Shown here: piece by piece, positions 1-64,000 of the stretch
Layout of the letters: the number at the start of each line of letters is the position of its first letter
Position numbering within the stretch: the first letter of the stretch is position 1
Assembly (NCBI RefSeq): GCF_014109765.1
Contig: NZ_CP059139.1
Coordinates: 620,001 to 684,000, forward strand
Direction of reading: 5' to 3'
DNA from: Pseudomonas berkeleyensis
Lineage (GTDB): Bacteria; Pseudomonadota; Gammaproteobacteria; Pseudomonadales; Pseudomonadaceae
DNA: 64,000 nt
The notes under the pieces: model-generated
The model's database searches: none
The model's input: the letters and a program-made list of their open reading frames with translations, nothing else
Told to the model about the DNA's origin: nothing
Translations under genes and position numbers: made by a program

Positions 1-1695
1 CAGGCTGGCGGTGCCCAGGGCTAGAGAGAGGTTGCGCGGCAGATCTTGCGGGGCGAAGCCGAAGCGCTCGATGTAGCGCAGGCTACGGTCGATGCCCATG
101 TCTTGCAGCAGGCGGATCGAGACCAGGTTGCGCGATTTGTACAGGGCTTCGCGCAGGCGGATCGGGCCGAGGAAGGTGTTGTTGTCGTTCTTTGGTCGCC
201 ATTTCTGCGACAGGTAATCGTCGGAGAGGATGATTGGCGCATCGTTGACCAGCGTCGACGCCGTGTAACCGTTATCCAGTGCGGCGCTATAGACGAAGGG
301 CTTGAAGCTGGAGCCGGGTTGGCGCTTGGCCTGTACGGCGCGGTTGTAGTTGCTTTGGTCGAAGGAGAAACCGCCAACCAGTGCCTGGATCGCTCCGCTG
401 TAAGGGTCGAGTGAGACCAGGGCGCTTTGCGCGGCCGGCACCTGCATGAAGCGCAGGCTGCCATCTTCCTGACGTTGCACGCGCACGATGTCGCCGACTT
501 GAGTGACGTCCGCCGGCTGTTGCGGACGAGGGCCCAGGCTATTGGTATTGAGGAAGGGGCGCGCCCATTTCATGCTGTCCCAGGAAACGGCTTGTTCTTC
601 GCCGTTACGAGTCAGTACCAGAATGCCGCTTTTCTCTACCTGAGAGACGACAGCGGGTTCCAGCCCACCTATGGAGCGGAACTTGCTCAGCTCGCTGAGC
701 CAGGTCTCGCGCGTCATGCCGGGCAAGCGGCTCTCCGGGCCGCGATAGCCGTGGCGCTGGTCGTAGCTGATCAGTCCTTCGCGTAGCGCGGCATTGGCCA
801 CTTCCTGCAAGTGGCTGGGAACCGTCGTGGTGACATTGAAACCTTCGGTGTAGGCCTCGCTGCCGTAGCGTCCGACTATTTCGGCGCGTGCCATCTCGGC
901 TATATAAGGTGCGCTGAGCTCTGGGGCTGGAACATGGTGGCGGGCGTCAACCACCTCGGCCAGTGCGCTCTCGTAGGTGGCTTGGTCGATGCGGCCAAGG
1001 CGATACAGGCGACCGAGGATCCAGTCGCGGCGCTCTTTGGCGCGTGTCGGGTTGACCAACGGGTTGTAGCGCGAGGGGGCTTTCGGCAGACCGGCGATCA
1101 TCGCCATCTGCGCCAGGTTCAGGTCGCGGATCGATTTGCCGTAATACACCTGAGCGGCAGCCTCGATGCCGTAGGCGCGGTTGCCCAGGTAGATCTTGTT
1201 CACGTAGAGCTCAAGGATTTCATCCTTGCTCAACTCGCGTTCGATCTGCAGAGCCAGGAGAATTTCAGTGGCCTTGCGCGAGAAGCTGCGCTCGCTGGTG
1301 AGGAAGAAGTTCTTCGCCACCTGCATGGTGATGGTGCTGCCGCCGCTCTGAATCTGGCCGCTCTTCAATAATTGCGTGGCAGCGCGCATCAGGCTGGTCA
1401 CATCGACGCCATAATGATTAGCGAAATTATCGTCTTCTGCTGCGAGCAGGGCGCTGATGAATTCCTTGGGGATTTCGTCGAAGCGAATGGGGGAGCGGCG
1501 CATTTCGCCAAATTCGGCGATCAGCTTGGCATCGCTGCTGTAGACGCGCAGGGGGATCTGTAGCTGTACCTGGCGCAGCGACTCGACGGAAGGAAGGGTC
1601 GGGCTAAGATAAAGAAACGCGCCGCTCAAACTGAGCAATAGCCCACAGAAAACGGCAACGCAAGACCACCAGAAGAACTTCAGCAGGCGTATCAA
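1..1695 (-). CDS. ponA: Penicillin-binding protein 1A, N-terminal part (gene cut by window edge)
   Basis: Bifunctional class A penicillin-binding protein that polymerises and cross-links peptidoglycan in the periplasm, anchored by one N-terminal membrane helix (about residues 7-30). Of the protein, 565 residues are visible. The GT51 glycosyltransferase domain shows the catalytic Glu in AAEDDNF (Glu87) and the GGSTITMQ motif (about 118-125). The transpeptidase SxxK box SSFK gives nucleophile Ser462. The KTG box lies beyond the window. The start is a TTG (MIRLLKFF), chosen because the reading frame and the hydrophobic N-terminus begin there and no ATG or GTG fits. It is divergent from pilM across 181 bp, the standard Pseudomonas arrangement. 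Confidence 0.95.
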   Translation of the reverse strand, partial: MIRLLKFFWWSCVAVFCGLLLSLSGAFLYLSPTLPSVESLRQVQLQIPLRVYSSDAKLIAEFGEMRRSPIRFDEIPKEFISALLAAEDDNFANHYGVDVTSLMRAATQLLKSGQIQSGGSTITMQVAKNFFLTSERSFSRKATEILLALQIERELSKDEILELYVNKIYLGNRAYGIEAAAQVYYGKSIRDLNLAQMAMIAGLPKAPSRYNPLVNPTRAKERRDWILGRLYRLGRIDQATYESALAEVVDARHHVPAPELSAPYIAEMARAEIVGRYGSEAYTEGFNVTTTVPSHLQEVANAALREGLISYDQRHGYRGPESRLPGMTRETWLSELSKFRSIGGLEPAVVSQVEKSGILVLTRNGEEQAVSWDSMKWARPFLNTNSLGPRPQQPADVTQVGDIVRVQRQEDGSLRFMQVPAAQSALVSLDPYSGAIQALVGGFSFDQSNYNRAVQAKRQPGSSFKPFVYSAALDNGYTASTLVNDAPIILSDDYLSQKWRPKNDNNTFLGPIRLREALYKSRNLVSIRLLQDMGIDRSLRYIERFGFAPQDLPRNLSLALGTASL

Positions 1696-1795
1696 AATGT
1701 TCGGAATTCCAAGTAAAAGAATGAGTTAAGCAGGAGCCGAGGCTAAAAGGGAAAAGCTGATCACATTATAAGCGTTTTTTTTCCCGGGGAGCCAT

Positions 1796-1824
1796 TTGCG
1801 CTTCTGTCAAGACTGATATTTAAT
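1796..1824 (+). promoter_or_regulatory. Candidate sigma70 promoter of the pilM operon
   Basis: TTGCGC (1796-1801), a 17-bp spacer and TTTAAT (1819-1824) lie about 50 bp before the pilM start in the AT-rich gap between ponA and pilM. The match is moderate and was found by eye. On the opposite strand a TATAAT (around 1764-1769) could be the ponA -10 box, but I found no -35 at proper spacing for it. Confidence 0.35.
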
Positions 1825-1849
1825 GTGGAAAAACATAAATAGTCCGTAA

Positions 1850-2940
<1,091 letters not shown>

Positions 2941-2941
<1 letters not shown>

Positions 2942-3513
2942 TGGCGCGGATCAACCTACTTCCTTGGCGCGAACAGCTGCGCGAACAGCGTAAACAGCGT
3001 TTTCTGGTCAGTCTCGTCGGTGTCCTCGTTGTTGCAGCAGGCCTCGTATTTCTCGGCGATCAGATGCTTAGCGCGGCGATTGATAATCAAACTGCACGCA
3101 ATGACTTCGTTAAGAAGGAGATTGCTGTTCTTGATGCTCGAATTCAGGAGATTAGCGAGCTGCGCACACGTAGGCAGCAATTACTAGAGCGTATGAAAAT
3201 CATCCAGGACTTGCAGGGTAACCGGCCGATCATCGGTCGGGTATTTGATCAGTTAGTGAGAACGCTGCCGGATGGTGTGTATTTCACCAGCGTCAAAATG
3301 GCTGATAAAAATATCGCCATTGTTGGTGCTGCAGAGTCGAATAATCGCGTCTCGAACCTTATGCGTAACTTGGATAGTTCGGAGTGGTTAACCGCTCCTA
3401 ATTTGACTGAGGTGAAAGCTGTCACGGCAGGCGCCTTGGATCAGGCAAACGTGTTTCAACTGAACGTTCAACAGACTCAGCCTGATCACGAGAAAGCGGA
3501 GGCCGGGAAATGA
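2941..3513 (+). CDS. pilN: Type IV pilus inner-membrane protein PilN
   Basis: Bitopic inner-membrane protein of 190 aa. The short cytoplasmic tail MARINLLPWRE is the conserved PilM-binding peptide (INLLPWR). One membrane helix follows (about residues 23-44), then a periplasmic coiled coil (about 50-90) and a ferredoxin-like domain that pairs with PilO. It overlaps pilO by 4 bp (ATGA). From here to the end of pilQ the DNA is visibly more AT-rich, with more T- and A-ending codons than pilM or aroK. Confidence 0.96.
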
Positions 3514-4130
3514 GCATTCGAGACTCTCTGGAAAGCCTGCGTAGTGTCGATCTGAATGATCTTGATCTCAATAATGTGGGATCTTGGCCGGGGGCAGTCA
3601 AATTCATTGCAGGTCTATTGCTACTGATAGTTGTTTTAGGGCTTGGCTATAATTTTCACTTGAAAGATTTGCAAAGTATTTTGGAGCAGCGCCAGCAGGA
3701 AGAGCAGACTCTTAAGGAGCAGTTTTCTACTAAAGCTTTTCAAGCCGCGAACCTGGAAGCCTACAAAGAGCAGATGAAGGAAATGGAAGTTTCCTTTGGT
3801 GCTCTTCTTCGTCAGTTGCCAAGCGATACGGAGGTTCCAGGGCTGCTGGAAGATATTACCCGTACTGGTTTGGGTAGTGGTTTGGAATTTGAGGAAATCA
3901 AGCTTCTTCCTGAGGTCGTGCAGCAATTTTATATAGAGTTGCCAATCGAGATAAAAGTTACTGGTGCATACCATGATTTAGCGACTTTTGTGAGTGGGGT
4001 CGCCAGTTTGCCTCGAATTGTGACTTTGCATGACTTTGAGTTGACTCCTGTCAAGTCCGAAGGTGGGAGTGCTCTTAGTATGCATATTCTGGCCAAGACT
4101 TATAGATATAATGACAAGGGTGTTCAGTAA
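3510..4130 (+). CDS. pilO: Type IV pilus inner-membrane protein PilO
   Basis: Partner of PilN in the alignment subcomplex, 206 aa. The N-terminus is cytoplasmic and includes a low-complexity VDLNDLDLNNVGSWP segment. One membrane helix lies at about residues 33-48, followed by a periplasmic coiled coil rich in Gln and Glu (about 50-90) and a C-terminal ferredoxin-like fold. Length and order match the family. The stop TAA shares one base with the pilP start. Confidence 0.96.
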   Translation: MSIRDSLESLRSVDLNDLDLNNVGSWPGAVKFIAGLLLLIVVLGLGYNFHLKDLQSILEQRQQEEQTLKEQFSTKAFQAANLEAYKEQMKEMEVSFGALLRQLPSDTEVPGLLEDITRTGLGSGLEFEEIKLLPEVVQQFYIELPIEIKVTGAYHDLATFVSGVASLPRIVTLHDFELTPVKSEGGSALSMHILAKTYRYNDKGVQ

Positions 4131-4654
4131 TGATGCGATCTCCTTTGCTCTTTATTTTTAGCCTTTTTGTTCTGTCAGGGTGTGGTTCAGATAATGGATT
4201 TTCGGATCTACAGTCTTACATGGACGAGGTGCGCGCGCGCCCCAAAGGCTCCATAGAGCCTTTGCCCAAATTTCAGCCGTATGAAAGTTTTACTTACCGC
4301 GCTGCGTCGTTGCGCAGTCCATTTCAGCCGCCAGTTAAGGTTGATATGGTAAGTCGACAGAAAGGTTCTCAGGAGGTTAAGCCTGATGAGGGTCGAATTA
4401 AGCAATTTTTAGAAGGTTTCAATATCGAGACTTTTGAAATGGTGGGGACTTTGGGGAACGCTTCAGGCCTTTCTGCTCTTGTCAGTGGAGCAGGAGGAGT
4501 TCATCGAGTGAGGGTTGGTGACTATCTTGGGCGGAATCATGGTCGTATTACATCTATTGATGGTTCGAAAGTGGATGTAATGGAAATTGTTCCTGATGGT
4601 GAGGGGGGGTGGCTTGAACGGCCGCGAAGCCTCTCCCTTAAGGAGCGCTCTTGA
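4130..4654 (+). CDS. pilP: Type IV pilus lipoprotein PilP
   Basis: Inner-membrane lipoprotein of 174 aa that couples PilN/PilO to the secretin PilQ. The signal peptide ends in a lipobox, LSGC, giving lipidated Cys18. A disordered proline-containing linker follows, then the C-terminal beta-sandwich domain with the motif VRVGDYLGRNHGRI (about residues 125-138). ATG at 4130 was kept as start; ATG at 4133 is equivalent. Nine bases separate it from pilQ. Confidence 0.95.
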   Translation: MMRSPLLFIFSLFVLSGCGSDNGFSDLQSYMDEVRARPKGSIEPLPKFQPYESFTYRAASLRSPFQPPVKVDMVSRQKGSQEVKPDEGRIKQFLEGFNIETFEMVGTLGNASGLSALVSGAGGVHRVRVGDYLGRNHGRITSIDGSKVDVMEIVPDGEGGWLERPRSLSLKERS

Positions 4655-4663
4655 AGGGGCGGT

Positions 4664-6793
4664 ATGTATATAATGAATATAACTACTCAGTCTGTCCGGC
4701 GGAATATGAGAATGAATAGCTCCCTGTCGCGTTTCAGCGTTGCATTGTTGATTTCGCTATCGTCTCCTTTTTTATTGGCCGCAAATCTACAATCTCTAGA
4801 TGTAGCAAGTTTGCCTGGGGATAGGGTTGAGCTCAAGCTTGCCTTTGATGAGCCAGTTGTGGCACCGCGCGGCTATACAATTGAGCAGCCTGCACGGATC
4901 GCCATCGACTTGCCAGGCGTATCCAATAAACTTGGTGCCAAGAATAGAGAGCTTGGAGTGGGTAATGCGCGAAGCGTTACCCTTGTGGAGGCTAAGGATA
5001 GAACCCGTCTAATTGTCAACTTGATGAGTCTTGTGCCGTATGCGACTCGAGTCGAGGGCAACAATCTTTATGTTCTGATCGGTGTTGCAGAGGCGGCAAG
5101 TTCTGTGGCCTCTGCTTCGACTCCAATGGCGAAACCTTTGTCTGCTCCTCGTCAGCCTGCAGGCGTGTCCGCTGGTAAATCGGTAAGTAATATCGATTTT
5201 CAACGGGGTGAGCAGGGGGAAGGGAATGTGGTTATTACCCTCTCCGACTCTTCTGTAAGCCCAAATATTCAAGAGCAGGGTGGAAAAATCCGCCTTGACT
5301 TTGCTAAAACGCAGCTGCCTGAGTCCTTGCGTGTAAGGCTGGATGTAAAAGATTTTGCTACTCCTGTGCAATTTGTTAGTGCTAGTAGCGTGGATGGGGG
5401 GGCTAGTGTGGTGATTGAGCCGGTTGGGCTCTATGACTATCTCGCCTACCAGACAGAGAATAAGCTGACTTTGAGTGTGAAGCCTCTAAGCCAGGATGAT
5501 GCAGAGCGCCGAAAGGTCGAGCGTTTCTCGTATACAGGCGAGAAGTTATCGCTGAATTTTCAGGATATTGACGTTCGGTCGGTTTTGCAATTGATTGCAG
5601 ATTTTACTGATTTGAATCTTGTGGCTAGTGATACGGTATCTGGGAGTATTACTCTGCGACTGCAGAATGTGCCATGGGATCAGGCTCTGGATCTTGTGTT
5701 GAAGACCAAGGGATTGGCTCAGCGAAAAATTGGTAATGTTTTACTCGTTGCTCCTGCGGATGAAATAGCTGCGCGTGAACGCCAGGAATTAGAGTCGCAA
5801 AAGCAGATTGCGGAGTTGGCGCCGTTGCGTAGAGAACTGATTCAGGTTAATTACGCCAAGGCGTCTGATATGGCTACACTCTTTCAGTCGGTTGCTAACA
5901 TTGAAGAGGGCGGCGGTGATCGAGGGTCAATTACTGTTGATGATCGCACTAATAGCATTATTGCGTATCAAACTCAGGATCGGCTGGATGAGTTGAGGCG
6001 AATTGTTGCTCAGTTAGATATACCTGTACGTCAAGTCATGATTGAGGCTCGAATTGTCGAGGCTAACGTTGACTATGATAAGGCCTTGGGTGTGCGTTGG
6101 GGGGGGACGAAGGTATTTGGTGGTGGTAAGTGGGTCGGTTATGGGAACGATGATAGCGGTGATGAGGGGGGGAATTCAGGTGATGACTCGAATGGTAATT
6201 TCCCCTTCGTTGATCTTGGTGTGGCTAATCGAACCTCTGGCATAGGTATCGGTTTTGTTACTGATAATACCATTCTCGATCTTGAGCTTTCTGCAATGGA
6301 GAAGACTGGTAATGGTGAAATTGTCTCTCAGCCAAAGGTTGTAACAGCGGACAAAGAAACAGCCAAGATTCTCAAAGGTACTGAGGTTCCATATCAGGAG
6401 GCAAGTTCGAGTGGGGCAACCACGGTTTCATTTAAAGAGGCTGCCTTAGCTCTTGAAGTGACCCCGCAAATTACGCCTGATAACCGAATTATTATTGAGG
6501 TGAAGGTCAATAAGGACGAGCCTGATTACAATAATGCGGTTTTAGGTGTTCCGCCAATTAAGAAGAATGAGGTTAATGCTAAGGTTCTTGTTTCGGATGG
6601 TGAGACGATTGTTATTGGGGGGGTTTATTCCAATACCCAGTCGAAGACAGTTGATAAGGTTCCGTTCTTGGGCGATTTACCGTACGTCGGGAGAGTATTT
6701 CGTCGAGATTCGGTCACCGATCAAAAATCGGAGCTGCTTATCTTTCTGACGCCGCGTATCCTAAATACTCAAGCCATTGCCGTGAATCGATGA
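4664..6793 (+). CDS. pilQ: Type IV pilus secretin PilQ
   Basis: Outer-membrane secretin, the pore through which the pilus passes; 709 aa. Order: signal peptide, two AMIN peptidoglycan-binding domains (about 40-270), secretin/TonB short N-terminal domain (LSLNFQDIDVRSVLQLIADF, about 300-320), N1 domain and C-terminal secretin domain with VPYLGRVFRR near the end. Two starts are possible: ATG 4664 after GAAGGGG, or ATG 4712 (MNSSLSRF), where family members normally begin; the signal peptide works from either. The secretin domain carries a Gly/Asp/Ser-rich insertion around residues 485-515 (GNDDSGDEGGNSGDDSNGN), probably a variable loop. The gene is AT-rich relative to its neighbours. Confidence 0.96.
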   Translation: MYIMNITTQSVRRNMRMNSSLSRFSVALLISLSSPFLLAANLQSLDVASLPGDRVELKLAFDEPVVAPRGYTIEQPARIAIDLPGVSNKLGAKNRELGVGNARSVTLVEAKDRTRLIVNLMSLVPYATRVEGNNLYVLIGVAEAASSVASASTPMAKPLSAPRQPAGVSAGKSVSNIDFQRGEQGEGNVVITLSDSSVSPNIQEQGGKIRLDFAKTQLPESLRVRLDVKDFATPVQFVSASSVDGGASVVIEPVGLYDYLAYQTENKLTLSVKPLSQDDAERRKVERFSYTGEKLSLNFQDIDVRSVLQLIADFTDLNLVASDTVSGSITLRLQNVPWDQALDLVLKTKGLAQRKIGNVLLVAPADEIAARERQELESQKQIAELAPLRRELIQVNYAKASDMATLFQSVANIEEGGGDRGSITVDDRTNSIIAYQTQDRLDELRRIVAQLDIPVRQVMIEARIVEANVDYDKALGVRWGGTKVFGGGKWVGYGNDDSGDEGGNSGDDSNGNFPFVDLGVANRTSGIGIGFVTDNTILDLELSAMEKTGNGEIVSQPKVVTADKETAKILKGTEVPYQEASSSGATTVSFKEAALALEVTPQITPDNRIIIEVKVNKDEPDYNNAVLGVPPIKKNEVNAKVLVSDGETIVIGGVYSNTQSKTVDKVPFLGDLPYVGRVFRRDSVTDQKSELLIFLTPRILNTQAIAVNR

Positions 6794-6798
6794 CCTAA

Positions 6799-7317
6799 GT
6801 GCGGAATGTAATCCTCATTGGCCCGATGGGAGCTGGAAAGAGCACCATCGGGCGTTTGCTTGCAAAAGAACTGCGTTTGCCTTTCAAGGACTCCGACAAG
6901 GAGATCGAGCAGCGCACGGGTGCTGATATCCCCTGGATCTTCGATGTCGAGGGGGAGCAGGGCTTTCGTGAGCGAGAGCAGGCGGTGATCGCCGAGCTTT
7001 CTGCGCAGGACGGCCTGGTGTTGGCAACCGGTGGCGGTGTAGTGATGCGCGAAGCGAATCGTCAAGCGTTGCACGCTGGCGGGCGTGTTGTGTATCTGCA
7101 TACGTCCGTTGAGCAGCAGATCGATCGGACTTCGCGTGACCGTAATAGGCCCTTGCTGCGCACTGCCAATCCGGCGCAGGTGCTGCGAGATCTGATGGCG
7201 ATGCGTGATCCTCTGTATCGAGAGGTCGCCGATGTCGTGATCGAAACGGACGAGCGTCCGCCGCGGATGGTCGTTCAGGAAATTCTCTCGCGTCTGGAAG
7301 CCTTGTCGCCCCGTTAA
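6799..7317 (+). CDS. aroK: Shikimate kinase
   Basis: Phosphorylates shikimate with ATP in the chorismate pathway; cytoplasmic, 172 aa, normal length. The P-loop GPMGAGKST spans residues 8-16, the shikimate-binding Asp is in KDSDKEIE, and the GGG motif of the substrate site is ATGGGVV (about 76-82). Lid arginines lie in SRDRNRPLL. It starts with GTG five bases after the pilQ stop, so it is probably read from the pil operon, and is followed by aroB as in most gammaproteobacteria. Confidence 0.97.
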
Positions 7318-7328
7318 AGCACGGGGCG
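7307..7328 (+). terminator. Hairpin at the aroK stop (possible attenuator)
   Basis: An 8-bp perfect inverted repeat, CGCCCCGT (7307-7314) and ACGGGGCG (7321-7328), spans the aroK stop codon. No T-run follows immediately, so it may stabilise or attenuate the transcript ahead of aroB rather than terminate fully. Confidence 0.35.
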
Positions 7329-7368
7329 AACTGCGTTATCCTAGAGCCCTTTTTATCCTGGGGGCCTC

Positions 7369-8472
7369 ATGCAGACTCTTCACGTTGAACTCGGCGAGCG
7401 CAGTTATCCCATCTATATCGGTAGTGGGTTGCTGGCGCGCCCTGAGTTGCTGGCTCGGCACATTGCCGGTCGACAGGTGGCGATAGTGACCAATGAAACT
7501 GTCGCACCTCTCTATCTGCAGCCTCTGAAGCAGGCGCTGGAGGGCTTTAATATCGCCGCGGTGGTGTTGCCTGACGGTGAGGCCTTCAAAAACTGGGAAA
7601 CGCTACAGCTGATCTTCGACGGCCTTCTATCCGCTCGTCACGATAGGCGCACCACTGTGATTGCGCTTGGCGGTGGTGTCATTGGCGACATGGCCGGTTT
7701 TGCGGCGGCTTGCTATCAGCGAGGTGTTGATTTCATTCAAGTGCCGACGACGCTGCTTTCGCAAGTCGATTCTTCCGTGGGCGGCAAGACCGGCATCAAT
7801 CATCCGCTGGGCAAGAACATGGTCGGCGCTTTCTATCAGCCCAAGGCCGTTCTGATCGATACCGCAAGTCTGTCTACATTGCCGGCTCGGGAGTTGTCGG
7901 CCGGGTTGGCCGAGGTGATCAAGTACGGTTTGATCTGCGATGAGCCATTTCTCGGTTGGCTCGAAACCAACATGGCGGCATTGCTCTGCCTTGATCAGGC
8001 AGCGTTGACCTATGCAATCGAGCGTTCGTGTGTTGCCAAGGCGCGTGTGGTCGGAGCTGATGAGCGCGAGTCAGGTGTGCGTGCGACGCTCAATCTTGGC
8101 CATACCTTCGGCCATGCGATCGAGACCGAGCAGGGCTATGGTGTCTGGTTGCATGGAGAGGCTGTTGCCGCCGGAGCGGTGATGGCGTTGGAAATGTCCT
8201 ATCGTCTTGGCTGGCTGTCGGCTGCCGAGCGTGATCGAGGTGCTCGCCTTCTGCAGGATGCCGGTTTGCCAATCGTCCCTCCGCAGGACATGACGCCCGA
8301 GCAATTCCTCGAGCACATGGCAGTAGACAAAAAAGTGCTGGACGGGCAATTGCGTCTGGTGCTGCTAAAACGCCTGGGTGAGGCCGTGGTAACCGCCGAT
8401 TACCCGCGTGAAATTCTCGACGCCACGCTACGTAGTGATTACGTGGCCCTGGCTCAGTCGTTCAACTCTTGA
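7369..8472 (+). CDS. aroB: 3-dehydroquinate synthase
   Basis: Converts DAHP to 3-dehydroquinate, second step of the shikimate pathway; NAD- and metal-dependent, cytoplasmic, 367 aa. NAD-binding glycine motif [15 protein letters not shown] lies around residues 100-114, with the substrate-site segment [20 protein letters not shown] following. Metal ligands are consistent with Glu in LAEVIKYG (about 184) and the histidines in [12 protein letters not shown] and [10 protein letters not shown]. It is 51 bp after aroK and ten bases before the DamX-like gene, forming the classical aroK-aroB-damX set. Confidence 0.97.
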
Positions 8473-8482
8473 AGAGTGATCC

Positions 8483-10030
8483 ATGACCAGTTTGCATGCT
8501 GACGAAGCTTTTCTGGCGCATTACCAGTTCAGTCACGACCCCTTTGCGCCGCGAGTGCCCGGTTTCAAGTTTTTCCCTGCGCAGCGTAAGCCGGTGCTGG
8601 GGCAACTGCATCACCTTGCGCGCTATAGCCAGTTGCTGCTGGCGGTGGTTGGCCCGCATGGTAGCGGCAAGACCTTGCTGCGCCAGGCTCTGGTCGCCAG
8701 CACCAACAAGCAGGCGGTGCAGAGTATCGTTATTGCTCAGGGCGTAAGTGGTAGCGAGGCATTGCTGCGTCAGGTGGCTCAGGGGCTTTCCATTGCGAAT
8801 GCTGACGTGCGTTCGATTCTGGCGCAGGCCGGGCAGTTGGCGTTGACCGGGCAGGAAGTGTATCTGCTGATCGATGATGCCGATCAACTGGACGACTCGG
8901 CGCTGAAGAGCGTTCTGGCTCTGGCTGCTGGTAACTCCGAGGGGCGGCCTCATGTGTTTCTTTTCGCCGAGCATGAGCTGCTCGACCGTCTCGAGGCATT
9001 GAGTGGTGGCGAGGAGTCCTACCATGCCATCGAATTGCAGCCCTACAGTGAGGATGAGACTCGCGAGTACCTCGCGCAGCGCCTCGAGGGTGCGGGTCAG
9101 GACATCGAGGTGTTGACGGAGGAGCAGATCGAGGACATCCATCAGCGCTCTGGCGGTTGGCCGGGCTCCATCAATACCGAGGCGCGTGAGTTGTTGGTTG
9201 AGCAGATGCTGGCGCAGCGTTCCGTGGGGCGTGCGGGTGGCTTTTCGTTCGCGCTGCCGAAAAAGCATGTGCTCGCTCTGGGTGTGGTGTTGATTGGCGT
9301 TGCGGCGGCGTGGCTGATGCAGGGTCGTGATTCGCAGCCTTCGACTGAGGTGTCGACTGGCTCATCGCTGCCGTTGCAGTCCTCTGCACCTGCCGCTGAG
9401 CAGGAGAAGGCTGCCGGAGCGCAAGAGCCGGCTCAGACGCCAGCTATTGAATTTGCCGGTAGCAGCCAGCCTCTGCCGTTACCCTTGGTTGGTGAATCGC
9501 AGGCGGTCATTCGGCAGCCGCTTGCTGAGGCGGCGGGCGAGGAGCTGGATAATTTCGAGCCGCCGGCTTCGCCTGCGCCCTCGACCGTTACCGCGCCAAC
9601 GGCTCCAATCACTGCTGCACCTGCACCTGCACCTGCACCTGCACCTGCACCTGCACTCAAGCAGCCTGAGCCTGCGGCAGCCAAACCGCCGGTTTCCACT
9701 CCGGCCCCTGCTCCAGCGCCTGCAAAGCCCGTAGCCTCAAGTGCGGCTGGTGGTAACTGGTATGCGCAGCAGCCAGCCTCGCGTTTTGCCTTGCAGATCG
9801 TCGGATCGCGCTCTGAGGCCAATATCCAAGCGCTGGTGCGCGAGGGCGGTAGCGAGTACCGCTACTTCAAGAAGGTTCACCAAGGACAGCCGTTGTATGT
9901 GCTGACCTACGGTAGCTTTGCTAGTCGCGATGCGGCTCAGGCTGCGGTGAAAACCCTGCCGGCCAAGCTGCAGGCGGGCAAGCCCTGGCCGCGTACGCTG
10001 GGCAGCATCCAGCAGGAGATGAGCCGCTAG
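8483..10030 (+). CDS. DamX-like SPOR-domain protein with AAA ATPase domain
   Basis: Inner-membrane protein of 515 aa with two halves. Residues about 1-245 form an ExeA/GspA-like AAA domain with Walker A GPHGSGKT (about 56-63) and Walker B YLLIDDAD (about 131-138). A single membrane helix lies at about 260-277. The periplasmic part is a Pro/Ala-rich linker (about 370-415, with a run of Ala-Pro pairs) followed by a SPOR domain (about 430-510) that binds denuded septal glycan. The SPOR domain and position after aroB argue for a septal cell-division role like DamX. ATPase activity is inferred from motifs only. Confidence 0.88.
   Translation: MTSLHADEAFLAHYQFSHDPFAPRVPGFKFFPAQRKPVLGQLHHLARYSQLLLAVVGPHGSGKTLLRQALVASTNKQAVQSIVIAQGVSGSEALLRQVAQGLSIANADVRSILAQAGQLALTGQEVYLLIDDADQLDDSALKSVLALAAGNSEGRPHVFLFAEHELLDRLEALSGGEESYHAIELQPYSEDETREYLAQRLEGAGQDIEVLTEEQIEDIHQRSGGWPGSINTEARELLVEQMLAQRSVGRAGGFSFALPKKHVLALGVVLIGVAAAWLMQGRDSQPSTEVSTGSSLPLQSSAPAAEQEKAAGAQEPAQTPAIEFAGSSQPLPLPLVGESQAVIRQPLAEAAGEELDNFEPPASPAPSTVTAPTAPITAAPAPAPAPAPAPALKQPEPAAAKPPVSTPAPAPAPAKPVASSAAGGNWYAQQPASRFALQIVGSRSEANIQALVREGGSEYRYFKKVHQGQPLYVLTYGSFASRDAAQAAVKTLPAKLQAGKPWPRTLGSIQQEMSR
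9615..9656 (+). repeat. Hexanucleotide tandem repeat CTGCAC x7
   Basis: Seven perfect head-to-tail copies of CTGCAC lie inside the damX-like gene and encode alternating Ala-Pro in the periplasmic linker. The unit is six bases, so copy-number change would keep the frame and only alter linker length. Confidence 0.9.
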
Positions 10031-10049
10031 AAGTCTCCTTCCTCAGTAT

Positions 10050-10096
10050 GACTGCATGGTCGTTAGCACGACCTTGCAGTCTTATCCTTCGTTTTT
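10050..10096 (+). terminator. Rho-independent terminator of the pil-aro-damX operon
   Basis: Two-part stem: GACTGCA (10050-10056) pairs with TGCAGTC (10075-10081) and GGTCGT (10058-10063) with ACGACC (10068-10073), with a TAGC loop. It is followed by TTATCCTTCGTTTTT and starts 20 bp after the damX-like stop. Confidence 0.75.
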
Positions 10097-10118
10097 GCGA
10101 CATAAATTTTCACCCCCT

Positions 10119-10159
10119 CGTCACGAAAATTTGTGACGGGATGGGTGGATATGTACAAT
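10119..10159 (+). promoter_or_regulatory. Candidate gltB promoter overlapped by a palindrome
   Basis: TTGTGA (10131-10136), a 17-bp spacer and TACAAT (10154-10159) form a good sigma70-type promoter, leaving a leader of about 105 nt before gltB. A 20-bp near-palindrome with arms CGTCAC and GTGACG (10119-10138) covers the -35 box, as an operator would. Confidence 0.55.
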
Positions 10160-10271
10160 GACCTCCCTTTTGCCCTGTGCAAAGCTGGCCCGTGCCCGCT
10201 TTTCGGGTTTAAGTAATTGAATTAGAAAGTAATTTGCCTGAAGTCTAGGCAGCCTGGTGAGAGTTTCCCCT

Positions 10272-14720
<4,449 letters not shown>

Positions 14721-14745
14721 GAATGCGCCTGAAGTGGTTTGATGA

Positions 14746-18089
<3,344 letters not shown>

Positions 18090-18117
18090 CGCTGAGCTCT
18101 CGGGATTGACCTTTCAG

Positions 18118-18196
18118 TTCGTCATCCAAAGGGCGTGCCAGTTGACGAAATATCGTTTTTTAGGATGACGAATTCTCGTGAATGACGAGAATTCGT
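18118..18196 (+). promoter_or_regulatory. Cluster of GACGA-type inverted repeats, probable CynF upstream activating sites
   Basis: TTCGTCATCC (18118-18127) is the exact reverse complement of GGATGACGAA (18163-18172). TTGACGAAA lies at 18142-18150 and a 12-bp perfect dyad, ACGAATTCTCGT / ACGAGAATTCGT, at 18168-18196 with a 5-bp loop. The sites lie about 60-140 bp before the -24/-12 promoter, the usual enhancer distance. The last dyad is followed by TTTT, so a hairpin role is also possible. Confidence 0.55.
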
Positions 18197-18253
18197 TTTT
18201 CATTTATTGGATAAAAATCTTTATTTTTCAATTGCTTATTTTTGTTTTTGAGC

Positions 18254-18269
18254 TGGTACAGCTCCTGCA
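18254..18269 (+). promoter_or_regulatory. Sigma54 -24/-12 promoter of cynABDS
   Basis: TGGTACAGCTCCTGCA has GG and GC separated by exactly ten bases as in the sigma54 consensus (TGGCAC-N5-TTGCA), with two departures from consensus. Transcription would begin near 18281, about 77 nt before cynA. The neighbouring GAFTGA-containing activator supports the call. Confidence 0.65.
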
Positions 18270-18357
18270 GTAGCTGACATGAACCGGCCAGCAATGGCCC
18301 AGCCCAGTCAGCGTCCGCCTCACCAATCTGGGGCAGGCCATCGCAGGAGTGATCACG

Positions 18358-19725
18358 ATGAGCGTCAACAGCCTGGACGATCCATTCAGCCCCGACAGCG
18401 AGCTTTCCCATGCCGCCGGGTGTGCTTGCCAGCGTTGCACGCCGAGTGCCGCTGCGCTGCCCGATAGCAGTGAAGCCATGCTCGATCGCGCGGTGGAGAA
18501 CGCCATCGTGCGCGGCGTGTTCGGCCACAACGATTTCTCCCGGCGCAGTTTCATGGGGATGATCGGAGGCGGTGTCGCGGCGGCGATTCTGGGCAGCCTG
18601 ATCCCGTTGGATGCGGTCAAGGCGGCGGTCAAGGACAGCCTTGGCCCGCTGGAAAAGACCAAGCTGAAGATCGGCTTCGTGCCCATCACCTGCGCCACGC
18701 CGATCATCATGGCCGAGCCGATGGGCTTCTACGCCAAGTATGGGCTGGAAGTGGAAACGGTGAAGACCGCCGGCTGGGCGGTGGCGCGCGACAAGTCGCT
18801 GGCCGGCGAATACGACGCCTCGCACATGCTCTCGCCGATGCCGCTGGCCATCAGCCTGGGGCTGGGTTCGACGCAGACACCCTTCGTCATGCCGGCGCTG
18901 GAAAACGTCAACGGCCAGGCCATCGTGCTCGGCATGCAGCATCAGGACAAACGTGATCCGAAGCTGTGGAAGGGCATGCGCTTCGGTGTGCCGTTCGAAT
19001 ACTCGATGCACAACTTCCTGCTGCGCTATTACGTCGCCGAGCATGGCCTGGATCCGGATCGCGATATCCAGATTCGTGTGGTGCCGCCACCAGAGATGGT
19101 CGCCAACCTGCGCGCCGGCAACCTCGATGGCTTCCTCTCGCCGGACCCGTTCAACCAGCGCGCGGTATGGGAAAAGGTCGGCTTCATCCACCTGCTGACC
19201 AAGGAGCTGTGGCCGGGCCACCCGTGCTGCGCCTTCGCTTGCAGCCAGCGCTTCGCCAGCGAGAATCCCAATACCTATGGCGCGCTGCTGCATGCGCTGA
19301 TCGATGCCACGCAATATTCCTCCAAGGCCGAGAACCGCAAGGCCGTGGCTGAGGCAATCTCCACCCGCAACTACCTCAACCAGCCGGTTCCGGTGGTGCA
19401 GCAGGTGCTCAGCGGGCGCTATGCCGATGGTCTGGGCAACATCCATGACGAGCCCCAGCGCATCGACTTCGATCCGTTCCCCTGGCAGTCGATGGCCGTG
19501 TGGATCCTCACCCAGATGAAACGCTGGGGCTATCTGCAGGGGGATGTCGACTACCGCGACATCGCCGAGCGGGTGTTCCTCGCGGCTGACGCCGGCAAGG
19601 TGATGACCGAGCTCGGCCTGCCGGTACCGGCGGATGCCTACAAGTCCTTCAGCGTGATGGGCAAACCCTTCGATCCGGCTGATCCGGACGGTTATCTGGC
19701 CAGCTTCGCCATGCGGAGGTCGTGA
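18358..19725 (+). CDS. cynA: Cyanate/nitrate-type ABC transporter substrate-binding protein
   Basis: Member of the NrtA/CmpA periplasmic solute-binding family, 455 aa. ATG 18358 was chosen because GCAGGAG lies 8 bases upstream and overlaps the earlier in-frame GTG. The Tat signal SRRSFM is at residues 61-66, followed by a hydrophobic stretch ending near 88, so the folded protein is exported by Tat. The binding domain starts at about KLKIGFVPITCATPIIMAEP. Unusually, about 60 residues precede the twin arginines, including a Cys-x-Cys-xx-Cys group (Cys22, 24, 27). First gene of the cynABDS operon. Confidence 0.87.
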   Translation: MSVNSLDDPFSPDSELSHAAGCACQRCTPSAAALPDSSEAMLDRAVENAIVRGVFGHNDFSRRSFMGMIGGGVAAAILGSLIPLDAVKAAVKDSLGPLEKTKLKIGFVPITCATPIIMAEPMGFYAKYGLEVETVKTAGWAVARDKSLAGEYDASHMLSPMPLAISLGLGSTQTPFVMPALENVNGQAIVLGMQHQDKRDPKLWKGMRFGVPFEYSMHNFLLRYYVAEHGLDPDRDIQIRVVPPPEMVANLRAGNLDGFLSPDPFNQRAVWEKVGFIHLLTKELWPGHPCCAFACSQRFASENPNTYGALLHALIDATQYSSKAENRKAVAEAISTRNYLNQPVPVVQQVLSGRYADGLGNIHDEPQRIDFDPFPWQSMAVWILTQMKRWGYLQGDVDYRDIAERVFLAADAGKVMTELGLPVPADAYKSFSVMGKPFDPADPDGYLASFAMRRS

Positions 19726-20561
19726 TGAAAACGTCCATTTCCATGCGCGCGGCACTCCTCTCCGCGGTGCTGTTGGTGCTGCTACTCGCCATCTGGGAGG
19801 TGCTCTGCCGAGTGCCCGCCAGTGCGGCAGTCAGCGCCGATGACGAATACGCCCTGCTCATGGGCGAGGCCGAACAGGAGGCCCGCGTGCCGCCGCCTTC
19901 GGTGGTGCTGGCGCATGCCTACGCCGAGCTGAGCCAGCCGTTCTATGACAACGGGCCGAACGACAAGGGCATTGGCATCCAGCTCGCGCATTCGTTGTAC
20001 CGGGTACTGACCGGCTACCTGCTGGCGGCGCTGGTAGCGATTCCCATCGGTTTCGTCATCGGCATGTCGCCGCTGATGTACCGCGCGCTCAACCCCTTCA
20101 TCCAGATTCTGCGGCCGATCTCGCCGCTGGCCTGGATGCCGCTGGCGCTGTTCGTGATCAAGGATTCGCAGACCTCGGCGATCTTCGTGATCTTCATCTG
20201 CTCGGTATGGCCGATGCTGCTCAATACCGCCTTCGGGGTGGCCGGTGTGCGCCGCGACTGGATCAATGTTGCCCGTACCCATGAGCTGAGCCCGCTGCGT
20301 ACGGCATTCAGCGTGATCCTGCCCGCTGCCATGCCGACCATCCTCACCGGCATGCGCATCTCGGTGGGCATCGCCTGGCTGGTGATCGTCGCCGCCGAGA
20401 TGCTCGTTGGTGGCACCGGTATTGGCTACTACGTGTGGAACGAGTGGAACAATCTCAACCTGGCCAGCGTGATCTTCTCGATCCTGATGATCGGCGTGGT
20501 CGGCATGCTGCTCGACCTTCTGCTGGGCAGCGTCGCCCGTCTCGTCAGCTACCAGGAGTAA
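19725..20561 (+). CDS. cynB: Cyanate ABC transporter permease
   Basis: Inner-membrane permease of the NrtB/SsuC type, 278 aa, with about six to seven hydrophobic segments. The EAA loop that contacts the ATPase is in ARTHELSPLRTAFSVILPAA (about 184-203). A periplasmic loop of about 50 residues follows the first helix. ATG 19725 overlaps the cynA stop by one base and sits behind GGAGGT; GTG 19722 is an alternative. cynD follows after four bases. Confidence 0.87.
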   Translation: MKTSISMRAALLSAVLLVLLLAIWEVLCRVPASAAVSADDEYALLMGEAEQEARVPPPSVVLAHAYAELSQPFYDNGPNDKGIGIQLAHSLYRVLTGYLLAALVAIPIGFVIGMSPLMYRALNPFIQILRPISPLAWMPLALFVIKDSQTSAIFVIFICSVWPMLLNTAFGVAGVRRDWINVARTHELSPLRTAFSVILPAAMPTILTGMRISVGIAWLVIVAAEMLVGGTGIGYYVWNEWNNLNLASVIFSILMIGVVGMLLDLLLGSVARLVSYQE

Positions 20562-20565
20562 TGTC

Positions 20566-21474
20566 ATGTCCCGCTATTTTCTCGATGCCCGCCGCTTGGC
20601 CAAGCGCTTCCCGCAACCTGGCAGCGAGCCGCTGACGGTCTTCGAAGACGTCAGCTTCGGCCTCGACCAGGGCGAGTTCGTCTGCATCATCGGCCACTCC
20701 GGCTGCGGCAAGTCGACCATCCTCAATGCACTGGCCGGCCTGGACAGCTTCAGTGAAGGCACGCTGGAAATGGCCGGCAAGGAGGTTGCCGGGCCCAGCC
20801 TCGAACGCGGTGTGGTGTTTCAGAATTACAGCCTGCTGCCTTGGCTCAGTGCGCTGGAGAACGTCGAGTTTGGTGTACGTGCACGTTTTCCAACGTGGTC
20901 GAAGGAGCAGCGTCGCGCGCATAGCCGCAAGTACCTGGAAATGGTCGGCCTGGGCGGCTCCGAGGCGCGCAAGCCGGCGCAGCTGTCCGGCGGCATGCGT
21001 CAGCGCGTGAGTATCGCCCGCGCCTTCGCCACCCAGCCGCAGTTGCTGCTGCTCGATGAGCCCTTCGGTGCGCTGGATGCCCTGACCCGGGGGGTGATCC
21101 AGGACGAGTTGATCAAGATCTGGAGCGCCACCAGGCAGACGGTGTTCATGATCACCCATGACATCGATGAAGCAATCCTGCTTTCCGACCGCATCCTGCT
21201 GATGACCAACGGCCCGCAGGCACGTATCGCCGAGTCGGTGCGCATCGACCTGCCACGGCCACGGCAGCGCGACCAGGTGATTCATCACCCGGCGTACTAC
21301 CGCATCCGTAACCACCTCGTGGACTTTCTGGTGAACCGCTCGCACGAGCTGCGCGGCTGCACCGTGGCCGACGAGCAAGGCTTCCCGCCCGAAATCAACC
21401 CCGCCCTGGACGAGCCAGCACCTGCCGCCAGGGTTGTCCCTCTGACCCCCGTGAAGGAGTTTCACCATGGATAA
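20566..21474 (+). CDS. cynD: Cyanate ABC transporter ATP-binding protein
   Basis: Cytoplasmic ATPase of the NrtD/SsuB/TauB group, 302 aa. Walker A GHSGCGKST (about 43-51), signature LSGGMRQRV (about 140-148), Walker B LLLLDEP (about 160-166) and the switch histidine in MITHDIDEA are all intact. The last 40 residues after the ATPase fold are variable. The 3' end overlaps cynS by 8 bp, indicating translational coupling. Confidence 0.87.
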   Translation: MSRYFLDARRLAKRFPQPGSEPLTVFEDVSFGLDQGEFVCIIGHSGCGKSTILNALAGLDSFSEGTLEMAGKEVAGPSLERGVVFQNYSLLPWLSALENVEFGVRARFPTWSKEQRRAHSRKYLEMVGLGGSEARKPAQLSGGMRQRVSIARAFATQPQLLLLDEPFGALDALTRGVIQDELIKIWSATRQTVFMITHDIDEAILLSDRILLMTNGPQARIAESVRIDLPRPRQRDQVIHHPAYYRIRNHLVDFLVNRSHELRGCTVADEQGFPPEINPALDEPAPAARVVPLTPVKEFHHG

Positions 21475-21907
21475 GCAACAGATGCGCACCACCATCACTG
21501 CCGCCAAAGAGCGCCTTGGTCTGGACTGGGCTGCGCTTGGCCAGGGCATCGGCATGTCGCCGGTGTGGACGACGTCGGCCTGCCTGGGCATGAACAGCAT
21601 GCCCAAGGCGCAGGCCGATGCCCTGTGCGAGATGCTTGAGCTACCGGAGGAGGTCTCCACCGCACTGCAGGCGTTCCCGCACAAACACTGGGACAAGGCC
21701 GTGCCCACCGATCCGCTGATCTACCGCTTCTACGAGATGATCAACGTCTATGGCGAGACCATCAAGGAACTGATCCACGAGGAATTTGGCGACGGCATCA
21801 TGAGCGCCATCGACTTCAGCATGGACATTTCCCGCGTCGCCGACCCCAAGGGTGACCGCGTGCAGATCGTGCTCAACGGCAAGTTCCTGCCCTATCGCAG
21901 CTGGTGA
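21467..21907 (+). CDS. cynS: Cyanase (cyanate hydratase)
   Basis: Decamer that converts cyanate and bicarbonate to ammonia and CO2, allowing cyanate detoxification and use as nitrogen source; 146 aa. The N-terminal half is a helix-turn-helix-like fold. The catalytic triad aligns as Arg87, Glu90 and Ser113, each nine positions below E. coli Arg96, Glu99 and Ser122. A start overlapping cynD behind AAGGAG is clear. Last gene of the cyn operon, followed by a strong terminator. Confidence 0.97.
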   Translation: MDKQQMRTTITAAKERLGLDWAALGQGIGMSPVWTTSACLGMNSMPKAQADALCEMLELPEEVSTALQAFPHKHWDKAVPTDPLIYRFYEMINVYGETIKELIHEEFGDGIMSAIDFSMDISRVADPKGDRVQIVLNGKFLPYRSW

Positions 21908-21933
21908 ATCGTCGCGGCATATCGTCGCGACGG

Positions 21934-21970
21934 ACAAAAGGCACGGCACCCGCCGTGCCTTTTGTTTTGC
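21934..21970 (+). terminator. Rho-independent terminator of the cyn operon
   Basis: ACAAAAGGCACGGC pairs with GCCGTGCCTTTTGT around a short ACCC loop (21934-21965), and a T-rich TTTTGTTTT tract follows. It lies 26 bp after cynS. Confidence 0.88.
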
Positions 21971-22010
21971 GCTCTGCGAAAATGCCCGCACTTTTTTCTA
22001 GGACTCTGCC

Positions 22011-23078
22011 ATGACCGCCCTGAAGAACGACCGTTTCCTTCGTGCCCTGCTCAAGCAACCCGTGGATGTCACGCCGATCTGGATGATGCGCCAGGCCGGC
22101 CGCTATCTGCCGGAGTACCGCGCGACCCGGGCCAAGGCCGGCGACTTCGTGAGCCTGATGAAGAACCCGGAGCTGGCCTGCGAGGTCACCATCCAGCCAC
22201 TGGATCGCTACCCGCAATTGGACGCGGCGATTCTGTTCTCCGACATCCTCACCATTCCCGATGCCATGGGCCAGGGCCTGTACTTCGAGACCGGCGAAGG
22301 ACCACGCTTCAAGAAAGTGGTCAGCAGCCTGGCCGACATCGAGGCGCTACCAGTGCCGGATCCGGAGAAGGATCTGGGCTACGTGATGGACGCTGTGCGC
22401 ACCATTCGCCGCGAGCTGGGTGGCCGCGTGCCGCTGATCGGCTTCTCCGGCAGCCCGTGGACGCTGGCTACCTACATGGTCGAGGGCGGCTCGTCGAAGG
22501 ACTTCCGCAAGACCAAGGCCATGCTCTACGACCACCCGCAAGCCTTGCACGCGCTGCTCGACAAGCTGGCGCAGTCGGTCACTGCCTACCTCAACGGGCA
22601 GATCCTGGCCGGTGCGCAGGCGGTACAGATCTTCGATTCCTGGGGCGGCGCGCTGTCGGCTGCGGCCTATCAGGAGTTCTCCCTGGCCTACATGAAGAAG
22701 ATCGTCGATGGCCTGATCCGCGAGCACGACGGGCGTCGTGTGCCGGTGATCCTGTTCACCAAGGGTGGTGGCCTGTGGCTCGAATCCCTGGCTGACACCG
22801 GCGCCGAAGCACTGGGTCTGGACTGGACGTGCGACATCGGCAGCGCCCGCGCCCGTGTCGGTGCCAAGGTTGCCCTGCAGGGCAACATGGATCCGGCGGT
22901 GCTCTACGCCAAGCCGGCGGCGATTCGTGCCGAGGTGGCGCGCATCCTGGCCGCCTACGGTGCAGGCAGCGGCCATGTGTTCAACCTTGGCCATGGCATC
23001 ACCCCGGAAGTCGACCCGGCCCACGCTGGCGCTTTCTTCGAGGCCGTGCACGAGCTGTCGGCGCAGTATCACCAGTAA
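22011..23078 (+). CDS. hemE: Uroporphyrinogen decarboxylase
   Basis: Removes four acetate carboxyls from uroporphyrinogen III to give coproporphyrinogen III in haem synthesis; cytoplasmic, 355 aa. The signature [16 protein letters not shown] (about residues 22-37) carries the substrate-binding arginines, and the catalytic Asp is in [12 protein letters not shown] (about 75-86). The second signature [13 protein letters not shown] (about 145-157) is complete. It is a single gene after the cyn terminator. Confidence 0.98.
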
Positions 23079-23088
23079 GCCGCAGCCG

Positions 23089-23116
23089 AGCGGCCAGGTC
23101 TTTACGCCTGGCCGCT
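23089..23116. terminator. Hairpin between convergent hemE and DUF2141 gene
   Basis: AGCGGCCAGG (23089-23098) pairs perfectly with CCTGGCCGCT (23107-23116) around an 8-nt loop, 11 bp after the hemE stop and overlapping the stop of the opposing gene. There is no T-run, so termination strength is uncertain. Confidence 0.4.
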
Positions 23117-23597
23117 AGCGATCCCCGGCGCGTGGTGCAACGGGGGCCAGGCGCTCCTTGTTCTTGCGCGGTGGAATCAGGCGCACGCTGATCACGCTGT
23201 CCGTCGTGCCGTGCTCGAACAGGCTGTCGCTGGGTTTGGGTTTGCCGCCGAAGAGCGACGGATTACCGGAGAACCCCACGGGTTCCTGCGGGATGCCACG
23301 CGGGCTGAGATCCAGCTGGCCGTTACCGTTGCTGTCCTGGAACACCTGTATGGCATAGCGGCCGGGCGGCAGATCGCTCAGTCGCAGTGGTGTTTGCGTA
23401 CCCTGCAGTTCGAGCAGGCTGGGCTGCCAGTCCTGCTGGTCGGCGGGTACCAGCGCCAGGTACAGATTTGCCTGATCCTGCTTGCCTTCTACCTGGATCA
23501 GCAGGTCGCCTGCCTGGATCGACTGGCAAGCGAGTAGCGGAACCAATAGGCAAAGTTGGCACAGGCGGGTTACGGTTTGAAGAAGTCTCTGTGGCAT
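23115..23597 (-). CDS. Exported DUF2141 family protein
   Basis: Small secreted protein of 160 aa with a signal peptide (about residues 1-29, cleaving after IQAG). The DUF2141 signature is visible: GRYAIQVFQDSNGNGQLD (about 86-103), followed by a GIPQEPVGFS segment. A Cys in LLACQS could be a lipobox, though the +1 context is only fair. Molecular function is unknown. Start ATG 23597 is only 32 bp from the divergent darA start, so the two share a regulatory region; similar proteins occur near carotenoid and pigment genes, but a role here is inference. Confidence 0.7.
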   Translation of the reverse strand: MPQRLLQTVTRLCQLCLLVPLLACQSIQAGDLLIQVEGKQDQANLYLALVPADQQDWQPSLLELQGTQTPLRLSDLPPGRYAIQVFQDSNGNGQLDLSPRGIPQEPVGFSGNPSLFGGKPKPSDSLFEHGTTDSVISVRLIPPRKNKERLAPVAPRAGDR

Positions 23598-23629
23598 AAT
23601 TTGCACATTTTGCAGGGAATGCGCCGCGA

Positions 23630-24547
23630 ATGCGTCATGTTTTAGTCGTCCACTTCTCACAGACTGGCCAATTAGACCGCTTGGCGCAATCGGTCTGTGC
23701 GCCGCTGCGCGAGTGCGACGGCATCGAAGTGGATTTCCTGACGCTGCAACCTGCCCAGCCTTTCCCCTTTCCCTGGCCCTTTCTCGGTTTCTTTCGCATC
23801 TTTCCCGAAACCGTGCTGATGAAGCCGCAGCCCTTGCTGCCGCTGGCCGTGGATGCCGACAAGCGCTACGACCTGGTGATTCTGGCGTATCAGGTCTGGT
23901 TCCTCTCGCCCTCGCTGCCCTGCACCAGCTTTCTCGCCTCACCCGAGGCCGCCCGTTTGCTGAAGGACACGCCGGTGGTCACGCTGATCGGTTGCCGCAA
24001 CATGTGGCTGATGGCGCAGGAGAAGGTCAAGGCGCGCCTGCAGGCGCTGGGCGCGAAGCTGGTGGACAACGTCGTGCTGACCGATGCCTGCGGTACGGCG
24101 GCGAGTTTCCTGGCCACGCCGCTGTGGATGTTCACCGGCCGGCAGAAGCCCTATAGCTGGGTACCGCGCGCAGGCATCGACGAGCGGGAATTGGCGGCAG
24201 CCAGCCGTTTCGGCGACGCTATGGCGCGCCGGCTGCTCGCTGACCAACAGCCCATCGAGACACCGATGCTCGCTGGCTTGGGCGCGGTGAAAGTGGATGA
24301 AAAACTGATCGCCAGCGAAAAGGTCGGCAACCGTAGTTTCACCCTGTGGAGCCGACTGCTCTCGGCGCTCGGCCCGCAGCAGAGTCGCCGTCGCGGCGCC
24401 GGGCTGGTGCTGTATATCGTGTTTCTGATTTGCCTGATTCTGACCGTGGTGCCGATCACGGCGGTGTTGAAAAAATTGCTGGCGCCGCTGTTCAAGGGGC
24501 GTATCCAGAGAGAGAAGGCCTACTTTGCCGGCCCATCCGGCGAGTGA
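23630..24547 (+). CDS. darA: DarA-like dialkylresorcinol condensing enzyme
   Basis: Resembles DarA, which works with DarB to condense two fatty-acid-derived units into a cyclohexanedione that becomes a 2,5-dialkylresorcinol. The 305-aa protein begins with a flavodoxin-like fold (VLVVHFSQTGQLDRLA, about residues 4-19), has conserved aromatic stretches (FPWPFLGFFRIFPE) and ends with a hydrophobic helix (about 262-281) plus basic tail, suggesting membrane attachment. It starts the + strand operon; GCAGGGAA lies nine bases upstream. darB begins 19 bp after it. Family assignment rests on recognised sequence and pairing with a KASIII. Confidence 0.82.
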   Translation: MRHVLVVHFSQTGQLDRLAQSVCAPLRECDGIEVDFLTLQPAQPFPFPWPFLGFFRIFPETVLMKPQPLLPLAVDADKRYDLVILAYQVWFLSPSLPCTSFLASPEAARLLKDTPVVTLIGCRNMWLMAQEKVKARLQALGAKLVDNVVLTDACGTAASFLATPLWMFTGRQKPYSWVPRAGIDERELAAASRFGDAMARRLLADQQPIETPMLAGLGAVKVDEKLIASEKVGNRSFTLWSRLLSALGPQQSRRRGAGLVLYIVFLICLILTVVPITAVLKKLLAPLFKGRIQREKAYFAGPSGE

Positions 24548-24566
24548 AGTGACCCGAGGTAAGACC

Positions 24567-25724
24567 GTGGTAACCCCTGTATTCATCAACCGCATCAGCG
24601 CCTGCCTGCCGCACGAGCCTGTGGATAACGAGCAGATGGAAGCGCGCCTGGGCATGGTCGGCGGCAAGCCGTCGCGCGCGCGCAAGCTGGTGCTGCGCCG
24701 CAACGGCATCGTGCAGCGTCACTATGTCATCGACCCGGCGACCGGCGAGCAGAGCATGAGCAATGCGCAGCTCAGCGCCGAAGCGATACGTGGCTTGCAG
24801 GGCGAGGGTTTCGAGCTGAACCAGCTCGACTGCCTGGTGGCCAGCACCTCATCACCGGATCAGGTGATGCCGGGCCACGCGGTGATGGTGCATGGCGAGC
24901 TGGGCAATCCGTCCTGCGAGGTGGCGACCACCGCCGGTATCTGCCTGTGCGGCATGACTGCGCTGAAATACGCCTGGATGAGCGTGGCCAGTGGCGAGAG
25001 CCGCACGGCCGTGGCCTGTGGTTCGGAGGTCGCATCGACCCTGATGCAGGCGCGCAACTTCAACGCCGAATACGAAAGCCGTGTCGATGAGCTGGAAAAG
25101 CATCCGGAGATCGCTTTCGAGAAGGATTTCCTGCGCTGGATGCTGTCCGATGGCGCTGGCGCCGTGCTCCTGCAGGATCGCCCGAATCAGAACGGCCTGA
25201 GCCTGCGCATCGACTGGCTGGATATCTACTCCTTCGCCGATCGGATGCCGCCCTGCATGTATGCCGGTGCCGACATGCAGGACGACACCCTGCGTGGCTG
25301 GAGCCGCTACGACGCCGACGAGCGCGCGAAGCAGTCGGTGATGGCGATCAAACAGAACGTCAAACTGCTCAACGAGAACATCGTCAAGTACACTGTGGAA
25401 GAGGCGCTGCGCCGGATCATGGCGCGCCGCGAGCTGCGCGTGGCGGATATCGACTGGTTCCTGCCGCACTATTCCTCGGAGTTCTTCCGCGAGCCGCTGG
25501 CCGTGGGCCTGGCCAACGTCGACCTGCCGATTCCGATGGAGCGCTGGTTCACCAACCTGACCAGCAAGGGCAACACCGGCGCGGCATCGATCTTCATCAT
25601 CCTCGAAGAGCTGTTCAATGGCGGGCGCCTGCGCAGCGGCCAGAAGCTGCTCTGCTACGTGCCCGAAAGCGGGCGCTTTTCCAGTGCGTTCATGCACCTG
25701 ACGGTGGTTGGCGATGAAGCTTGA
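24567..25724 (+). CDS. darB: DarB-like ketoacyl-ACP synthase III (resorcinol formation)
   Basis: KASIII-type enzyme of 385 aa. The probable nucleophile Cys lies in TTAGICLCGM (about 122-131), the catalytic His in WFLPHYSS (about 305-312) and Asn in SKGNTGAAS (about 334-342). DarB catalyses Claisen then aldol-type joining of a 3-oxoacyl and an acyl unit with DarA. The GTG start at 24567 is preceded by GAGGTAAG; longer frames to 24525 overlap darA and lack a ribosome site. The end overlaps the next gene by 11 bp. Confidence 0.83.
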   Translation: MVTPVFINRISACLPHEPVDNEQMEARLGMVGGKPSRARKLVLRRNGIVQRHYVIDPATGEQSMSNAQLSAEAIRGLQGEGFELNQLDCLVASTSSPDQVMPGHAVMVHGELGNPSCEVATTAGICLCGMTALKYAWMSVASGESRTAVACGSEVASTLMQARNFNAEYESRVDELEKHPEIAFEKDFLRWMLSDGAGAVLLQDRPNQNGLSLRIDWLDIYSFADRMPPCMYAGADMQDDTLRGWSRYDADERAKQSVMAIKQNVKLLNENIVKYTVEEALRRIMARRELRVADIDWFLPHYSSEFFREPLAVGLANVDLPIPMERWFTNLTSKGNTGAASIFIILEELFNGGRLRSGQKLLCYVPESGRFSSAFMHLTVVGDEA

Positions 25725-26121
25725 CGAAGTTCCGCAGGATCCCGGCTCCGCGTATGGCGGGCACAGCAAGCTGCTTTACGCGGTCGATGAAAGCGGCCAT
25801 TACCAGGGCGCGCAGAGCGTCGGCTGGGATCCCGAATCCTATGCCACGCAATTGGCCGTCGCCGAGCTGGAGGCGCAGGAGGCCGAGGCTCTGGCGCTGT
25901 GGCAGCGTGGCGAGTTGTCGCCGCTCAAATGCCTGATGTACCGCTACCGCATGGACGAGCCGGCGCTGTCGCAGATCACCGGCCTATGGCAGTGGCGGGT
26001 GCGCCGGCACTTTCGTCCGGAAATCTATCGCTGCCTGAGCGCCTCCGTGCTGGCGCGCTACGCCGAAGCCTTCGGCCTCACCGTCGACGAGCTGCGTCGC
26101 TACCAGAGAGAGTTGCCATGA
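25714..26121 (+). CDS. Small XRE-like protein of the dialkylresorcinol cluster, function unknown
   Basis: 135 aa, no confident family. The N-terminal half is acidic and Gln/Ala-rich (helical AVAELEAQEAEALALWQRGEL). The C-terminal half reads like a Cro/C1-type helix-turn-helix: PALSQITGLWQWRVRRHFRPE followed by LARYAEAFGLTVDELRRYQ, the typical last helix of XRE proteins. It could be a regulator or a small adaptor for the enzyme downstream, with which it overlaps by 4 bp. ATG 25714 lies inside the darB end; TTG 25708 is a less likely start. Confidence 0.6.
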   Translation: MKLDEVPQDPGSAYGGHSKLLYAVDESGHYQGAQSVGWDPESYATQLAVAELEAQEAEALALWQRGELSPLKCLMYRYRMDEPALSQITGLWQWRVRRHFRPEIYRCLSASVLARYAEAFGLTVDELRRYQRELP

Positions 26122-27119
26122 CCGCGTTCCAGCACCGCCAGAGCGCCCACTGCGAAAGTGGCGTCATGGCCAGTCTGCTCACCCATGCCGGTTTGCCAAT
26201 GAGCGAGCCGATGGCATTCGGCCTGGCGTCTGGTCTGGCCTTCGCCTACCTGCCCATCGTCAAGATCGGCGGCATGCCGCTGATTGCCTATCGCATGCCG
26301 CCGCGCCACCTGATCAAGACGCTGAGCAAACGCCTGGGCGTACGTCTGACCAGCCGCACCTTCGCCAAGCCCGAGCAGGGTCGTGTCGAACTCGACCGGG
26401 TGCTCGACAGTGGCCGGCTGGCTGGTCTGCAAAGCTCGGTGTTCTGGCTGCCGTACTTCCCGCCGGAGATGCGTTTTCACTTCAATGCGCACAACCTGTT
26501 GGCCTACGGCCGCGAGGGTGATGAGTATCTGCTCAGCGACCCGGTGTTCGAGGAGCCGGTGCGTTGTGCCAGCGCCGATCTGCAGAAGGCGCGCTTCGCC
26601 AAGGGCGCGCTGGCGGCCAAGGGCCTGATGTACTACCTCGACGACGTGTCGCCGGAGCAGGATTGGGAACGCCTGATTCGGCAGAGCGTGCTGTCCACCT
26701 CGCGTATCCTCGACGGCATGCCGCTGCCGTGGATCGGCATTCGCGGCATCCAGCACCTGGCCAAATGCGTCGAGGCGCTCGACCCGGCGCAGAACAAGTA
26801 CAACCGCCTGTACCTCACCCATATCGTGCGCATGCAGGAAGAAATCGGCACCGGCGGTGCGGGCTTCCGCTTCATGTATGCCAGCTTCCTGCAGGAGGCC
26901 GGCGAGAAGATCGGCGACGCCAGCCTGCAGGAGGCTTCGTCGCGTCTGACGGCGGTGGGCGATGACTGGCGCCAGTTCGCCTCGGCCTGCGTGCGCGCCA
27001 GTCGCAGCAAGGGTGAGACGCCGGACTTCCGGCCGATCGCCGAGATGCTCCGCGGCATCGCCGGGCAGGAGCGGGTGCTGATGAAAGAGCTGGGCGCCTG
27101 GGCCAAGCGCAAGGGTTGA
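26118..27119 (+). CDS. BtrH N-terminal-domain protein, putative acyltransferase
   Basis: 333 aa. The N-terminus HRQSAHCESGVMASLLTHAGL resembles the BtrH/peptidase-C39-like fold, with Cys13 and His12 as candidate catalytic residues, and a second domain resembles DUF4872 (about 170-330). In butirosin synthesis BtrH moves an acyl chain from ACP to an amine acceptor. By analogy this protein could transfer an ACP-bound chain onto the resorcinol or onto another acceptor; that is inference. Last gene of the + strand dar operon, followed by a REP-like pair that separates it from the converging operon. Confidence 0.6.
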   Translation: MTAFQHRQSAHCESGVMASLLTHAGLPMSEPMAFGLASGLAFAYLPIVKIGGMPLIAYRMPPRHLIKTLSKRLGVRLTSRTFAKPEQGRVELDRVLDSGRLAGLQSSVFWLPYFPPEMRFHFNAHNLLAYGREGDEYLLSDPVFEEPVRCASADLQKARFAKGALAAKGLMYYLDDVSPEQDWERLIRQSVLSTSRILDGMPLPWIGIRGIQHLAKCVEALDPAQNKYNRLYLTHIVRMQEEIGTGGAGFRFMYASFLQEAGEKIGDASLQEASSRLTAVGDDWRQFASACVRASRSKGETPDFRPIAEMLRGIAGQERVLMKELGAWAKRKG

Positions 27120-27128
27120 GGCAGGTGC

Positions 27129-27191
27129 GGTGGGCTGAAGCCCACCCTACGGAGGCGCATCTCAGCACTGTAGGGTGGGCTTTAGCCCACC
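27129..27191. repeat. REP-like paired palindromes (GTGGGCTGAAGCCCAC family)
   Basis: GGTGGGCTGAAGCCCACCCTAC (27129-27150) and its near-exact reverse complement (27170-27191, one mismatch) are separated by 19 bp. Each arm is itself a palindrome. The pair lies between two convergent operons and can act as a bidirectional terminator. A second pair of the same family is at 43793-43861. Confidence 0.8.
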
Positions 27192-27211
27192 ACCACCATC
27201 AACAAACCAGG

Positions 27212-27763
27212 TTAAAGCTGCAGATGCAGCACTTCGATTTCTGTCGTCAGCTCGGCAAAATCCTGGGCTTTCGTGGTCGCTTCGACCAACACAGCCTGCG
27301 CCTGAAAATCCCCGTTCTCGTCGATCACCACCAGCAACGCCTGGCTGATGGTGCCATCGGCCAGATCCAGGGCGGCCAGCATCTGTAGCTGTTTCCACAC
27401 GTTGGCCCCAGCGCCGATAAACAGGTTCGGCCCTTCCAGCCCCAACTGCGAGGCGACATGGAAGCCGGCCGCATTGCTCACGCTGTTGACGAACTCGAAG
27501 GGCTTGGGCTGGCGCTGGTGTACGCAAACGGCATCGAGCAGCGCGCCCATGGTGGCGCGGGCCGGGTGACGCGAGGCCAGGTAGAGGCCGCAGTCGCTGC
27601 GCACCTGCGCCCTGAGAGGCGCGCTGCACAGCAGTGCCTGCAGGATCATGCGGTCGATGCGCCGTGGCGGCGCGGCCAGCCACTGGCCTAGTGCGGCTTT
27701 GAGATCCTTGTCGGAGCAGCTCGCATTTCCGCGAACGCTGCAGGCGGCGATGACCTGCTTCAT
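27212..27763 (-). CDS. Truncated ketosynthase-like protein (chain-length-factor type)
   Basis: 183 aa, roughly the N-terminal half of a thiolase fold. PFEFVNSVSNAAGFHVASQLGL matches the region before the active-site loop of beta-ketoacyl synthases, but where KSs have the nucleophile Cys this protein has GPNLFIGAGANV, so it cannot condense. It probably pairs with the full KS encoded just upstream (4-bp overlap), as chain-length factors do. Last gene of the six-gene - strand unit beginning at 31582. Confidence 0.65.
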   Translation of the reverse strand: MKQVIAACSVRGNASCSDKDLKAALGQWLAAPPRRIDRMILQALLCSAPLRAQVRSDCGLYLASRHPARATMGALLDAVCVHQRQPKPFEFVNSVSNAAGFHVASQLGLEGPNLFIGAGANVWKQLQMLAALDLADGTISQALLVVIDENGDFQAQAVLVEATTKAQDFAELTTEIEVLHLQL

Positions 27764-28869
27764 GTCTGGCTCTCCGCGCAGCGTTGCAGTACCAGGCTGG
27801 CGTTGTTGCCACCGAAGCCGAAGAAGTTGGCCAGCAGCAGGCTGTCCGCTGCCACGCAGGTCGGCTCGGTGCTGAGTGGCAGCAGGGCTTCGGCGGCATA
27901 GTCCAGGCCTGGCAGGTTGGCGAGGTTCTCCATCAGCAGCAGGGTCTCGCTGAGGCCGCAGGCGCCCAGGGTATGGCCGAGCCAGGGCTTGAGCACGGAC
28001 AGTGGCGGCAGGTCGTCGCCGAACAGCAGGCGTACGCCATTGCTCTCGGCGCGGTCGTTGGCACCGGTGGCGGTGCCGTGCAGTTTCACCAGGCCGATCT
28101 GCCTGGCGTCGACGCCAGCGCTGCGCAGGGCCTCGCGCATCACCCAGTCGATATGGCTACCGTCTTCGCGGGTGGTGGTCAGGTTGCTGGTGTCGCAGGC
28201 GCTGAAGCCGCCGAGCAGCTTGGCCAGTGGCGCCTCGCCGGGTTCCCGTGCAAGCAGCGTGGCTGCATAGGCCTCACCGAGAATCAGGCCATCGCGCTCC
28301 GGATGGAAGGGGCGGTAGGCGCCACTTGGGCTGGTCAGGTCGAGGGCGCCGAAGCCTTGCTGGGCGATGGCGCTGGGTGTCTCGAAGGCCAGGACTAGCA
28401 CACGTTCGTAGAGGCCGGCAGCTAGCATCCGCGCGCCATACAGCAGGCCGTTGGCTGCGCTGGTGCAGGCGGTATTGAGGGTGAAGGCATCGGCGAAGCC
28501 CCAGCGTTGGCGCAGGTCTTCGGCCAGCAGGTCGAGTGAGGTCGAATGTTCTGGGCGAAAGCCGCCTTCTGCGGCGATCAGTTGTTCGAGGTCGTCGATA
28601 TCCAGGCTGGTGCTGGCGATGATCAACAGGCAGTCATCCAGCGCACCTAGCTGTTCGCCTAGGGTTTCGCCGAGCAGTCGGTCGCAGCGCTGCTGGCGGC
28701 TTTCAGCGCTGCGGTTTACGGCCAGGTAGGGGCGCGGCTGCTGCAGTTCATGCAGCTGGAACGAGCTCGGCACAGGCAGTCGGCCGGCTCGCAGGGCCGC
28801 GCTGGCGGCGTGCAGGTCGGTGCCGAGGGCACTGTGCAGAGCGCCGCGCTGGAGGTAGATGGGCGTCAC
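27760..28869 (-). CDS. Beta-ketoacyl-ACP synthase (KAS I/II type) of the DAR block
   Basis: 369 aa, complete Cys-His-His triad: Cys in LNTACTSAANG (about 134), His in KLHGTATGAND (about 264) and His in WLGHTLGACG (about 297). The closing FFGFGGNNASLVL motif is present. It probably elongates an ACP-bound chain for the resorcinol, using the ACP encoded immediately upstream (4-bp ATGA overlap) and the truncated partner downstream. Confidence 0.85.
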   Translation of the reverse strand: MTPIYLQRGALHSALGTDLHAASAALRAGRLPVPSSFQLHELQQPRPYLAVNRSAESRQQRCDRLLGETLGEQLGALDDCLLIIASTSLDIDDLEQLIAAEGGFRPEHSTSLDLLAEDLRQRWGFADAFTLNTACTSAANGLLYGARMLAAGLYERVLVLAFETPSAIAQQGFGALDLTSPSGAYRPFHPERDGLILGEAYAATLLAREPGEAPLAKLLGGFSACDTSNLTTTREDGSHIDWVMREALRSAGVDARQIGLVKLHGTATGANDRAESNGVRLLFGDDLPPLSVLKPWLGHTLGACGLSETLLLMENLANLPGLDYAAEALLPLSTEPTCVAADSLLLANFFGFGGNNASLVLQRCAESQT

Positions 28870-29132
28870 TGCTTCTGCCTGATAAAGGCCGCGATGCTGG
28901 CGATGCTGCCGAGGATACGCCGTCCGTCCTTGGCCCCTTCGATGCGCACGCCATAGTGTTGCTGCAACGCCAGGGAGACCTGCAGGGCATCGAGGCTGTC
29001 CATGGCGATGCGGCTCTGCTGACCGAACAACGGTTCGTCATCGGTGATGCTCTGCCAGTCGATGTCGTCTTCCTTGTCGCACTCACGGATCAGCAATTGC
29101 TTGAGTTCTTGTTCTAGTAGTGTGTCGTCCAT
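28866..29132 (-). CDS. Acyl carrier protein of the DAR block
   Basis: 88-aa acidic carrier protein. The phosphopantetheine serine is in AMDSLDALQ (about residue 46), with the usual four-helix length. Compared with the two APE carrier proteins at 49285-49823 its helix II is less canonical, so it is probably dedicated to the KS at 27760. It overlaps the ABC permease end by 19 bp. Confidence 0.85.
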   Translation of the reverse strand: MDDTLLEQELKQLLIRECDKEDDIDWQSITDDEPLFGQQSRIAMDSLDALQVSLALQQHYGVRIEGAKDGRRILGSIASIAAFIRQKQ

Positions 29133-30304
29133 TGCGTTTGCTGCACTCGTTTGCGGAACAGGTAAAGCCCGCCACCGCCCAGCACCAGGGCGAACAGCAG
29201 AAGACGGGCACAGTCAGGGGCGATATCGGCCAGGCTGCCCTGGCCCACCAGCAGGGTCAGGAAGGCGTCCAGCGCCCAGCTCATCGGTGAGATCTCCGCC
29301 AGTTGGCTCATGGCTTCGGGCATCACGCTCTTGGGCACCATGATGCCGCCGATGGCGGCGAGGATGATATTGAGACCGCCGCCGAGCAGCAACGCCTGTT
29401 CGCCGCTACGCGCCAGGGCTGCCAGCAGCAGGCCCAGGCTGCAGGCGGCCAGGCTCAGGCTCAGCGCCAGCAGCACGTAGGCCAGTGGCGAGCCAGGCAG
29501 GCTCAGGCCGCTAAGCCCGAGCAGCGGTAGCACGTATACGCCGATGGCCAGCAACAGAGCGAACTGCAGCAGGTTGATCGCCAGATAAGGCAGCAGCTTG
29601 CTCAGTACTAGGGTGGTGGGGCTCAGGCCCAGCGCGCGAAAGCGCAGCAGGGCGCCGCTCTGCTGTTCACGCTGGAAGCCGCCGGCCATCGGTAGGGCGA
29701 CGAAGAACATGCCGAAGATCAGCCAGGCCGGCACGCTCAGTTGGCTGGCGTTGGCCTTGCCGCTCAGTTCGCCGCTGGCCAGCATCTGCCGTTCGCTGAT
29801 CTCGCTCTGGGTGCGCTGGCGGATCAGTTGCCAGCGTTGTTCGGTGCTCATGCCCGCATCCAGCGCGTCGCTGTCTTCCAGGTAGGCCAGCAGGCGGGTC
29901 TGCGCCAGGGCGATGTTCAGCGCTGCGCGCAGGCGTTGGCGTGTCTGGCCATCGGTACGCGGGGGAAAGCTCAGCGTGGGGCCGATGTGAGGCGTTTCCA
30001 GCAAGGTCTCGGAAAAGTTCCTGGCCAGGCTGATGCGTGGCAGGGGTTCTTCGCTGCTGGCGAGCAGGTGGCTGCCCGGCAACTGTTCCTGCAGCGAGTG
30101 CTGGAAGAACGCGCTGGCTTCACTGCCTTGCTCGATCTCCAGCACCAGGCTCAAGGGGGGCGGCTGGTCACGCAGGTAGTTGGACAACGCGGCGGCCATC
30201 AGCACGAGAAACAGGATCGGCATGATGAACAGCACAGCCAACGCATGCGGGTCGCGAAGCAGTAGCAGGTATTCCTTGCGCGCCAGCGCCAGTAACGGGC
30301 TCAC
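29114..30304 (-). CDS. ABC-2 type transporter permease (drug/lipid export)
   Basis: 396 aa. One N-terminal helix (about 17-36), a long extracytoplasmic domain (about 40-190), then five hydrophobic helices: the ABC-2 half-transporter layout of the YhhJ/DrrB type. The start is GTG 30304, with GGAGG six bases upstream; it overlaps the ATPase stop by 4 bp. Together they form an exporter, likely for the cluster's lipidic product or an intermediate. Confidence 0.82.
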   Translation of the reverse strand: MSPLLALARKEYLLLLRDPHALAVLFIMPILFLVLMAAALSNYLRDQPPPLSLVLEIEQGSEASAFFQHSLQEQLPGSHLLASSEEPLPRISLARNFSETLLETPHIGPTLSFPPRTDGQTRQRLRAALNIALAQTRLLAYLEDSDALDAGMSTEQRWQLIRQRTQSEISERQMLASGELSGKANASQLSVPAWLIFGMFFVALPMAGGFQREQQSGALLRFRALGLSPTTLVLSKLLPYLAINLLQFALLLAIGVYVLPLLGLSGLSLPGSPLAYVLLALSLSLAACSLGLLLAALARSGEQALLLGGGLNIILAAIGGIMVPKSVMPEAMSQLAEISPMSWALDAFLTLLVGQGSLADIAPDCARLLLFALVLGGGGLYLFRKRVQQTQWTTHY

Positions 30305-31185
30305 AGGCGGCCTCCGTTGAGGCTCAGGTAGAGCTGTTCCAGCGAAGGTCGGCCGAAGCGTAGCAGGCTCGGTGGGGTCGGCTGCGTGGCGAGGAACTGG
30401 GTGATCGCCAGCAGTTGCTGGCTGTCCAGATTGCCGATGCGCAGGCCGTCGGGCAGCGTCTCGGCGCTCAGTTGCAACTGGTCGAGCAGTTCCTGAAAGC
30501 CAGCGGGAACCTGCTCCGGCCATTCCAGCAGCAGGCCGTGGCCGCCATCGAGCAGTTGCTGCTTGTCCACATCGAGGCGCACCTTACCTTCGTGCAGCAG
30601 CAGGATGCGCCCGGCCACACGCTCGACCTCGTCCAGATAGTGGCTGGTGTAGATCACCCCATGACCTTCAGCGGCGAGCCGCTCGACCGCATCGAGCAGC
30701 ATCTGCCGGCTGGCGGCATCGACGCCGACGGTGGCCTCATCGAACAGGTACAGGCGCGCGGGCTGGAGCAGGCCGATGGCGAAGTTCAGGCGGCGCTGCT
30801 CGCCACCGGACAGGCGCGCGGCGCGGCGTTGCAGCTTGTCTTCGAGAGCGCTGCTGGCGATGCACAGCTCCAGACGCTGGCGGCGCTGGGCACCGTGCAG
30901 ACGGTAGAGATCGGCGAACAGCGCGAGGTTCTCGGCCACCGTGAGTTGGGCGTAGAACGCCAGTTGCTGTGGCACCAGGCCCAGGCTGCGCGGGCCGTGC
31001 CAGCGGATCTCACCTTGTTGCAGGGTCAGCGTATCGCTGAGCAGGGCCAGCAGCGTGGTCTTGCCGGCGCCGTTACTGCCGAGCAGGCCCAGGCATTGGC
31101 CTTCCTGCAGTTGCAGGTCGATGCCATGCAGGGCGAAGGTGTCTGCGCCCGGATAGCGGAAGCTGACGTCACGCAGCTCAAGCAC
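30301..31185 (-). CDS. ABC transporter ATP-binding protein of the DAR block
   Basis: 294 aa. Walker A GSNGAGKTT (about 36-44), signature LSGGEQRRL (about 124-132), Walker B LYLFDEA (about 145-151) and switch His in YTSHYLDEV are intact. The C-terminal extension (about 210-294) is typical of CcmA/DrrA exporters. GTG 31185 starts the conserved VLELRDVSFRYPG; longer frames have no family match. It overlaps its upstream neighbour by 8 bp. Confidence 0.84.
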   Translation of the reverse strand: MLELRDVSFRYPGADTFALHGIDLQLQEGQCLGLLGSNGAGKTTLLALLSDTLTLQQGEIRWHGPRSLGLVPQQLAFYAQLTVAENLALFADLYRLHGAQRRQRLELCIASSALEDKLQRRAARLSGGEQRRLNFAIGLLQPARLYLFDEATVGVDAASRQMLLDAVERLAAEGHGVIYTSHYLDEVERVAGRILLLHEGKVRLDVDKQQLLDGGHGLLLEWPEQVPAGFQELLDQLQLSAETLPDGLRIGNLDSQQLLAITQFLATQPTPPSLLRFGRPSLEQLYLSLNGGRL

Positions 31186-31582
31186 GGACGAGTACCAGCA
31201 GCAGTTTGCCATCCAGCAGCGGCTGCGTACCGGCATGGATGGCGAAGGCATAGAGTGCGCCAGCCGGGCTCAGCGCCTCCTGTTGGGCGCTGACCAGCAG
31301 CGGTTCTGCACTGCGTGTGACCGGGTGCAGATTGAGCTGGGAAAGTTTGCCGACCAGGGCCATTTCAATGGCATCCGCTTCGCCGTATAGGGCACCATGT
31401 GCGGCGCAAAGCTGGGCCGCGGCTTCGAACAGCAGGCAAGGTGAGGCATTTTTGCCAAGCTTGTCGAGGTGATGCCAGGCGCTGAGACCGCGGATAGTGA
31501 GTTTGTCGTGATCGACCAATGCATCCAGCCAGAGAGCATCGCCCTGGTGCGGCAGCAGTGTGTGCAGTTGGGTGCGATCCAT
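31178..31582 (-). CDS. Hotdog-fold 3-hydroxyacyl-ACP dehydratase-like protein
   Basis: 134 aa. LLPHQGDALWLDALVDHD at the N-terminus and SPCLLFEAAAQLCAAHGAL (about 61-79) match the ApeI/ApeP-type hotdog dehydratases; the long helix carries Glu at the position of the FabA/FabZ catalytic acid. It is probably the dehydratase of the resorcinol branch or a partner of the other hotdog proteins in the cluster. First gene of the - strand DAR unit, divergent from the methyltransferase at 31646 across 63 bp. Confidence 0.68.
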   Translation of the reverse strand: MDRTQLHTLLPHQGDALWLDALVDHDKLTIRGLSAWHHLDKLGKNASPCLLFEAAAQLCAAHGALYGEADAIEMALVGKLSQLNLHPVTRSAEPLLVSAQQEALSPAGALYAFAIHAGTQPLLDGKLLLVLVRA

Positions 31583-31645
31583 GGCGGGCGGTCGGTACGT
31601 ACGGGCGACGCAGTGTAACAGAGGCAGGGATAGAGGGAGGATGCA

Positions 31646-32200
31646 GTGACGATCTGGCAGTTGGTGGCTTTTGTGATGCTCAGCGCAGTGCTGGTGGGAA
31701 TTTCCTGGCGCACACTGGGCAATCCGCGCAGTCACGGTTTCTATCGTTTCTTCGCCTGGGAAGCGATGGCGCTGATGCTGGTGCTCAATGCGCCGTCCTG
31801 GTTTGGCGACCGTGGCGAGCTGAATCAGCGCATATCCTGGGTACTGCTGAGCCTTTCACTGTTGGTGCTGTTCGCTGGCGTGTACCAGATGCGCCGTTTC
31901 GGACAGGCCGGTACGCAACGTCAGGATGATGAGCTATTCGCCTTCGAGCGCACGTCGCAACTGGTGACGGGCGGTATCTTCCGCTACATCCGTCATCCCA
32001 TGTACTGCTCGTTGCTGTTGCTGGCCTGGGGCATCGCGTTCAAGCGCATCGATGCGCTGATCGTGCTGCTGGCGGTGCTTTCCAGTGTGCTGCTGTGGTG
32101 TGCGGCGCGCTGCGAGGAGCGCGAGTGCCTGGCCTATTTCGGCGATGCTTATCGCCAGTACATGGGCCGTAGCTGGATGTTCCTGCCACTCGTGCTCTGA
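31646..32200 (+). CDS. Isoprenylcysteine carboxyl methyltransferase (ICMT)-family membrane protein
   Basis: 184-aa integral membrane protein with about five hydrophobic segments. The signature GIFRYIRHPMYCSLLLLAWG (about 112-131) and the C-terminal EERECLAYFGDAYRQYM (about 156-172) define the ICMT/PEMT SAM-dependent methyltransferase fold. Bacterial members methylate lipids or carboxyls; here methyl-ester or O-methyl formation on a pigment is possible but unproven. GTG start behind GAGGGAGG. A single + strand gene between two - strand blocks. Confidence 0.75.
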   Translation: MTIWQLVAFVMLSAVLVGISWRTLGNPRSHGFYRFFAWEAMALMLVLNAPSWFGDRGELNQRISWVLLSLSLLVLFAGVYQMRRFGQAGTQRQDDELFAFERTSQLVTGGIFRYIRHPMYCSLLLLAWGIAFKRIDALIVLLAVLSSVLLWCAARCEERECLAYFGDAYRQYMGRSWMFLPLVL

Positions 32201-32206
32201 GTGGCT

Positions 32207-32231
32207 GCCGAGAGCAGGAACTGCTCTCGGC
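32207..32231. terminator. Bidirectional hairpin terminator
   Basis: Eleven perfect pairs, GCCGAGAGCAG (32207-32217) and CTGCTCTCGGC (32221-32231), around a GAA loop. It sits between the convergent ICMT-like gene and the last gene of the APE operon. Confidence 0.6.
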
Positions 32232-32243
32232 CATGCCCTTTGC

Positions 32244-32684
32244 TTACTTGACCTTGGCGTACTTGGCCTTCAGCGCGACACCGGCCATGATGGCGCCGGC
32301 GTGGCATTCGTATTTGCTGTCGTCGCGGTATTCCTTGTTCTTGTAGTTGCTGGCCAGATCGACCACGGCGTTGGCGCCTGCGGCCTTGGCCGAGTTCTGC
32401 AGTTTGATCAGCGCCGATTGCAGCGCCCAGCTGCAAGCCGCTTCATCGGTCTTGTTGAAGGCGTTGGTCTTCTGGCTGGTGGTGACGTTGGCGTTGATGA
32501 TCTGTGCGCCAGCCGGCGTCTTGTTCAGGAAGAACTTCACCGAACCGTCGAGACGACCGGCCTGGGTGGCTTCGTTGACTACCGACTGGAAGTCGAGGAA
32601 GTGAGCGGTGTCGCGCGCCTGGCTGAGGCCGGGCAGCAGGGCCACGGAGAGAAGTGCGGCAGTGGTCCAGACTTTTGCTTTCAT
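32244..32684 (-). CDS. Exported protein of unknown function, end of APE operon
   Basis: 146 aa with a clear Sec signal peptide (MKAKVWTTAALLSVALLPGLSQA). The rest shows NVTTSQKTNAFNKTDEAACSWA and an AAGANAVVDLASNYKNKEY segment that recalls YbjQ-like folds, and two cysteines that could form a disulfide. Such proteins are sometimes mislabelled excinuclease; nothing here supports DNA repair. It lies 41 bp after the lipoprotein gene and behind its own AAGGAGAT ribosome site. Confidence 0.65.
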   Translation of the reverse strand: MKAKVWTTAALLSVALLPGLSQARDTAHFLDFQSVVNEATQAGRLDGSVKFFLNKTPAGAQIINANVTTSQKTNAFNKTDEAACSWALQSALIKLQNSAKAAGANAVVDLASNYKNKEYRDDSKYECHAGAIMAGVALKAKYAKVK

Positions 32685-32725
32685 GGTTATCTCCTTGAAT
32701 ATCACTGTTGCAGGGATGTCAGTTT

Positions 32726-33118
32726 CTAGAACGAAGGTTTGCTCAATTCCTGCTGGATGCTGCGATCCAGATTATGGATCCACTTGTTGTAATTGCGATG
32801 GATCTTGCCGTTCTTGTAGCCGAGGTTCTGGCTGTCGCGATAGCGGATCGAATAGCTCGATGCGCTATAGGGAATGGTGATCTCGGCCTGGTGGCTACGG
32901 CGCTCGATCAACGCCATGATGTTCCCCGGATCGGCCCGCTCGACTGTCCATTGGCGGCTGTGCAGCGCAGCGAGGATAGCTCGGCGCATATCATCCTCAC
33001 TCCTGACCGCCGAAGCTGGTGTACGGTTCTCAATGTTCATCACCGGTTTCGACGTACAGGCCGCGACGCCCAGCAGCAGGGCAGCGATAAGGCCAAATCG
33101 AGTGAAACGAGACATCAT
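32726..33118 (-). CDS. Small lipoprotein of unknown function, APE operon
   Basis: 130 aa. The signal peptide ends in the lipobox GVAACTS (lipidated Cys21), with Thr/Ser after Cys favouring outer-membrane sorting. The remainder is basic, with a beta-rich EITIPYSASSYSIRYRDSQNL repeat-like stretch. It starts 23 bp after the FabF-like gene stop with AGGAAC upstream, so it belongs to the same transcript. Its role in pigment placement at the outer membrane is inference. Confidence 0.68.
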   Translation of the reverse strand: MMSRFTRFGLIAALLLGVAACTSKPVMNIENRTPASAVRSEDDMRRAILAALHSRQWTVERADPGNIMALIERRSHQAEITIPYSASSYSIRYRDSQNLGYKNGKIHRNYNKWIHNLDRSIQQELSKPSF

Positions 33119-33141
33119 CCGTGTTCCTTGTCTGTTGAAAA

Positions 33142-34368
33142 TCAGTGCCAGCGCTTGAAGATCAGCGAGGTGTTGACGCCACCGAAGGCGAAGTTGTTGT
33201 TCATCACGTACTCATGGCTCATCTGGCGGAACTCGCCGCGTAGATAATCCAGCTCACCGCAGGCCGGGTCGATCTCGTCCAGGTTCAGGGTGTAGACGTA
33301 GCTGTCCGAGTTCATCATCTCGATGCTGAACCAGGACTCCAACGCCCCGCAGGCGCCCAGGGTGTGGCCGAGGTAGCTCTTCTGCGAGCTGATCGGCATC
33401 TGCGGGCCGAACAGGCTGCTGGTGGCCAGGGTCTCGGCGACGTCGCCCTGCTCGGTGGCAGTGCCATGGCCGTTGACGTAGCCGATGGCGGAAGGTTCCA
33501 GGCCGGCGTCATCGAGCGCCAACTGCATGGCGCCGCGCATGGTCTCCTGCACCGGTTTGGTGGCGTGCTGGCCGTCCGAGTTGCAACCGAAGCCGACGAT
33601 CTCGGCATGGATGGTGGCGCCACGGGCGAGGGCGTGTTCCAGCTCTTCGAGCACCAGGATGCCGGCGCCTTCGCCGATCACCAGGCCGTCACGGCCGCTG
33701 TCGTAAGGGCGCGGGCTGGTGTGCGGGGCGTCGTTCTTCAGACTGGTGGCGTAGAGCGCGTCGAAGACCATGGCCTCGGTCGGACACAGCTCCTCGGCAC
33801 CGCCGGCGAGCATCATCTTCAGGCGGCCGAACTTGATCGCCTCGTAGGCATAGCCGATGCCCTGGCTGCCGCTGGTGCACGCGCTGGAGGTGGGGATCAG
33901 ACGACCCTTGAGGCCGAAGAAGATGCTGATGTTGGCCGCCGTGGTGTGCGGCATCATGCGGATGTAGGAGTTGGCGTTGAGGCCGTCGGCCACCGAGTTC
34001 AGCAACATGTTGCCGAAGGCCTTGACCTCCTCGGTGCTGCCGGTGGACGAGCCGCAGGCCACGCCCATGCGGCCATCGGCGATGCACGGATCGCCGAGCA
34101 AACCGGCGTGTTCCAGCGCGCGTTCAGCCGCGAACACCGCCAGCTTGGACACCCGGCCCATGCTGCGGGTCTGTTTGCGATTCCAGTGCTTGGGCTGGAC
34201 GAAGTCATCCACCGGCCCGCCCAGGCGGGTGTTGAGCTCGGTGAAACGATCCCATTCGTCCATACGGCGGATACCACTCTGGCCAGCCTTGAACGCGGCC
34301 GAGATGGTTGGCCAGTCGCTGCCCAGCGAGGTGATGCCGGCCATGCCGGTGACGACTACACGTTTCAT
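33142..34368 (-). CDS. Beta-ketoacyl-ACP synthase, FabF type (APE)
   Basis: 408 aa. Active site Cys in TSSACTSGSQG (about 163), His in YVNGHGTATEQGD (about 303) and His in YLGHTLGACG (about 338), ending with NNFAFGGVNTSLIF. It corresponds in family and order to the last KS (ApeR) of the E. coli APE cluster as I recall it. The start ATG 34368 overlaps the ketoreductase stop by one base. It likely helps initiate or extend the aryl polyene chain. Confidence 0.88.
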   Translation of the reverse strand: MKRVVVTGMAGITSLGSDWPTISAAFKAGQSGIRRMDEWDRFTELNTRLGGPVDDFVQPKHWNRKQTRSMGRVSKLAVFAAERALEHAGLLGDPCIADGRMGVACGSSTGSTEEVKAFGNMLLNSVADGLNANSYIRMMPHTTAANISIFFGLKGRLIPTSSACTSGSQGIGYAYEAIKFGRLKMMLAGGAEELCPTEAMVFDALYATSLKNDAPHTSPRPYDSGRDGLVIGEGAGILVLEELEHALARGATIHAEIVGFGCNSDGQHATKPVQETMRGAMQLALDDAGLEPSAIGYVNGHGTATEQGDVAETLATSSLFGPQMPISSQKSYLGHTLGACGALESWFSIEMMNSDSYVYTLNLDEIDPACGELDYLRGEFRQMSHEYVMNNNFAFGGVNTSLIFKRWH

Positions 34369-35096
34369 CAACACAAACCACCATTCACCGCGAGAACCTG
34401 GCGGGTAATGTACGCCGCCTCGTCGGACATCAGAAAGTTCACCGCACCCGCCACTTCTTCCGGGGTGCCCATGCGCGCTGCCGGGATCATCTTGAGAATC
34501 TCCTCCACGGGTACCAGCTCATCGAGGATCTCGGTATCGATCAGCCCCGGCGCCACGCAGTTGACCGTGATCTTGCGCTTGGCCAGCTCGATGGCCAGGG
34601 CCTTGGCGGCGCCGATCACGCCGGCCTTGGAGGCGCTGTAGTTGACCTGGCCACGGTTGCCGACCAGCCCCGACACCGAGGTGATGCAGACGATGCGGCC
34701 TGGCGCACGGCGGCGGATCATCGGCATGGTCAGAGGGTGTAGCACGTTGTAGAAACCGTCCAGGTTGGTGCGCAGCACCTGATCCCAATCTTCCTCGGAC
34801 AGCGCCGGGAAGGCGCCGTCGCGGGTCAGGCCGGCGTTGCATACCACGCCGTAGTAAGCGCCGTATTGCTCGACATCGGCTTCTAGGGTGGCGCGGCAGG
34901 CGGCGCGGTCGGACACGTCGAATTGCAGGATGCGCGCCTGGCGTCCCAGCTCGGCGATCTGCGTTTGCACGGCTTCGGCCTCATCGCGGCGCGAGCGGCA
35001 ATGCAGGACGATGTCGTAGCCGGAACGCGCCAGACGCAGGGCGATGGCGCGGCCGATGCCACGGCTGGAGCCGGTTACGAGAATGGTTTCAGTCAT
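34368..35096 (-). CDS. 3-ketoacyl-ACP reductase, FabG type (APE)
   Basis: Short-chain dehydrogenase of 242 aa that reduces the 3-keto group after each condensation. NADPH motif TGSSRGIGRAIA (about 8-19), NAG motif VCNAGLTRDG (about 86-95), catalytic Ser in ITSVSG (about 138), and Tyr/Lys in VNYSASKAGV (about 151-155). Corresponds to ApeQ. Overlaps the dehydratase by 8 bp. Confidence 0.9.
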   Translation of the reverse strand: MTETILVTGSSRGIGRAIALRLARSGYDIVLHCRSRRDEAEAVQTQIAELGRQARILQFDVSDRAACRATLEADVEQYGAYYGVVCNAGLTRDGAFPALSEEDWDQVLRTNLDGFYNVLHPLTMPMIRRRAPGRIVCITSVSGLVGNRGQVNYSASKAGVIGAAKALAIELAKRKITVNCVAPGLIDTEILDELVPVEEILKMIPAARMGTPEEVAGAVNFLMSDEAAYITRQVLAVNGGLC

Positions 35097-35553
35097 GGGC
35101 TTGTTCTTGCGGTTCTTGTAAATAGACCGCCGGTTCAGGCGGGCGGAAAACGTTGAGGCGGGCTTCGGCCTGGATGTCCGGGCCAGTCAGATGGCACTCG
35201 AACACACCCATGCCGTTGTCGTCCTGCAACGAGCACAGGGCGCGGATATGCAGCTCGCTGCCGGCGGGGAAACGCTCGACGTTGCAGGCGTACTTGCGCG
35301 TGCCGAGCAGGAAGCCCAGCTCTACCGGCAAACCGGCGCGTTTGGCCTGGATGCCGGCGAAGGCGGCAATGGCCTGGGCCATCAATTCGACCCCGCTCCA
35401 GGCCGGCAGGCTGCCGTCGGCAGCGCTGAGCAGGCCGTCGGGGCGCACGATGAGGCGCACTTCGATTGCTTCGCTGTCGCAGCTCAGCACTTCATCGAGC
35501 AGTACCATGTTGCCCGCGTGGGGCACCAGCTCTGCAACGGGCCACAGGCTCAT
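35089..35553 (-). CDS. Hotdog 3-hydroxyacyl-ACP dehydratase (ApeP type)
   Basis: 154 aa. PHAGNMVLLDEVLSCD (about 11-26) and LPAWSGVELMAQAIAAFAG (about 49-67) match the ApeP-like dehydratases that form all-trans double bonds in aryl polyenes, with the acid residue in the central helix. Probably forms a complex with the dehydratase domain fused to the ligase at 47074. It overlaps the KS start by 4 bp. Confidence 0.82.
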   Translation of the reverse strand: MSLWPVAELVPHAGNMVLLDEVLSCDSEAIEVRLIVRPDGLLSAADGSLPAWSGVELMAQAIAAFAGIQAKRAGLPVELGFLLGTRKYACNVERFPAGSELHIRALCSLQDDNGMGVFECHLTGPDIQAEARLNVFRPPEPAVYLQEPQEQAHD

Positions 35554-36752
35554 GGTGCATCTCCCAGGATCAGCGCGACGTTGTTGCCGCCGAAGGCGAA
35601 GGAGTTGCTCATCAGGTAGCGACCTTGCTCGCGGGTGAGACGCGCACCCGGCGGGACGAGTTCAAGGGGCGCCAGCTCGGGATCGTGCTGGCCATCCCAG
35701 AGGTGTGGCGGCAGCAGGCCGTCACGGTTGTATTCGCTCAGGGTCAGCCAGCAGAAAGCCGCTTCCAGAGCGCCGGCGGCGCCCAGGGTGTGGCCGGTCA
35801 TGGGTTTGCTCGAGGAGCAGGGCAGGCCATTGGGGAACAGGGCGCGCACGGCTTTGCTTTCCATCGAGTCGTTATGCCGGGTGGCAGTGCCATGCAGGTT
35901 GAGGTAGACAATTTCGCTGGCGGCGATGCCGGCGCTGGTCAACGCCTTTTCCATGGCCGCACGGGCGCCGAGGCCTTCCGGGTGCGGTGCGGAGATATGG
36001 TGGGCGTCGGACGTGGCGCCGCCACCGAAGAAGGCGATGGGGGCGGGCTCGCGGGTCATCAGGAACAGGGCCGCGGCTTCACCGATGTTGATGCCGTGGC
36101 GATTCACCGAGAACGGATTGCAGGGCTCGGCGGAAACCGCCTCCAGCGACGAGAAACCATTCAGGGTCAGGCGGCACAGGCTGTCGACGCCGCCGCAGAT
36201 CACCGCATCGCACAGGCCCTGATTGAGCAAACGATGGGCGCTGAGCAGGGCGCGGGCGCTGGAGGTACAGGCCGTGGACTGGCAATACACCGGGCCGCTC
36301 AGGCCCAGCCAATCGGCGAGGAAGGTGGCTGGGGCGGCCATCTCCTGCTGGGCGTAATCGTATGTGGCGGGCAGTTCGCCTTCGTTGACATGGCGGGCGA
36401 TGCTGTCGCCGGCCTCGCGGATGCCCGAGGTGCTGGTGCCCAGTACCAGGCCGACGCGATGGGCGCCGTAACGGGCGATGGCTGCCTGCAACTCGGCTTC
36501 TATCTGCTGCGCGGCGGCCAGCAGCAACTGGTTGTTGCGGCTGTGCGAGGCCTCGAAACCGGCCGGCATGGCGGGCAGATCGGCATGCACGGCGCCTACC
36601 GTCAGGCAGCGCTCGGGTACCCAGCCGGCTTCAGCGCGCATGCCGCTGGTGTCACCGGCAAACAGCGCATCGGCCACGGCCTGCTTGCCTTCGCCGAGGG
36701 CGCAGAGCAGGCCGAGTGCATTGAGATAGCCGGGGGTGGTTGAGCGGGGCAT
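35550..36752 (-). CDS. Beta-ketoacyl-ACP synthase (ApeO type)
   Basis: 400 aa. Complete triad: Cys in YCQSTACTSSA (about 165), His in NLHGTATRHND (about 289), His in MTGHTLGAAG (about 322), and the closing SNSFAFGGNNVAL motif. By its position between the DUF3261 lipoprotein and the dehydratase it corresponds to ApeO, the elongating KS that pairs with a chain-length factor (here probably the product of 50586-51302). Confidence 0.87.
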   Translation of the reverse strand: MPRSTTPGYLNALGLLCALGEGKQAVADALFAGDTSGMRAEAGWVPERCLTVGAVHADLPAMPAGFEASHSRNNQLLLAAAQQIEAELQAAIARYGAHRVGLVLGTSTSGIREAGDSIARHVNEGELPATYDYAQQEMAAPATFLADWLGLSGPVYCQSTACTSSARALLSAHRLLNQGLCDAVICGGVDSLCRLTLNGFSSLEAVSAEPCNPFSVNRHGINIGEAAALFLMTREPAPIAFFGGGATSDAHHISAPHPEGLGARAAMEKALTSAGIAASEIVYLNLHGTATRHNDSMESKAVRALFPNGLPCSSSKPMTGHTLGAAGALEAAFCWLTLSEYNRDGLLPPHLWDGQHDPELAPLELVPPGARLTREQGRYLMSNSFAFGGNNVALILGDAP

Positions 36753-37246
36753 CAGTCGCTTTCTTCCAGGGTCAGTGCGCGTATCCGGTAGTTCAGGCCG
36801 GTCTTGCCAAGGGTGAAATCCAGGGGGGCCTGGTAGTGGATGTTCCAGTCCGGGCTCAGGCGGCGCTGGTTTGCGCCATCCTGATGCCAGCTGCCGGTCG
36901 GGTAGCCCTGCAGTGCGTCGGCGCGAGCCAGGGCGAACAGCAGTGCAGCGAACAGCTCACGTGCCTCGGTATTCGGCGGCAGCAGGCCGTCGCCGCGCCA
37001 CTCACCGGCTTCCAGCAACTGGCGAGCCAGGGGAATACCGAGCGGGTCAAGCAGCGACCAGCGCAGGGCCGGGCCTTCCTGCTGGATCACCAGTAGCCAG
37101 TCCTGACGCACGTCCGCCTGCTCACGCTGGATCTGCAGGGTGAGCGGCAGCGCGAAGGCCAATGCCGGGGCCGCTTGCGGCACGGGGGTGCGTGCGGCGC
37201 AGGCGCCTAGCAGCAGGCTGGCGACGAGCAGGAGTATGCGTGGCAT
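36752..37246 (-). CDS. DUF3261 family lipoprotein (APE)
   Basis: 164 aa. Lipobox LLGACAA gives lipidated Cys15; mature N-terminus has no Asp at +2, consistent with outer-membrane sorting. The remaining beta-rich domain is DUF3261, which regularly accompanies APE clusters. It may work with the LolA-like protein and MMPL exporter to place the lipid in the outer membrane. ATG 37246 shares a base with the methyltransferase stop. Confidence 0.78.
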   Translation of the reverse strand: MPRILLLVASLLLGACAARTPVPQAAPALAFALPLTLQIQREQADVRQDWLLVIQQEGPALRWSLLDPLGIPLARQLLEAGEWRGDGLLPPNTEARELFAALLFALARADALQGYPTGSWHQDGANQRRLSPDWNIHYQAPLDFTLGKTGLNYRIRALTLEESD

Positions 37247-37965
37247 CACGGCTTGCGCGCCACCACGTTGAGCAGCGTTTCGTCGCGTTGTCCGACCGGC
37301 TTGGGTCGCATCAGCCCCCAGCGTTCCAGCAGGCCGAAGTCCTTGGCGCGGCTCCACCACAGGTAGGGGTAGGAAATACTGCTCTCTTCGAACTGGAAAC
37401 CCTGCGCGCTGAGCATGTCCAGGTACTGCTCGGCGCTGCGTTGCACGTGCATCGGGTGACGGAACAGCCAGCGGATCACCCAGGTGTCGATGTAGTACTT
37501 GGTCGACTCGGCCAATAGCAGCCGGCCACCGGGCTTGAGCACGCGCCAGAACTCGGCGAGTGCCTGCTCCTGTTCCACCAGGTGGTGCAGGGTCTGGTGA
37601 CAGAACAGCAGGTCGACGCTGGCGTCGGGCAGGTCGATGGCCGCGCAGTCACTGGCGATCAGTTCGACCTCCAGGCCCAGGCGCTCGGCCTCGCGGCGCG
37701 AGCATTCGAGGCTGTGCGGATCGGCGTCGAGACCGATCATCCGCGCCGGTGCGAAGGCGGCGTTGAGCAGGCCGAAGGAACGGCCCTGGCCGCAGCCGGC
37801 ATCGAGCAGCACTGGCGCTTGCGGCAGCGGGCTGCCGCTCAGGCGCACCAGGTCGTTGATCGCGACCCGCAGTACATGGTGTTGCCAGACATGGCTCTGC
37901 AGGAACCAGAAGCCGAAGCGGGTTTCTTCGACGTAGGTGGGCGAGACGGGGCGCAGGGCGTTCAT
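37246..37965 (-). CDS. SAM-dependent methyltransferase (class I)
   Basis: 239 aa. Motif I VLLDAGCGQGRSFG (about 52-65), acidic motif II GLDADP (about 78-83) and post-motif LLFCHQTLHHLVEQEQALAEF. A methyltransferase of this type is typical of APE clusters and is presumed to methylate the aryl head group (ring carbon or O-methyl). The exact site cannot be read from sequence. Confidence 0.82.
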   Translation of the reverse strand: MNALRPVSPTYVEETRFGFWFLQSHVWQHHVLRVAINDLVRLSGSPLPQAPVLLDAGCGQGRSFGLLNAAFAPARMIGLDADPHSLECSRREAERLGLEVELIASDCAAIDLPDASVDLLFCHQTLHHLVEQEQALAEFWRVLKPGGRLLLAESTKYYIDTWVIRWLFRHPMHVQRSAEQYLDMLSAQGFQFEESSISYPYLWWSRAKDFGLLERWGLMRPKPVGQRDETLLNVVARKP

Positions 37966-37977
37966 CGACTGTCCTTG

Positions 37978-39225
37978 TCAGGGCTGTGAACAAAGCTCGG
38001 CCAGCACGCGCAGGCGCCGGCGAGGTTCGGAAACATAGGGATTTTTACCGTCCCAGGCGTAGCCGGCAAGGATCGAGCTGATCATGCGGCGAATCTCCGG
38101 CGAAGCGTTCTCGTAATAGATCACGTCCTGGAAGGAGCCCTCATACCAGCCTTCGACGTAGACGCGGAAGGTATCCACGCCACGCTTGAGCGGGATGGCG
38201 AACTCGGTTTCCCAGTCCACCGTTTCGCCACCCAACTGACGATGCAGCAGCCCGGCGGCCATGCTCGCCGAGCGCATGGCGATGGTCACGCCCGAGCTGA
38301 ATACCGGGTCGAGGAATTCGGCGGCGTTGCCCAGCAGGGCGAAGCCCGGGCCGTGCAGGCTCTTGACGTTGGCCGAGTAACCGTTGATCTCGCGTGCCGG
38401 GGTGTCCCACACGGCATTGCCCAGCACCTTGCTCAGCGATGGGGTCTCGGCGACGAACTGCTTGAGGCAGGCATCGAGATCCTTCGGGTAGTTCTCGTAA
38501 TGCTCGGCCGCGGCGACCACGCCCAGCGAGCAGCGGCCGTTGCTGAACGGAATGGTCCAGAACCACACGTCGCGCAGAGTCGGATGGGTGGTGATGAGGA
38601 TCATCTCGCGGTTGAAAGCGGAGGCCGGATCGATGTTGTCCTCGATGTGGGTGAACACCGCGCGGCGTACCGGGAAAGCCGATGGCGTATCGAGGTCGAG
38701 CAGGCGCGGCAACACGCGGCCATAACCACTGCCGTCGAGAACGAAGGCGCACTCGACCTGGTATTCATGACCGTCGGCCAGGCGGCGTACTGACAGGCGC
38801 GGGCAGTCGCCGCTGAAGTCGGCAGCGAAGATTTCTTCCTCGTAGCGAATCTCCACGCCCTGGCGCTCGGCCTCGTCGGCCAGCAGCTTGTCGAAGTCGG
38901 CACGGATTACCTGGTAGGTCGAACCCTTGCCCTCGGTGAATTTGTCGCGGAAGTCGAAGCTGGTGTAACGCTCGCCCCAGGCGAACGCGGCGCCGTGCTT
39001 GGTCTGGAAACCGGCGGCCTGAACCGCTTCGAGCATGCCGGCCTCTTCGACGAAGTCCAGGCAGTGCGACAGCAGACTCTCGCCGATGGAGAAACGCGGG
39101 AAACGCTGGCGCTCCAGCACCAGTACGTCATGGCCCTGGCGCTTGAGAATGGCGGCGGCGATGGCGCCAGAGGGGCCGGCACCGATGACGACGATCTGAC
39201 GTTGTTCGAGTTCAGGAGATTTCAT
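37978..39225 (-). CDS. FAD-dependent halogenase-like oxidoreductase
   Basis: 415 aa. FAD motif VVIGAGPSGAIAA (GAGPSG 15-20). The halogenase signature WFWTIP is at 221-226 and FLDPVFSSG (304-312) matches the FxPxSxG-like motif; Lys76 in QTKHGAAFAWGE sits where flavin halogenases have the catalytic Lys. This suggests chlorination or bromination of the aryl head, as in xanthomonadins and some flexirubins. A hydroxylase role on the same fold is the alternative. ATG 39225 was chosen because it begins the conserved part; 39243 is possible. It overlaps the antiporter-like gene by 14 bp. Confidence 0.75.
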   Translation of the reverse strand: MKSPELEQRQIVVIGAGPSGAIAAAILKRQGHDVLVLERQRFPRFSIGESLLSHCLDFVEEAGMLEAVQAAGFQTKHGAAFAWGERYTSFDFRDKFTEGKGSTYQVIRADFDKLLADEAERQGVEIRYEEEIFAADFSGDCPRLSVRRLADGHEYQVECAFVLDGSGYGRVLPRLLDLDTPSAFPVRRAVFTHIEDNIDPASAFNREMILITTHPTLRDVWFWTIPFSNGRCSLGVVAAAEHYENYPKDLDACLKQFVAETPSLSKVLGNAVWDTPAREINGYSANVKSLHGPGFALLGNAAEFLDPVFSSGVTIAMRSASMAAGLLHRQLGGETVDWETEFAIPLKRGVDTFRVYVEGWYEGSFQDVIYYENASPEIRRMISSILAGYAWDGKNPYVSEPRRRLRVLAELCSQP

Positions 39226-40360
39226 AGCGGGCTTTCGCTTCATGATTGGCCACGTGCCGGCCCAGCAGGGCAGGCAACAGAGTAGAGAACAGACTCATCA
39301 GCAGCAGGCCGAAGTACACCGTTGAATCAATCAGCTGGAGCTGCAGGAGCAGGTTGAGGAACACGATTTCAGTCAGGCCACGGATGTTCAGCAGCAGGCT
39401 TTCGCGCCACTTGATCCGTGCCGATGCGGCCGGGTCTGCCCAATGCAGGCCCAGCCAGCTGCCAAGCACCTTGCTGATGACCGGCAGCGCCAGCAGGGTA
39501 CCCAAGACCAGCCAGGAGAGATGTTGATCCAGGCCATGGAAATCTACCCGCAGCACGCCGTAAGTGAGGATCAGCGGCACTGCGATGCCATTCATCAACA
39601 GCTTCCAGTGACGCTGTGCCAATGGCAGGACGAAAGGCTGCTTCAGGTAGCCCAGGCAGAGCATGTAGGCGATGCCGAACACCAGCGCGTTCAGCCCCAG
39701 TTGCTGGAACAGCACCATTAGGGCGAAGAACGGCAGGCTATAGAACGACGGGTGATTCAGTCTGACTGCGCGCAGCACCAGAGGCAGCAGTGCTGCCAGC
39801 AGCGGCCACAGCAGTGTCGCGGGTTGGCTGCTGCCCTGGGCCAGGCCGAACAGGCTCCAGCACATGAAATCCATCAGGATCGCTGCGTGCAGCAGGCGTT
39901 TGGTAGCGGCGGCTGGGTAGCCGATGCTCTGCAGGAACAGATAGAGCACCGGAATGGCGGTGATGGAGAACAGCAGGCCGATGCCCACCGCACTCAGCCA
40001 GCCGCGCTCGTCAGGCAGCAGCCAGAGTGAGCAGGCCAGGCCCGCCAGCATCGGCACGAGAAAACTCGGCAGGGCGATCTTCACGCAGGCCGGGCTGAGA
40101 TCGAGGTCGATCACGTCGCTGAGGATGTAGCCGAGTAGCAGCGCAAAGCACAGGCCATAGGCGAGGTTCAGCCAGCCGGGCGCGAGCAGGTCGCTGGCGC
40201 TCAACTGCCAGTGCGGCTCGGCCCATAGCAACAGCAGCGCCGGAATGGCCAGCGCGGCCACCAGCAACTGACCGACGATGGGAATCAGGCGGCGTCCGCC
40301 GATGACTGCGACCAGTGCGTAAATGGCCAGGGCCAGCAGCCAGAACAGGGCGACGGTCAT
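39212..40360 (-). CDS. Sodium/proton antiporter-like membrane protein
   Basis: 382 aa, about 11-12 hydrophobic segments, resembling the CPA2 (KefB/NapA) antiporter core but without the C-terminal TrkA-N domain. The segment AILMDFMCW (about 155-163) has an Asp where CPA2 proteins carry ion-binding acids. A transporter of this type is not essential to APE chemistry; it may supply ion or precursor flux. Overlaps both neighbours (4 and 14 bp). Confidence 0.65.
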   Translation of the reverse strand: MTVALFWLLALAIYALVAVIGGRRLIPIVGQLLVAALAIPALLLLWAEPHWQLSASDLLAPGWLNLAYGLCFALLLGYILSDVIDLDLSPACVKIALPSFLVPMLAGLACSLWLLPDERGWLSAVGIGLLFSITAIPVLYLFLQSIGYPAAATKRLLHAAILMDFMCWSLFGLAQGSSQPATLLWPLLAALLPLVLRAVRLNHPSFYSLPFFALMVLFQQLGLNALVFGIAYMLCLGYLKQPFVLPLAQRHWKLLMNGIAVPLILTYGVLRVDFHGLDQHLSWLVLGTLLALPVISKVLGSWLGLHWADPAASARIKWRESLLLNIRGLTEIVFLNLLLQLQLIDSTVYFGLLLMSLFSTLLPALLGRHVANHEAKARYEIS

Positions 40361-42684
40361 GGCTGCGGCTCCTTCGCAAGCGCGTCACCTGCCCAGGGCG
40401 CGAGGAGGAAACTGAAGGCCAGGCCGATGCTGATGGTCAGGCCGAAATTACTGACTGCCGGTGTGCTCGACACGGCCAGCAGACCGAACGACAGCCAGGT
40501 GGTCAGCGCCGACAACAGTGTGCCGAGCAGGCTGGTGGCGGCGCCGCCGACCCGTTCGCGGATCAGGATGGCGTAGTCCACGCCGATGGCGGTGACCAGC
40601 AACAGGCCGAACAGGCTGAACAGGGTCAGCGGCTGACCGAGCCAGCCGAGGCTGGCCAGGCTGGCCAGCGCGGCCAGCAGCGATACCGCCAATATGCGTG
40701 CTGCCCCGCGTGCGCCGAAGGAGATGCACAGCACGGCGAAGATCAGCAGGCAGGAGGCCAGCTTGAGTTCGGCGGCGCTGACCTGGGTAGCGGCGAACAG
40801 GCGATTGAGTTCACCGAGGCGGTCGACCAGCTTCACGCCGTCCAGCCCCTCGACCTGGGCTGCCAGCAGATTGCTGTTGGTCAGGCCTTGCAGGCTGATC
40901 AGCCCGGCGACCTGGCCATCATCGGCGTTGCCCAGCCAGAGCGGGCGCCAGGGTTCGCTCAGCGGCGCGGCGAGCACCTGCTCGATGTTCAGGGTGGGCA
41001 GGGTTTGCAGGTGTTGCGCCTCCTGCTCGATGGCCTCGGCAGGAATGCCCAGTTCGGCGAGCGCCGCACTGTGGCGTGGGAGTTGTGCCAGCGCCAGGCG
41101 CAGTGTGTCCTGCTGCGTGGCCGGTGCGACCAACTGGCTCAGTGCCAGATAGCTTTTGAGCTGGCCTTGTTCCACCAGCGTGTCCAGGCGCTGACTCAGT
41201 ATCAGCTGGCGTTGCAGGAGTTGCTCCTCATCGGCGCCGCGCACCAGGAAGAACTGACTGGTCGGTTGCATGCCGGCGATCTGGCTGATGGCTTTCGATT
41301 GCTCCAGCAATTGCGGCGGCACGCTGGCCCACTGACGCAGGTCGTCCTTGTGCGAGAGCTGCATCAGACCGCCTGCGCAGAACAGGGCGAAGATCAATAG
41401 TAGCCAGGGAGTTGGCAGTTTGCGCAGCAAGGCTTCGCGCCAGTCGAGCAGGCGTTGCGCCAGAGCATGAGGCGGCTGCCAGGGACGTATCTCGGCCTTG
41501 CCGAGCAGGGTTGGCAACAGGAACAGTGTGCTCAGGTAGGCGCCGAGCAGGCCGGCGGCGGAGAAGATCGCCACTTGTTTCAGCGCCGGGAATGGGGTGA
41601 AGGCCAGGGCCAGGTAGCCGATGACGTTGGTCACCAGACCGAGGCTCAGGCCGAGCAGCGTCGCGCGCAGGGCACGCCAGCTGTCCCAGGGTTGCAGCGT
41701 CCAGCTCTTCGACAGCAGGTGCAGGGGATAGTCGATGGCCACACCGATCAGGCTCGCACCCAGCACCAGCGTCATCACATGGATATGGCCGAACACCGCG
41801 ACACAAGCCGTGAGCCCGGCGAACACGCCGATGGCGGCGGGGATGAAGGCCAGCAATACGCGTACCCGGCGAAACACCAGCAGCATCAGCAGCAGGGCAC
41901 CGGCACTGGCGATGCCACCCATCAGGCTGATTTCACGCGTGGCTTCGCGCTGGCCGTGGGCGGAATACAGCAGCCCGCTACTGGCGAGCAGCTGGCCGCC
42001 GCGTGCTTGCACCTCGTCACGGGCCTGGGTGACCAGATCATCCACGGCCAGTGCCAGGTTGCCGTCGAAGGCATCGGCATTGGTGCGGGCGCGCAGCAGT
42101 GCCCAGGTGGTGCCTGCGCTTTCGGCGATCAGTGCGCCGCTGAGATCGACCTGGACATTGTGGTGATGGGGAAGACTCTTCTCCACCAGGGTGCTGAGGC
42201 CGAGCAGGTCATCATTGGTGGCGACCACGCCCTGGCTGCGGAAGGGGTCGAACAGATCCTGAACGCGTCTTGCGATGAAGGCGGCCGGATTGTCGATCAG
42301 CAACTGACGATCAGCCGCCGGCAGTAGTGCCAGGCGTTGATCCTGCAATTGCTGGCGTATGCTGGACAGGTCGGCCTGCGGATCCCACTGCACCTTTTCG
42401 AACAGTGCCTGCTGCTGCCAGTGCGCGCCCAGCTCAGCGGCCAGCGCCAGGGCTTGCTCGCGCTGCGGGTGGCTGATCAACACCAGCAGTTCGCGGTTGA
42501 GTGGCTCCTGCATGCGTTGCACGGCCTGCTGTTCGAGCGCGTCCGGCTTACCGCTGGGCACCAGCTCCAGCAGGTTGGCCGAGACAGGCGCACCCCCGCG
42601 CCACTGCCAGGCAGCAACGAAAACGAGCAGGAGCAGGGCGAGCGGGAAAAGCCGTGAACCCCAGTATTCAACTCTGGAAGTCAT
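40357..42684 (-). CDS. MMPL/RND-family lipid exporter (APE)
   Basis: 775-aa inner-membrane exporter with an N-terminal helix, a large periplasmic domain (about 35-230), six helices, a second periplasmic domain and six more helices. ASLIGVAIDYPLH and VTAIGVDYAILI contain the acidic residues of the proton path (GxxxDY motif in each half). Such MMPL proteins are constant in APE clusters and are thought to move the polyene lipid. ATG 42684 has GGAG upstream and overlaps the LolA-like gene by 17 bp. Confidence 0.85.
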   Translation of the reverse strand: MTSRVEYWGSRLFPLALLLLVFVAAWQWRGGAPVSANLLELVPSGKPDALEQQAVQRMQEPLNRELLVLISHPQREQALALAAELGAHWQQQALFEKVQWDPQADLSSIRQQLQDQRLALLPAADRQLLIDNPAAFIARRVQDLFDPFRSQGVVATNDDLLGLSTLVEKSLPHHHNVQVDLSGALIAESAGTTWALLRARTNADAFDGNLALAVDDLVTQARDEVQARGGQLLASSGLLYSAHGQREATREISLMGGIASAGALLLMLLVFRRVRVLLAFIPAAIGVFAGLTACVAVFGHIHVMTLVLGASLIGVAIDYPLHLLSKSWTLQPWDSWRALRATLLGLSLGLVTNVIGYLALAFTPFPALKQVAIFSAAGLLGAYLSTLFLLPTLLGKAEIRPWQPPHALAQRLLDWREALLRKLPTPWLLLIFALFCAGGLMQLSHKDDLRQWASVPPQLLEQSKAISQIAGMQPTSQFFLVRGADEEQLLQRQLILSQRLDTLVEQGQLKSYLALSQLVAPATQQDTLRLALAQLPRHSAALAELGIPAEAIEQEAQHLQTLPTLNIEQVLAAPLSEPWRPLWLGNADDGQVAGLISLQGLTNSNLLAAQVEGLDGVKLVDRLGELNRLFAATQVSAAELKLASCLLIFAVLCISFGARGAARILAVSLLAALASLASLGWLGQPLTLFSLFGLLLVTAIGVDYAILIRERVGGAATSLLGTLLSALTTWLSFGLLAVSSTPAVSNFGLTISIGLAFSFLLAPWAGDALAKEPQP

Positions 42685-43357
42685 GTCGCTCCGCATCGCT
42701 CAGGGACTGATCGGCCTGATTGTCTTCCAGGCGCAACACGGTGCTGTCGCCCTGGGTTTCCTGCAGTTCGATGCGCTGCACCAGTTCACCGCCACTGATG
42801 ACGATGGCCTTGAATACCTGCTTGAGCAGGACGCTGCGAGGCGTCAGATCAAGCTGCCAGGCCTCGGCACTGCCGCTCAGGCTGAGTTCGAAGTCCTGAC
42901 GCAGGCCGCTGCTGTCGCCCTTGAGCACGGCGAGAAACAGGCGGTTCTGCTGGGCGGTGGCGCTTTGCTGGGCGACGAACTGCCAGCCTTGCTCACCGCG
43001 CCGGGCGATGCCTTGCGCGTCGATGCGATAGTCCTGTTGCAGCGGGCGTTCGAGCAGCCAGAGCAGGCCGTAGTCCTTGGCCAGGACGAAGCGGCCGCGG
43101 CTGGTCAGCGGTTGCGGCAGTGCGCGCAGGTGCTTTTCCTGGATGAAACTGCCGCGCACCACTTCAGGTTCGCCGAGCTGCTCGCTGAGCTGGTCGAGGT
43201 CGAAGGCCATTGCCAACTGGGCAATGCCAGCCAGCAGTAGCCCGGATGCAATCCGGGAGAGGTAGCGGGTAATGAAGTGCCTCCCGGATTGCATCCGGGC
43301 TATGCATTGACCTTGTCCTTCCGCTTGGCGGTGGGCGCCCGGATGCATGCTGTTCAC
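42668..43357 (-). CDS. LolA-like outer-membrane carrier protein (APE), 5' end invaded by a REP pair
   Basis: About 229 aa. The folded domain after the signal peptide (FDLDQLSEQLGEPEVVRGSF onward) is LolA-like, proposed to carry the pigment lipid across the periplasm. GTG 43357 overlaps the thioesterase stop and has GAGGG upstream; ATG 43348 is an alternative. The signal hydrophobic core is at IASGLLLAGIAQLAMA, so about 35 residues precede it. Residues about 19-40 are encoded by a 65-bp REP-like inverted repeat. If initiation is at 43294 instead, the REP supplies the start codon. Confidence 0.75.
   Translation of the reverse strand: MNSMHPGAHRQAEGQGQCIARMQSGRHFITRYLSRIASGLLLAGIAQLAMAFDLDQLSEQLGEPEVVRGSFIQEKHLRALPQPLTSRGRFVLAKDYGLLWLLERPLQQDYRIDAQGIARRGEQGWQFVAQQSATAQQNRLFLAVLKGDSSGLRQDFELSLSGSAEAWQLDLTPRSVLLKQVFKAIVISGGELVQRIELQETQGDSTVLRLEDNQADQSLSDAERHDFQS
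43238..43302. repeat. REP-like paired palindromes (CCCGGATGCAATCCGGG family)
   Basis: Arms of 22 bp at 43238-43259 and 43281-43302 are perfect reverse complements, spacer 21 bp. Each arm includes the smaller palindrome CCGGATGCAATCCGG. It lies inside the coding start of the LolA-like gene. A second pair with the same 21-bp spacing is at 54752-54814. Confidence 0.85.
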
Positions 43358-43779
43358 GCGATGGCCCTCTGCACGGCATCGATGAAGACCTGTGGCGAGG
43401 CGAACTGCATTTCTCGCGTGGCGATTTCCACGGCCACCTGCACGGTGCTGCCACGGGTCATGCGCTCGCCCGTCTCGGCATCGCTGATCAGGTAGTTGAT
43501 CTTCAGGCGGCTTTCCCACTCCACCAGGTCGGCGCGCACGATGATGCGTTGGCCGAACTGGGCGCCACGTACGTAGCGCACCTGCAGGTCGATCACCGGC
43601 CAGGCGTAGCCGGAGTCGCGCATCTGCTTGTAGTTGTGGTCGAGCTTGTCGAGCAGGGCGCAACGCGCCTGCTCGAAGTACTTGACGTAGTGGCCATGCC
43701 AGACGATTTCCATCATGTCGACGTCATAGAACTGCACTTGCAGTTCGATCTGCGCCTGCAATACGCCCTTGCTACGCAT
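43354..43779 (-). CDS. 4-hydroxybenzoyl-CoA-type thioesterase (APE)
   Basis: 141-aa hotdog protein of the YbgC/4HBT group. The motif VDMMEIVWHGHYVKYFEQAR (about 20-39) carries the Asp and His of the active site. Probably releases or proofreads ACP-bound intermediates; corresponds to ApeK by position. Start ATG 43779 is 14 bp from a REP pair. First gene after that gap, which may therefore have its own promoter or be read through from the lyase gene. Confidence 0.83.
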   Translation of the reverse strand: MRSKGVLQAQIELQVQFYDVDMMEIVWHGHYVKYFEQARCALLDKLDHNYKQMRDSGYAWPVIDLQVRYVRGAQFGQRIIVRADLVEWESRLKINYLISDAETGERMTRGSTVQVAVEIATREMQFASPQVFIDAVQRAIA

Positions 43780-43792
43780 GGCGAATACTCCC

Positions 43793-43861
43793 GTAGGGTG
43801 GGCTTCAGCCCACCAGTAAATGTCACAGTCGGCGGTTGCGGTGGGCTGAAGCCCAGCCTAC
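43793..43861. repeat. REP-like paired palindromes (GTGGGCTTCAGCCCAC family)
   Basis: GTAGGGTGGGCTTCAGCCCACC (43793-43814) and its near reverse complement (43840-43861, one mismatch), spacer 25 bp. Same family as 27129-27191. It lies between the thioesterase and ammonia-lyase genes of the APE operon. Confidence 0.8.
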
Positions 43862-43868
43862 AGGCTGC

Positions 43869-45410
43869 CTACGCATACAGCCTCCAGTGCTGGTTGCGAA
43901 TACGCTCCAGGCACAGACGCAGTTCGCCTTCCAGGGCGCGATCCTCGATCACTGGCGGGAAGTCGCTGGCCAGTTGTTCGCGCATGGCGGCCAGCGGCGC
44001 GGGAATGTCCTGCTTGCCGGCGCGCTGGCGCAGCCACACGCCCTGGTTGGCGGCCAACAGGGTGGCGGCGGCGACCTGCTCGGTCAGCTCCAGGCTGCGC
44101 AGGGCGTCACGCGCGGCGATGGTGCCCATGCTCACCTTGTCCTGGTTGTGGCACTCGGTGGAGCGCGAGAACACGCTGGCCGGCAGGGTGTTCTTCAGCG
44201 CTTCGGCAGTCCAGGCGCTGGCACCGATCTGCACGGCCTTGAAGCCGTGGTTGATCATCGCCGTCTCGACTGGCGCGCCGGACAGGTTGCTCGGCAGGCC
44301 GTGGTTGTAGCGCGTGTCGACCAGCAGGGCGAGCTGGCGGTCGAGCAGGTCGGCGACGTTGCCGACCAGGTTCTTCAGGCTGTCCATGGCGAAGGCGATA
44401 TGCCCGCCATAGAAGTGGCCGCCGTGCAGGGTGCGCTCGGTCTCGGCGTCGAACAGCGGGTTGTCATTGGCGCTGTTGAGTTCGGTCTCGATGAACTGGC
44501 GCAGCAAACCCAGGCTGTCGGCCAGCACCCCGAGCACGTGCGGCGCGCAACGGATCGAGTAGCGATCCTGCAGGCGGTGCAGCGGCGGCAGTGGCGCTTC
44601 GACGGCCAGATCCTGGCGAATCCAGGCGGCGACCTGGGTCTGGCCCGGGTGCGGTTTGGCGGCGAACAGGCGCTCGTCGAAGTGCTCCGGGTTGCCTTCC
44701 AGGGCGATCACGTTGAGTGCGGTGATGCGCGTGGCCAGTTTCAGCAGGTAGTCGGCACGAGCGTAGGCCAGGCAGGCCAGGGCGGTCATCACGGCGGTGC
44801 CGTTCATCAGCGCCAGGGCTTCTTTCGGGCGCAGGGTCAGTGGCGCCCAGCCGAGCTCTTCATGGATCTCGGCGGCGCTGCGGCGTTCACCCTTGTACAG
44901 CACCTCGCGTTCACCGCTGAGGGTGGCGGCGACGTAGGACAGCGGCGTGAGATCGCCGCTGGCGCCGACCGAGCCTTCTTCCGGGATCAAGGGCAGCACG
45001 TCGTGATCGATGAACGCCTGGATACGCTCCAGCAGTTCCACGCGCACCCCGGAAACGCCATGGCACAGCGACTGCAAGCGGGCAGCTAGCACGGCGCGGG
45101 TACTTGGCGCGTCGAGCAGTTTGCCCAGGCCGCAGCCGTGGAAGGTGAACAGATGCTTGGGCAGTGCCTCGACCTGATGCAGTGGCACGGCTACCACGCA
45201 GGAGTCGCCATAGCCGGTGGTGACGCCGTAGATCACGCCTTCCTTGTCCAGCAGGGTGTCGAGAAAGCGCGCGCCCTTGGCGATTTTTTCCCGGTAGGCG
45301 GCATCGTCCTGCAACTGGGCGCGGGCCTGGCGCTGCGACAGGGCTACGATGTTCTCGATGGTCAGGGCGCGCTCGCCGAAGATCACCGGCTCAGGCTGGT
45401 ATGTCGTCAT
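43869..45410 (-). CDS. Aromatic amino acid ammonia-lyase (HAL/PAL/TAL family)
   Basis: 513 aa. Ala150-Ser151-Gly152 in VGASGDLTPL autocatalytically form the MIO cofactor; the active-site Tyr is in GVTTGYGDS (Tyr61 precedes). It removes ammonia from an aromatic amino acid, probably tyrosine to coumarate, giving the aryl starter. The substrate-selectivity pair reads Phe90-His91 (FTFHGCG), unlike HAL (Ser-His), TAL (His-Leu) or PAL (Phe-Leu). This pairing and the cluster context argue against histidine as substrate. ATG 45410 follows GGAAGCGAG and overlaps the acyltransferase end by 20 bp. Confidence 0.85.
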   Translation of the reverse strand: MTTYQPEPVIFGERALTIENIVALSQRQARAQLQDDAAYREKIAKGARFLDTLLDKEGVIYGVTTGYGDSCVVAVPLHQVEALPKHLFTFHGCGLGKLLDAPSTRAVLAARLQSLCHGVSGVRVELLERIQAFIDHDVLPLIPEEGSVGASGDLTPLSYVAATLSGEREVLYKGERRSAAEIHEELGWAPLTLRPKEALALMNGTAVMTALACLAYARADYLLKLATRITALNVIALEGNPEHFDERLFAAKPHPGQTQVAAWIRQDLAVEAPLPPLHRLQDRYSIRCAPHVLGVLADSLGLLRQFIETELNSANDNPLFDAETERTLHGGHFYGGHIAFAMDSLKNLVGNVADLLDRQLALLVDTRYNHGLPSNLSGAPVETAMINHGFKAVQIGASAWTAEALKNTLPASVFSRSTECHNQDKVSMGTIAARDALRSLELTEQVAAATLLAANQGVWLRQRAGKQDIPAPLAAMREQLASDFPPVIEDRALEGELRLCLERIRNQHWRLYA

Positions 45411-46338
45411 CTCGCTTCCAGAAAGGGTAGAAGTTGAACCATTGTTGCGGTGCGTCCAGGCAGTGTTCGCCCAGGCGCTGCGCGTAACGTTGTGCCCAGC
45501 CATGAACCACCTGGTCGCGCTCGCTGCGCTTCCAGCTCACGGCATCGGCGAAATGCTCCAGGCGCACCTGGTAGCGCCCGTCGATCTTCAGGCAGTGCAT
45601 CAGCCCGACCGGGCATTGCAGCAGGCCGGCCAGCAACCAGGGACCTTGCGGAAACGCTGCCGGCAGACCGAGGAAGTCGACCACCACGCTGCGCCCGCCA
45701 TGCAGGGGCACACGGTCGCCGGCGATGGCCAGCCACTCGCCGCGCTCCAGGCGTTCGGCCAGTTGCAGCATGATCGCCGGATCCAGCTCGCTGACCTGAA
45801 TCAGGCGCAGGTGGCTGGCGCCGGACTCGCCCAGCAGACGGTTGAAGCGCTCGGCGTGCTTGGTGTGCACCAGTACGTTCATGCATACCTGCTCGCCGAG
45901 CTCGGCGAGGGCGCGGCAGACCTCCAGATTACCCAGGTGCGCGCCGACCAGCAGGCGTCCGCGGCCACCTTTATGCAGTTGCCCACGGATGTCGTCGGGA
46001 TCGTCCAGTTGCAGCTGCTGCAGTGGCAGACGGCCGTTCCACACATCGAGCTTGTCCAGCAGACTGTCGGCGAACGCGAGGAACTGACGCAGCACGGAAC
46101 TGCGGCTTGGGCGCAGATCGGGGCGTGCGCTCCAGGCGGCCAGGTTGTTCTGGTACTGATGAATGCTGGTGCGTGCGCTACGGCCGAAGAGGTAGAAGTA
46201 CAGCACGATCAGATACAGCAGCGGCACCAGGGGGCGACGGCCGAGCAGGCGCGCGGCCGCGACGGTGAAACGCATCAGCAGGAAACTGCCGCGCTCCTTC
46301 TGCCGGGCCCAGTGCTCGTTGTGCTCGGCAGTGCTCAT
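45391..46338 (-). CDS. LpxL/HtrB-like lysophospholipid acyltransferase (APE)
   Basis: 315 aa. Membrane helix at about 30-46, then the acyltransferase motif LLVGAHLGNLEV (about 115-126; HxxxxE-type) and GEWLAIAGDRVPLHGGR (about 200-216). The fold is that of lipid A acyltransferases. It may attach the polyene chain to the glycolipid or phospholipid anchor. ATG 46338 overlaps the glycosyltransferase stop by 4 bp. Confidence 0.8.
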   Translation of the reverse strand: MSTAEHNEHWARQKERGSFLLMRFTVAAARLLGRRPLVPLLYLIVLYFYLFGRSARTSIHQYQNNLAAWSARPDLRPSRSSVLRQFLAFADSLLDKLDVWNGRLPLQQLQLDDPDDIRGQLHKGGRGRLLVGAHLGNLEVCRALAELGEQVCMNVLVHTKHAERFNRLLGESGASHLRLIQVSELDPAIMLQLAERLERGEWLAIAGDRVPLHGGRSVVVDFLGLPAAFPQGPWLLAGLLQCPVGLMHCLKIDGRYQVRLEHFADAVSWKRSERDQVVHGWAQRYAQRLGEHCLDAPQQWFNFYPFWKRDDDIPA

Positions 46339-47081
46339 GCGGCCAGCCTGCGCCAGAGGATGCGCGGTGCGCGCAGCAGCATGCCGAAGAACAGCCGCGC
46401 ATGCATGCCGGAGATCAGCAGGTTGTCGTGCCACAGACGAAAGTGCGAAAGCCCATCGGCCGGGTAGTGCACGCGGGTCGGTAGCCAGTGCATCGGCTGC
46501 TCGCGCCAGGCCATGCGTACCAGAATCTCGGTGTCGAAATCCATGCGCCGGCCGAGCTTCACCGTATCGAGCAGGGCCAGGGTGGGCGGCAGTGGATAGA
46601 CGCGGAAGCCACACATGGAGTCGCGCACCTGTAGCGACAGGCAGTTGATCCAGACCCAGACATGGGTCAGGTAGCGGGCGTACAGGCGCGACTTGGGCAC
46701 GCTCGCATCGTATTGCGGATAGCCGCAGACCAAGGCCTGCGGATGCGCGCGGGCGGTGGCGATGAAACGATCCAGGGTGCTCAGGTCGTGCTGACCGTCA
46801 GCGTCTACCTGCAATGCATGGCTATAGCCGAGGCGTGCCGCTTCGCGCAGGCCAGCCATCACCGCGCCCCCTTTGCCCAGGTTGGCGGACAGGCGCAGCA
46901 GATGGACGTCCGCTTGTTGCGCCAGTTCGTCCATGACTGCGGCGCAGGTCGCGTTCGAGCCGTCATCCACCAGCAGGCAAGGCAACCCAGCGCCGCGCAG
47001 TTCCCCGACCACGCCGGGCAATGGCCGCTCGTGGTTGTACACCGGAATCACCGCGCAGGGATTGAAGCCAGACTCAGCCAT
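46335..47081 (-). CDS. Glycosyltransferase family 2 protein (APE)
   Basis: 248 aa. VIPVYNHERPLPGVV (about 11-25), VDDGSNATC (about 38-46) and the metal-binding QVDADGQHD (about 93-101) are GT2 motifs of the DPM1-like group; a C-terminal region is amphipathic. It and the acyltransferase downstream are one fused protein in some APE clusters (ApeJ-like). It probably adds a sugar to the lipid carrier of the pigment; the donor is unknown. Confidence 0.82.
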   Translation of the reverse strand: MAESGFNPCAVIPVYNHERPLPGVVGELRGAGLPCLLVDDGSNATCAAVMDELAQQADVHLLRLSANLGKGGAVMAGLREAARLGYSHALQVDADGQHDLSTLDRFIATARAHPQALVCGYPQYDASVPKSRLYARYLTHVWVWINCLSLQVRDSMCGFRVYPLPPTLALLDTVKLGRRMDFDTEILVRMAWREQPMHWLPTRVHYPADGLSHFRLWHDNLLISGMHARLFFGMLLRAPRILWRRLAA

Positions 47082-48738
47082 GGGCCTGCTCCAGCAGAAC
47101 GCGCCCGGACGAGCAGGCAGCCTCACCATTGCGGTAGGCGAAGTAGAGCTTGCCGCGTTCGGCATCGAAGCGCAGCGACAGCTGCAGGGTATCGCCGGGG
47201 CGCACCAGTTGCTGGAACTTCAGCACTTCCATGCCGGCGAAACGCGGCGGCAGCTGGGCGATCAGCTGGCGAGCCAGTTGCTGTGCCCAGTCTATCTGCA
47301 CCACGCCCGGCAGCACTGGTGTCTGCGGGAAATGACCGGTGAAATGGGCCAGATCCAGCGGTACCTGCAACTGCAGCAGCCATTCGCCGTCGCGCTCTTC
47401 GGCGCTGATCGGTTCCACTCGCGTCGGCCGTGGCTCTGCCAGCAGGGCTTCGACCTGACTCTGCGCCAGCTTGCCCTGGCTGCTGTAGGGTAATTCCAGC
47501 AGCAGACGCCAGCGGCGCGGCAGGGCGATGGTTTCGCAGTGTTCGGCCAGGTGCCGGCGCAGGGTTTCGGTCACGCTGCGGCGGCCCTGGTTGCGCAGGG
47601 CATGCACGCCGCTGGGGCTCAGCGCCAGCAAGGCACCGAGGAAGGCGCGGCCTTCCTGAATGACACCCAGGCGCGCATCGGTAACCCAGTCATGATTGAT
47701 CAGCGCCTGCTCGAGCATGGGCAGGGAGATGCGTTTTTCTTCCAGCTTGACGATGCGGTCGAGACGCCCGCGCAGGACGAAACGACCATCGTCACCGATC
47801 TCGGCGGCATCCGCACTCTGTTCGATATGTCCGGCTGGCAAGTACGGCGAGGCGATGCGCAGGGCTCCGGCCTCATCGAGGCTCAGCTCGACGCCTGGGA
47901 ATGGCTGCCAGGGCGTGTCGCCCTGACGCCAGCCGATACCGCCGGTTTCCGAGCTGCCATAGATTTCCGTCGGCCACTGGCTCAGGCGTTCGTGCAGGGA
48001 CTCGGCCGCTTCACCAGGCAGCGCGCCACCGGAAGAGAACACCTGCTTCACGCGGCTCAGCGCCGGCCAGTCGAGGTTGTCACCCATGCGCTTGAGCAGG
48101 GCGGGACTCGCTATCCAGGCGAAGCCAGTCTGGCTGAGGCTTACTTGTTGCAGATCTTCTGGGAAAGGCAGTGCGCGGCGATACAGGGGGCGGCCTGCGC
48201 ACAGTGGCCACAGCAGGCGGAACAGCAGGCCGTAGATATGCTGGCAGGCGACGCTGCCGAGGATGGTCGCCTGGCCGAGGTTCGCTCCCCACAAGCGTTC
48301 CAGCGCCTCGACCTCATTGGCCAGTTGCGCCAGGCTCTTGTCGATCAGCTTGGGTTCGCCGCTGGAGCCTGAGGTGCACAGGGTCAGACGGCAGTGCTCG
48401 GGGTCGAGAGCGGCAGCGGGCAGCGCCTCGGCGTCCAGCCCAGCCAAATCGTCCAGCCACAGATCGACCTGGGCCGCCAGACGCTGGCGGGTCTGCGCCT
48501 GGGCATCGGCCGGCAGCAATACCTGCACCCCGGCGCGCCAGGCGCCGAGCAGGGCGATGGCCAGTTCAGCGGCATCTTCCAGATACAGCGCCACGCGTTG
48601 TACGCCGCGCGTCTGTAGGGCTGCAGCCAGGCGCAATGCGCGCTGGTGCAGCTCGGTATGATCGAGTGCGGGTTCCAGGGCGATCTGACGGCCAGCGTGA
48701 GCCTCCAGCAATAGGTCGGTGAGGGGCAGCCAGGTCAT
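47074..48738 (-). CDS. Aryl-ACP/CoA AMP-ligase fused to a hotdog dehydratase domain
   Basis: 554 aa. Residues about 1-440 are an adenylate-forming ligase: [15 protein letters not shown] (about 118-132) binds phosphate, [13 protein letters not shown] (about 256-268) is the A5 core, and [14 protein letters not shown] (about 327-340) the hinge. The C-terminal 100 residues contain [18 protein letters not shown], the hotdog dehydratase motif. Thus aryl acid activation (ApeH-like) and dehydration (ApeI-like) are fused. It loads coumarate-type starters on ACP. ATG 48738 overlaps its neighbour by 4 bp. Confidence 0.85.
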
Positions 48739-49280
48739 TCGTGTTTCCTTACCTGCTGGCGAACCAACCATTCGCCAGCGAACAACAGGCCAATCAGGCC
48801 GTAAGAGATGAATCCGGTGTAAAGCGTCCACCAGGAGAGCGGCGCCCACATCGCCAGCGCCATCAGCAAGAACGTGTTGCCGAGGAAAAACAGCGTCCAG
48901 ACCAGGGTGACCTTGCGCGTGTAGCGCACGGCGACTTCTGGCAGCTGCGGCTCACGCAGGCGTGCCATGCGTTCCACCAGCGGTGGGCCGAATTTCAGGC
49001 TGAGGCCGAACAGCGCCAGCAGCATCAGGTTGAGCAGCACCGGATACCAACGCAGCAGAGTGGGCTCGTTCGCGATACCGAGCAGCAAGCAGAACGCCAA
49101 CGCCGCAACGGCCAGCCACAGCCCGCCCGGCCGGCTGCGTGCCGTCAGCACACGGGCCAGCCAGAGTCCGCCCAGCAATGCGGCGAACAGACGTGGTGAC
49201 CAGTGCTCCATGCCGTAGTAGACGGCGAAGGGATAGAGCACGCCGGCTATCAGCAACAGCAGGCCAAACAGGCGAGCCAT
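48735..49280 (-). CDS. COG4648-type integral membrane protein (APE)
   Basis: 181 aa, about five to six membrane segments, with a charged loop RMARLREPQLPEVAVRYTRKVT (about 103-124). Found in APE clusters between ACP and ligase genes; function unknown, possibly a scaffold for the membrane-bound synthase or a flippase. Four bases separate it from the first ACP. Confidence 0.75.
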   Translation of the reverse strand: MARLFGLLLLIAGVLYPFAVYYGMEHWSPRLFAALLGGLWLARVLTARSRPGGLWLAVAALAFCLLLGIANEPTLLRWYPVLLNLMLLALFGLSLKFGPPLVERMARLREPQLPEVAVRYTRKVTLVWTLFFLGNTFLLMALAMWAPLSWWTLYTGFISYGLIGLLFAGEWLVRQQVRKHE

Positions 49281-49284
49281 CGGG

Positions 49285-49551
49285 TCAGTCTTGAGTCTGA
49301 GGAACGTCGTTGATCAGGCGGTAGACGGCCTCGACCACATCGCCGACGCTGCGCACGCTCTTGAACTCTTCGGCGGCGAGCTTGCGCCCGGTCTGGCGCT
49401 TGATGTGGTCGATCAGGTCGACGGCATCGATGCTGTCGATCTCCAGGTCTTCATACAGGCTGGCGTCCAGGGTCACGCGCTCGGCATCCAGCTCGAACAG
49501 TTCCACCAGGGCGCTACGCAGGGTGACGAAGATTTCTTCACGGCTTTGCAT
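49285..49551 (-). CDS. Acyl carrier protein 2 of the APE synthase
   Basis: 88 aa. Phosphopantetheine Ser in YEDLEIDSIDAVDLIDHI (about residue 40). ATG 49551 begins MQSREEIF; the longer frame adds five residues without a ribosome site. APE systems use two ACPs with different roles (starter loading versus elongation); which is which cannot be told here. Confidence 0.88.
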   Translation of the reverse strand: MQSREEIFVTLRSALVELFELDAERVTLDASLYEDLEIDSIDAVDLIDHIKRQTGRKLAAEEFKSVRSVGDVVEAVYRLINDVPQTQD

Positions 49552-49562
49552 CGGTGAAATCC

Positions 49563-49823
49563 TCAAGCAGCTTTCTGAGCAGAAACGAATGCAGCCAGGC
49601 TCGCTACGTTGGCGAAGTGCTTGCGCGTGTCCTTGGCTTCGGCGTCGATCTTGATGCCGAAACGCTTCTGGATCGCCAGACCCAGTTCGAGTGCGTCTAC
49701 CGAGTCCAGACCGAGCCCTTCGCCAAACAGCGTCTGCTCAGCGCCAATGTCGTCGGCGCTCATGTCCTCTAGGCCGAGGGCATCGATGATCAGGTTCTTG
49801 ATTTCAAGTTGCAGATCGCTCAT
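49563..49823 (-). CDS. Acyl carrier protein 1 of the APE synthase
   Basis: 86 aa, acidic. Ser in GEGLGLDSVDALELGLAI (about residue 40) carries phosphopantetheine. The start overlaps the end of the acyltransferase gene by 20 bp, and the second ACP follows 11 bp later. Confidence 0.9.
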   Translation of the reverse strand: MSDLQLEIKNLIIDALGLEDMSADDIGAEQTLFGEGLGLDSVDALELGLAIQKRFGIKIDAEAKDTRKHFANVASLAAFVSAQKAA

Positions 49824-50613
49824 CTGAGGCGAGCTCCTTCATAAAGTGTTGATGCAGATGGTCGTTGAGCTTGCGCGAGGCAATCGGCAAAGGGGCCTGC
49901 TCGGTGAATTGCCGCGGATCGATATCCTCACCGACCCGCAGGCGAAAGTGAAAACGACGCGACGGAATGCTGTACCAGGGTTCGGCCTTGGTCAGGGTGG
50001 TGGGGGTCACGCTGATGACCACCGGGGTCACCACGCTGGCGCCGCGTACCGCAATCGCTGCTGCGCCACGGTGAAATTCCGGGTTGGTGCCGGGTACGGT
50101 GCGGGTGCCTTCGGGGAAAATGATCAGGGTTTCGCCACTTTGCAGGGCACCGGCGGCTTCGTCGAGCATGTCCATGCTGCCGCTGTTGCTGATGTATTGG
50201 GCGGCGCGAATCGGCCCGCGCATGCAGGGGTTTTCCCACAGGCTCTGCTTGACCACGCAGTTGGCGTCGCGAATGAAGGCGATCAGCACCACCACATCGA
50301 TCAGCGAGGGATGATTGGCGATCACCACCTGTCCAGGGCGGCCCAGGCGTTCTGCACCCTCCACCTCATAGGTGAGCACGCCGGTGCGGTACATGAACTC
50401 GACGAACACGCGAAACGTCCAGCTGACCACTGCACGTGCGCGGGTGCGTCGGCGCAGGGTGTCGCCGGGCAGCAGGCTGAGCAGAGGAAATATCAGCACG
50501 CGCAGCAACACACCGCCGACGCCGAACAGGGCGAAGCTCAGAGCGGTGGCGACAAGCCTCCATGCATAAGGCGGGCTGTAAGGGCTCAGGCCTCGTTGCG
50601 TGACCAGGTCCAT
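49804..50613 (-). CDS. 1-acyl-sn-glycerol-3-phosphate acyltransferase-like protein (PlsC family, APE)
   Basis: 269 aa. Membrane helix at about 22-47, then the catalytic HxxxxD box NHPSLID (about 99-105) and FPEGTR (about 165-170). It is expected to transfer an acyl chain, possibly the polyene, to a glycerolipid-type acceptor. Overlaps the upstream KS-like gene by 28 bp. Confidence 0.84.
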   Translation of the reverse strand: MDLVTQRGLSPYSPPYAWRLVATALSFALFGVGGVLLRVLIFPLLSLLPGDTLRRRTRARAVVSWTFRVFVEFMYRTGVLTYEVEGAERLGRPGQVVIANHPSLIDVVVLIAFIRDANCVVKQSLWENPCMRGPIRAAQYISNSGSMDMLDEAAGALQSGETLIIFPEGTRTVPGTNPEFHRGAAAIAVRGASVVTPVVISVTPTTLTKAEPWYSIPSRRFHFRLRVGEDIDPRQFTEQAPLPIASRKLNDHLHQHFMKELASDERSAT

Positions 50614-51302
50614 TGGCGGTCTTTCCAGTAGTGAATCAGCGTTCGTTGCCCACCATGCAAGGCGCGCAACAGGTTCAGGGGGTGTGGCCAGGCGGCGGCT
50701 AAGCCGGATTCGGCGGGCGCGAGGCTCAAGGTCCAGGTTTTGCCCGGTTTCAACAGCAGAGCCAGCGCGTAGGAGAAGGGTACGTCATCTATATAGGGCG
50801 TGTAGAGGTCAGGCGGTAATTCTTCTGCAATAACTAGTAACACTGCAGGAGCGCCTTCGGCAAGCAGGCCACTGGCTTCGAGCATGGCCTGTTCCAGACC
50901 GTCGCCGGCAGCGGCCATGGCGGTCATCTCGCTGGTGTCTTCACGCAGGATCGACCACAGTCCGATGATGGCGTTATGCACCGACAGGCTGAATTGGGTG
51001 GGCGACAGTGGTTCGCCTTTCGCCAGTTCGCTGAGGATGGCCAGCGTGCGCGGGGTTTCGCCATGACGCGAGGCGAATACCAGTGGCAGTGGGCCTTGCC
51101 CCTCTGCCAGCGGCCAGGCGACATGGAACAGCATGCGCGCCAGCCGACTGAGGCGACGCCGTTGCATGGCGGGGAGAAAACTTACGTCCGGCTGTTGTTG
51201 GTCGTCGGGCACGACCACGGGGGCGTTGCACCAGGCACGCCAATCATCCTCTGACTCCAGGCCGGGGGCCCAGGCGCGCAATCCTTCGATCTGGAAATTC
51301 AT
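50586..51302 (-). CDS. Beta-ketoacyl synthase N-terminal-like chain-length factor (APE)
   Basis: 238 aa, only the N-terminal half of a KS fold. SPTQFSLSVHNAIIGLWSI (about 101-119) is the KS core, but TSEMTAMAAAGDGLEQAML lacks a nucleophile Cys, so it is a partner subunit. It resembles ApeC, which forms a KS-CLF pair with ApeO. ATG 51302 (MNFQIEGLRAWAPG) was chosen by family start. First gene of the APE operon; about 100 nt of leader separates it from the promoter. Confidence 0.78.
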   Translation of the reverse strand: MNFQIEGLRAWAPGLESEDDWRAWCNAPVVVPDDQQQPDVSFLPAMQRRRLSRLARMLFHVAWPLAEGQGPLPLVFASRHGETPRTLAILSELAKGEPLSPTQFSLSVHNAIIGLWSILREDTSEMTAMAAAGDGLEQAMLEASGLLAEGAPAVLLVIAEELPPDLYTPYIDDVPFSYALALLLKPGKTWTLSLAPAESGLAAAWPHPLNLLRALHGGQRTLIHYWKDRQWTWSRNEA

Positions 51303-51411
51303 AGCACGAGGCTTTCGCCACTCCGGGCATACAGGTCGGCACGACAAGACGCCTGAAAGCGGCGGGGTCAGTCAGCGCCATGGCATAGTGCCGGTACTTG
51401 TTCGGTCGGGC

Positions 51412-51440
51412 ATTATCTAGATGCGCGCGGTACTGTGCAA
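51412..51440 (-). promoter_or_regulatory. Candidate sigma70 promoter of the APE operon
   Basis: On the - strand TTGCAC (51440-51435), a 17-bp spacer and GATAAT (51417-51412) precede the first APE gene by about 110 bp. Four of six and five of six consensus bases match. Confidence 0.55.
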
Positions 51441-51551
51441 ATGTTGCGCAGCTTCTTCTGATGGGCGGATGATGGCGTTGTGGCCTACGTCTCGTGCTTG
51501 TCATGGGCTTTGCATAAAATTCGGAATATTCGAGATCCAGGGAGAGCAGCG

Positions 51552-52325
51552 ATGCGACGTGTGGTGTTCAACCAGAAGGGGGGCGTAGGCAAGTCCAGCA
51601 TTGCCTGCAATCTTGCGGCAGTGAGTGCGGTGCAGGGATACCGGACGCTGTTGATCGACCTGGATGCTCAGGCCAACTCGACCCACTACCTCACCGGCCT
51701 GACTGGCGAGGACATCCCCATGGGGATCGCCGATTTCTTCAAGCAGACCCTGGCCTCAGGGCCGTTCGCCAAGAAGGGCAAGGTGGATATCTACGAAACG
51801 CCGTTCGACAACCTGCACGTGGTCACTGCCACCGCAGAGCTGGCCGAGCTGCAGCCCAAGCTCGAGCAGAAGCACAAGATCAACAAGCTGCGCAAACTGC
51901 TCGACGAGTTGGCCGAGGATTACGACCACATCTACCTGGATACGCCGCCTGCGCTGAATTTCTATACGGTTTCAGCCTTGATCGCGGCGGATCGCGTGCT
52001 GATTCCCTTCGACTGCGACAGCTTCTCGCGCAATGCGCTGTATGGCCTGCTGGCCGAGATAGAAGAGTTGAAGGAAGACCATAACGACGAACTGGAGGTG
52101 GAAGGCATCGTGGTCAACCAGTTCCAGCCGCGTGCCACCTTGCCGCAGCAACTGCTGGATGAACTGGTCGCCGAAGGGTTGCCGGTATTGCCGGTGAACC
52201 TGATGAGCTCGGTGAAGATGCGTGAGTCGCACCAGGTCTGCACGCCGCTGATTCATCTGGATGCACGGCACAAACTGACCCAGCAATTCGTCGAGCTGCA
52301 CGATCTGCTGAACGCGGCTGATTGA
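51552..52325 (+). CDS. ParA-family ATPase
   Basis: 257 aa. Deviant Walker A QKGGVGKSS (about 8-16), Walker A' DLDAQANST (about 37-45) and Walker B IYLDTPPAL (about 120-128). The chromosomal ParA normally lies beside parB near the origin; here there is no ParB-like gene, so this is an orphan ParA/MinD-type protein that may position another structure. ATG 51552 follows GGAGAGC. Divergent from the APE operon, closed by a bidirectional terminator. Confidence 0.85.
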   Translation: MRRVVFNQKGGVGKSSIACNLAAVSAVQGYRTLLIDLDAQANSTHYLTGLTGEDIPMGIADFFKQTLASGPFAKKGKVDIYETPFDNLHVVTATAELAELQPKLEQKHKINKLRKLLDELAEDYDHIYLDTPPALNFYTVSALIAADRVLIPFDCDSFSRNALYGLLAEIEELKEDHNDELEVEGIVVNQFQPRATLPQQLLDELVAEGLPVLPVNLMSSVKMRESHQVCTPLIHLDARHKLTQQFVELHDLLNAAD

Positions 52326-52374
52326 CGCCGACCAGCGCGGGTTAGTTGAAAGTCAGCACTCCCGCCAAACAAGA

Positions 52375-52407
52375 ACGCCCCGATGATGTCGGGGCGTCCT
52401 TTTGTTT
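52375..52407. terminator. Bidirectional rho-independent terminator
   Basis: ACGCCCCGA (52375-52383) pairs with TCGGGGCGT (52389-52397) around TGATG, followed by CCTTTTGTTT. It serves the convergent parA-like and lipoprotein genes. Confidence 0.85.
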
Positions 52408-52421
52408 CAGTTTGAAGCTCA

Positions 52422-53063
52422 TCAGAGCTTGTTGGCTGCTTCCTGAGCGATTTCCAGGAGGCCGGCTTCGGTGATTGCCTTCCAGTCGCTATCGGTAACG
52501 GCCTGCATGCCATCGCTTTTCAGCGTGACGATCTCCATGTTCGGCTGGCCTGCGGCTTCGATGTCCAGGCGCGACTTGTTGTTGACCGTCACGTAGAAGA
52601 AGCCTGGCGAGAACCATGACCAGAACTCCTTGACGCGAACCTTCACCTCGGTGGCCCCTGCGGCGTTGGACTCTGTCACCACGTCATAGCCGGCTTGTCG
52701 GTAGGCAGAGGCCACGGACTCTTCGACCAGGGCTGACACGGTTCGGCCAGATGGCAGCAGGACGTCTCCGAGCGCCTTGCCATAGCCATTTCTCTTGCGG
52801 CCGAAGGCCCGCTCGGTGATCGAGCGATCAGTCGTTTCCGCATTCTTCAGTGATGGGATGTCGGCCTGACTCGGCTTGATTTCGAAAACGCGTTCATCAA
52901 CTGCGCTGATGTACACCTTCTTGCCGTTACCGGCTTCAGGGTTACCGGTCTGCTCCAGCGCAGGAACCTTCACATCGATCTCGGAACGACTCGTTGCGCA
53001 GCCAACGCAAAGCGCCAGCAGGAAGGTAACGGCGACCAGTCTGAAGGTCTTTTCCATACTCAT
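52422..53063 (-). CDS. Lipoprotein of unknown function, YajG-like
   Basis: 213 aa. Lipobox CVGCATS gives lipidated Cys22. The start ATG 53063 is placed by AGGAAT seven bases upstream; a longer frame exists. The body has alternating beta strands (KVYISAVDER, EVKVRVKEFW) and a helical VEESVASAYRQAGYDVV, weakly like YajG. Proteins like this are often named flagellar biosynthesis protein without support. A single gene. Confidence 0.68.
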   Translation of the reverse strand: MSMEKTFRLVAVTFLLALCVGCATSRSEIDVKVPALEQTGNPEAGNGKKVYISAVDERVFEIKPSQADIPSLKNAETTDRSITERAFGRKRNGYGKALGDVLLPSGRTVSALVEESVASAYRQAGYDVVTESNAAGATEVKVRVKEFWSWFSPGFFYVTVNNKSRLDIEAAGQPNMEIVTLKSDGMQAVTDSDWKAITEAGLLEIAQEAANKL

Positions 53064-53204
53064 AGAACTATTCCTTGTATGCATCGGTTTGGCCATTAGG
53101 CGGGGCGATTCTACAAGGGTGATGGCGAATTGGCATCTATGCTGCTGCGCCCAGGCATCGAGTTAGGAGGGCTGGGTGGCGTCCAATTCTTCTGGTCGGC
53201 AGAC

Positions 53205-53233
53205 GAGACAAAGGGCGGCCGATGGGCCGTCCT
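53205..53233 (-). terminator. Hairpin downstream of the universal stress protein gene
   Basis: Read on the - strand, AGGACGGCC (53233-53225) pairs with GGCCGCCCT (53220-53212) with one mismatch, then TTGTCTC. It lies about 54 bp after the usp stop. Confidence 0.4.
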
Positions 53234-53286
53234 GAGTGAGAGCAATGGCGGGGGCGGGGCTGGTCGCGCAGATTCTCGTGATCGGT

Positions 53287-54084
53287 CTAGCGCACCACGA
53301 ACACGTCGCAGGGCGCCTTGTGCAGGAAGTGCTGCGCCAGGCTGCCCAGCAAGGCCTGCGAGAAGGCGCTGCGGCCGTGGCTGCCGAGCACCAGCAGTTC
53401 GCCGCGGCGGGTCTTGATCTGCTCCTGCAGGCTGCGCAGGATGCCGCCTTGCAGCACCTCGTGGCTCAGTTTCGGGCCGTCATCCGGAAGCTTTTGCGCT
53501 TCGTCATGCAGCAGTTGATCGATCAGGCCCTGTTGCGTCTGCAACTGCAACTCGACCTGCTGCGGCGTGCCTTTGTCCGGCTCGAACACATGCAAGGCAT
53601 GCAGCTCGGCATGGCTTGGCAGCAGTTGATAGGCCTGGCCCAGGGCGCTGCAGGCGCACAGTGAGAAGTCGATGGCGGCCAGCGCCCGCTGGTAGGGCTG
53701 GAAATCGTTGCGTGCCACCAGCAGCAGCGGCACGGTGCAGCGACGCGCGATGCGGTCGAGGCTGGTGCCGGAGAAGAAGTCGTGGCGTTTCTGGTGCCCG
53801 CCCAGCACCAGCAGGTCGCAGCCGCTGTCCTGCACCTGTTGCAGCACCACTTCCGAGGGCTTGCCGCTGAGCATGCGCAGTTCGGTGCCGACCGGTGCGT
53901 ACTGGGTCAGGCTGCGATCCAGGGCTTGGCGGGCTTTCTCGTGCTGGTCGCTGCTCTGGCTCGGGTCGAGCACATGGAGGATGGTCAGACGGGCGTTGTG
54001 CTGCTGGGCCAGCTGGGTGGCGCGGCACAGCGCCATGTCAGCGGTGTCGCGCAGGTCATGGGCGATGAGGATGTGCTTGAACAT
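53287..54084 (-). CDS. Universal stress protein, two UspA domains
   Basis: 265 aa. Two tandem Usp domains (about 1-138 and 145-265). The ATP-binding G2xG9xGS/T motif is clear in the second (VLGSHGRSAFSQALLGSLAQ) and degenerate in the first (LGGHQKRHDFFSGTSLDR). Each domain begins with the beta-strand/Asp motif (ILIAHDL; ALAAIDF). ATG 54084 gives MFKHILIA. Likely a stress-induced nucleotide-binding protein; monocistronic. Confidence 0.88.
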   Translation of the reverse strand: MFKHILIAHDLRDTADMALCRATQLAQQHNARLTILHVLDPSQSSDQHEKARQALDRSLTQYAPVGTELRMLSGKPSEVVLQQVQDSGCDLLVLGGHQKRHDFFSGTSLDRIARRCTVPLLLVARNDFQPYQRALAAIDFSLCACSALGQAYQLLPSHAELHALHVFEPDKGTPQQVELQLQTQQGLIDQLLHDEAQKLPDDGPKLSHEVLQGGILRSLQEQIKTRRGELLVLGSHGRSAFSQALLGSLAQHFLHKAPCDVFVVR

Positions 54085-54206
54085 GGTGACGGCTCTCCTG
54101 CCGATACCCCTCGGCAATTTTATTGTGCCTGTTCAGATAGCCGCTCTTTTGACCTGTGGCAAGGTCAGGGACTGTTACCGAGTACGAATGCAGGCAGCGG
54201 CGTCAT

Positions 54207-54650
54207 TCAGCGTAAACGCAATTGGTAGTGGCCGCGACTTTCTGCGACCACTTCGCCGCTGCCGTCGGTCAGTTGCAGTTCCAGCAGGTACTCGGCCTTG
54301 CCCTGTTGGCTGGCTTCCTCCTCCAGGCGGGCGATGTCTTCGGCGCAAAGGCGCGCCTCGACCTGAATGTCGCCCGTGGCTGGACGGCGAAAACGCAGGT
54401 TCATTTCCTTGATGATGGGATAGAAGCGCTGCGCATCGAAGCTGGTCAGGAACAAGGCGCCGCCCGGAATTTCCGCCAGGGTGAACAGGGCGCCGGCGTA
54501 CATGCTGCCGATGTGGTTCTGGTTGCCTTGCAGGGGCATGCGCAGGCGCACGAAGCCAGGCTCCAGAACCTCCGCCTTGAGGCCGCTGCGTTTGACGAAG
54601 GCGATCTGTTCCTCGGTGAGTTGGCGAGCGATTTCCACGGGCAGTGGCAT
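54207..54650 (-). CDS. YiiD_C/PaaI-like hotdog thioesterase
   Basis: 147 aa. GNQNHIGSMYAGALFTLAEIPGGALF (about 44-69) is the central-helix motif of the DUF4442/YiiD C-terminal hotdog group. Probably hydrolyses acyl-CoA; substrate unknown. ATG 54650 chosen; the frame extends upstream but without homology. Single gene. Confidence 0.75.
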   Translation of the reverse strand: MPLPVEIARQLTEEQIAFVKRSGLKAEVLEPGFVRLRMPLQGNQNHIGSMYAGALFTLAEIPGGALFLTSFDAQRFYPIIKEMNLRFRRPATGDIQVEARLCAEDIARLEEEASQQGKAEYLLELQLTDGSGEVVAESRGHYQLRLR

Positions 54651-54751
54651 GGCGGGACTCCTTGGGTGGGCGTCCCGCCAGACTAAGAGTTGCTCGTTGC
54701 CGTGCAATTGACCGTAGTGACCGCCGTGACTGACTGAAACGCTCAGGCGGC

Positions 54752-54814
54752 GTAGCCAGGATGCAATCCGGGAATGGCTGGAACCTCGGTTTCCCCGGAT
54801 TGCATCCGGGCTAC
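54752..54814. repeat. REP-like paired palindromes (CCCGGATGCAATCCGGG family)
   Basis: Arms 54752-54772 and 54794-54814 are reverse complements with one mismatch; spacer 21 bp, as in the pair at 43238-43302. It lies ten bases beyond the trxC stop, so it may end the trxC transcript. Confidence 0.82.
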
Positions 54815-54823
54815 AGAAGCACT

Positions 54824-55258
54824 CTAGATACCTTGCCCGCGCAGCCATGCCTGCAATTGTGGCAGCGGCATGGCACCGCTCTGGCGTGCGACTTCGATGC
54901 CTCCCTTGAACAGAATCAGGCTGGGGATGGAGCGAATGCCCAGTTGCGCGGAAAGGTTCGGATTGGCCTCGCTGTCCAGTTTACCCAGTCGGCAGCGCCC
55001 TTGCAGTTGCGCGGCAGCCTGCTGGAAGGTCGGCGCGAAGGCCTGGCAGGGGCCACACCAACTGGCCCATACATCCACCAACAACGGCAGGTCGCCCTTG
55101 AGCTGGCTGGGGAAGTTGGCTTGCGTGAGAGTGATCGGCGCGCCAGGCAGCACCTCGCTCTTGCAGCGGCCACAGCGTGGGGCATCGTCCAGGCGTTCGG
55201 CGGGAATGCGGTTGAGCCCGTTGCAGTGCGGGCAGGGGATCAGCAGGGGATCGCTCAT
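54824..55258 (-). CDS. trxC: Thioredoxin 2 (zinc-binding)
   Basis: Thiol-disulfide reductase of the cytoplasm, 144 aa. The N-terminal zinc ribbon has CPHC (about 9-12) and CGRC (about 29-32), and the thioredoxin domain the redox motif WASWCGPCQAFAP (WCGPC about 67-71) and the cis-Pro segment IRSIPSLILF. The two CxxC pairs distinguish TrxC from TrxA. The ribosome site GGAG lies in the 3' arm of a strong hairpin upstream. TrxC is often under OxyR control; no OxyR site was identified. Confidence 0.92.
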   Translation of the reverse strand: MSDPLLIPCPHCNGLNRIPAERLDDAPRCGRCKSEVLPGAPITLTQANFPSQLKGDLPLLVDVWASWCGPCQAFAPTFQQAAAQLQGRCRLGKLDSEANPNLSAQLGIRSIPSLILFKGGIEVARQSGAMPLPQLQAWLRGQGI

Positions 55259-55260
55259 GA

Positions 55261-55298
55261 TTCGGCTCCAGCGGCAATGACAGCTATCTGGAGCCGAA
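55261..55298 (-). promoter_or_regulatory. Hairpin sequestering the trxC ribosome binding site / metY 3' hairpin
   Basis: TTCGGCTCCAG (- strand, 55298-55288) pairs perfectly with CTGGAGCCGAA (55271-55261), loop 16 nt. The GGAG before the trxC ATG is inside the second arm. It starts 20 bp after the metY stop. No T-run follows, so a translational role or transcript end processing is plausible. Confidence 0.5.
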
Positions 55299-55317
55299 GC
55301 AGCGGTTTTTCAAGCGT

Positions 55318-56595
55318 TCAGCCGCGTGCAGCCTCGAGTGCCTGGGTCAGGTCGGCGAGGATGTCGTCGATATGCTCGATGCCGATCGACAGGCGAACCA
55401 TGTCGCGCGGCACTCCGGCCTTCTGCAGTTCCTCGTCGCTGAGCTGGCGATGGGTGGTGGAGGCCGGGTGACAGGCCAGCGATTTGGCGTCACCGATATT
55501 GACCAGGCGCACCACCAGTTGCAGGGCATCGATGAAGCGTGCCCCGGCTTCCTGTCCGCCCTGGATGCCGAAGGAGAGGATCGCCGCCGGTTTGCCGCCG
55601 AAGTAGCGCTGGGCCAGTTCATGTTCGGGGTGATCGGCCAGTCCGGCGTATTTCACCCACGCCACTTGCGGGTGGCTTTGCAGGTACTGCGCGACTTTCA
55701 GTGCGTTCTCGGTGTGCCGCTCCATGCGTAGGGCCAGGGTTTCCAGGCCTTGCAGGATGAGGAAAGCGTTGAATGGCGATAGCGCCGCGCCGGTGTTACG
55801 CAGCGGTACCACGCGGCAGCGGCCGATGAAGGCGGCAGGGCCGAAGGCTTCGGTGTAGGTGACGCCGTGGTAGGACGGATCGGGCGTGTTGAGCAGCGGG
55901 AAGCGCGCCTTGTTATCGGCCCAGGGGAACTGGCCGGAGTCGACCACGATGCCGCCGATGCTGGTGCCATGGCCGCCGATGTACTTGGTCAGCGAGTGCA
56001 CGACGATGTCCGCACCATGTTCGAAGGGGCGGCAGAGAATCGGCGTAGCCACGGTGTTGTCGACGATCAGCGGCACGCCATGACGGTGTGCGGCGTCGGC
56101 CAGGGCCTTGAGGTCGACGATGTTGCCGGCTGGGTTGCCGATGGACTCGCAGAACACCGCCTTGGTGCGCTCGTCGATCAGCGCCTCCAGTGCGGCGATG
56201 TCATCGTGCGCGGCGAAGCGGGTCTGGATGCCGAAACGCGGCAGGGTGTGGGCGAGCAGGTTGTAGGTGCCACCGTAGAGCTTGGCCACCGAGACGATGT
56301 TGTCGCCGGCCTCGGCCACGGTCTGGATCGCATAGGTGATGGCCGCCATGCCGGAGGCCACGGCCAGCGCGCCAACGCCACCCTCCAGCGCCGCCACGCG
56401 TTCCTCGAGCACGGCGTTGGTCGGGTTCATGATGCGCGAGTAAATGTTGCCGGCGACCTTCAAGTCGAACAGGTCGGCACCGTGTTGGGTGTCGTCGAAA
56501 GCGAAGGAGCTGGTCTGGTAGATCGGCACCGCCACCGCCTTGGTCGTCGGGTCGGGGCTGTAGCCGGCGTGAATGGCCAGGGTTTCCAGTTTCAT
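55318..56595 (-). CDS. metY: O-acetylhomoserine aminocarboxypropyltransferase (sulfhydrylase)
   Basis: PLP enzyme of the Cys/Met metabolism family, 425 aa, making homocysteine from O-acetyl- (or O-succinyl-) homoserine and sulfide. PLP Lys in [16 protein letters not shown] (about 206-221), pyridine-stacking Tyr in YSRIMNPT (about 51-58) and Asp in IVDNTVATP. Length and motifs fit MetY/CysD rather than MetZ. The downstream (leftward) neighbour is trxC; the upstream neighbour is a sulfite/sulfonate exporter-like gene, consistent with sulfur handling. Confidence 0.92.
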
Positions 56596-56709
56596 GCGTG
56601 CGTTCCTTCAGGGCAGATTGAAGGCTCGCAGCATGGAGAAAGCACCGCGGCCCGGTCAATGCGCTGGCGCAATGAACCGAGCCGTTGCCTAGACCGAAGC
56701 GTTAGAAGC

Positions 56710-57690
56710 TTATGCCAGGGCGCTGTGCAGGTTGTAGGCGCTGATCAGGGTGATCAGGCAGCCGACGATGGTCAGCAGGGTCTTGGCTGACAGCTTTTTG
56801 CACAGCAGGGCGGCGAAGGGGGCAGCGAACATGCCGCCGAACACCAGGCCGGCCACCAGCATCCAGGTACCCGGATCACCTGCCAGCAGGATGAAGGAGG
56901 TGGCACTGGCGATGGTCAGGAAGAACTCGGCGAAGTTGACCGAACCGATAGTGGTGCGCGGATCCGAGCCCGAGCCCAGCAGGCTGGTGGTGACCACCGG
57001 CCCCCAACCGCCACCGCCGGCCGCATCGACGAAACCACCGAACACGGCCAGCTTGGCCACGTGTTGGGGTTCGCGGGTTTTCAGCACGCGCTGGCGATAG
57101 GCCTTGCTCAGGATGTACAGGCCCATCAGCAGCAGATAGGCGGAGATGAAGGGTTTGAACACGGCACCATCGACCTGGGTGACCAGGATCGCCCCGAGCA
57201 CTGCGCCGATGATGCCGGGCAGCAGCAGGCGCAAAAACAGCGCCTTGCGCACGTTACCCAGCTTGACGTGGGAGATACCCGAAAGCCCCGTGGTGAACAC
57301 TTCGGCAATATGCACGCTGGCACTGGCGGCCGCTGGCGAGGCGCCTGCGCCGAGCAGGAAGGTGGTGGCGGTGATGCCGTAGGCCATGCCCAGTGCGCCG
57401 TCGATCATCTGGGCGAAGAAACCCACCGCAACCGCACTCCAGAATACCGGGCTGGTCAGCGTGTCTTCGATGATCTGCATACCGGTGACGCCACCGTGAT
57501 CACCGAAGAACAGGCGCCAGGCGAGAAACAGCAGCAGGCTGACCAAGGTCGCCACGGCGAACCACATGGCGGCGCGCAGGACGGGATGGTTATCGGGGTG
57601 GCTGACGTAGTCTTCTACAGGGGGTAACCCCAGCGCTTGGTGCTCGGAGTTGACCGGGCTCTGGCTGAGGTCGAGATCGCGGATTTTCAT
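56710..57690 (-). CDS. TauE/SafE-family sulfite/sulfur exporter-like permease
   Basis: 326 aa with about eight membrane helices after a cytoplasmic N-terminal tail of 40 residues. Two repeats contain GFFAQMIDGALGMAYGIT (about 90-107) and GGFVDAAGGGGWGPVVT (about 228-244), the glycine-rich substrate-path motif of TauE. Likely exports sulfite or other organosulfur anions; close to metY this fits sulfur balance. ATG 57690. Confidence 0.85.
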   Translation of the reverse strand: MKIRDLDLSQSPVNSEHQALGLPPVEDYVSHPDNHPVLRAAMWFAVATLVSLLLFLAWRLFFGDHGGVTGMQIIEDTLTSPVFWSAVAVGFFAQMIDGALGMAYGITATTFLLGAGASPAAASASVHIAEVFTTGLSGISHVKLGNVRKALFLRLLLPGIIGAVLGAILVTQVDGAVFKPFISAYLLLMGLYILSKAYRQRVLKTREPQHVAKLAVFGGFVDAAGGGGWGPVVTTSLLGSGSDPRTTIGSVNFAEFFLTIASATSFILLAGDPGTWMLVAGLVFGGMFAAPFAALLCKKLSAKTLLTIVGCLITLISAYNLHSALA

Positions 57691-58020
57691 TGAAAAGCTG
57701 GCCTGACAGTCGGTGGTAGAACAGGCTGGAATAAGCAGGAGGGCGAAGATAATCGGCTTTTCTTATGCCGTCTAAGAACGTTTGGGTAGATAGATATGCC
57801 TTTTCGGTTTATTCGATAAGGATGCGTACAGGCTTTGCCGATAGGGGCATGGGAGTCGGGACAAGGTAGACCCCGTCGGTGAGAGCACGCAGTGGAGGCT
57901 CTGCGAGCACATGCCGAGTGGGCTTGATCCAGTTGCTGATGTAGCAGGATGATGGCAAGGACTCGATCGGGTGGCGTGGCCCATCCTCCGGCTTGCAGTC
58001 GAACCGTCGTGGAGAGCTCC
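57691..58020. other. Intergenic region of 330 bp between divergent tauE-like and LuxR-type genes
   Basis: No gene is supported; short frames on the - strand have no ribosome site or homology. Only a ribosome site (GTGGAGAG) just before the LuxR gene was recognised. Promoters must lie here for both directions, but no box pair is convincing. Local AT-rich patches are at about 57755-57830. Confidence 0.6.
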
Positions 58021-59103
58021 ATGCAGGAAAGCACATACGATGAGCTGGTATCGCTCATTTACGATTGTGTGTTGGATGAGTGCGCCTGGCTCAGGTTGCT
58101 GGGCCGCCTAGCCGTGGTCACTGGACACCGTGAAGGTACCTTGCTGTTCTGGGATCGCCACGGCGATGTGGGGCCGCAAATAAGTGCGATCAGCTTGTGC
58201 AGTCCCGAGCTACAAAGAAGTTATGACAGTGATTACGGCCGTTTGGATCCTACTCAGCGCTTCATGCTGGGGCGGCGGGTTGGTGACTGGTATCACGATG
58301 TCCACGAGTACGGAAAGGAGAGCATGGCGCGTGACCCTTTCTATCAGGAGTTCTTTCGTGATCATGGTTTGCAATCCACTTCCAGCATCAAGCTCTACGA
58401 GCAGGATGGCGCGGCGGCCTACCTGTCGTTACTGACGGCGCTGGACGCTCCCGCGCCGAGCGACGCACAGCGGGCGATGGTGGCACGGCTCGCGCGACAT
58501 CTGCAGCAGGCGGCCGGCATGTCGAGCAGCATCAGGCGGCTGGAGCTTGGGCTGGCGCAGCGAGAGTTGTTACTGGAGCAGAGCGCTACCGCGCAGTGGC
58601 TGGTCGAGGCCAATGGTCGCGTCGTGTTGTGCAATGGTGTGGCCGAGCGACGGATGGGGGAGGTGTTGTTCCCGTTGCGCATGCGTCAGGGGCGGCTATT
58701 CGCCGATGCCATACCGAAATTGGCCGTTACTATCCGCATGGCTTGCGGCAGAGACGGCCCGGCTCGGGCTGGATGGTTGCGTTTGCCGGAGGCAGGCGCG
58801 GAGGTGTTGATCACGCCGGTCAAGTCCGAAGAACGTTTCACGCTGGAACACCAGCCTTCGCTGGCACTGGTGGCGCTGCTGGAAAATCGCCCTCGAGTCG
58901 AGCTGCTGGCTGAGCTGTTCCGGTTCACCGGCGCCGAGAGCCGGCTCGCCGAGCTGATTGCTCAGGGACTGAGTCCGGAGGATTGCGCCGGCCGACTCGG
59001 AGTGTCCATCAATACCGTGCGCAGTCAGTTGCGCTCACTGTTTGGCAAGACCGATACGACGCGGCAGAGTGAGCTGGTTGGTTTGCTCACCCGGGTGAGA
59101 TGA
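58021..59103 (+). CDS. LuxR-family HTH transcriptional regulator, copy 1
   Basis: 360 aa. The N-terminal 280 residues are a sensor region conserved with the next gene; the C-terminal HTH (about 290-355) has TGAESRLAELIAQGLSPEDC and RLGVSINTVRSQLRSLFGKT. No autoinducer-binding or receiver domain is visible; WYHDVHEYGKESMARDPFYQEF (about 100-121) is a strong shared block. ATG 58021 (MQESTYDELVSL) aligns with the next gene; a 24-residue upstream extension does not. Translationally coupled to copy 2 (4-bp overlap). Targets unknown. Confidence 0.82.
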   Translation: MQESTYDELVSLIYDCVLDECAWLRLLGRLAVVTGHREGTLLFWDRHGDVGPQISAISLCSPELQRSYDSDYGRLDPTQRFMLGRRVGDWYHDVHEYGKESMARDPFYQEFFRDHGLQSTSSIKLYEQDGAAAYLSLLTALDAPAPSDAQRAMVARLARHLQQAAGMSSSIRRLELGLAQRELLLEQSATAQWLVEANGRVVLCNGVAERRMGEVLFPLRMRQGRLFADAIPKLAVTIRMACGRDGPARAGWLRLPEAGAEVLITPVKSEERFTLEHQPSLALVALLENRPRVELLAELFRFTGAESRLAELIAQGLSPEDCAGRLGVSINTVRSQLRSLFGKTDTTRQSELVGLLTRVR

Positions 59104-60200
59104 CGATGAGCGACCCTGAGGCGCGGTACGACGAGTTGCTGGAGCTTGCCTACGCCTGTGTCCTGGAGCGTTCGGCATGGTCTGACTTGTTGGGGCGGGT
59201 CAGCGAAGCCTGTGGGCGCCAGCGCGGCATATTGATGATGTGGGACGCGCAGCAGCCGTATGCCCAGATCGCCTTGTTTCATCAGAACGAGGCCGCTGCC
59301 GCTGAAGCGTATAGCCGCCACTTCTACGAGCTCGATCCCACCGGGCCGGCGATGGAGCATCGCGACCAGGGTGTTTGGTACCACGACTATCTGGAGTTGG
59401 GCCCCGAGCGCATGAGTCGCAGCCCGTACTATCAGGAGTTCAAGAGGCCCTATGGCATGCGTGGCGTGTCTTGCCTGAAGCTGCAGCACGACGCAAACCA
59501 CAGTGCTTACCTGTCGCTCCTGACCAATCAGGACGCGCGCGACCCGCAGCCGGATCAACAGCGGATGCTGGACAGGATCACTCCCCATCTGGTGCGTGCG
59601 TCGCAGATGGCGAACATGGTTGAAGGCCTGAAGTTGCAGCTTCAAACGCGCCAATTGCTACAGGAACAGCATGCGACGCCGCTCTGGCTGGTCAATGGCG
59701 AGGGGCGAGTACTGTTCTGCAACACGGCTGCCGAACAGCGGTTAGGCGAACCTGGCTTTCCTCTGTGGCAGCGCAACGACCGGCTTTCCCTGAGCCTTCC
59801 CGGGCTAGAGTTGCTGGCATTGATACGCCAGGCTTGTGGTCGTGCAGGCCCAGCCCGGCCGGGGTGGGTGCGATTGCCAGGGGTGGAACCTGCTCAGCTA
59901 CTGGTCACCCCGGTGAGGGCCGAGGCGCGTTTCAACCTCATCCATCAGCAACCCCTCGCGTTGGTGACCCTGCTCGACGCACGTCCCCGGGCTGAGCTGC
60001 TCACCGAGCTGTTCCTGTTCACCCCGGCCGAATGCCGACTCGCCGAACTGATTGTCCGCAGCCAAAATCCAGAGGAATGTGCCAGGCGCCTCGGTGTGTC
60101 CATCAATACGGTGCGTAGCCAACTGCGCGCGCTGTTCGCCAAGACCGGGACGCAAAAACAGGCGGAGTTCGTTGGGCTGATTTCCCGTATATCGAGATGA
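59100..60200 (+). CDS. LuxR-family HTH transcriptional regulator, copy 2 (paralog)
   Basis: 366 aa, aligned along its whole length with copy 1: the same WYHDYLELGPERMSRSPYYQEF block and the same HTH (TPAECRLAELIVRSQNPEEC, RLGVSINTVRSQLRALFAKT). ATG 59100 overlaps the stop of copy 1; ATG 59106 is an alternative. A tandem duplication that has diverged strongly, chiefly in the sensor half, so the two probably respond to different signals or form heterodimers. Confidence 0.82.
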   Translation: MTMSDPEARYDELLELAYACVLERSAWSDLLGRVSEACGRQRGILMMWDAQQPYAQIALFHQNEAAAAEAYSRHFYELDPTGPAMEHRDQGVWYHDYLELGPERMSRSPYYQEFKRPYGMRGVSCLKLQHDANHSAYLSLLTNQDARDPQPDQQRMLDRITPHLVRASQMANMVEGLKLQLQTRQLLQEQHATPLWLVNGEGRVLFCNTAAEQRLGEPGFPLWQRNDRLSLSLPGLELLALIRQACGRAGPARPGWVRLPGVEPAQLLVTPVRAEARFNLIHQQPLALVTLLDARPRAELLTELFLFTPAECRLAELIVRSQNPEECARRLGVSINTVRSQLRALFAKTGTQKQAEFVGLISRISR

Positions 60201-60251
60201 GTTTCTTATACTGTGTGCGAGTCTTGCTTGGCAGTGGATTAGCTGTCCGGA

Positions 60252-60635
60252 TCAGTACTTGAGTACTTCCTTTTTCAACTCACAGATCCCGTCTAGGCTG
60301 GAGTGGGTTTCATAGGCGCCCTGGCGGATTTCGTCCTCATAGAATGTTCCATTCGTTCTGGAAATAACCAGTTTCCTCTTCGTCTTATTGTCGCTGTACT
60401 CATATATGTAACTTCCGCCGCTTGCGGATAGACTGCTCTTGTCTATACGAAAACGCTGGCACTCAACTATATGCGGCTCAATCTTGCAATTAATGTCGTA
60501 ATCGGTAGAGCCTCCGCTTCCAATGGCGTAGCTCTTGGCGGTATATGGTTGGCATGAAAAATACTCATTTGCCGGCTCGGCATATGCCAGGCTGCTTATC
60601 AACGTAAGAGCTATTGGATACATACTCTTGTTCAT
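60252..60635 (-). CDS. Exported protein of unknown function
   Basis: 127 aa. Signal peptide MNKSMYPIALTLISSLAYA, then a small Cys-containing domain (CQPYTAKSY, DINCKIEPHIVECQRFRI, GICELKKE; four cysteines, so two disulfides possible). I do not recognise the family. ATG 60635 follows AGGGGCAAAC; longer frames would run into the neighbour. Fourteen bases after the next small gene, so probably co-transcribed with it. Lower-GC than the surrounding genes. Confidence 0.6.
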   Translation of the reverse strand: MNKSMYPIALTLISSLAYAEPANEYFSCQPYTAKSYAIGSGGSTDYDINCKIEPHIVECQRFRIDKSSLSASGGSYIYEYSDNKTKRKLVISRTNGTFYEDEIRQGAYETHSSLDGICELKKEVLKY

Positions 60636-60649
60636 GTTTGCCCCTGATT

Positions 60650-60925
60650 TTATTTGTCTTCGAACGTGCCGTTGACTGCACACATCCAACGCCCCTTGGA
60701 TACAGGGCCGTCCGGATCCTTTGAGCAATCGCAGTTGCCCAGACTCACGAGTTTCTGAACACCAGTCTGAACGCTGACGTTGTTCTGCAACTGTTTGCCG
60801 GCGTTGCTGCAGGCGACGGCCCGGTTTTCATCACTCGCCTGAGCCGACTTGATTTCCCGTTCTGCCGCATTGACCGTTGAGATCACAACAAGTAAGGCGG
60901 CGCCAAAAAGTGGAGATAAGCGCAT
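60650..60925 (-). CDS. Small exported Cys-rich protein of unknown function
   Basis: 91 aa. Signal peptide (MRLSPLFGAALLVVISTVNA). The mature part has four cysteines (VACSNAG, GNCDCSKD, RWMCAVN). No family recognised. Its AGGAG ribosome site is at the right distance, and it leads the two-gene - strand unit with 60252-60635. Confidence 0.58.
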   Translation of the reverse strand: MRLSPLFGAALLVVISTVNAAEREIKSAQASDENRAVACSNAGKQLQNNVSVQTGVQKLVSLGNCDCSKDPDGPVSKGRWMCAVNGTFEDK

Positions 60926-60975
60926 GTATGGAACTCCTGTTGATGGGAGACCCGATCATGCGAGCGCCGTTTCAC

Positions 60976-61005
60976 GTTCGCATCATTCAAATGGATGATG
61001 CGAAC
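60976..61005. promoter_or_regulatory. Perfect inverted repeat between divergent genes
   Basis: GTTCGCATCAT (60976-60986) and ATGATGCGAAC (60995-61005) are exact reverse complements, loop 8 nt, midway between the divergent starts at 60925 and 61130. No T-run follows directly, so it may be an operator or an RNA hairpin in either leader. Confidence 0.45.
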
Positions 61006-61129
61006 CTCATATCGCCCCCGATAGTTTTTCAGGCCTGAGCGCGCACTGGAGAGCGCGACGTTGCTGCTGATGCATAAGCAATGTGCCAGGCGTGCAGGTG
61101 TCTTAAGTGAGCGGGGGAGTTAGGGCGTT

Positions 61130-61927
61130 ATGAACAAAGCGGTGTTTGCGTATTTATGGATTGCCCTCTTGCCGGGCTGCATGACGATGGACATGTTGAA
61201 AACGGCGGGCAAGGGCTACATGGATGGTGAGTACGGCATGGCGACCACCGCGTTGGCATTTGCGCCGCTGATGTTGGTGCCTGATGCCATCGATGTCGTT
61301 ACCCTGGGAGCTGCCTCTCGACCGCGGGAGAGGTCGGCTGAGCCGGTGGAAAGTAGCGGCCAAACCAGTGCCATGTTGGGTAGCCTGCTACAGGTAGCGG
61401 GACAAGCTGCACAGGCGTCAGGCCCGGGGCCGGGCTATGAGAGTGGTGTGTTGATGGCCGGAGTGGGTGCAGCTCTGGCAGGAGATAACGTATCTGCGCA
61501 ACAAGTTGGTATGAGCCAAGACAGTGCATACTCAGCAGGGATGACGTCCCTCCAAACCGACGCGCAAGTATCGACTGCGATACCGCGTGAAAAGGGTTGG
61601 GTGTACAGGGATCCTATATCCGAAAAATGCGTGTATGTATCCCCACCCAACGGGCCGGGAAACTCTCATCAGTTGCTCAATAAATGCGGCTATGAGGTGA
61701 CGGTATTCGTCTGTTATCAGGACAGTGGCAATGAGCGCTGCGCAGAGGGCGGGGGCGCAGGTACCCATTCGATAAAGCTGACGAATGGCGAACAGGGCTA
61801 TGTGGTTTTCCCCCAAAGGCCACTTCGAGCGGTCGTGTGCAAACACTCCGTTGGTAATTACTGGTATTACCCCAACGTGGTTTATTCCGCAGGTGGGTTC
61901 TCGGCCAACTGCCGCGCTCCGGGCTGA
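61130..61927 (+). CDS. Putative lipoprotein of unknown function
   Basis: 265 aa. N-terminal signal ending in the lipobox LLPGCMT (Cys17). A low-complexity Gly/Ala/Gln/Ser region (about 60-150) links to a C-terminal domain (about 155-265) with six cysteines and repeated aromatic/Gly segments (GWVYRDPISEKCVYVSPPN, KCGYEVTVFVCYQ). The second domain looks like a secreted, disulfide-stabilised module. Family not recognised. Confidence 0.62.
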   Translation: MNKAVFAYLWIALLPGCMTMDMLKTAGKGYMDGEYGMATTALAFAPLMLVPDAIDVVTLGAASRPRERSAEPVESSGQTSAMLGSLLQVAGQAAQASGPGPGYESGVLMAGVGAALAGDNVSAQQVGMSQDSAYSAGMTSLQTDAQVSTAIPREKGWVYRDPISEKCVYVSPPNGPGNSHQLLNKCGYEVTVFVCYQDSGNERCAEGGGAGTHSIKLTNGEQGYVVFPQRPLRAVVCKHSVGNYWYYPNVVYSAGGFSANCRAPG

Positions 61928-61991
61928 GTGATGGATTCATCACTGTGCTACACGACAATCTGAAGGCGAATGCCTTCGACCGCGAATAATC

Positions 61992-63488
<1,497 letters not shown>

Positions 63489-63543
63489 CTAGGAATAGGC
63501 CGGTGCCGCCAGCCGCGAGTTCCCTCTTTCGAGGGCGCGCGGC

Positions 63544-64000
63544 TCATTGTTCCGGTTCGGCTTCGATCTTCACTTCACCTTTGCCGTCGCGGCGTTGCAG
63601 GAAAATATCCATCTTCGGTACGCCGGAGATGTTGATGCCATGCTCGCTGAACAGCTGGTCGACACGGCGGTTGAGCTCATCGGTCGCCGGGCCGCGGTCA
63701 CCCAATTCACGTACGAATACCTTCAGCTCGAAGGTCAGGGTGCTGGCGCCGTACAGGGTCAACTGCGAGCTGGGCAGTGGATCACGCATCACCCGCGAGT
63801 TTTCATGCGCAGCCTGCAGCAGCAGTTCGCGCACCTGTTCCAGGTCGGCGCCGCGGTTGACCACGAAGGTCAGGACGACGCGGGTGACACTGTCGACCAG
63901 GGTCCAGTTGATCAACTGCGTAGTGATGAAGATCTGGTTCGGCACGATGACCGCTTTGCGGTCGCCGTCGATGATGTGCGTGGCGCGGATATGAATGCGC
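63544..64000 (-). CDS. MscS/MscK-type mechanosensitive channel, C-terminal part (cut by window edge)
   Basis: The visible 151 residues end the gene. IRATHIIDGDRKAVIVPNQIFITTQLINWT is the cytoplasmic beta-domain signature of MscS proteins, followed by the alpha/beta vestibule (VTRVVLTFVVNRGADLEQVRELLLQAA). The tail DIFLQRRDGKGEVKIEAEPEQ is charged. The frame is open to the window end, so membrane helices lie outside. Similarity is closer to MscK/YjeP-type C-termini than to small MscS by memory. Confidence 0.85.
   Translation of the reverse strand, partial: RIHIRATHIIDGDRKAVIVPNQIFITTQLINWTLVDSVTRVVLTFVVNRGADLEQVRELLLQAAHENSRVMRDPLPSSQLTLYGASTLTFELKVFVRELGDRGPATDELNRRVDQLFSEHGINISGVPKMDIFLQRRDGKGEVKIEAEPEQ

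Follow-up and report, generated by a model that had tools for sequence, protein, structure and literature searches.

A hybrid dialkylresorcinol–aryl polyene gene cluster in Pseudomonas and its BtrH-like protein as a candidate joining enzyme

Positions 23115–51302 of the window, the 64,000-nucleotide stretch of Pseudomonas berkeleyensis DNA analysed here, hold a dialkylresorcinol (DAR) module together with an aryl polyene (APE) set. The cluster probably yields a single outer-membrane pigment, predicted to be an aryl polyene esterified to a DAR, with a BtrH-like protein as the candidate joining enzyme. The cluster type is already known and in print for Pseudomonas: a 2023 survey gives the cluster of Pseudomonas sp. 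8O the name ‘hybrid APE-DAR V1’ (PMC10165715). Relatives with studied chemistry are arcuflavin and flexirubin. Pigments of the polyene-resorcinol kind occur widely among bacteria, and their joining enzyme is a matter of conjecture in the pigment literature compared; the co-occurrence test described below picks one small gene family, the BtrH-like proteins, as the candidate.

Organization of the cluster

Open reading frames (ORFs) pack positions 23115–51347 with few gaps. The cluster falls into four strand blocks (+ 23630–27119, − 27212–31582, + 31646–32200 and − 32244–51302), to which a DUF2141 lipoprotein gene (23115–23597, −) is added. Codon-position GC was Pseudomonas-like in most cluster ORFs, with a crude ORF pick that overlooked LolA and, at 45349–46467, chose an antisense frame. 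Forty ORFs of the cluster region were scanned with Pfam, and NCBIfam was also used. On the DAR side the matches back DarB, DarG/DarD, the BtrH-like protein, the darJ ketosynthase (KS), the ABC permease and ATPase, and an ICMT/PEMT-like protein. The APE enzymes backed are two KS, a KR, ApeP, a thioesterase, an ammonia-lyase, an AMP-ligase–ApeI fusion, two ACPs and a PF13723 chain-length factor (CLF), joined by a SAM methyltransferase, a halogenase-like FAD protein, MMPL, LolA, an acyltransferase, a glycosyltransferase and a PlsC-like acyltransferase. DarA, the 39212–40360 protein and the hotdog-like protein at 31178–31582 had no family match in Pfam or NCBIfam. Since the gene order is found again in other species, the cluster is not due to chance. 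ORF packing, family matches and conserved order thus confirm the hybrid, four-block cluster of the preliminary description.

The DUF2141 lipoprotein (PF09912, 68 bits; inner ATG at 23597) adjoins darA in Pseudomonas loci even where the DAR module sits elsewhere; its query ORF extended antisense to darA, which may aid its matches across loci. The DAR aromatase homologue darA (23630–24547, +) is named from its position beside darB, the two being conserved together across loci; its best PDB match had an E of 0.8, and its role is taken from Table 1 of PMC3949708. The DAR-forming ketosynthase darB (24525–25724, +) scores 597 bits with the StlD/DarB family model NF005293 (cut-off 450) and matches the StlD structures 5gk0–5gk2 (best E 6.5e-148), and it lies under the cut-off of the narrower model NF053539 (482 vs 550). 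Next come darD (25708–26121, +), so called by position after the Azoarcus naming and belonging to the NCBIfam DarG family (NF053536, 173 bits, cut-off 70; under the flexirubin DarG equivalog cut-off, 121 vs 170), and the gene for the BtrH-like acyltransferase (26118–27119, +; Azoarcus darE, NCBIfam DarH; NF053550, 474 bits, cut-off 300), the candidate ester-forming enzyme.

The second block starts with a darK-like gene (27212–27763, −), whose product is probably a degenerate CLF partner of darJ: it has no Pfam or KS match of its own above cut-off, and longer homologues in loci L048, L053 and L120 do match KS (PF00109). The darJ ketosynthase (27760–28869, −; PF02801/PF00109) has the Cys-His-His motifs and is 36% identical to the E. 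coli APE KS located upstream of ApeP. The acyl carrier protein darC (28866–29132, −) carries a DSL motif, is 32% to E. coli ApeE and falls slightly below the PF00550 cut-off (20.6 bits vs 20.8). An ABC-2 permease (PF01061; ORF 29114–30523, −, real start probably near 30304) and an ABC ATPase (PF00005; 30301–31251, −) are followed by a possible hotdog dehydratase (31178–31582, −), a label read from the motifs LPHxG and FEAAAQL, conserved across 13 aligned sequences of a protein that also lacked a PDB match. An ICMT/PEMT-like membrane methyltransferase (31646–32200, +; PF04191 45 bits, PF04140 27 bits) forms the third block. Within the DAR set described earlier (darA, darB, KS-CLF-ACP and ABC exporter), family support extends to DarB, the darJ KS and the ABC pair; it does not reach darA or the ‘CLF’ itself, and narrowly misses the ACP.

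The APE half (all −) appears from its gene order to be of the E. coli/Vibrio type. The cluster compared was that of E. coli (L134), for which 16 of the 19 genes were matched in the window and in the same order except for a lipoprotein gene. The methyltransferase, DUF3261 and PPTase genes of E. coli had no match in the window, and the E. coli cluster is without a DAR module, ammonia-lyase, halogenase-like or antiporter-like gene. A small secreted protein (32244–32705), conserved in loci with linked clusters and with nothing above cut-off in Pfam or NCBIfam, lies beside an ApeA-like lipoprotein (32726–33118; 40% to the E. coli APE lipoprotein). They are followed by a KS in the ApeR place (33142–34374; PF00109/PF02801; 57% to its E. 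coli counterpart; 4ewg, E 1.4e-175), the KR ApeQ (34368–35096; 57% to E. coli), the dehydratase ApeP (35089–35553; PF22817 77 bits; 37%) and, upstream of ApeP, a KS in the ApeO place (35550–36752; 49%). The lipoprotein at 36752–37246 is placed by position as the equivalent of E. coli ApeN (DUF3261) and gave no Pfam or BLAST match; the SAM methyltransferase (37246–37965; PF08241) had no BLAST match to E. coli ApeB. The halogenase-like FAD protein (37978–39243; PF04820) contains the GxGxxG and WxWxIP motifs, and its best PDB match, 3nix, is named a flavoprotein/dehydrogenase. The membrane-like protein at 39212–40360 was earlier called antiporter-like, a label that the family searches did not uphold.

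The export genes are the MMPL/RND exporter ApeM (40357–42696; PF03176 22.3 bits, cut-off 20.5; 32% to E. coli) and the LolA-like ApeL (42668–43294; PF19574; 31%), with the thioesterase ApeK (43354–43779; 51%) alongside. An aromatic ammonia-lyase, probably using tyrosine (43869–45410; PF00221 521 bits; ASG motif), reaches 302 bits against the FlxA equivalog model (cut-off 700). The selectivity pair of this protein reads F-H, that of aligned PAL chains F-L. E. coli ApeJ is represented by two genes, an LpxL-like acyltransferase for its C half (45391–46338; 36% to residues 247–550) and a family-2 glycosyltransferase for its N half (46335–47081; 55% to residues 4–245). The remaining genes encode an AMP-ligase fused to the ApeI dehydratase (ApeH+ApeI, 47074–48738; PF00501, PF22818; 33% and 37% to E. 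coli ApeH and ApeI), ApeG (COG4648, 48735–49280; 48%), the ACPs ApeF (49285–49566; 50%) and ApeE (49563–49823; 55%), the PlsC-like acyltransferase ApeD (49804–50613; 43%), and the chain-length factor ApeC (50586–51302; PF13723 258 bits; 29%), which is without the KS motifs HGT and GH.

Co-occurrence of DAR modules and polyene genes

Polyene genes were followed with PF13723 in a class sample of 274 genomes. The marker was found in all 13 genomes with DarB and a strong BtrH-like match (the window's genome among them), in 3/6 with DarB alone and in 49/255 without DarB. DarB/BtrH and the marker were on separate contigs in 8 of the 13, where different contigs of a draft genome may still be neighbours. 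Genomes G465, G559 and G582, two of them <86% complete, carry DarB and the marker without BtrH, and BtrH is therefore not required for coexistence. Within the genus, the corresponding contrast with ApeP (22/22, Fisher 0.011) is weak because ApeP is common there (237/298 genomes). Fisher tests on such counts take no account of relatedness.

ApeP as sole polyene marker outside Pseudomonadaceae was dropped, as 36/50 were over cut-off and clusters with other dehydratases were missed; PF13723 was chosen for this reason and matched in 46/50. Among the four misses, G071 (L050) and G084 (L068) have no BtrH match in the locus, and neither has G361 (L063, on a 10 kb contig). The fourth, G072 (2.7 Mb; L051), has DarB and a BtrH match yet no PF13723 match, with KS, ACP, acyl- and glycosyltransferase matches present, and is a result against the BtrH-polyene rule. 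Three Desulfuromonadales and two Flavobacteriaceae genomes gave weak PF13723 hits (31–43 bits, frames of 371–391 aa) that may be ordinary KS.

The contrast between 13/13 and 3/6 bears on a reading in which the cluster makes two products, the polyene being anchored to lipid by ApeD/ApeJ-type enzymes and the DAR leaving separately through the ABC pair to serve in free form as an antioxidant or signal, with co-occurrence explained by both protecting the envelope. E. coli ApeD and ApeJ have been proposed to anchor the polyene to lipid (PMC8253772), and homologues of ApeD, a split ApeJ, ApeK, ApeL and ApeM are all encoded here beside a DAR module with its dedicated ABC pair. This reading leaves the contrast unexplained, however, and the arcuflavin and flexirubin clusters also have acyltransferase, glycosyltransferase and LolA genes, yet their products are assigned as esters (PMC3949708). 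We regard two separate products as less likely than one, but as a serious alternative.

The BtrH-like protein and a proposed pathway

The candidate has a BtrH_N + DUF4872 architecture (PF14399 159 bits, PF16169 174 bits). Its residues Cys12, His125 and Asp141 are kept in 66/66 sequences and would form a cysteine-protease-like triad. The predicted fold, with low pLDDT in loops close to the His, matches CtaG, CcbD and AziU2-U3; phmmer against PDB sequences gave nothing, and the match came from fold comparison alone. CtaG and CcbD transfer acyl groups off carrier proteins, the third catalytic residue of CcbD being Glu, and their known reactions yield amides, not phenol esters. AziU2-U3, also in this fold group, is not known to be a plain acyltransferase. 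NCBIfam names the family ‘BtrH-related acyltransferase DarH’, and no paper calling DarH an ester synthase was found in the open-licence literature. Fold, triad, co-occurrence and family naming make esterification of the DAR with polyenoyl-ACP the most likely role of the BtrH-like protein.

In the pathway that we propose, the ammonia-lyase would provide an aryl starter (p-coumarate or cinnamate), to be activated by the ligase half of the 47074–48738 fusion and elongated to polyenoyl-ACP by the APE KS/CLF, KR and dehydratases, as expected from their families. DarB would build a ring precursor from two acyl units and DarA aromatise it to the resorcinol, reactions established for these families, with darJ, darK, darC and the possible hotdog dehydratase probably supplying one DarB substrate. 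The polyenoyl group may then move from the ACP to Cys12 of the BtrH-like protein and on to one of the resorcinol's phenolic OH groups, giving the ester, which MMPL, LolA and lipoprotein parts, and perhaps also the ABC pair, would export. One joined, flexirubin-like pigment, as put forward in the preliminary description, is still the best-supported reading of the predicted product, and genome-wide co-occurrence has been added to its evidence.

Lipid anchoring by ApeD/ApeJ counts against the ester, because both would use one and the same carboxyl group. Polyenoyl-ACP could conceivably be a branch point, esterified to the resorcinol by the BtrH-like protein and anchored to lipid by ApeD/ApeJ, so that a pair of related pigments would arise, or else a lipid-bound polyene capped with the resorcinol; we put this forward tentatively. 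Neither such a polyene nor such a pigment pair is described in the pigment literature compared. If true, this would make the BtrH-like enzyme the ester synthase that flexirubin-type pigments have so far lacked, and a phenol ester would be made by a fold whose characterised members, in the literature compared, form amides.

That AziU2-U3 shares the fold also leaves room for another joining enzyme, either acyltransferase (49804–50613 or 45391–46338) or the ligase fusion; the BtrH-like protein would then have a different task, e.g. ACP-to-ACP transfer. A ligase-like protein, FlxW, was proposed for the joining step in Chitinophaga (PMC3992019), which counts against a BtrH-like role. The Pfam-scanned cluster ORFs include one AMP-ligase, however, which is needed for initiation, and both acyltransferases have counterparts in the E. 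coli APE locus, which has no annotated DAR genes. We consider a different joining enzyme improbable.

Linkage and comparison with known systems

Linkage of the two halves is not universal, the DAR module lying away from hemE/APE in 25 loci, and genomes of the genus commonly have APE but no DAR. An insertion beside the APE cluster, functionally unlinked to it, is nevertheless barely credible, given that module content and order are the same in both arrangements, that co-occurrence persists under separation (24/24) and that 0/13 BtrH-type DAR modules in the class sample lacked the polyene marker. The BtrH-like gene recurs with the DAR module across the compared loci and the ICMT-like gene accompanies it in most, not all, Pseudomonas loci; both are recurrent module parts and no extras.

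The hybrid APE-DAR V1 cluster of Pseudomonas sp. 8O / P. chaetocerotis combines an E. coli/Vibrio-type APE with a DAR set, as in the window (PMC10165715). In locus L010 of Pseudomonas sp. 8O, hemE, the DAR module and the beginning of the APE set are ordered as in the window, DarB is 94% identical and no difference was seen within the 21 kb compared, the ApeP and PF13723 genes lying further along than this stretch.

Counterparts of the putative darA, of darB, darC, darD, the BtrH-like gene (darE), darJ and darK, and of the ABC pair occur in the arcuflavin cluster of Azoarcus sp. BH72, which also shares, by its listed annotations, halogenase-, antiporter- and methyltransferase-annotated genes, LolA, an exporter, and glycosyl- and acyltransferases (PMC3949708). 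Arcuflavin carries no halogen despite the halogenase-annotated gene (PMC3949708, Table 1), which, together with the recurrence of the BtrH-like and ICMT-like genes, weakens the earlier suggestion that added genes indicate a decorated variant. The arcuflavin system differs in having its arc genes split between two unlinked loci, one of which is separated from the dar genes by ~20 genes, in its xanthomonadin-like polyene genes and in its 3-HBA starter from the chorismatase ArcB, an ammonia-lyase not being listed (PMC3949708). No XanB2-type chorismatase was named among the 40 Pfam-scanned ORFs of the window cluster.

By description, the flexirubin clusters of Chitinophaga pinensis and Flavobacterium johnsoniae share an ammonia-lyase start (tyrosine in flexirubin, probably tyrosine in the window), polyene KS/KR/DH, darA/darB, LolA, a glycosyltransferase and an exporter, and differ in having five putative KS genes and FlxW as proposed joiner (PMC3992019). 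DarB was 46–48% in the Flavobacteriaceae loci L066 and L067. The window cluster agrees with the point made by Schoner et al. that flexirubin-type pigments occur beyond Bacteroidota. The 2-hexyl-5-propylresorcinol (HPR) genes of P. chlororaphis, compared by published description, share darA and darB, and HPR is a free resorcinol, unlike the ester proposed here. The genus-sample DarB genomes without BtrH (G018, G171 and G185; DarB 40–56%) may be of the HPR type or another DAR-only type.

Organization of the gene run and its known relatives

The genome bearing the window is a single contig of 5.65 Mb, in which a 28 kb gene run in four strand blocks lies between a hemE-like gene, which we take to be hemE, and a ParA-like gene. 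The first block (23630–27119, + strand) contains darA, darB, darD/DarG and the BtrH-like gene; the second (27212–31582, − strand) contains darK, darJ and darC, the permease and ATPase of an ABC pair, and a hotdog-like protein. The third block is one ICMT/PEMT-like gene (31646–32200, + strand), and the fourth is the long block of the aryl polyene (APE) set (32244–51302, − strand). A DUF2141 lipoprotein gene (23115–23597) was matched beside the dialkylresorcinol (DAR) module in Pseudomonas loci. ORFs, codon-position GC and Pfam/NCBIfam matches confirmed the coordinates and gene content of the preliminary description.

The APE half is of the E. coli type. Of 19 genes in an annotated E. coli APE locus (lipoprotein to phosphopantetheinyl transferase), 16 were matched in the window at 29–57% identity and in the same order, save for the lipoprotein, which is at the opposite end. 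The methyltransferase, the DUF3261 protein and the phosphopantetheinyl transferase had no match in the window, where an unmatched lipoprotein occupies the DUF3261 position. Unlike in E. coli, ApeH and ApeI form one fused protein and ApeJ is two proteins. Added here, with no match in the E. coli locus, are an ammonia-lyase, a halogenase-like FAD protein, an "antiporter", a small secreted protein and a methyltransferase that differs from the E. coli one.

The cluster type is already published. Pseudomonas sp. 8O and P. chaetocerotis have a cluster that a 2023 paper on marine Pseudomonadaceae terms "hybrid APE-DAR V1" and on which it calls for chemistry (PMC10165715); another paper lists "aryl polyene-resorcinol" hybrids among antiSMASH classes of Pseudomonas (PMC8704066), and a third mentions P. 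fulva 12-X as having a resorcinol-aryl polyene cluster (PMC5851621). In the 21 kb compared, the Pseudomonas sp. 8O locus has the same gene order as the run described here. DarB is 99, 97 and 96% identical in P. mendocina FFL34, P. toyotomiensis and P. chengduensis, among other near named relatives.

Co-occurrence of the two halves

The preliminary description read the product as an aryl polyene joined to a resorcinol. The co-occurrence data favour this reading as the probable one, and the interpretation as a whole is mostly right, in a cluster type that is not new; what is added is evidence of joint inheritance and a sharp candidate for the joining step, the BtrH-like protein (26118–27119), which would form the ester from polyenoyl-ACP and resorcinol. 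Within 10 kb of darB, 19 of 67 named DarB loci had hemE, the DAR module and APE genes, and 25 had the DAR module without a close APE match (Pseudomonas, one Stutzerimonas and two MAGs named only Gammaproteobacteria). Whole-genome searches for 24 of these 25 found ApeP above cut-off and PF13723, the APE chain-length factor family, in all 24.

The class sample (274 genomes, 222 genera) is more telling than the genus sample. DarB was found in 19 genomes, and the 13 with a strong BtrH match (E 7.1e-133 or better) were all DarB carriers; two weak BtrH matches were in genomes with neither DarB nor PF13723. PF13723, a marker of polyene chain-length factors and no proof of a pathway, occurred in 65 genomes: 13/13 with DarB and BtrH (the window's own genome included), 3/6 with DarB alone and 49/255 without DarB. 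Fisher's test of BtrH against PF13723 gave 2.8e-9 overall and 0.021 among DarB carriers (n = 19), related genomes not being independent in either test and draft genomes missing genes. The DarB and PF13723 genes were less than 30 kb apart on one contig in 5/13 genomes and on separate contigs, which may adjoin in drafts, in 8/13. Of the 50 named genomes searched, G072 runs counter to this: its DAR locus includes a BtrH match, but the genome gave none for PF13723.

In the genus sample (298 genomes), DarB was found at E 1e-40 or better in 25. The BtrH-like match was strong, at E 2.6e-196 or below, in 22, and all 22 had both DarB and ApeP; one further, weak BtrH-like match was in a genome without a DarB match. 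Among the matches listed, DarB and ApeP were about 11 kb apart in at least 8 of the 22, 57–62 kb in at least three, 928 kb in at least one, and on separate contigs in at least two. As ApeP is present in 237/298 genomes, the genus-level BtrH-ApeP association (Fisher 0.011) is weak alone. Together, these distributions are evidence for joint inheritance of the two halves, also where they are not linked.

Expected chemistry and variation of the DAR module

The lyase and ligase support a putative aryl-propenoate starter, and by analogy with FlxA tyrosine is the likelier lyase substrate than phenylalanine; the lyase scores 302 against the FlxA equivalog cut-off of 700, far below it. Although WxWxIP is present in the halogenase-like protein, its nearest solved relative is named flavoprotein/dehydrogenase, and arcuflavin lacks halogen despite a halogenase-annotated gene (PMC3949708), so halogenation cannot be taken for granted. 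Chemistry is available for arcuflavin, with a structure proposed from MS (same paper), and for flexirubin (PMC3992019).

DarK (27212–27763) has 183 aa in the window and 252–307 aa in five other loci (L048, L049, L053, L120 and L124), which suggests that this CLF-like partner has shrunk in Pseudomonas. Three Desulfuromonadales loci (L060–L062) have DarB, ACP, the ABC pair and the BtrH-like gene, with no DarA match within the locus. The Pseudomonas sp. MRCP1333 locus, unlike its relatives, has no darK-to-ICMT match past the BtrH-like gene in the 10 kb flank. In two class-sample genomes (G380 and G585), which had no BtrH or PF13723 match, DarB-like matches of 38–39% lie within open frames of 635–645 aa (L116 and L117), perhaps fusions.

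Other features of the window

At the gathering threshold, an Rfam scan of the window found asponA (antisense to ponA; 1423–1717, 170.7 bits) and nothing else. A GC dip at 3514–6793 (0.48 at 4001–6000, 0.53 on both sides; 0.58–0.67 in most of the window) lies downstream of what are presumably pilM/pilN and includes a 709-aa ORF (4664–6793) that we take to be pilQ; pilus genes have possibly been exchanged here. Finally, two neighbouring + strand ORFs at 57949–60200 (384 and 366 aa) look like tandem paralogues from their starts, YDELVSLIYDC and YDELLELAYAC.
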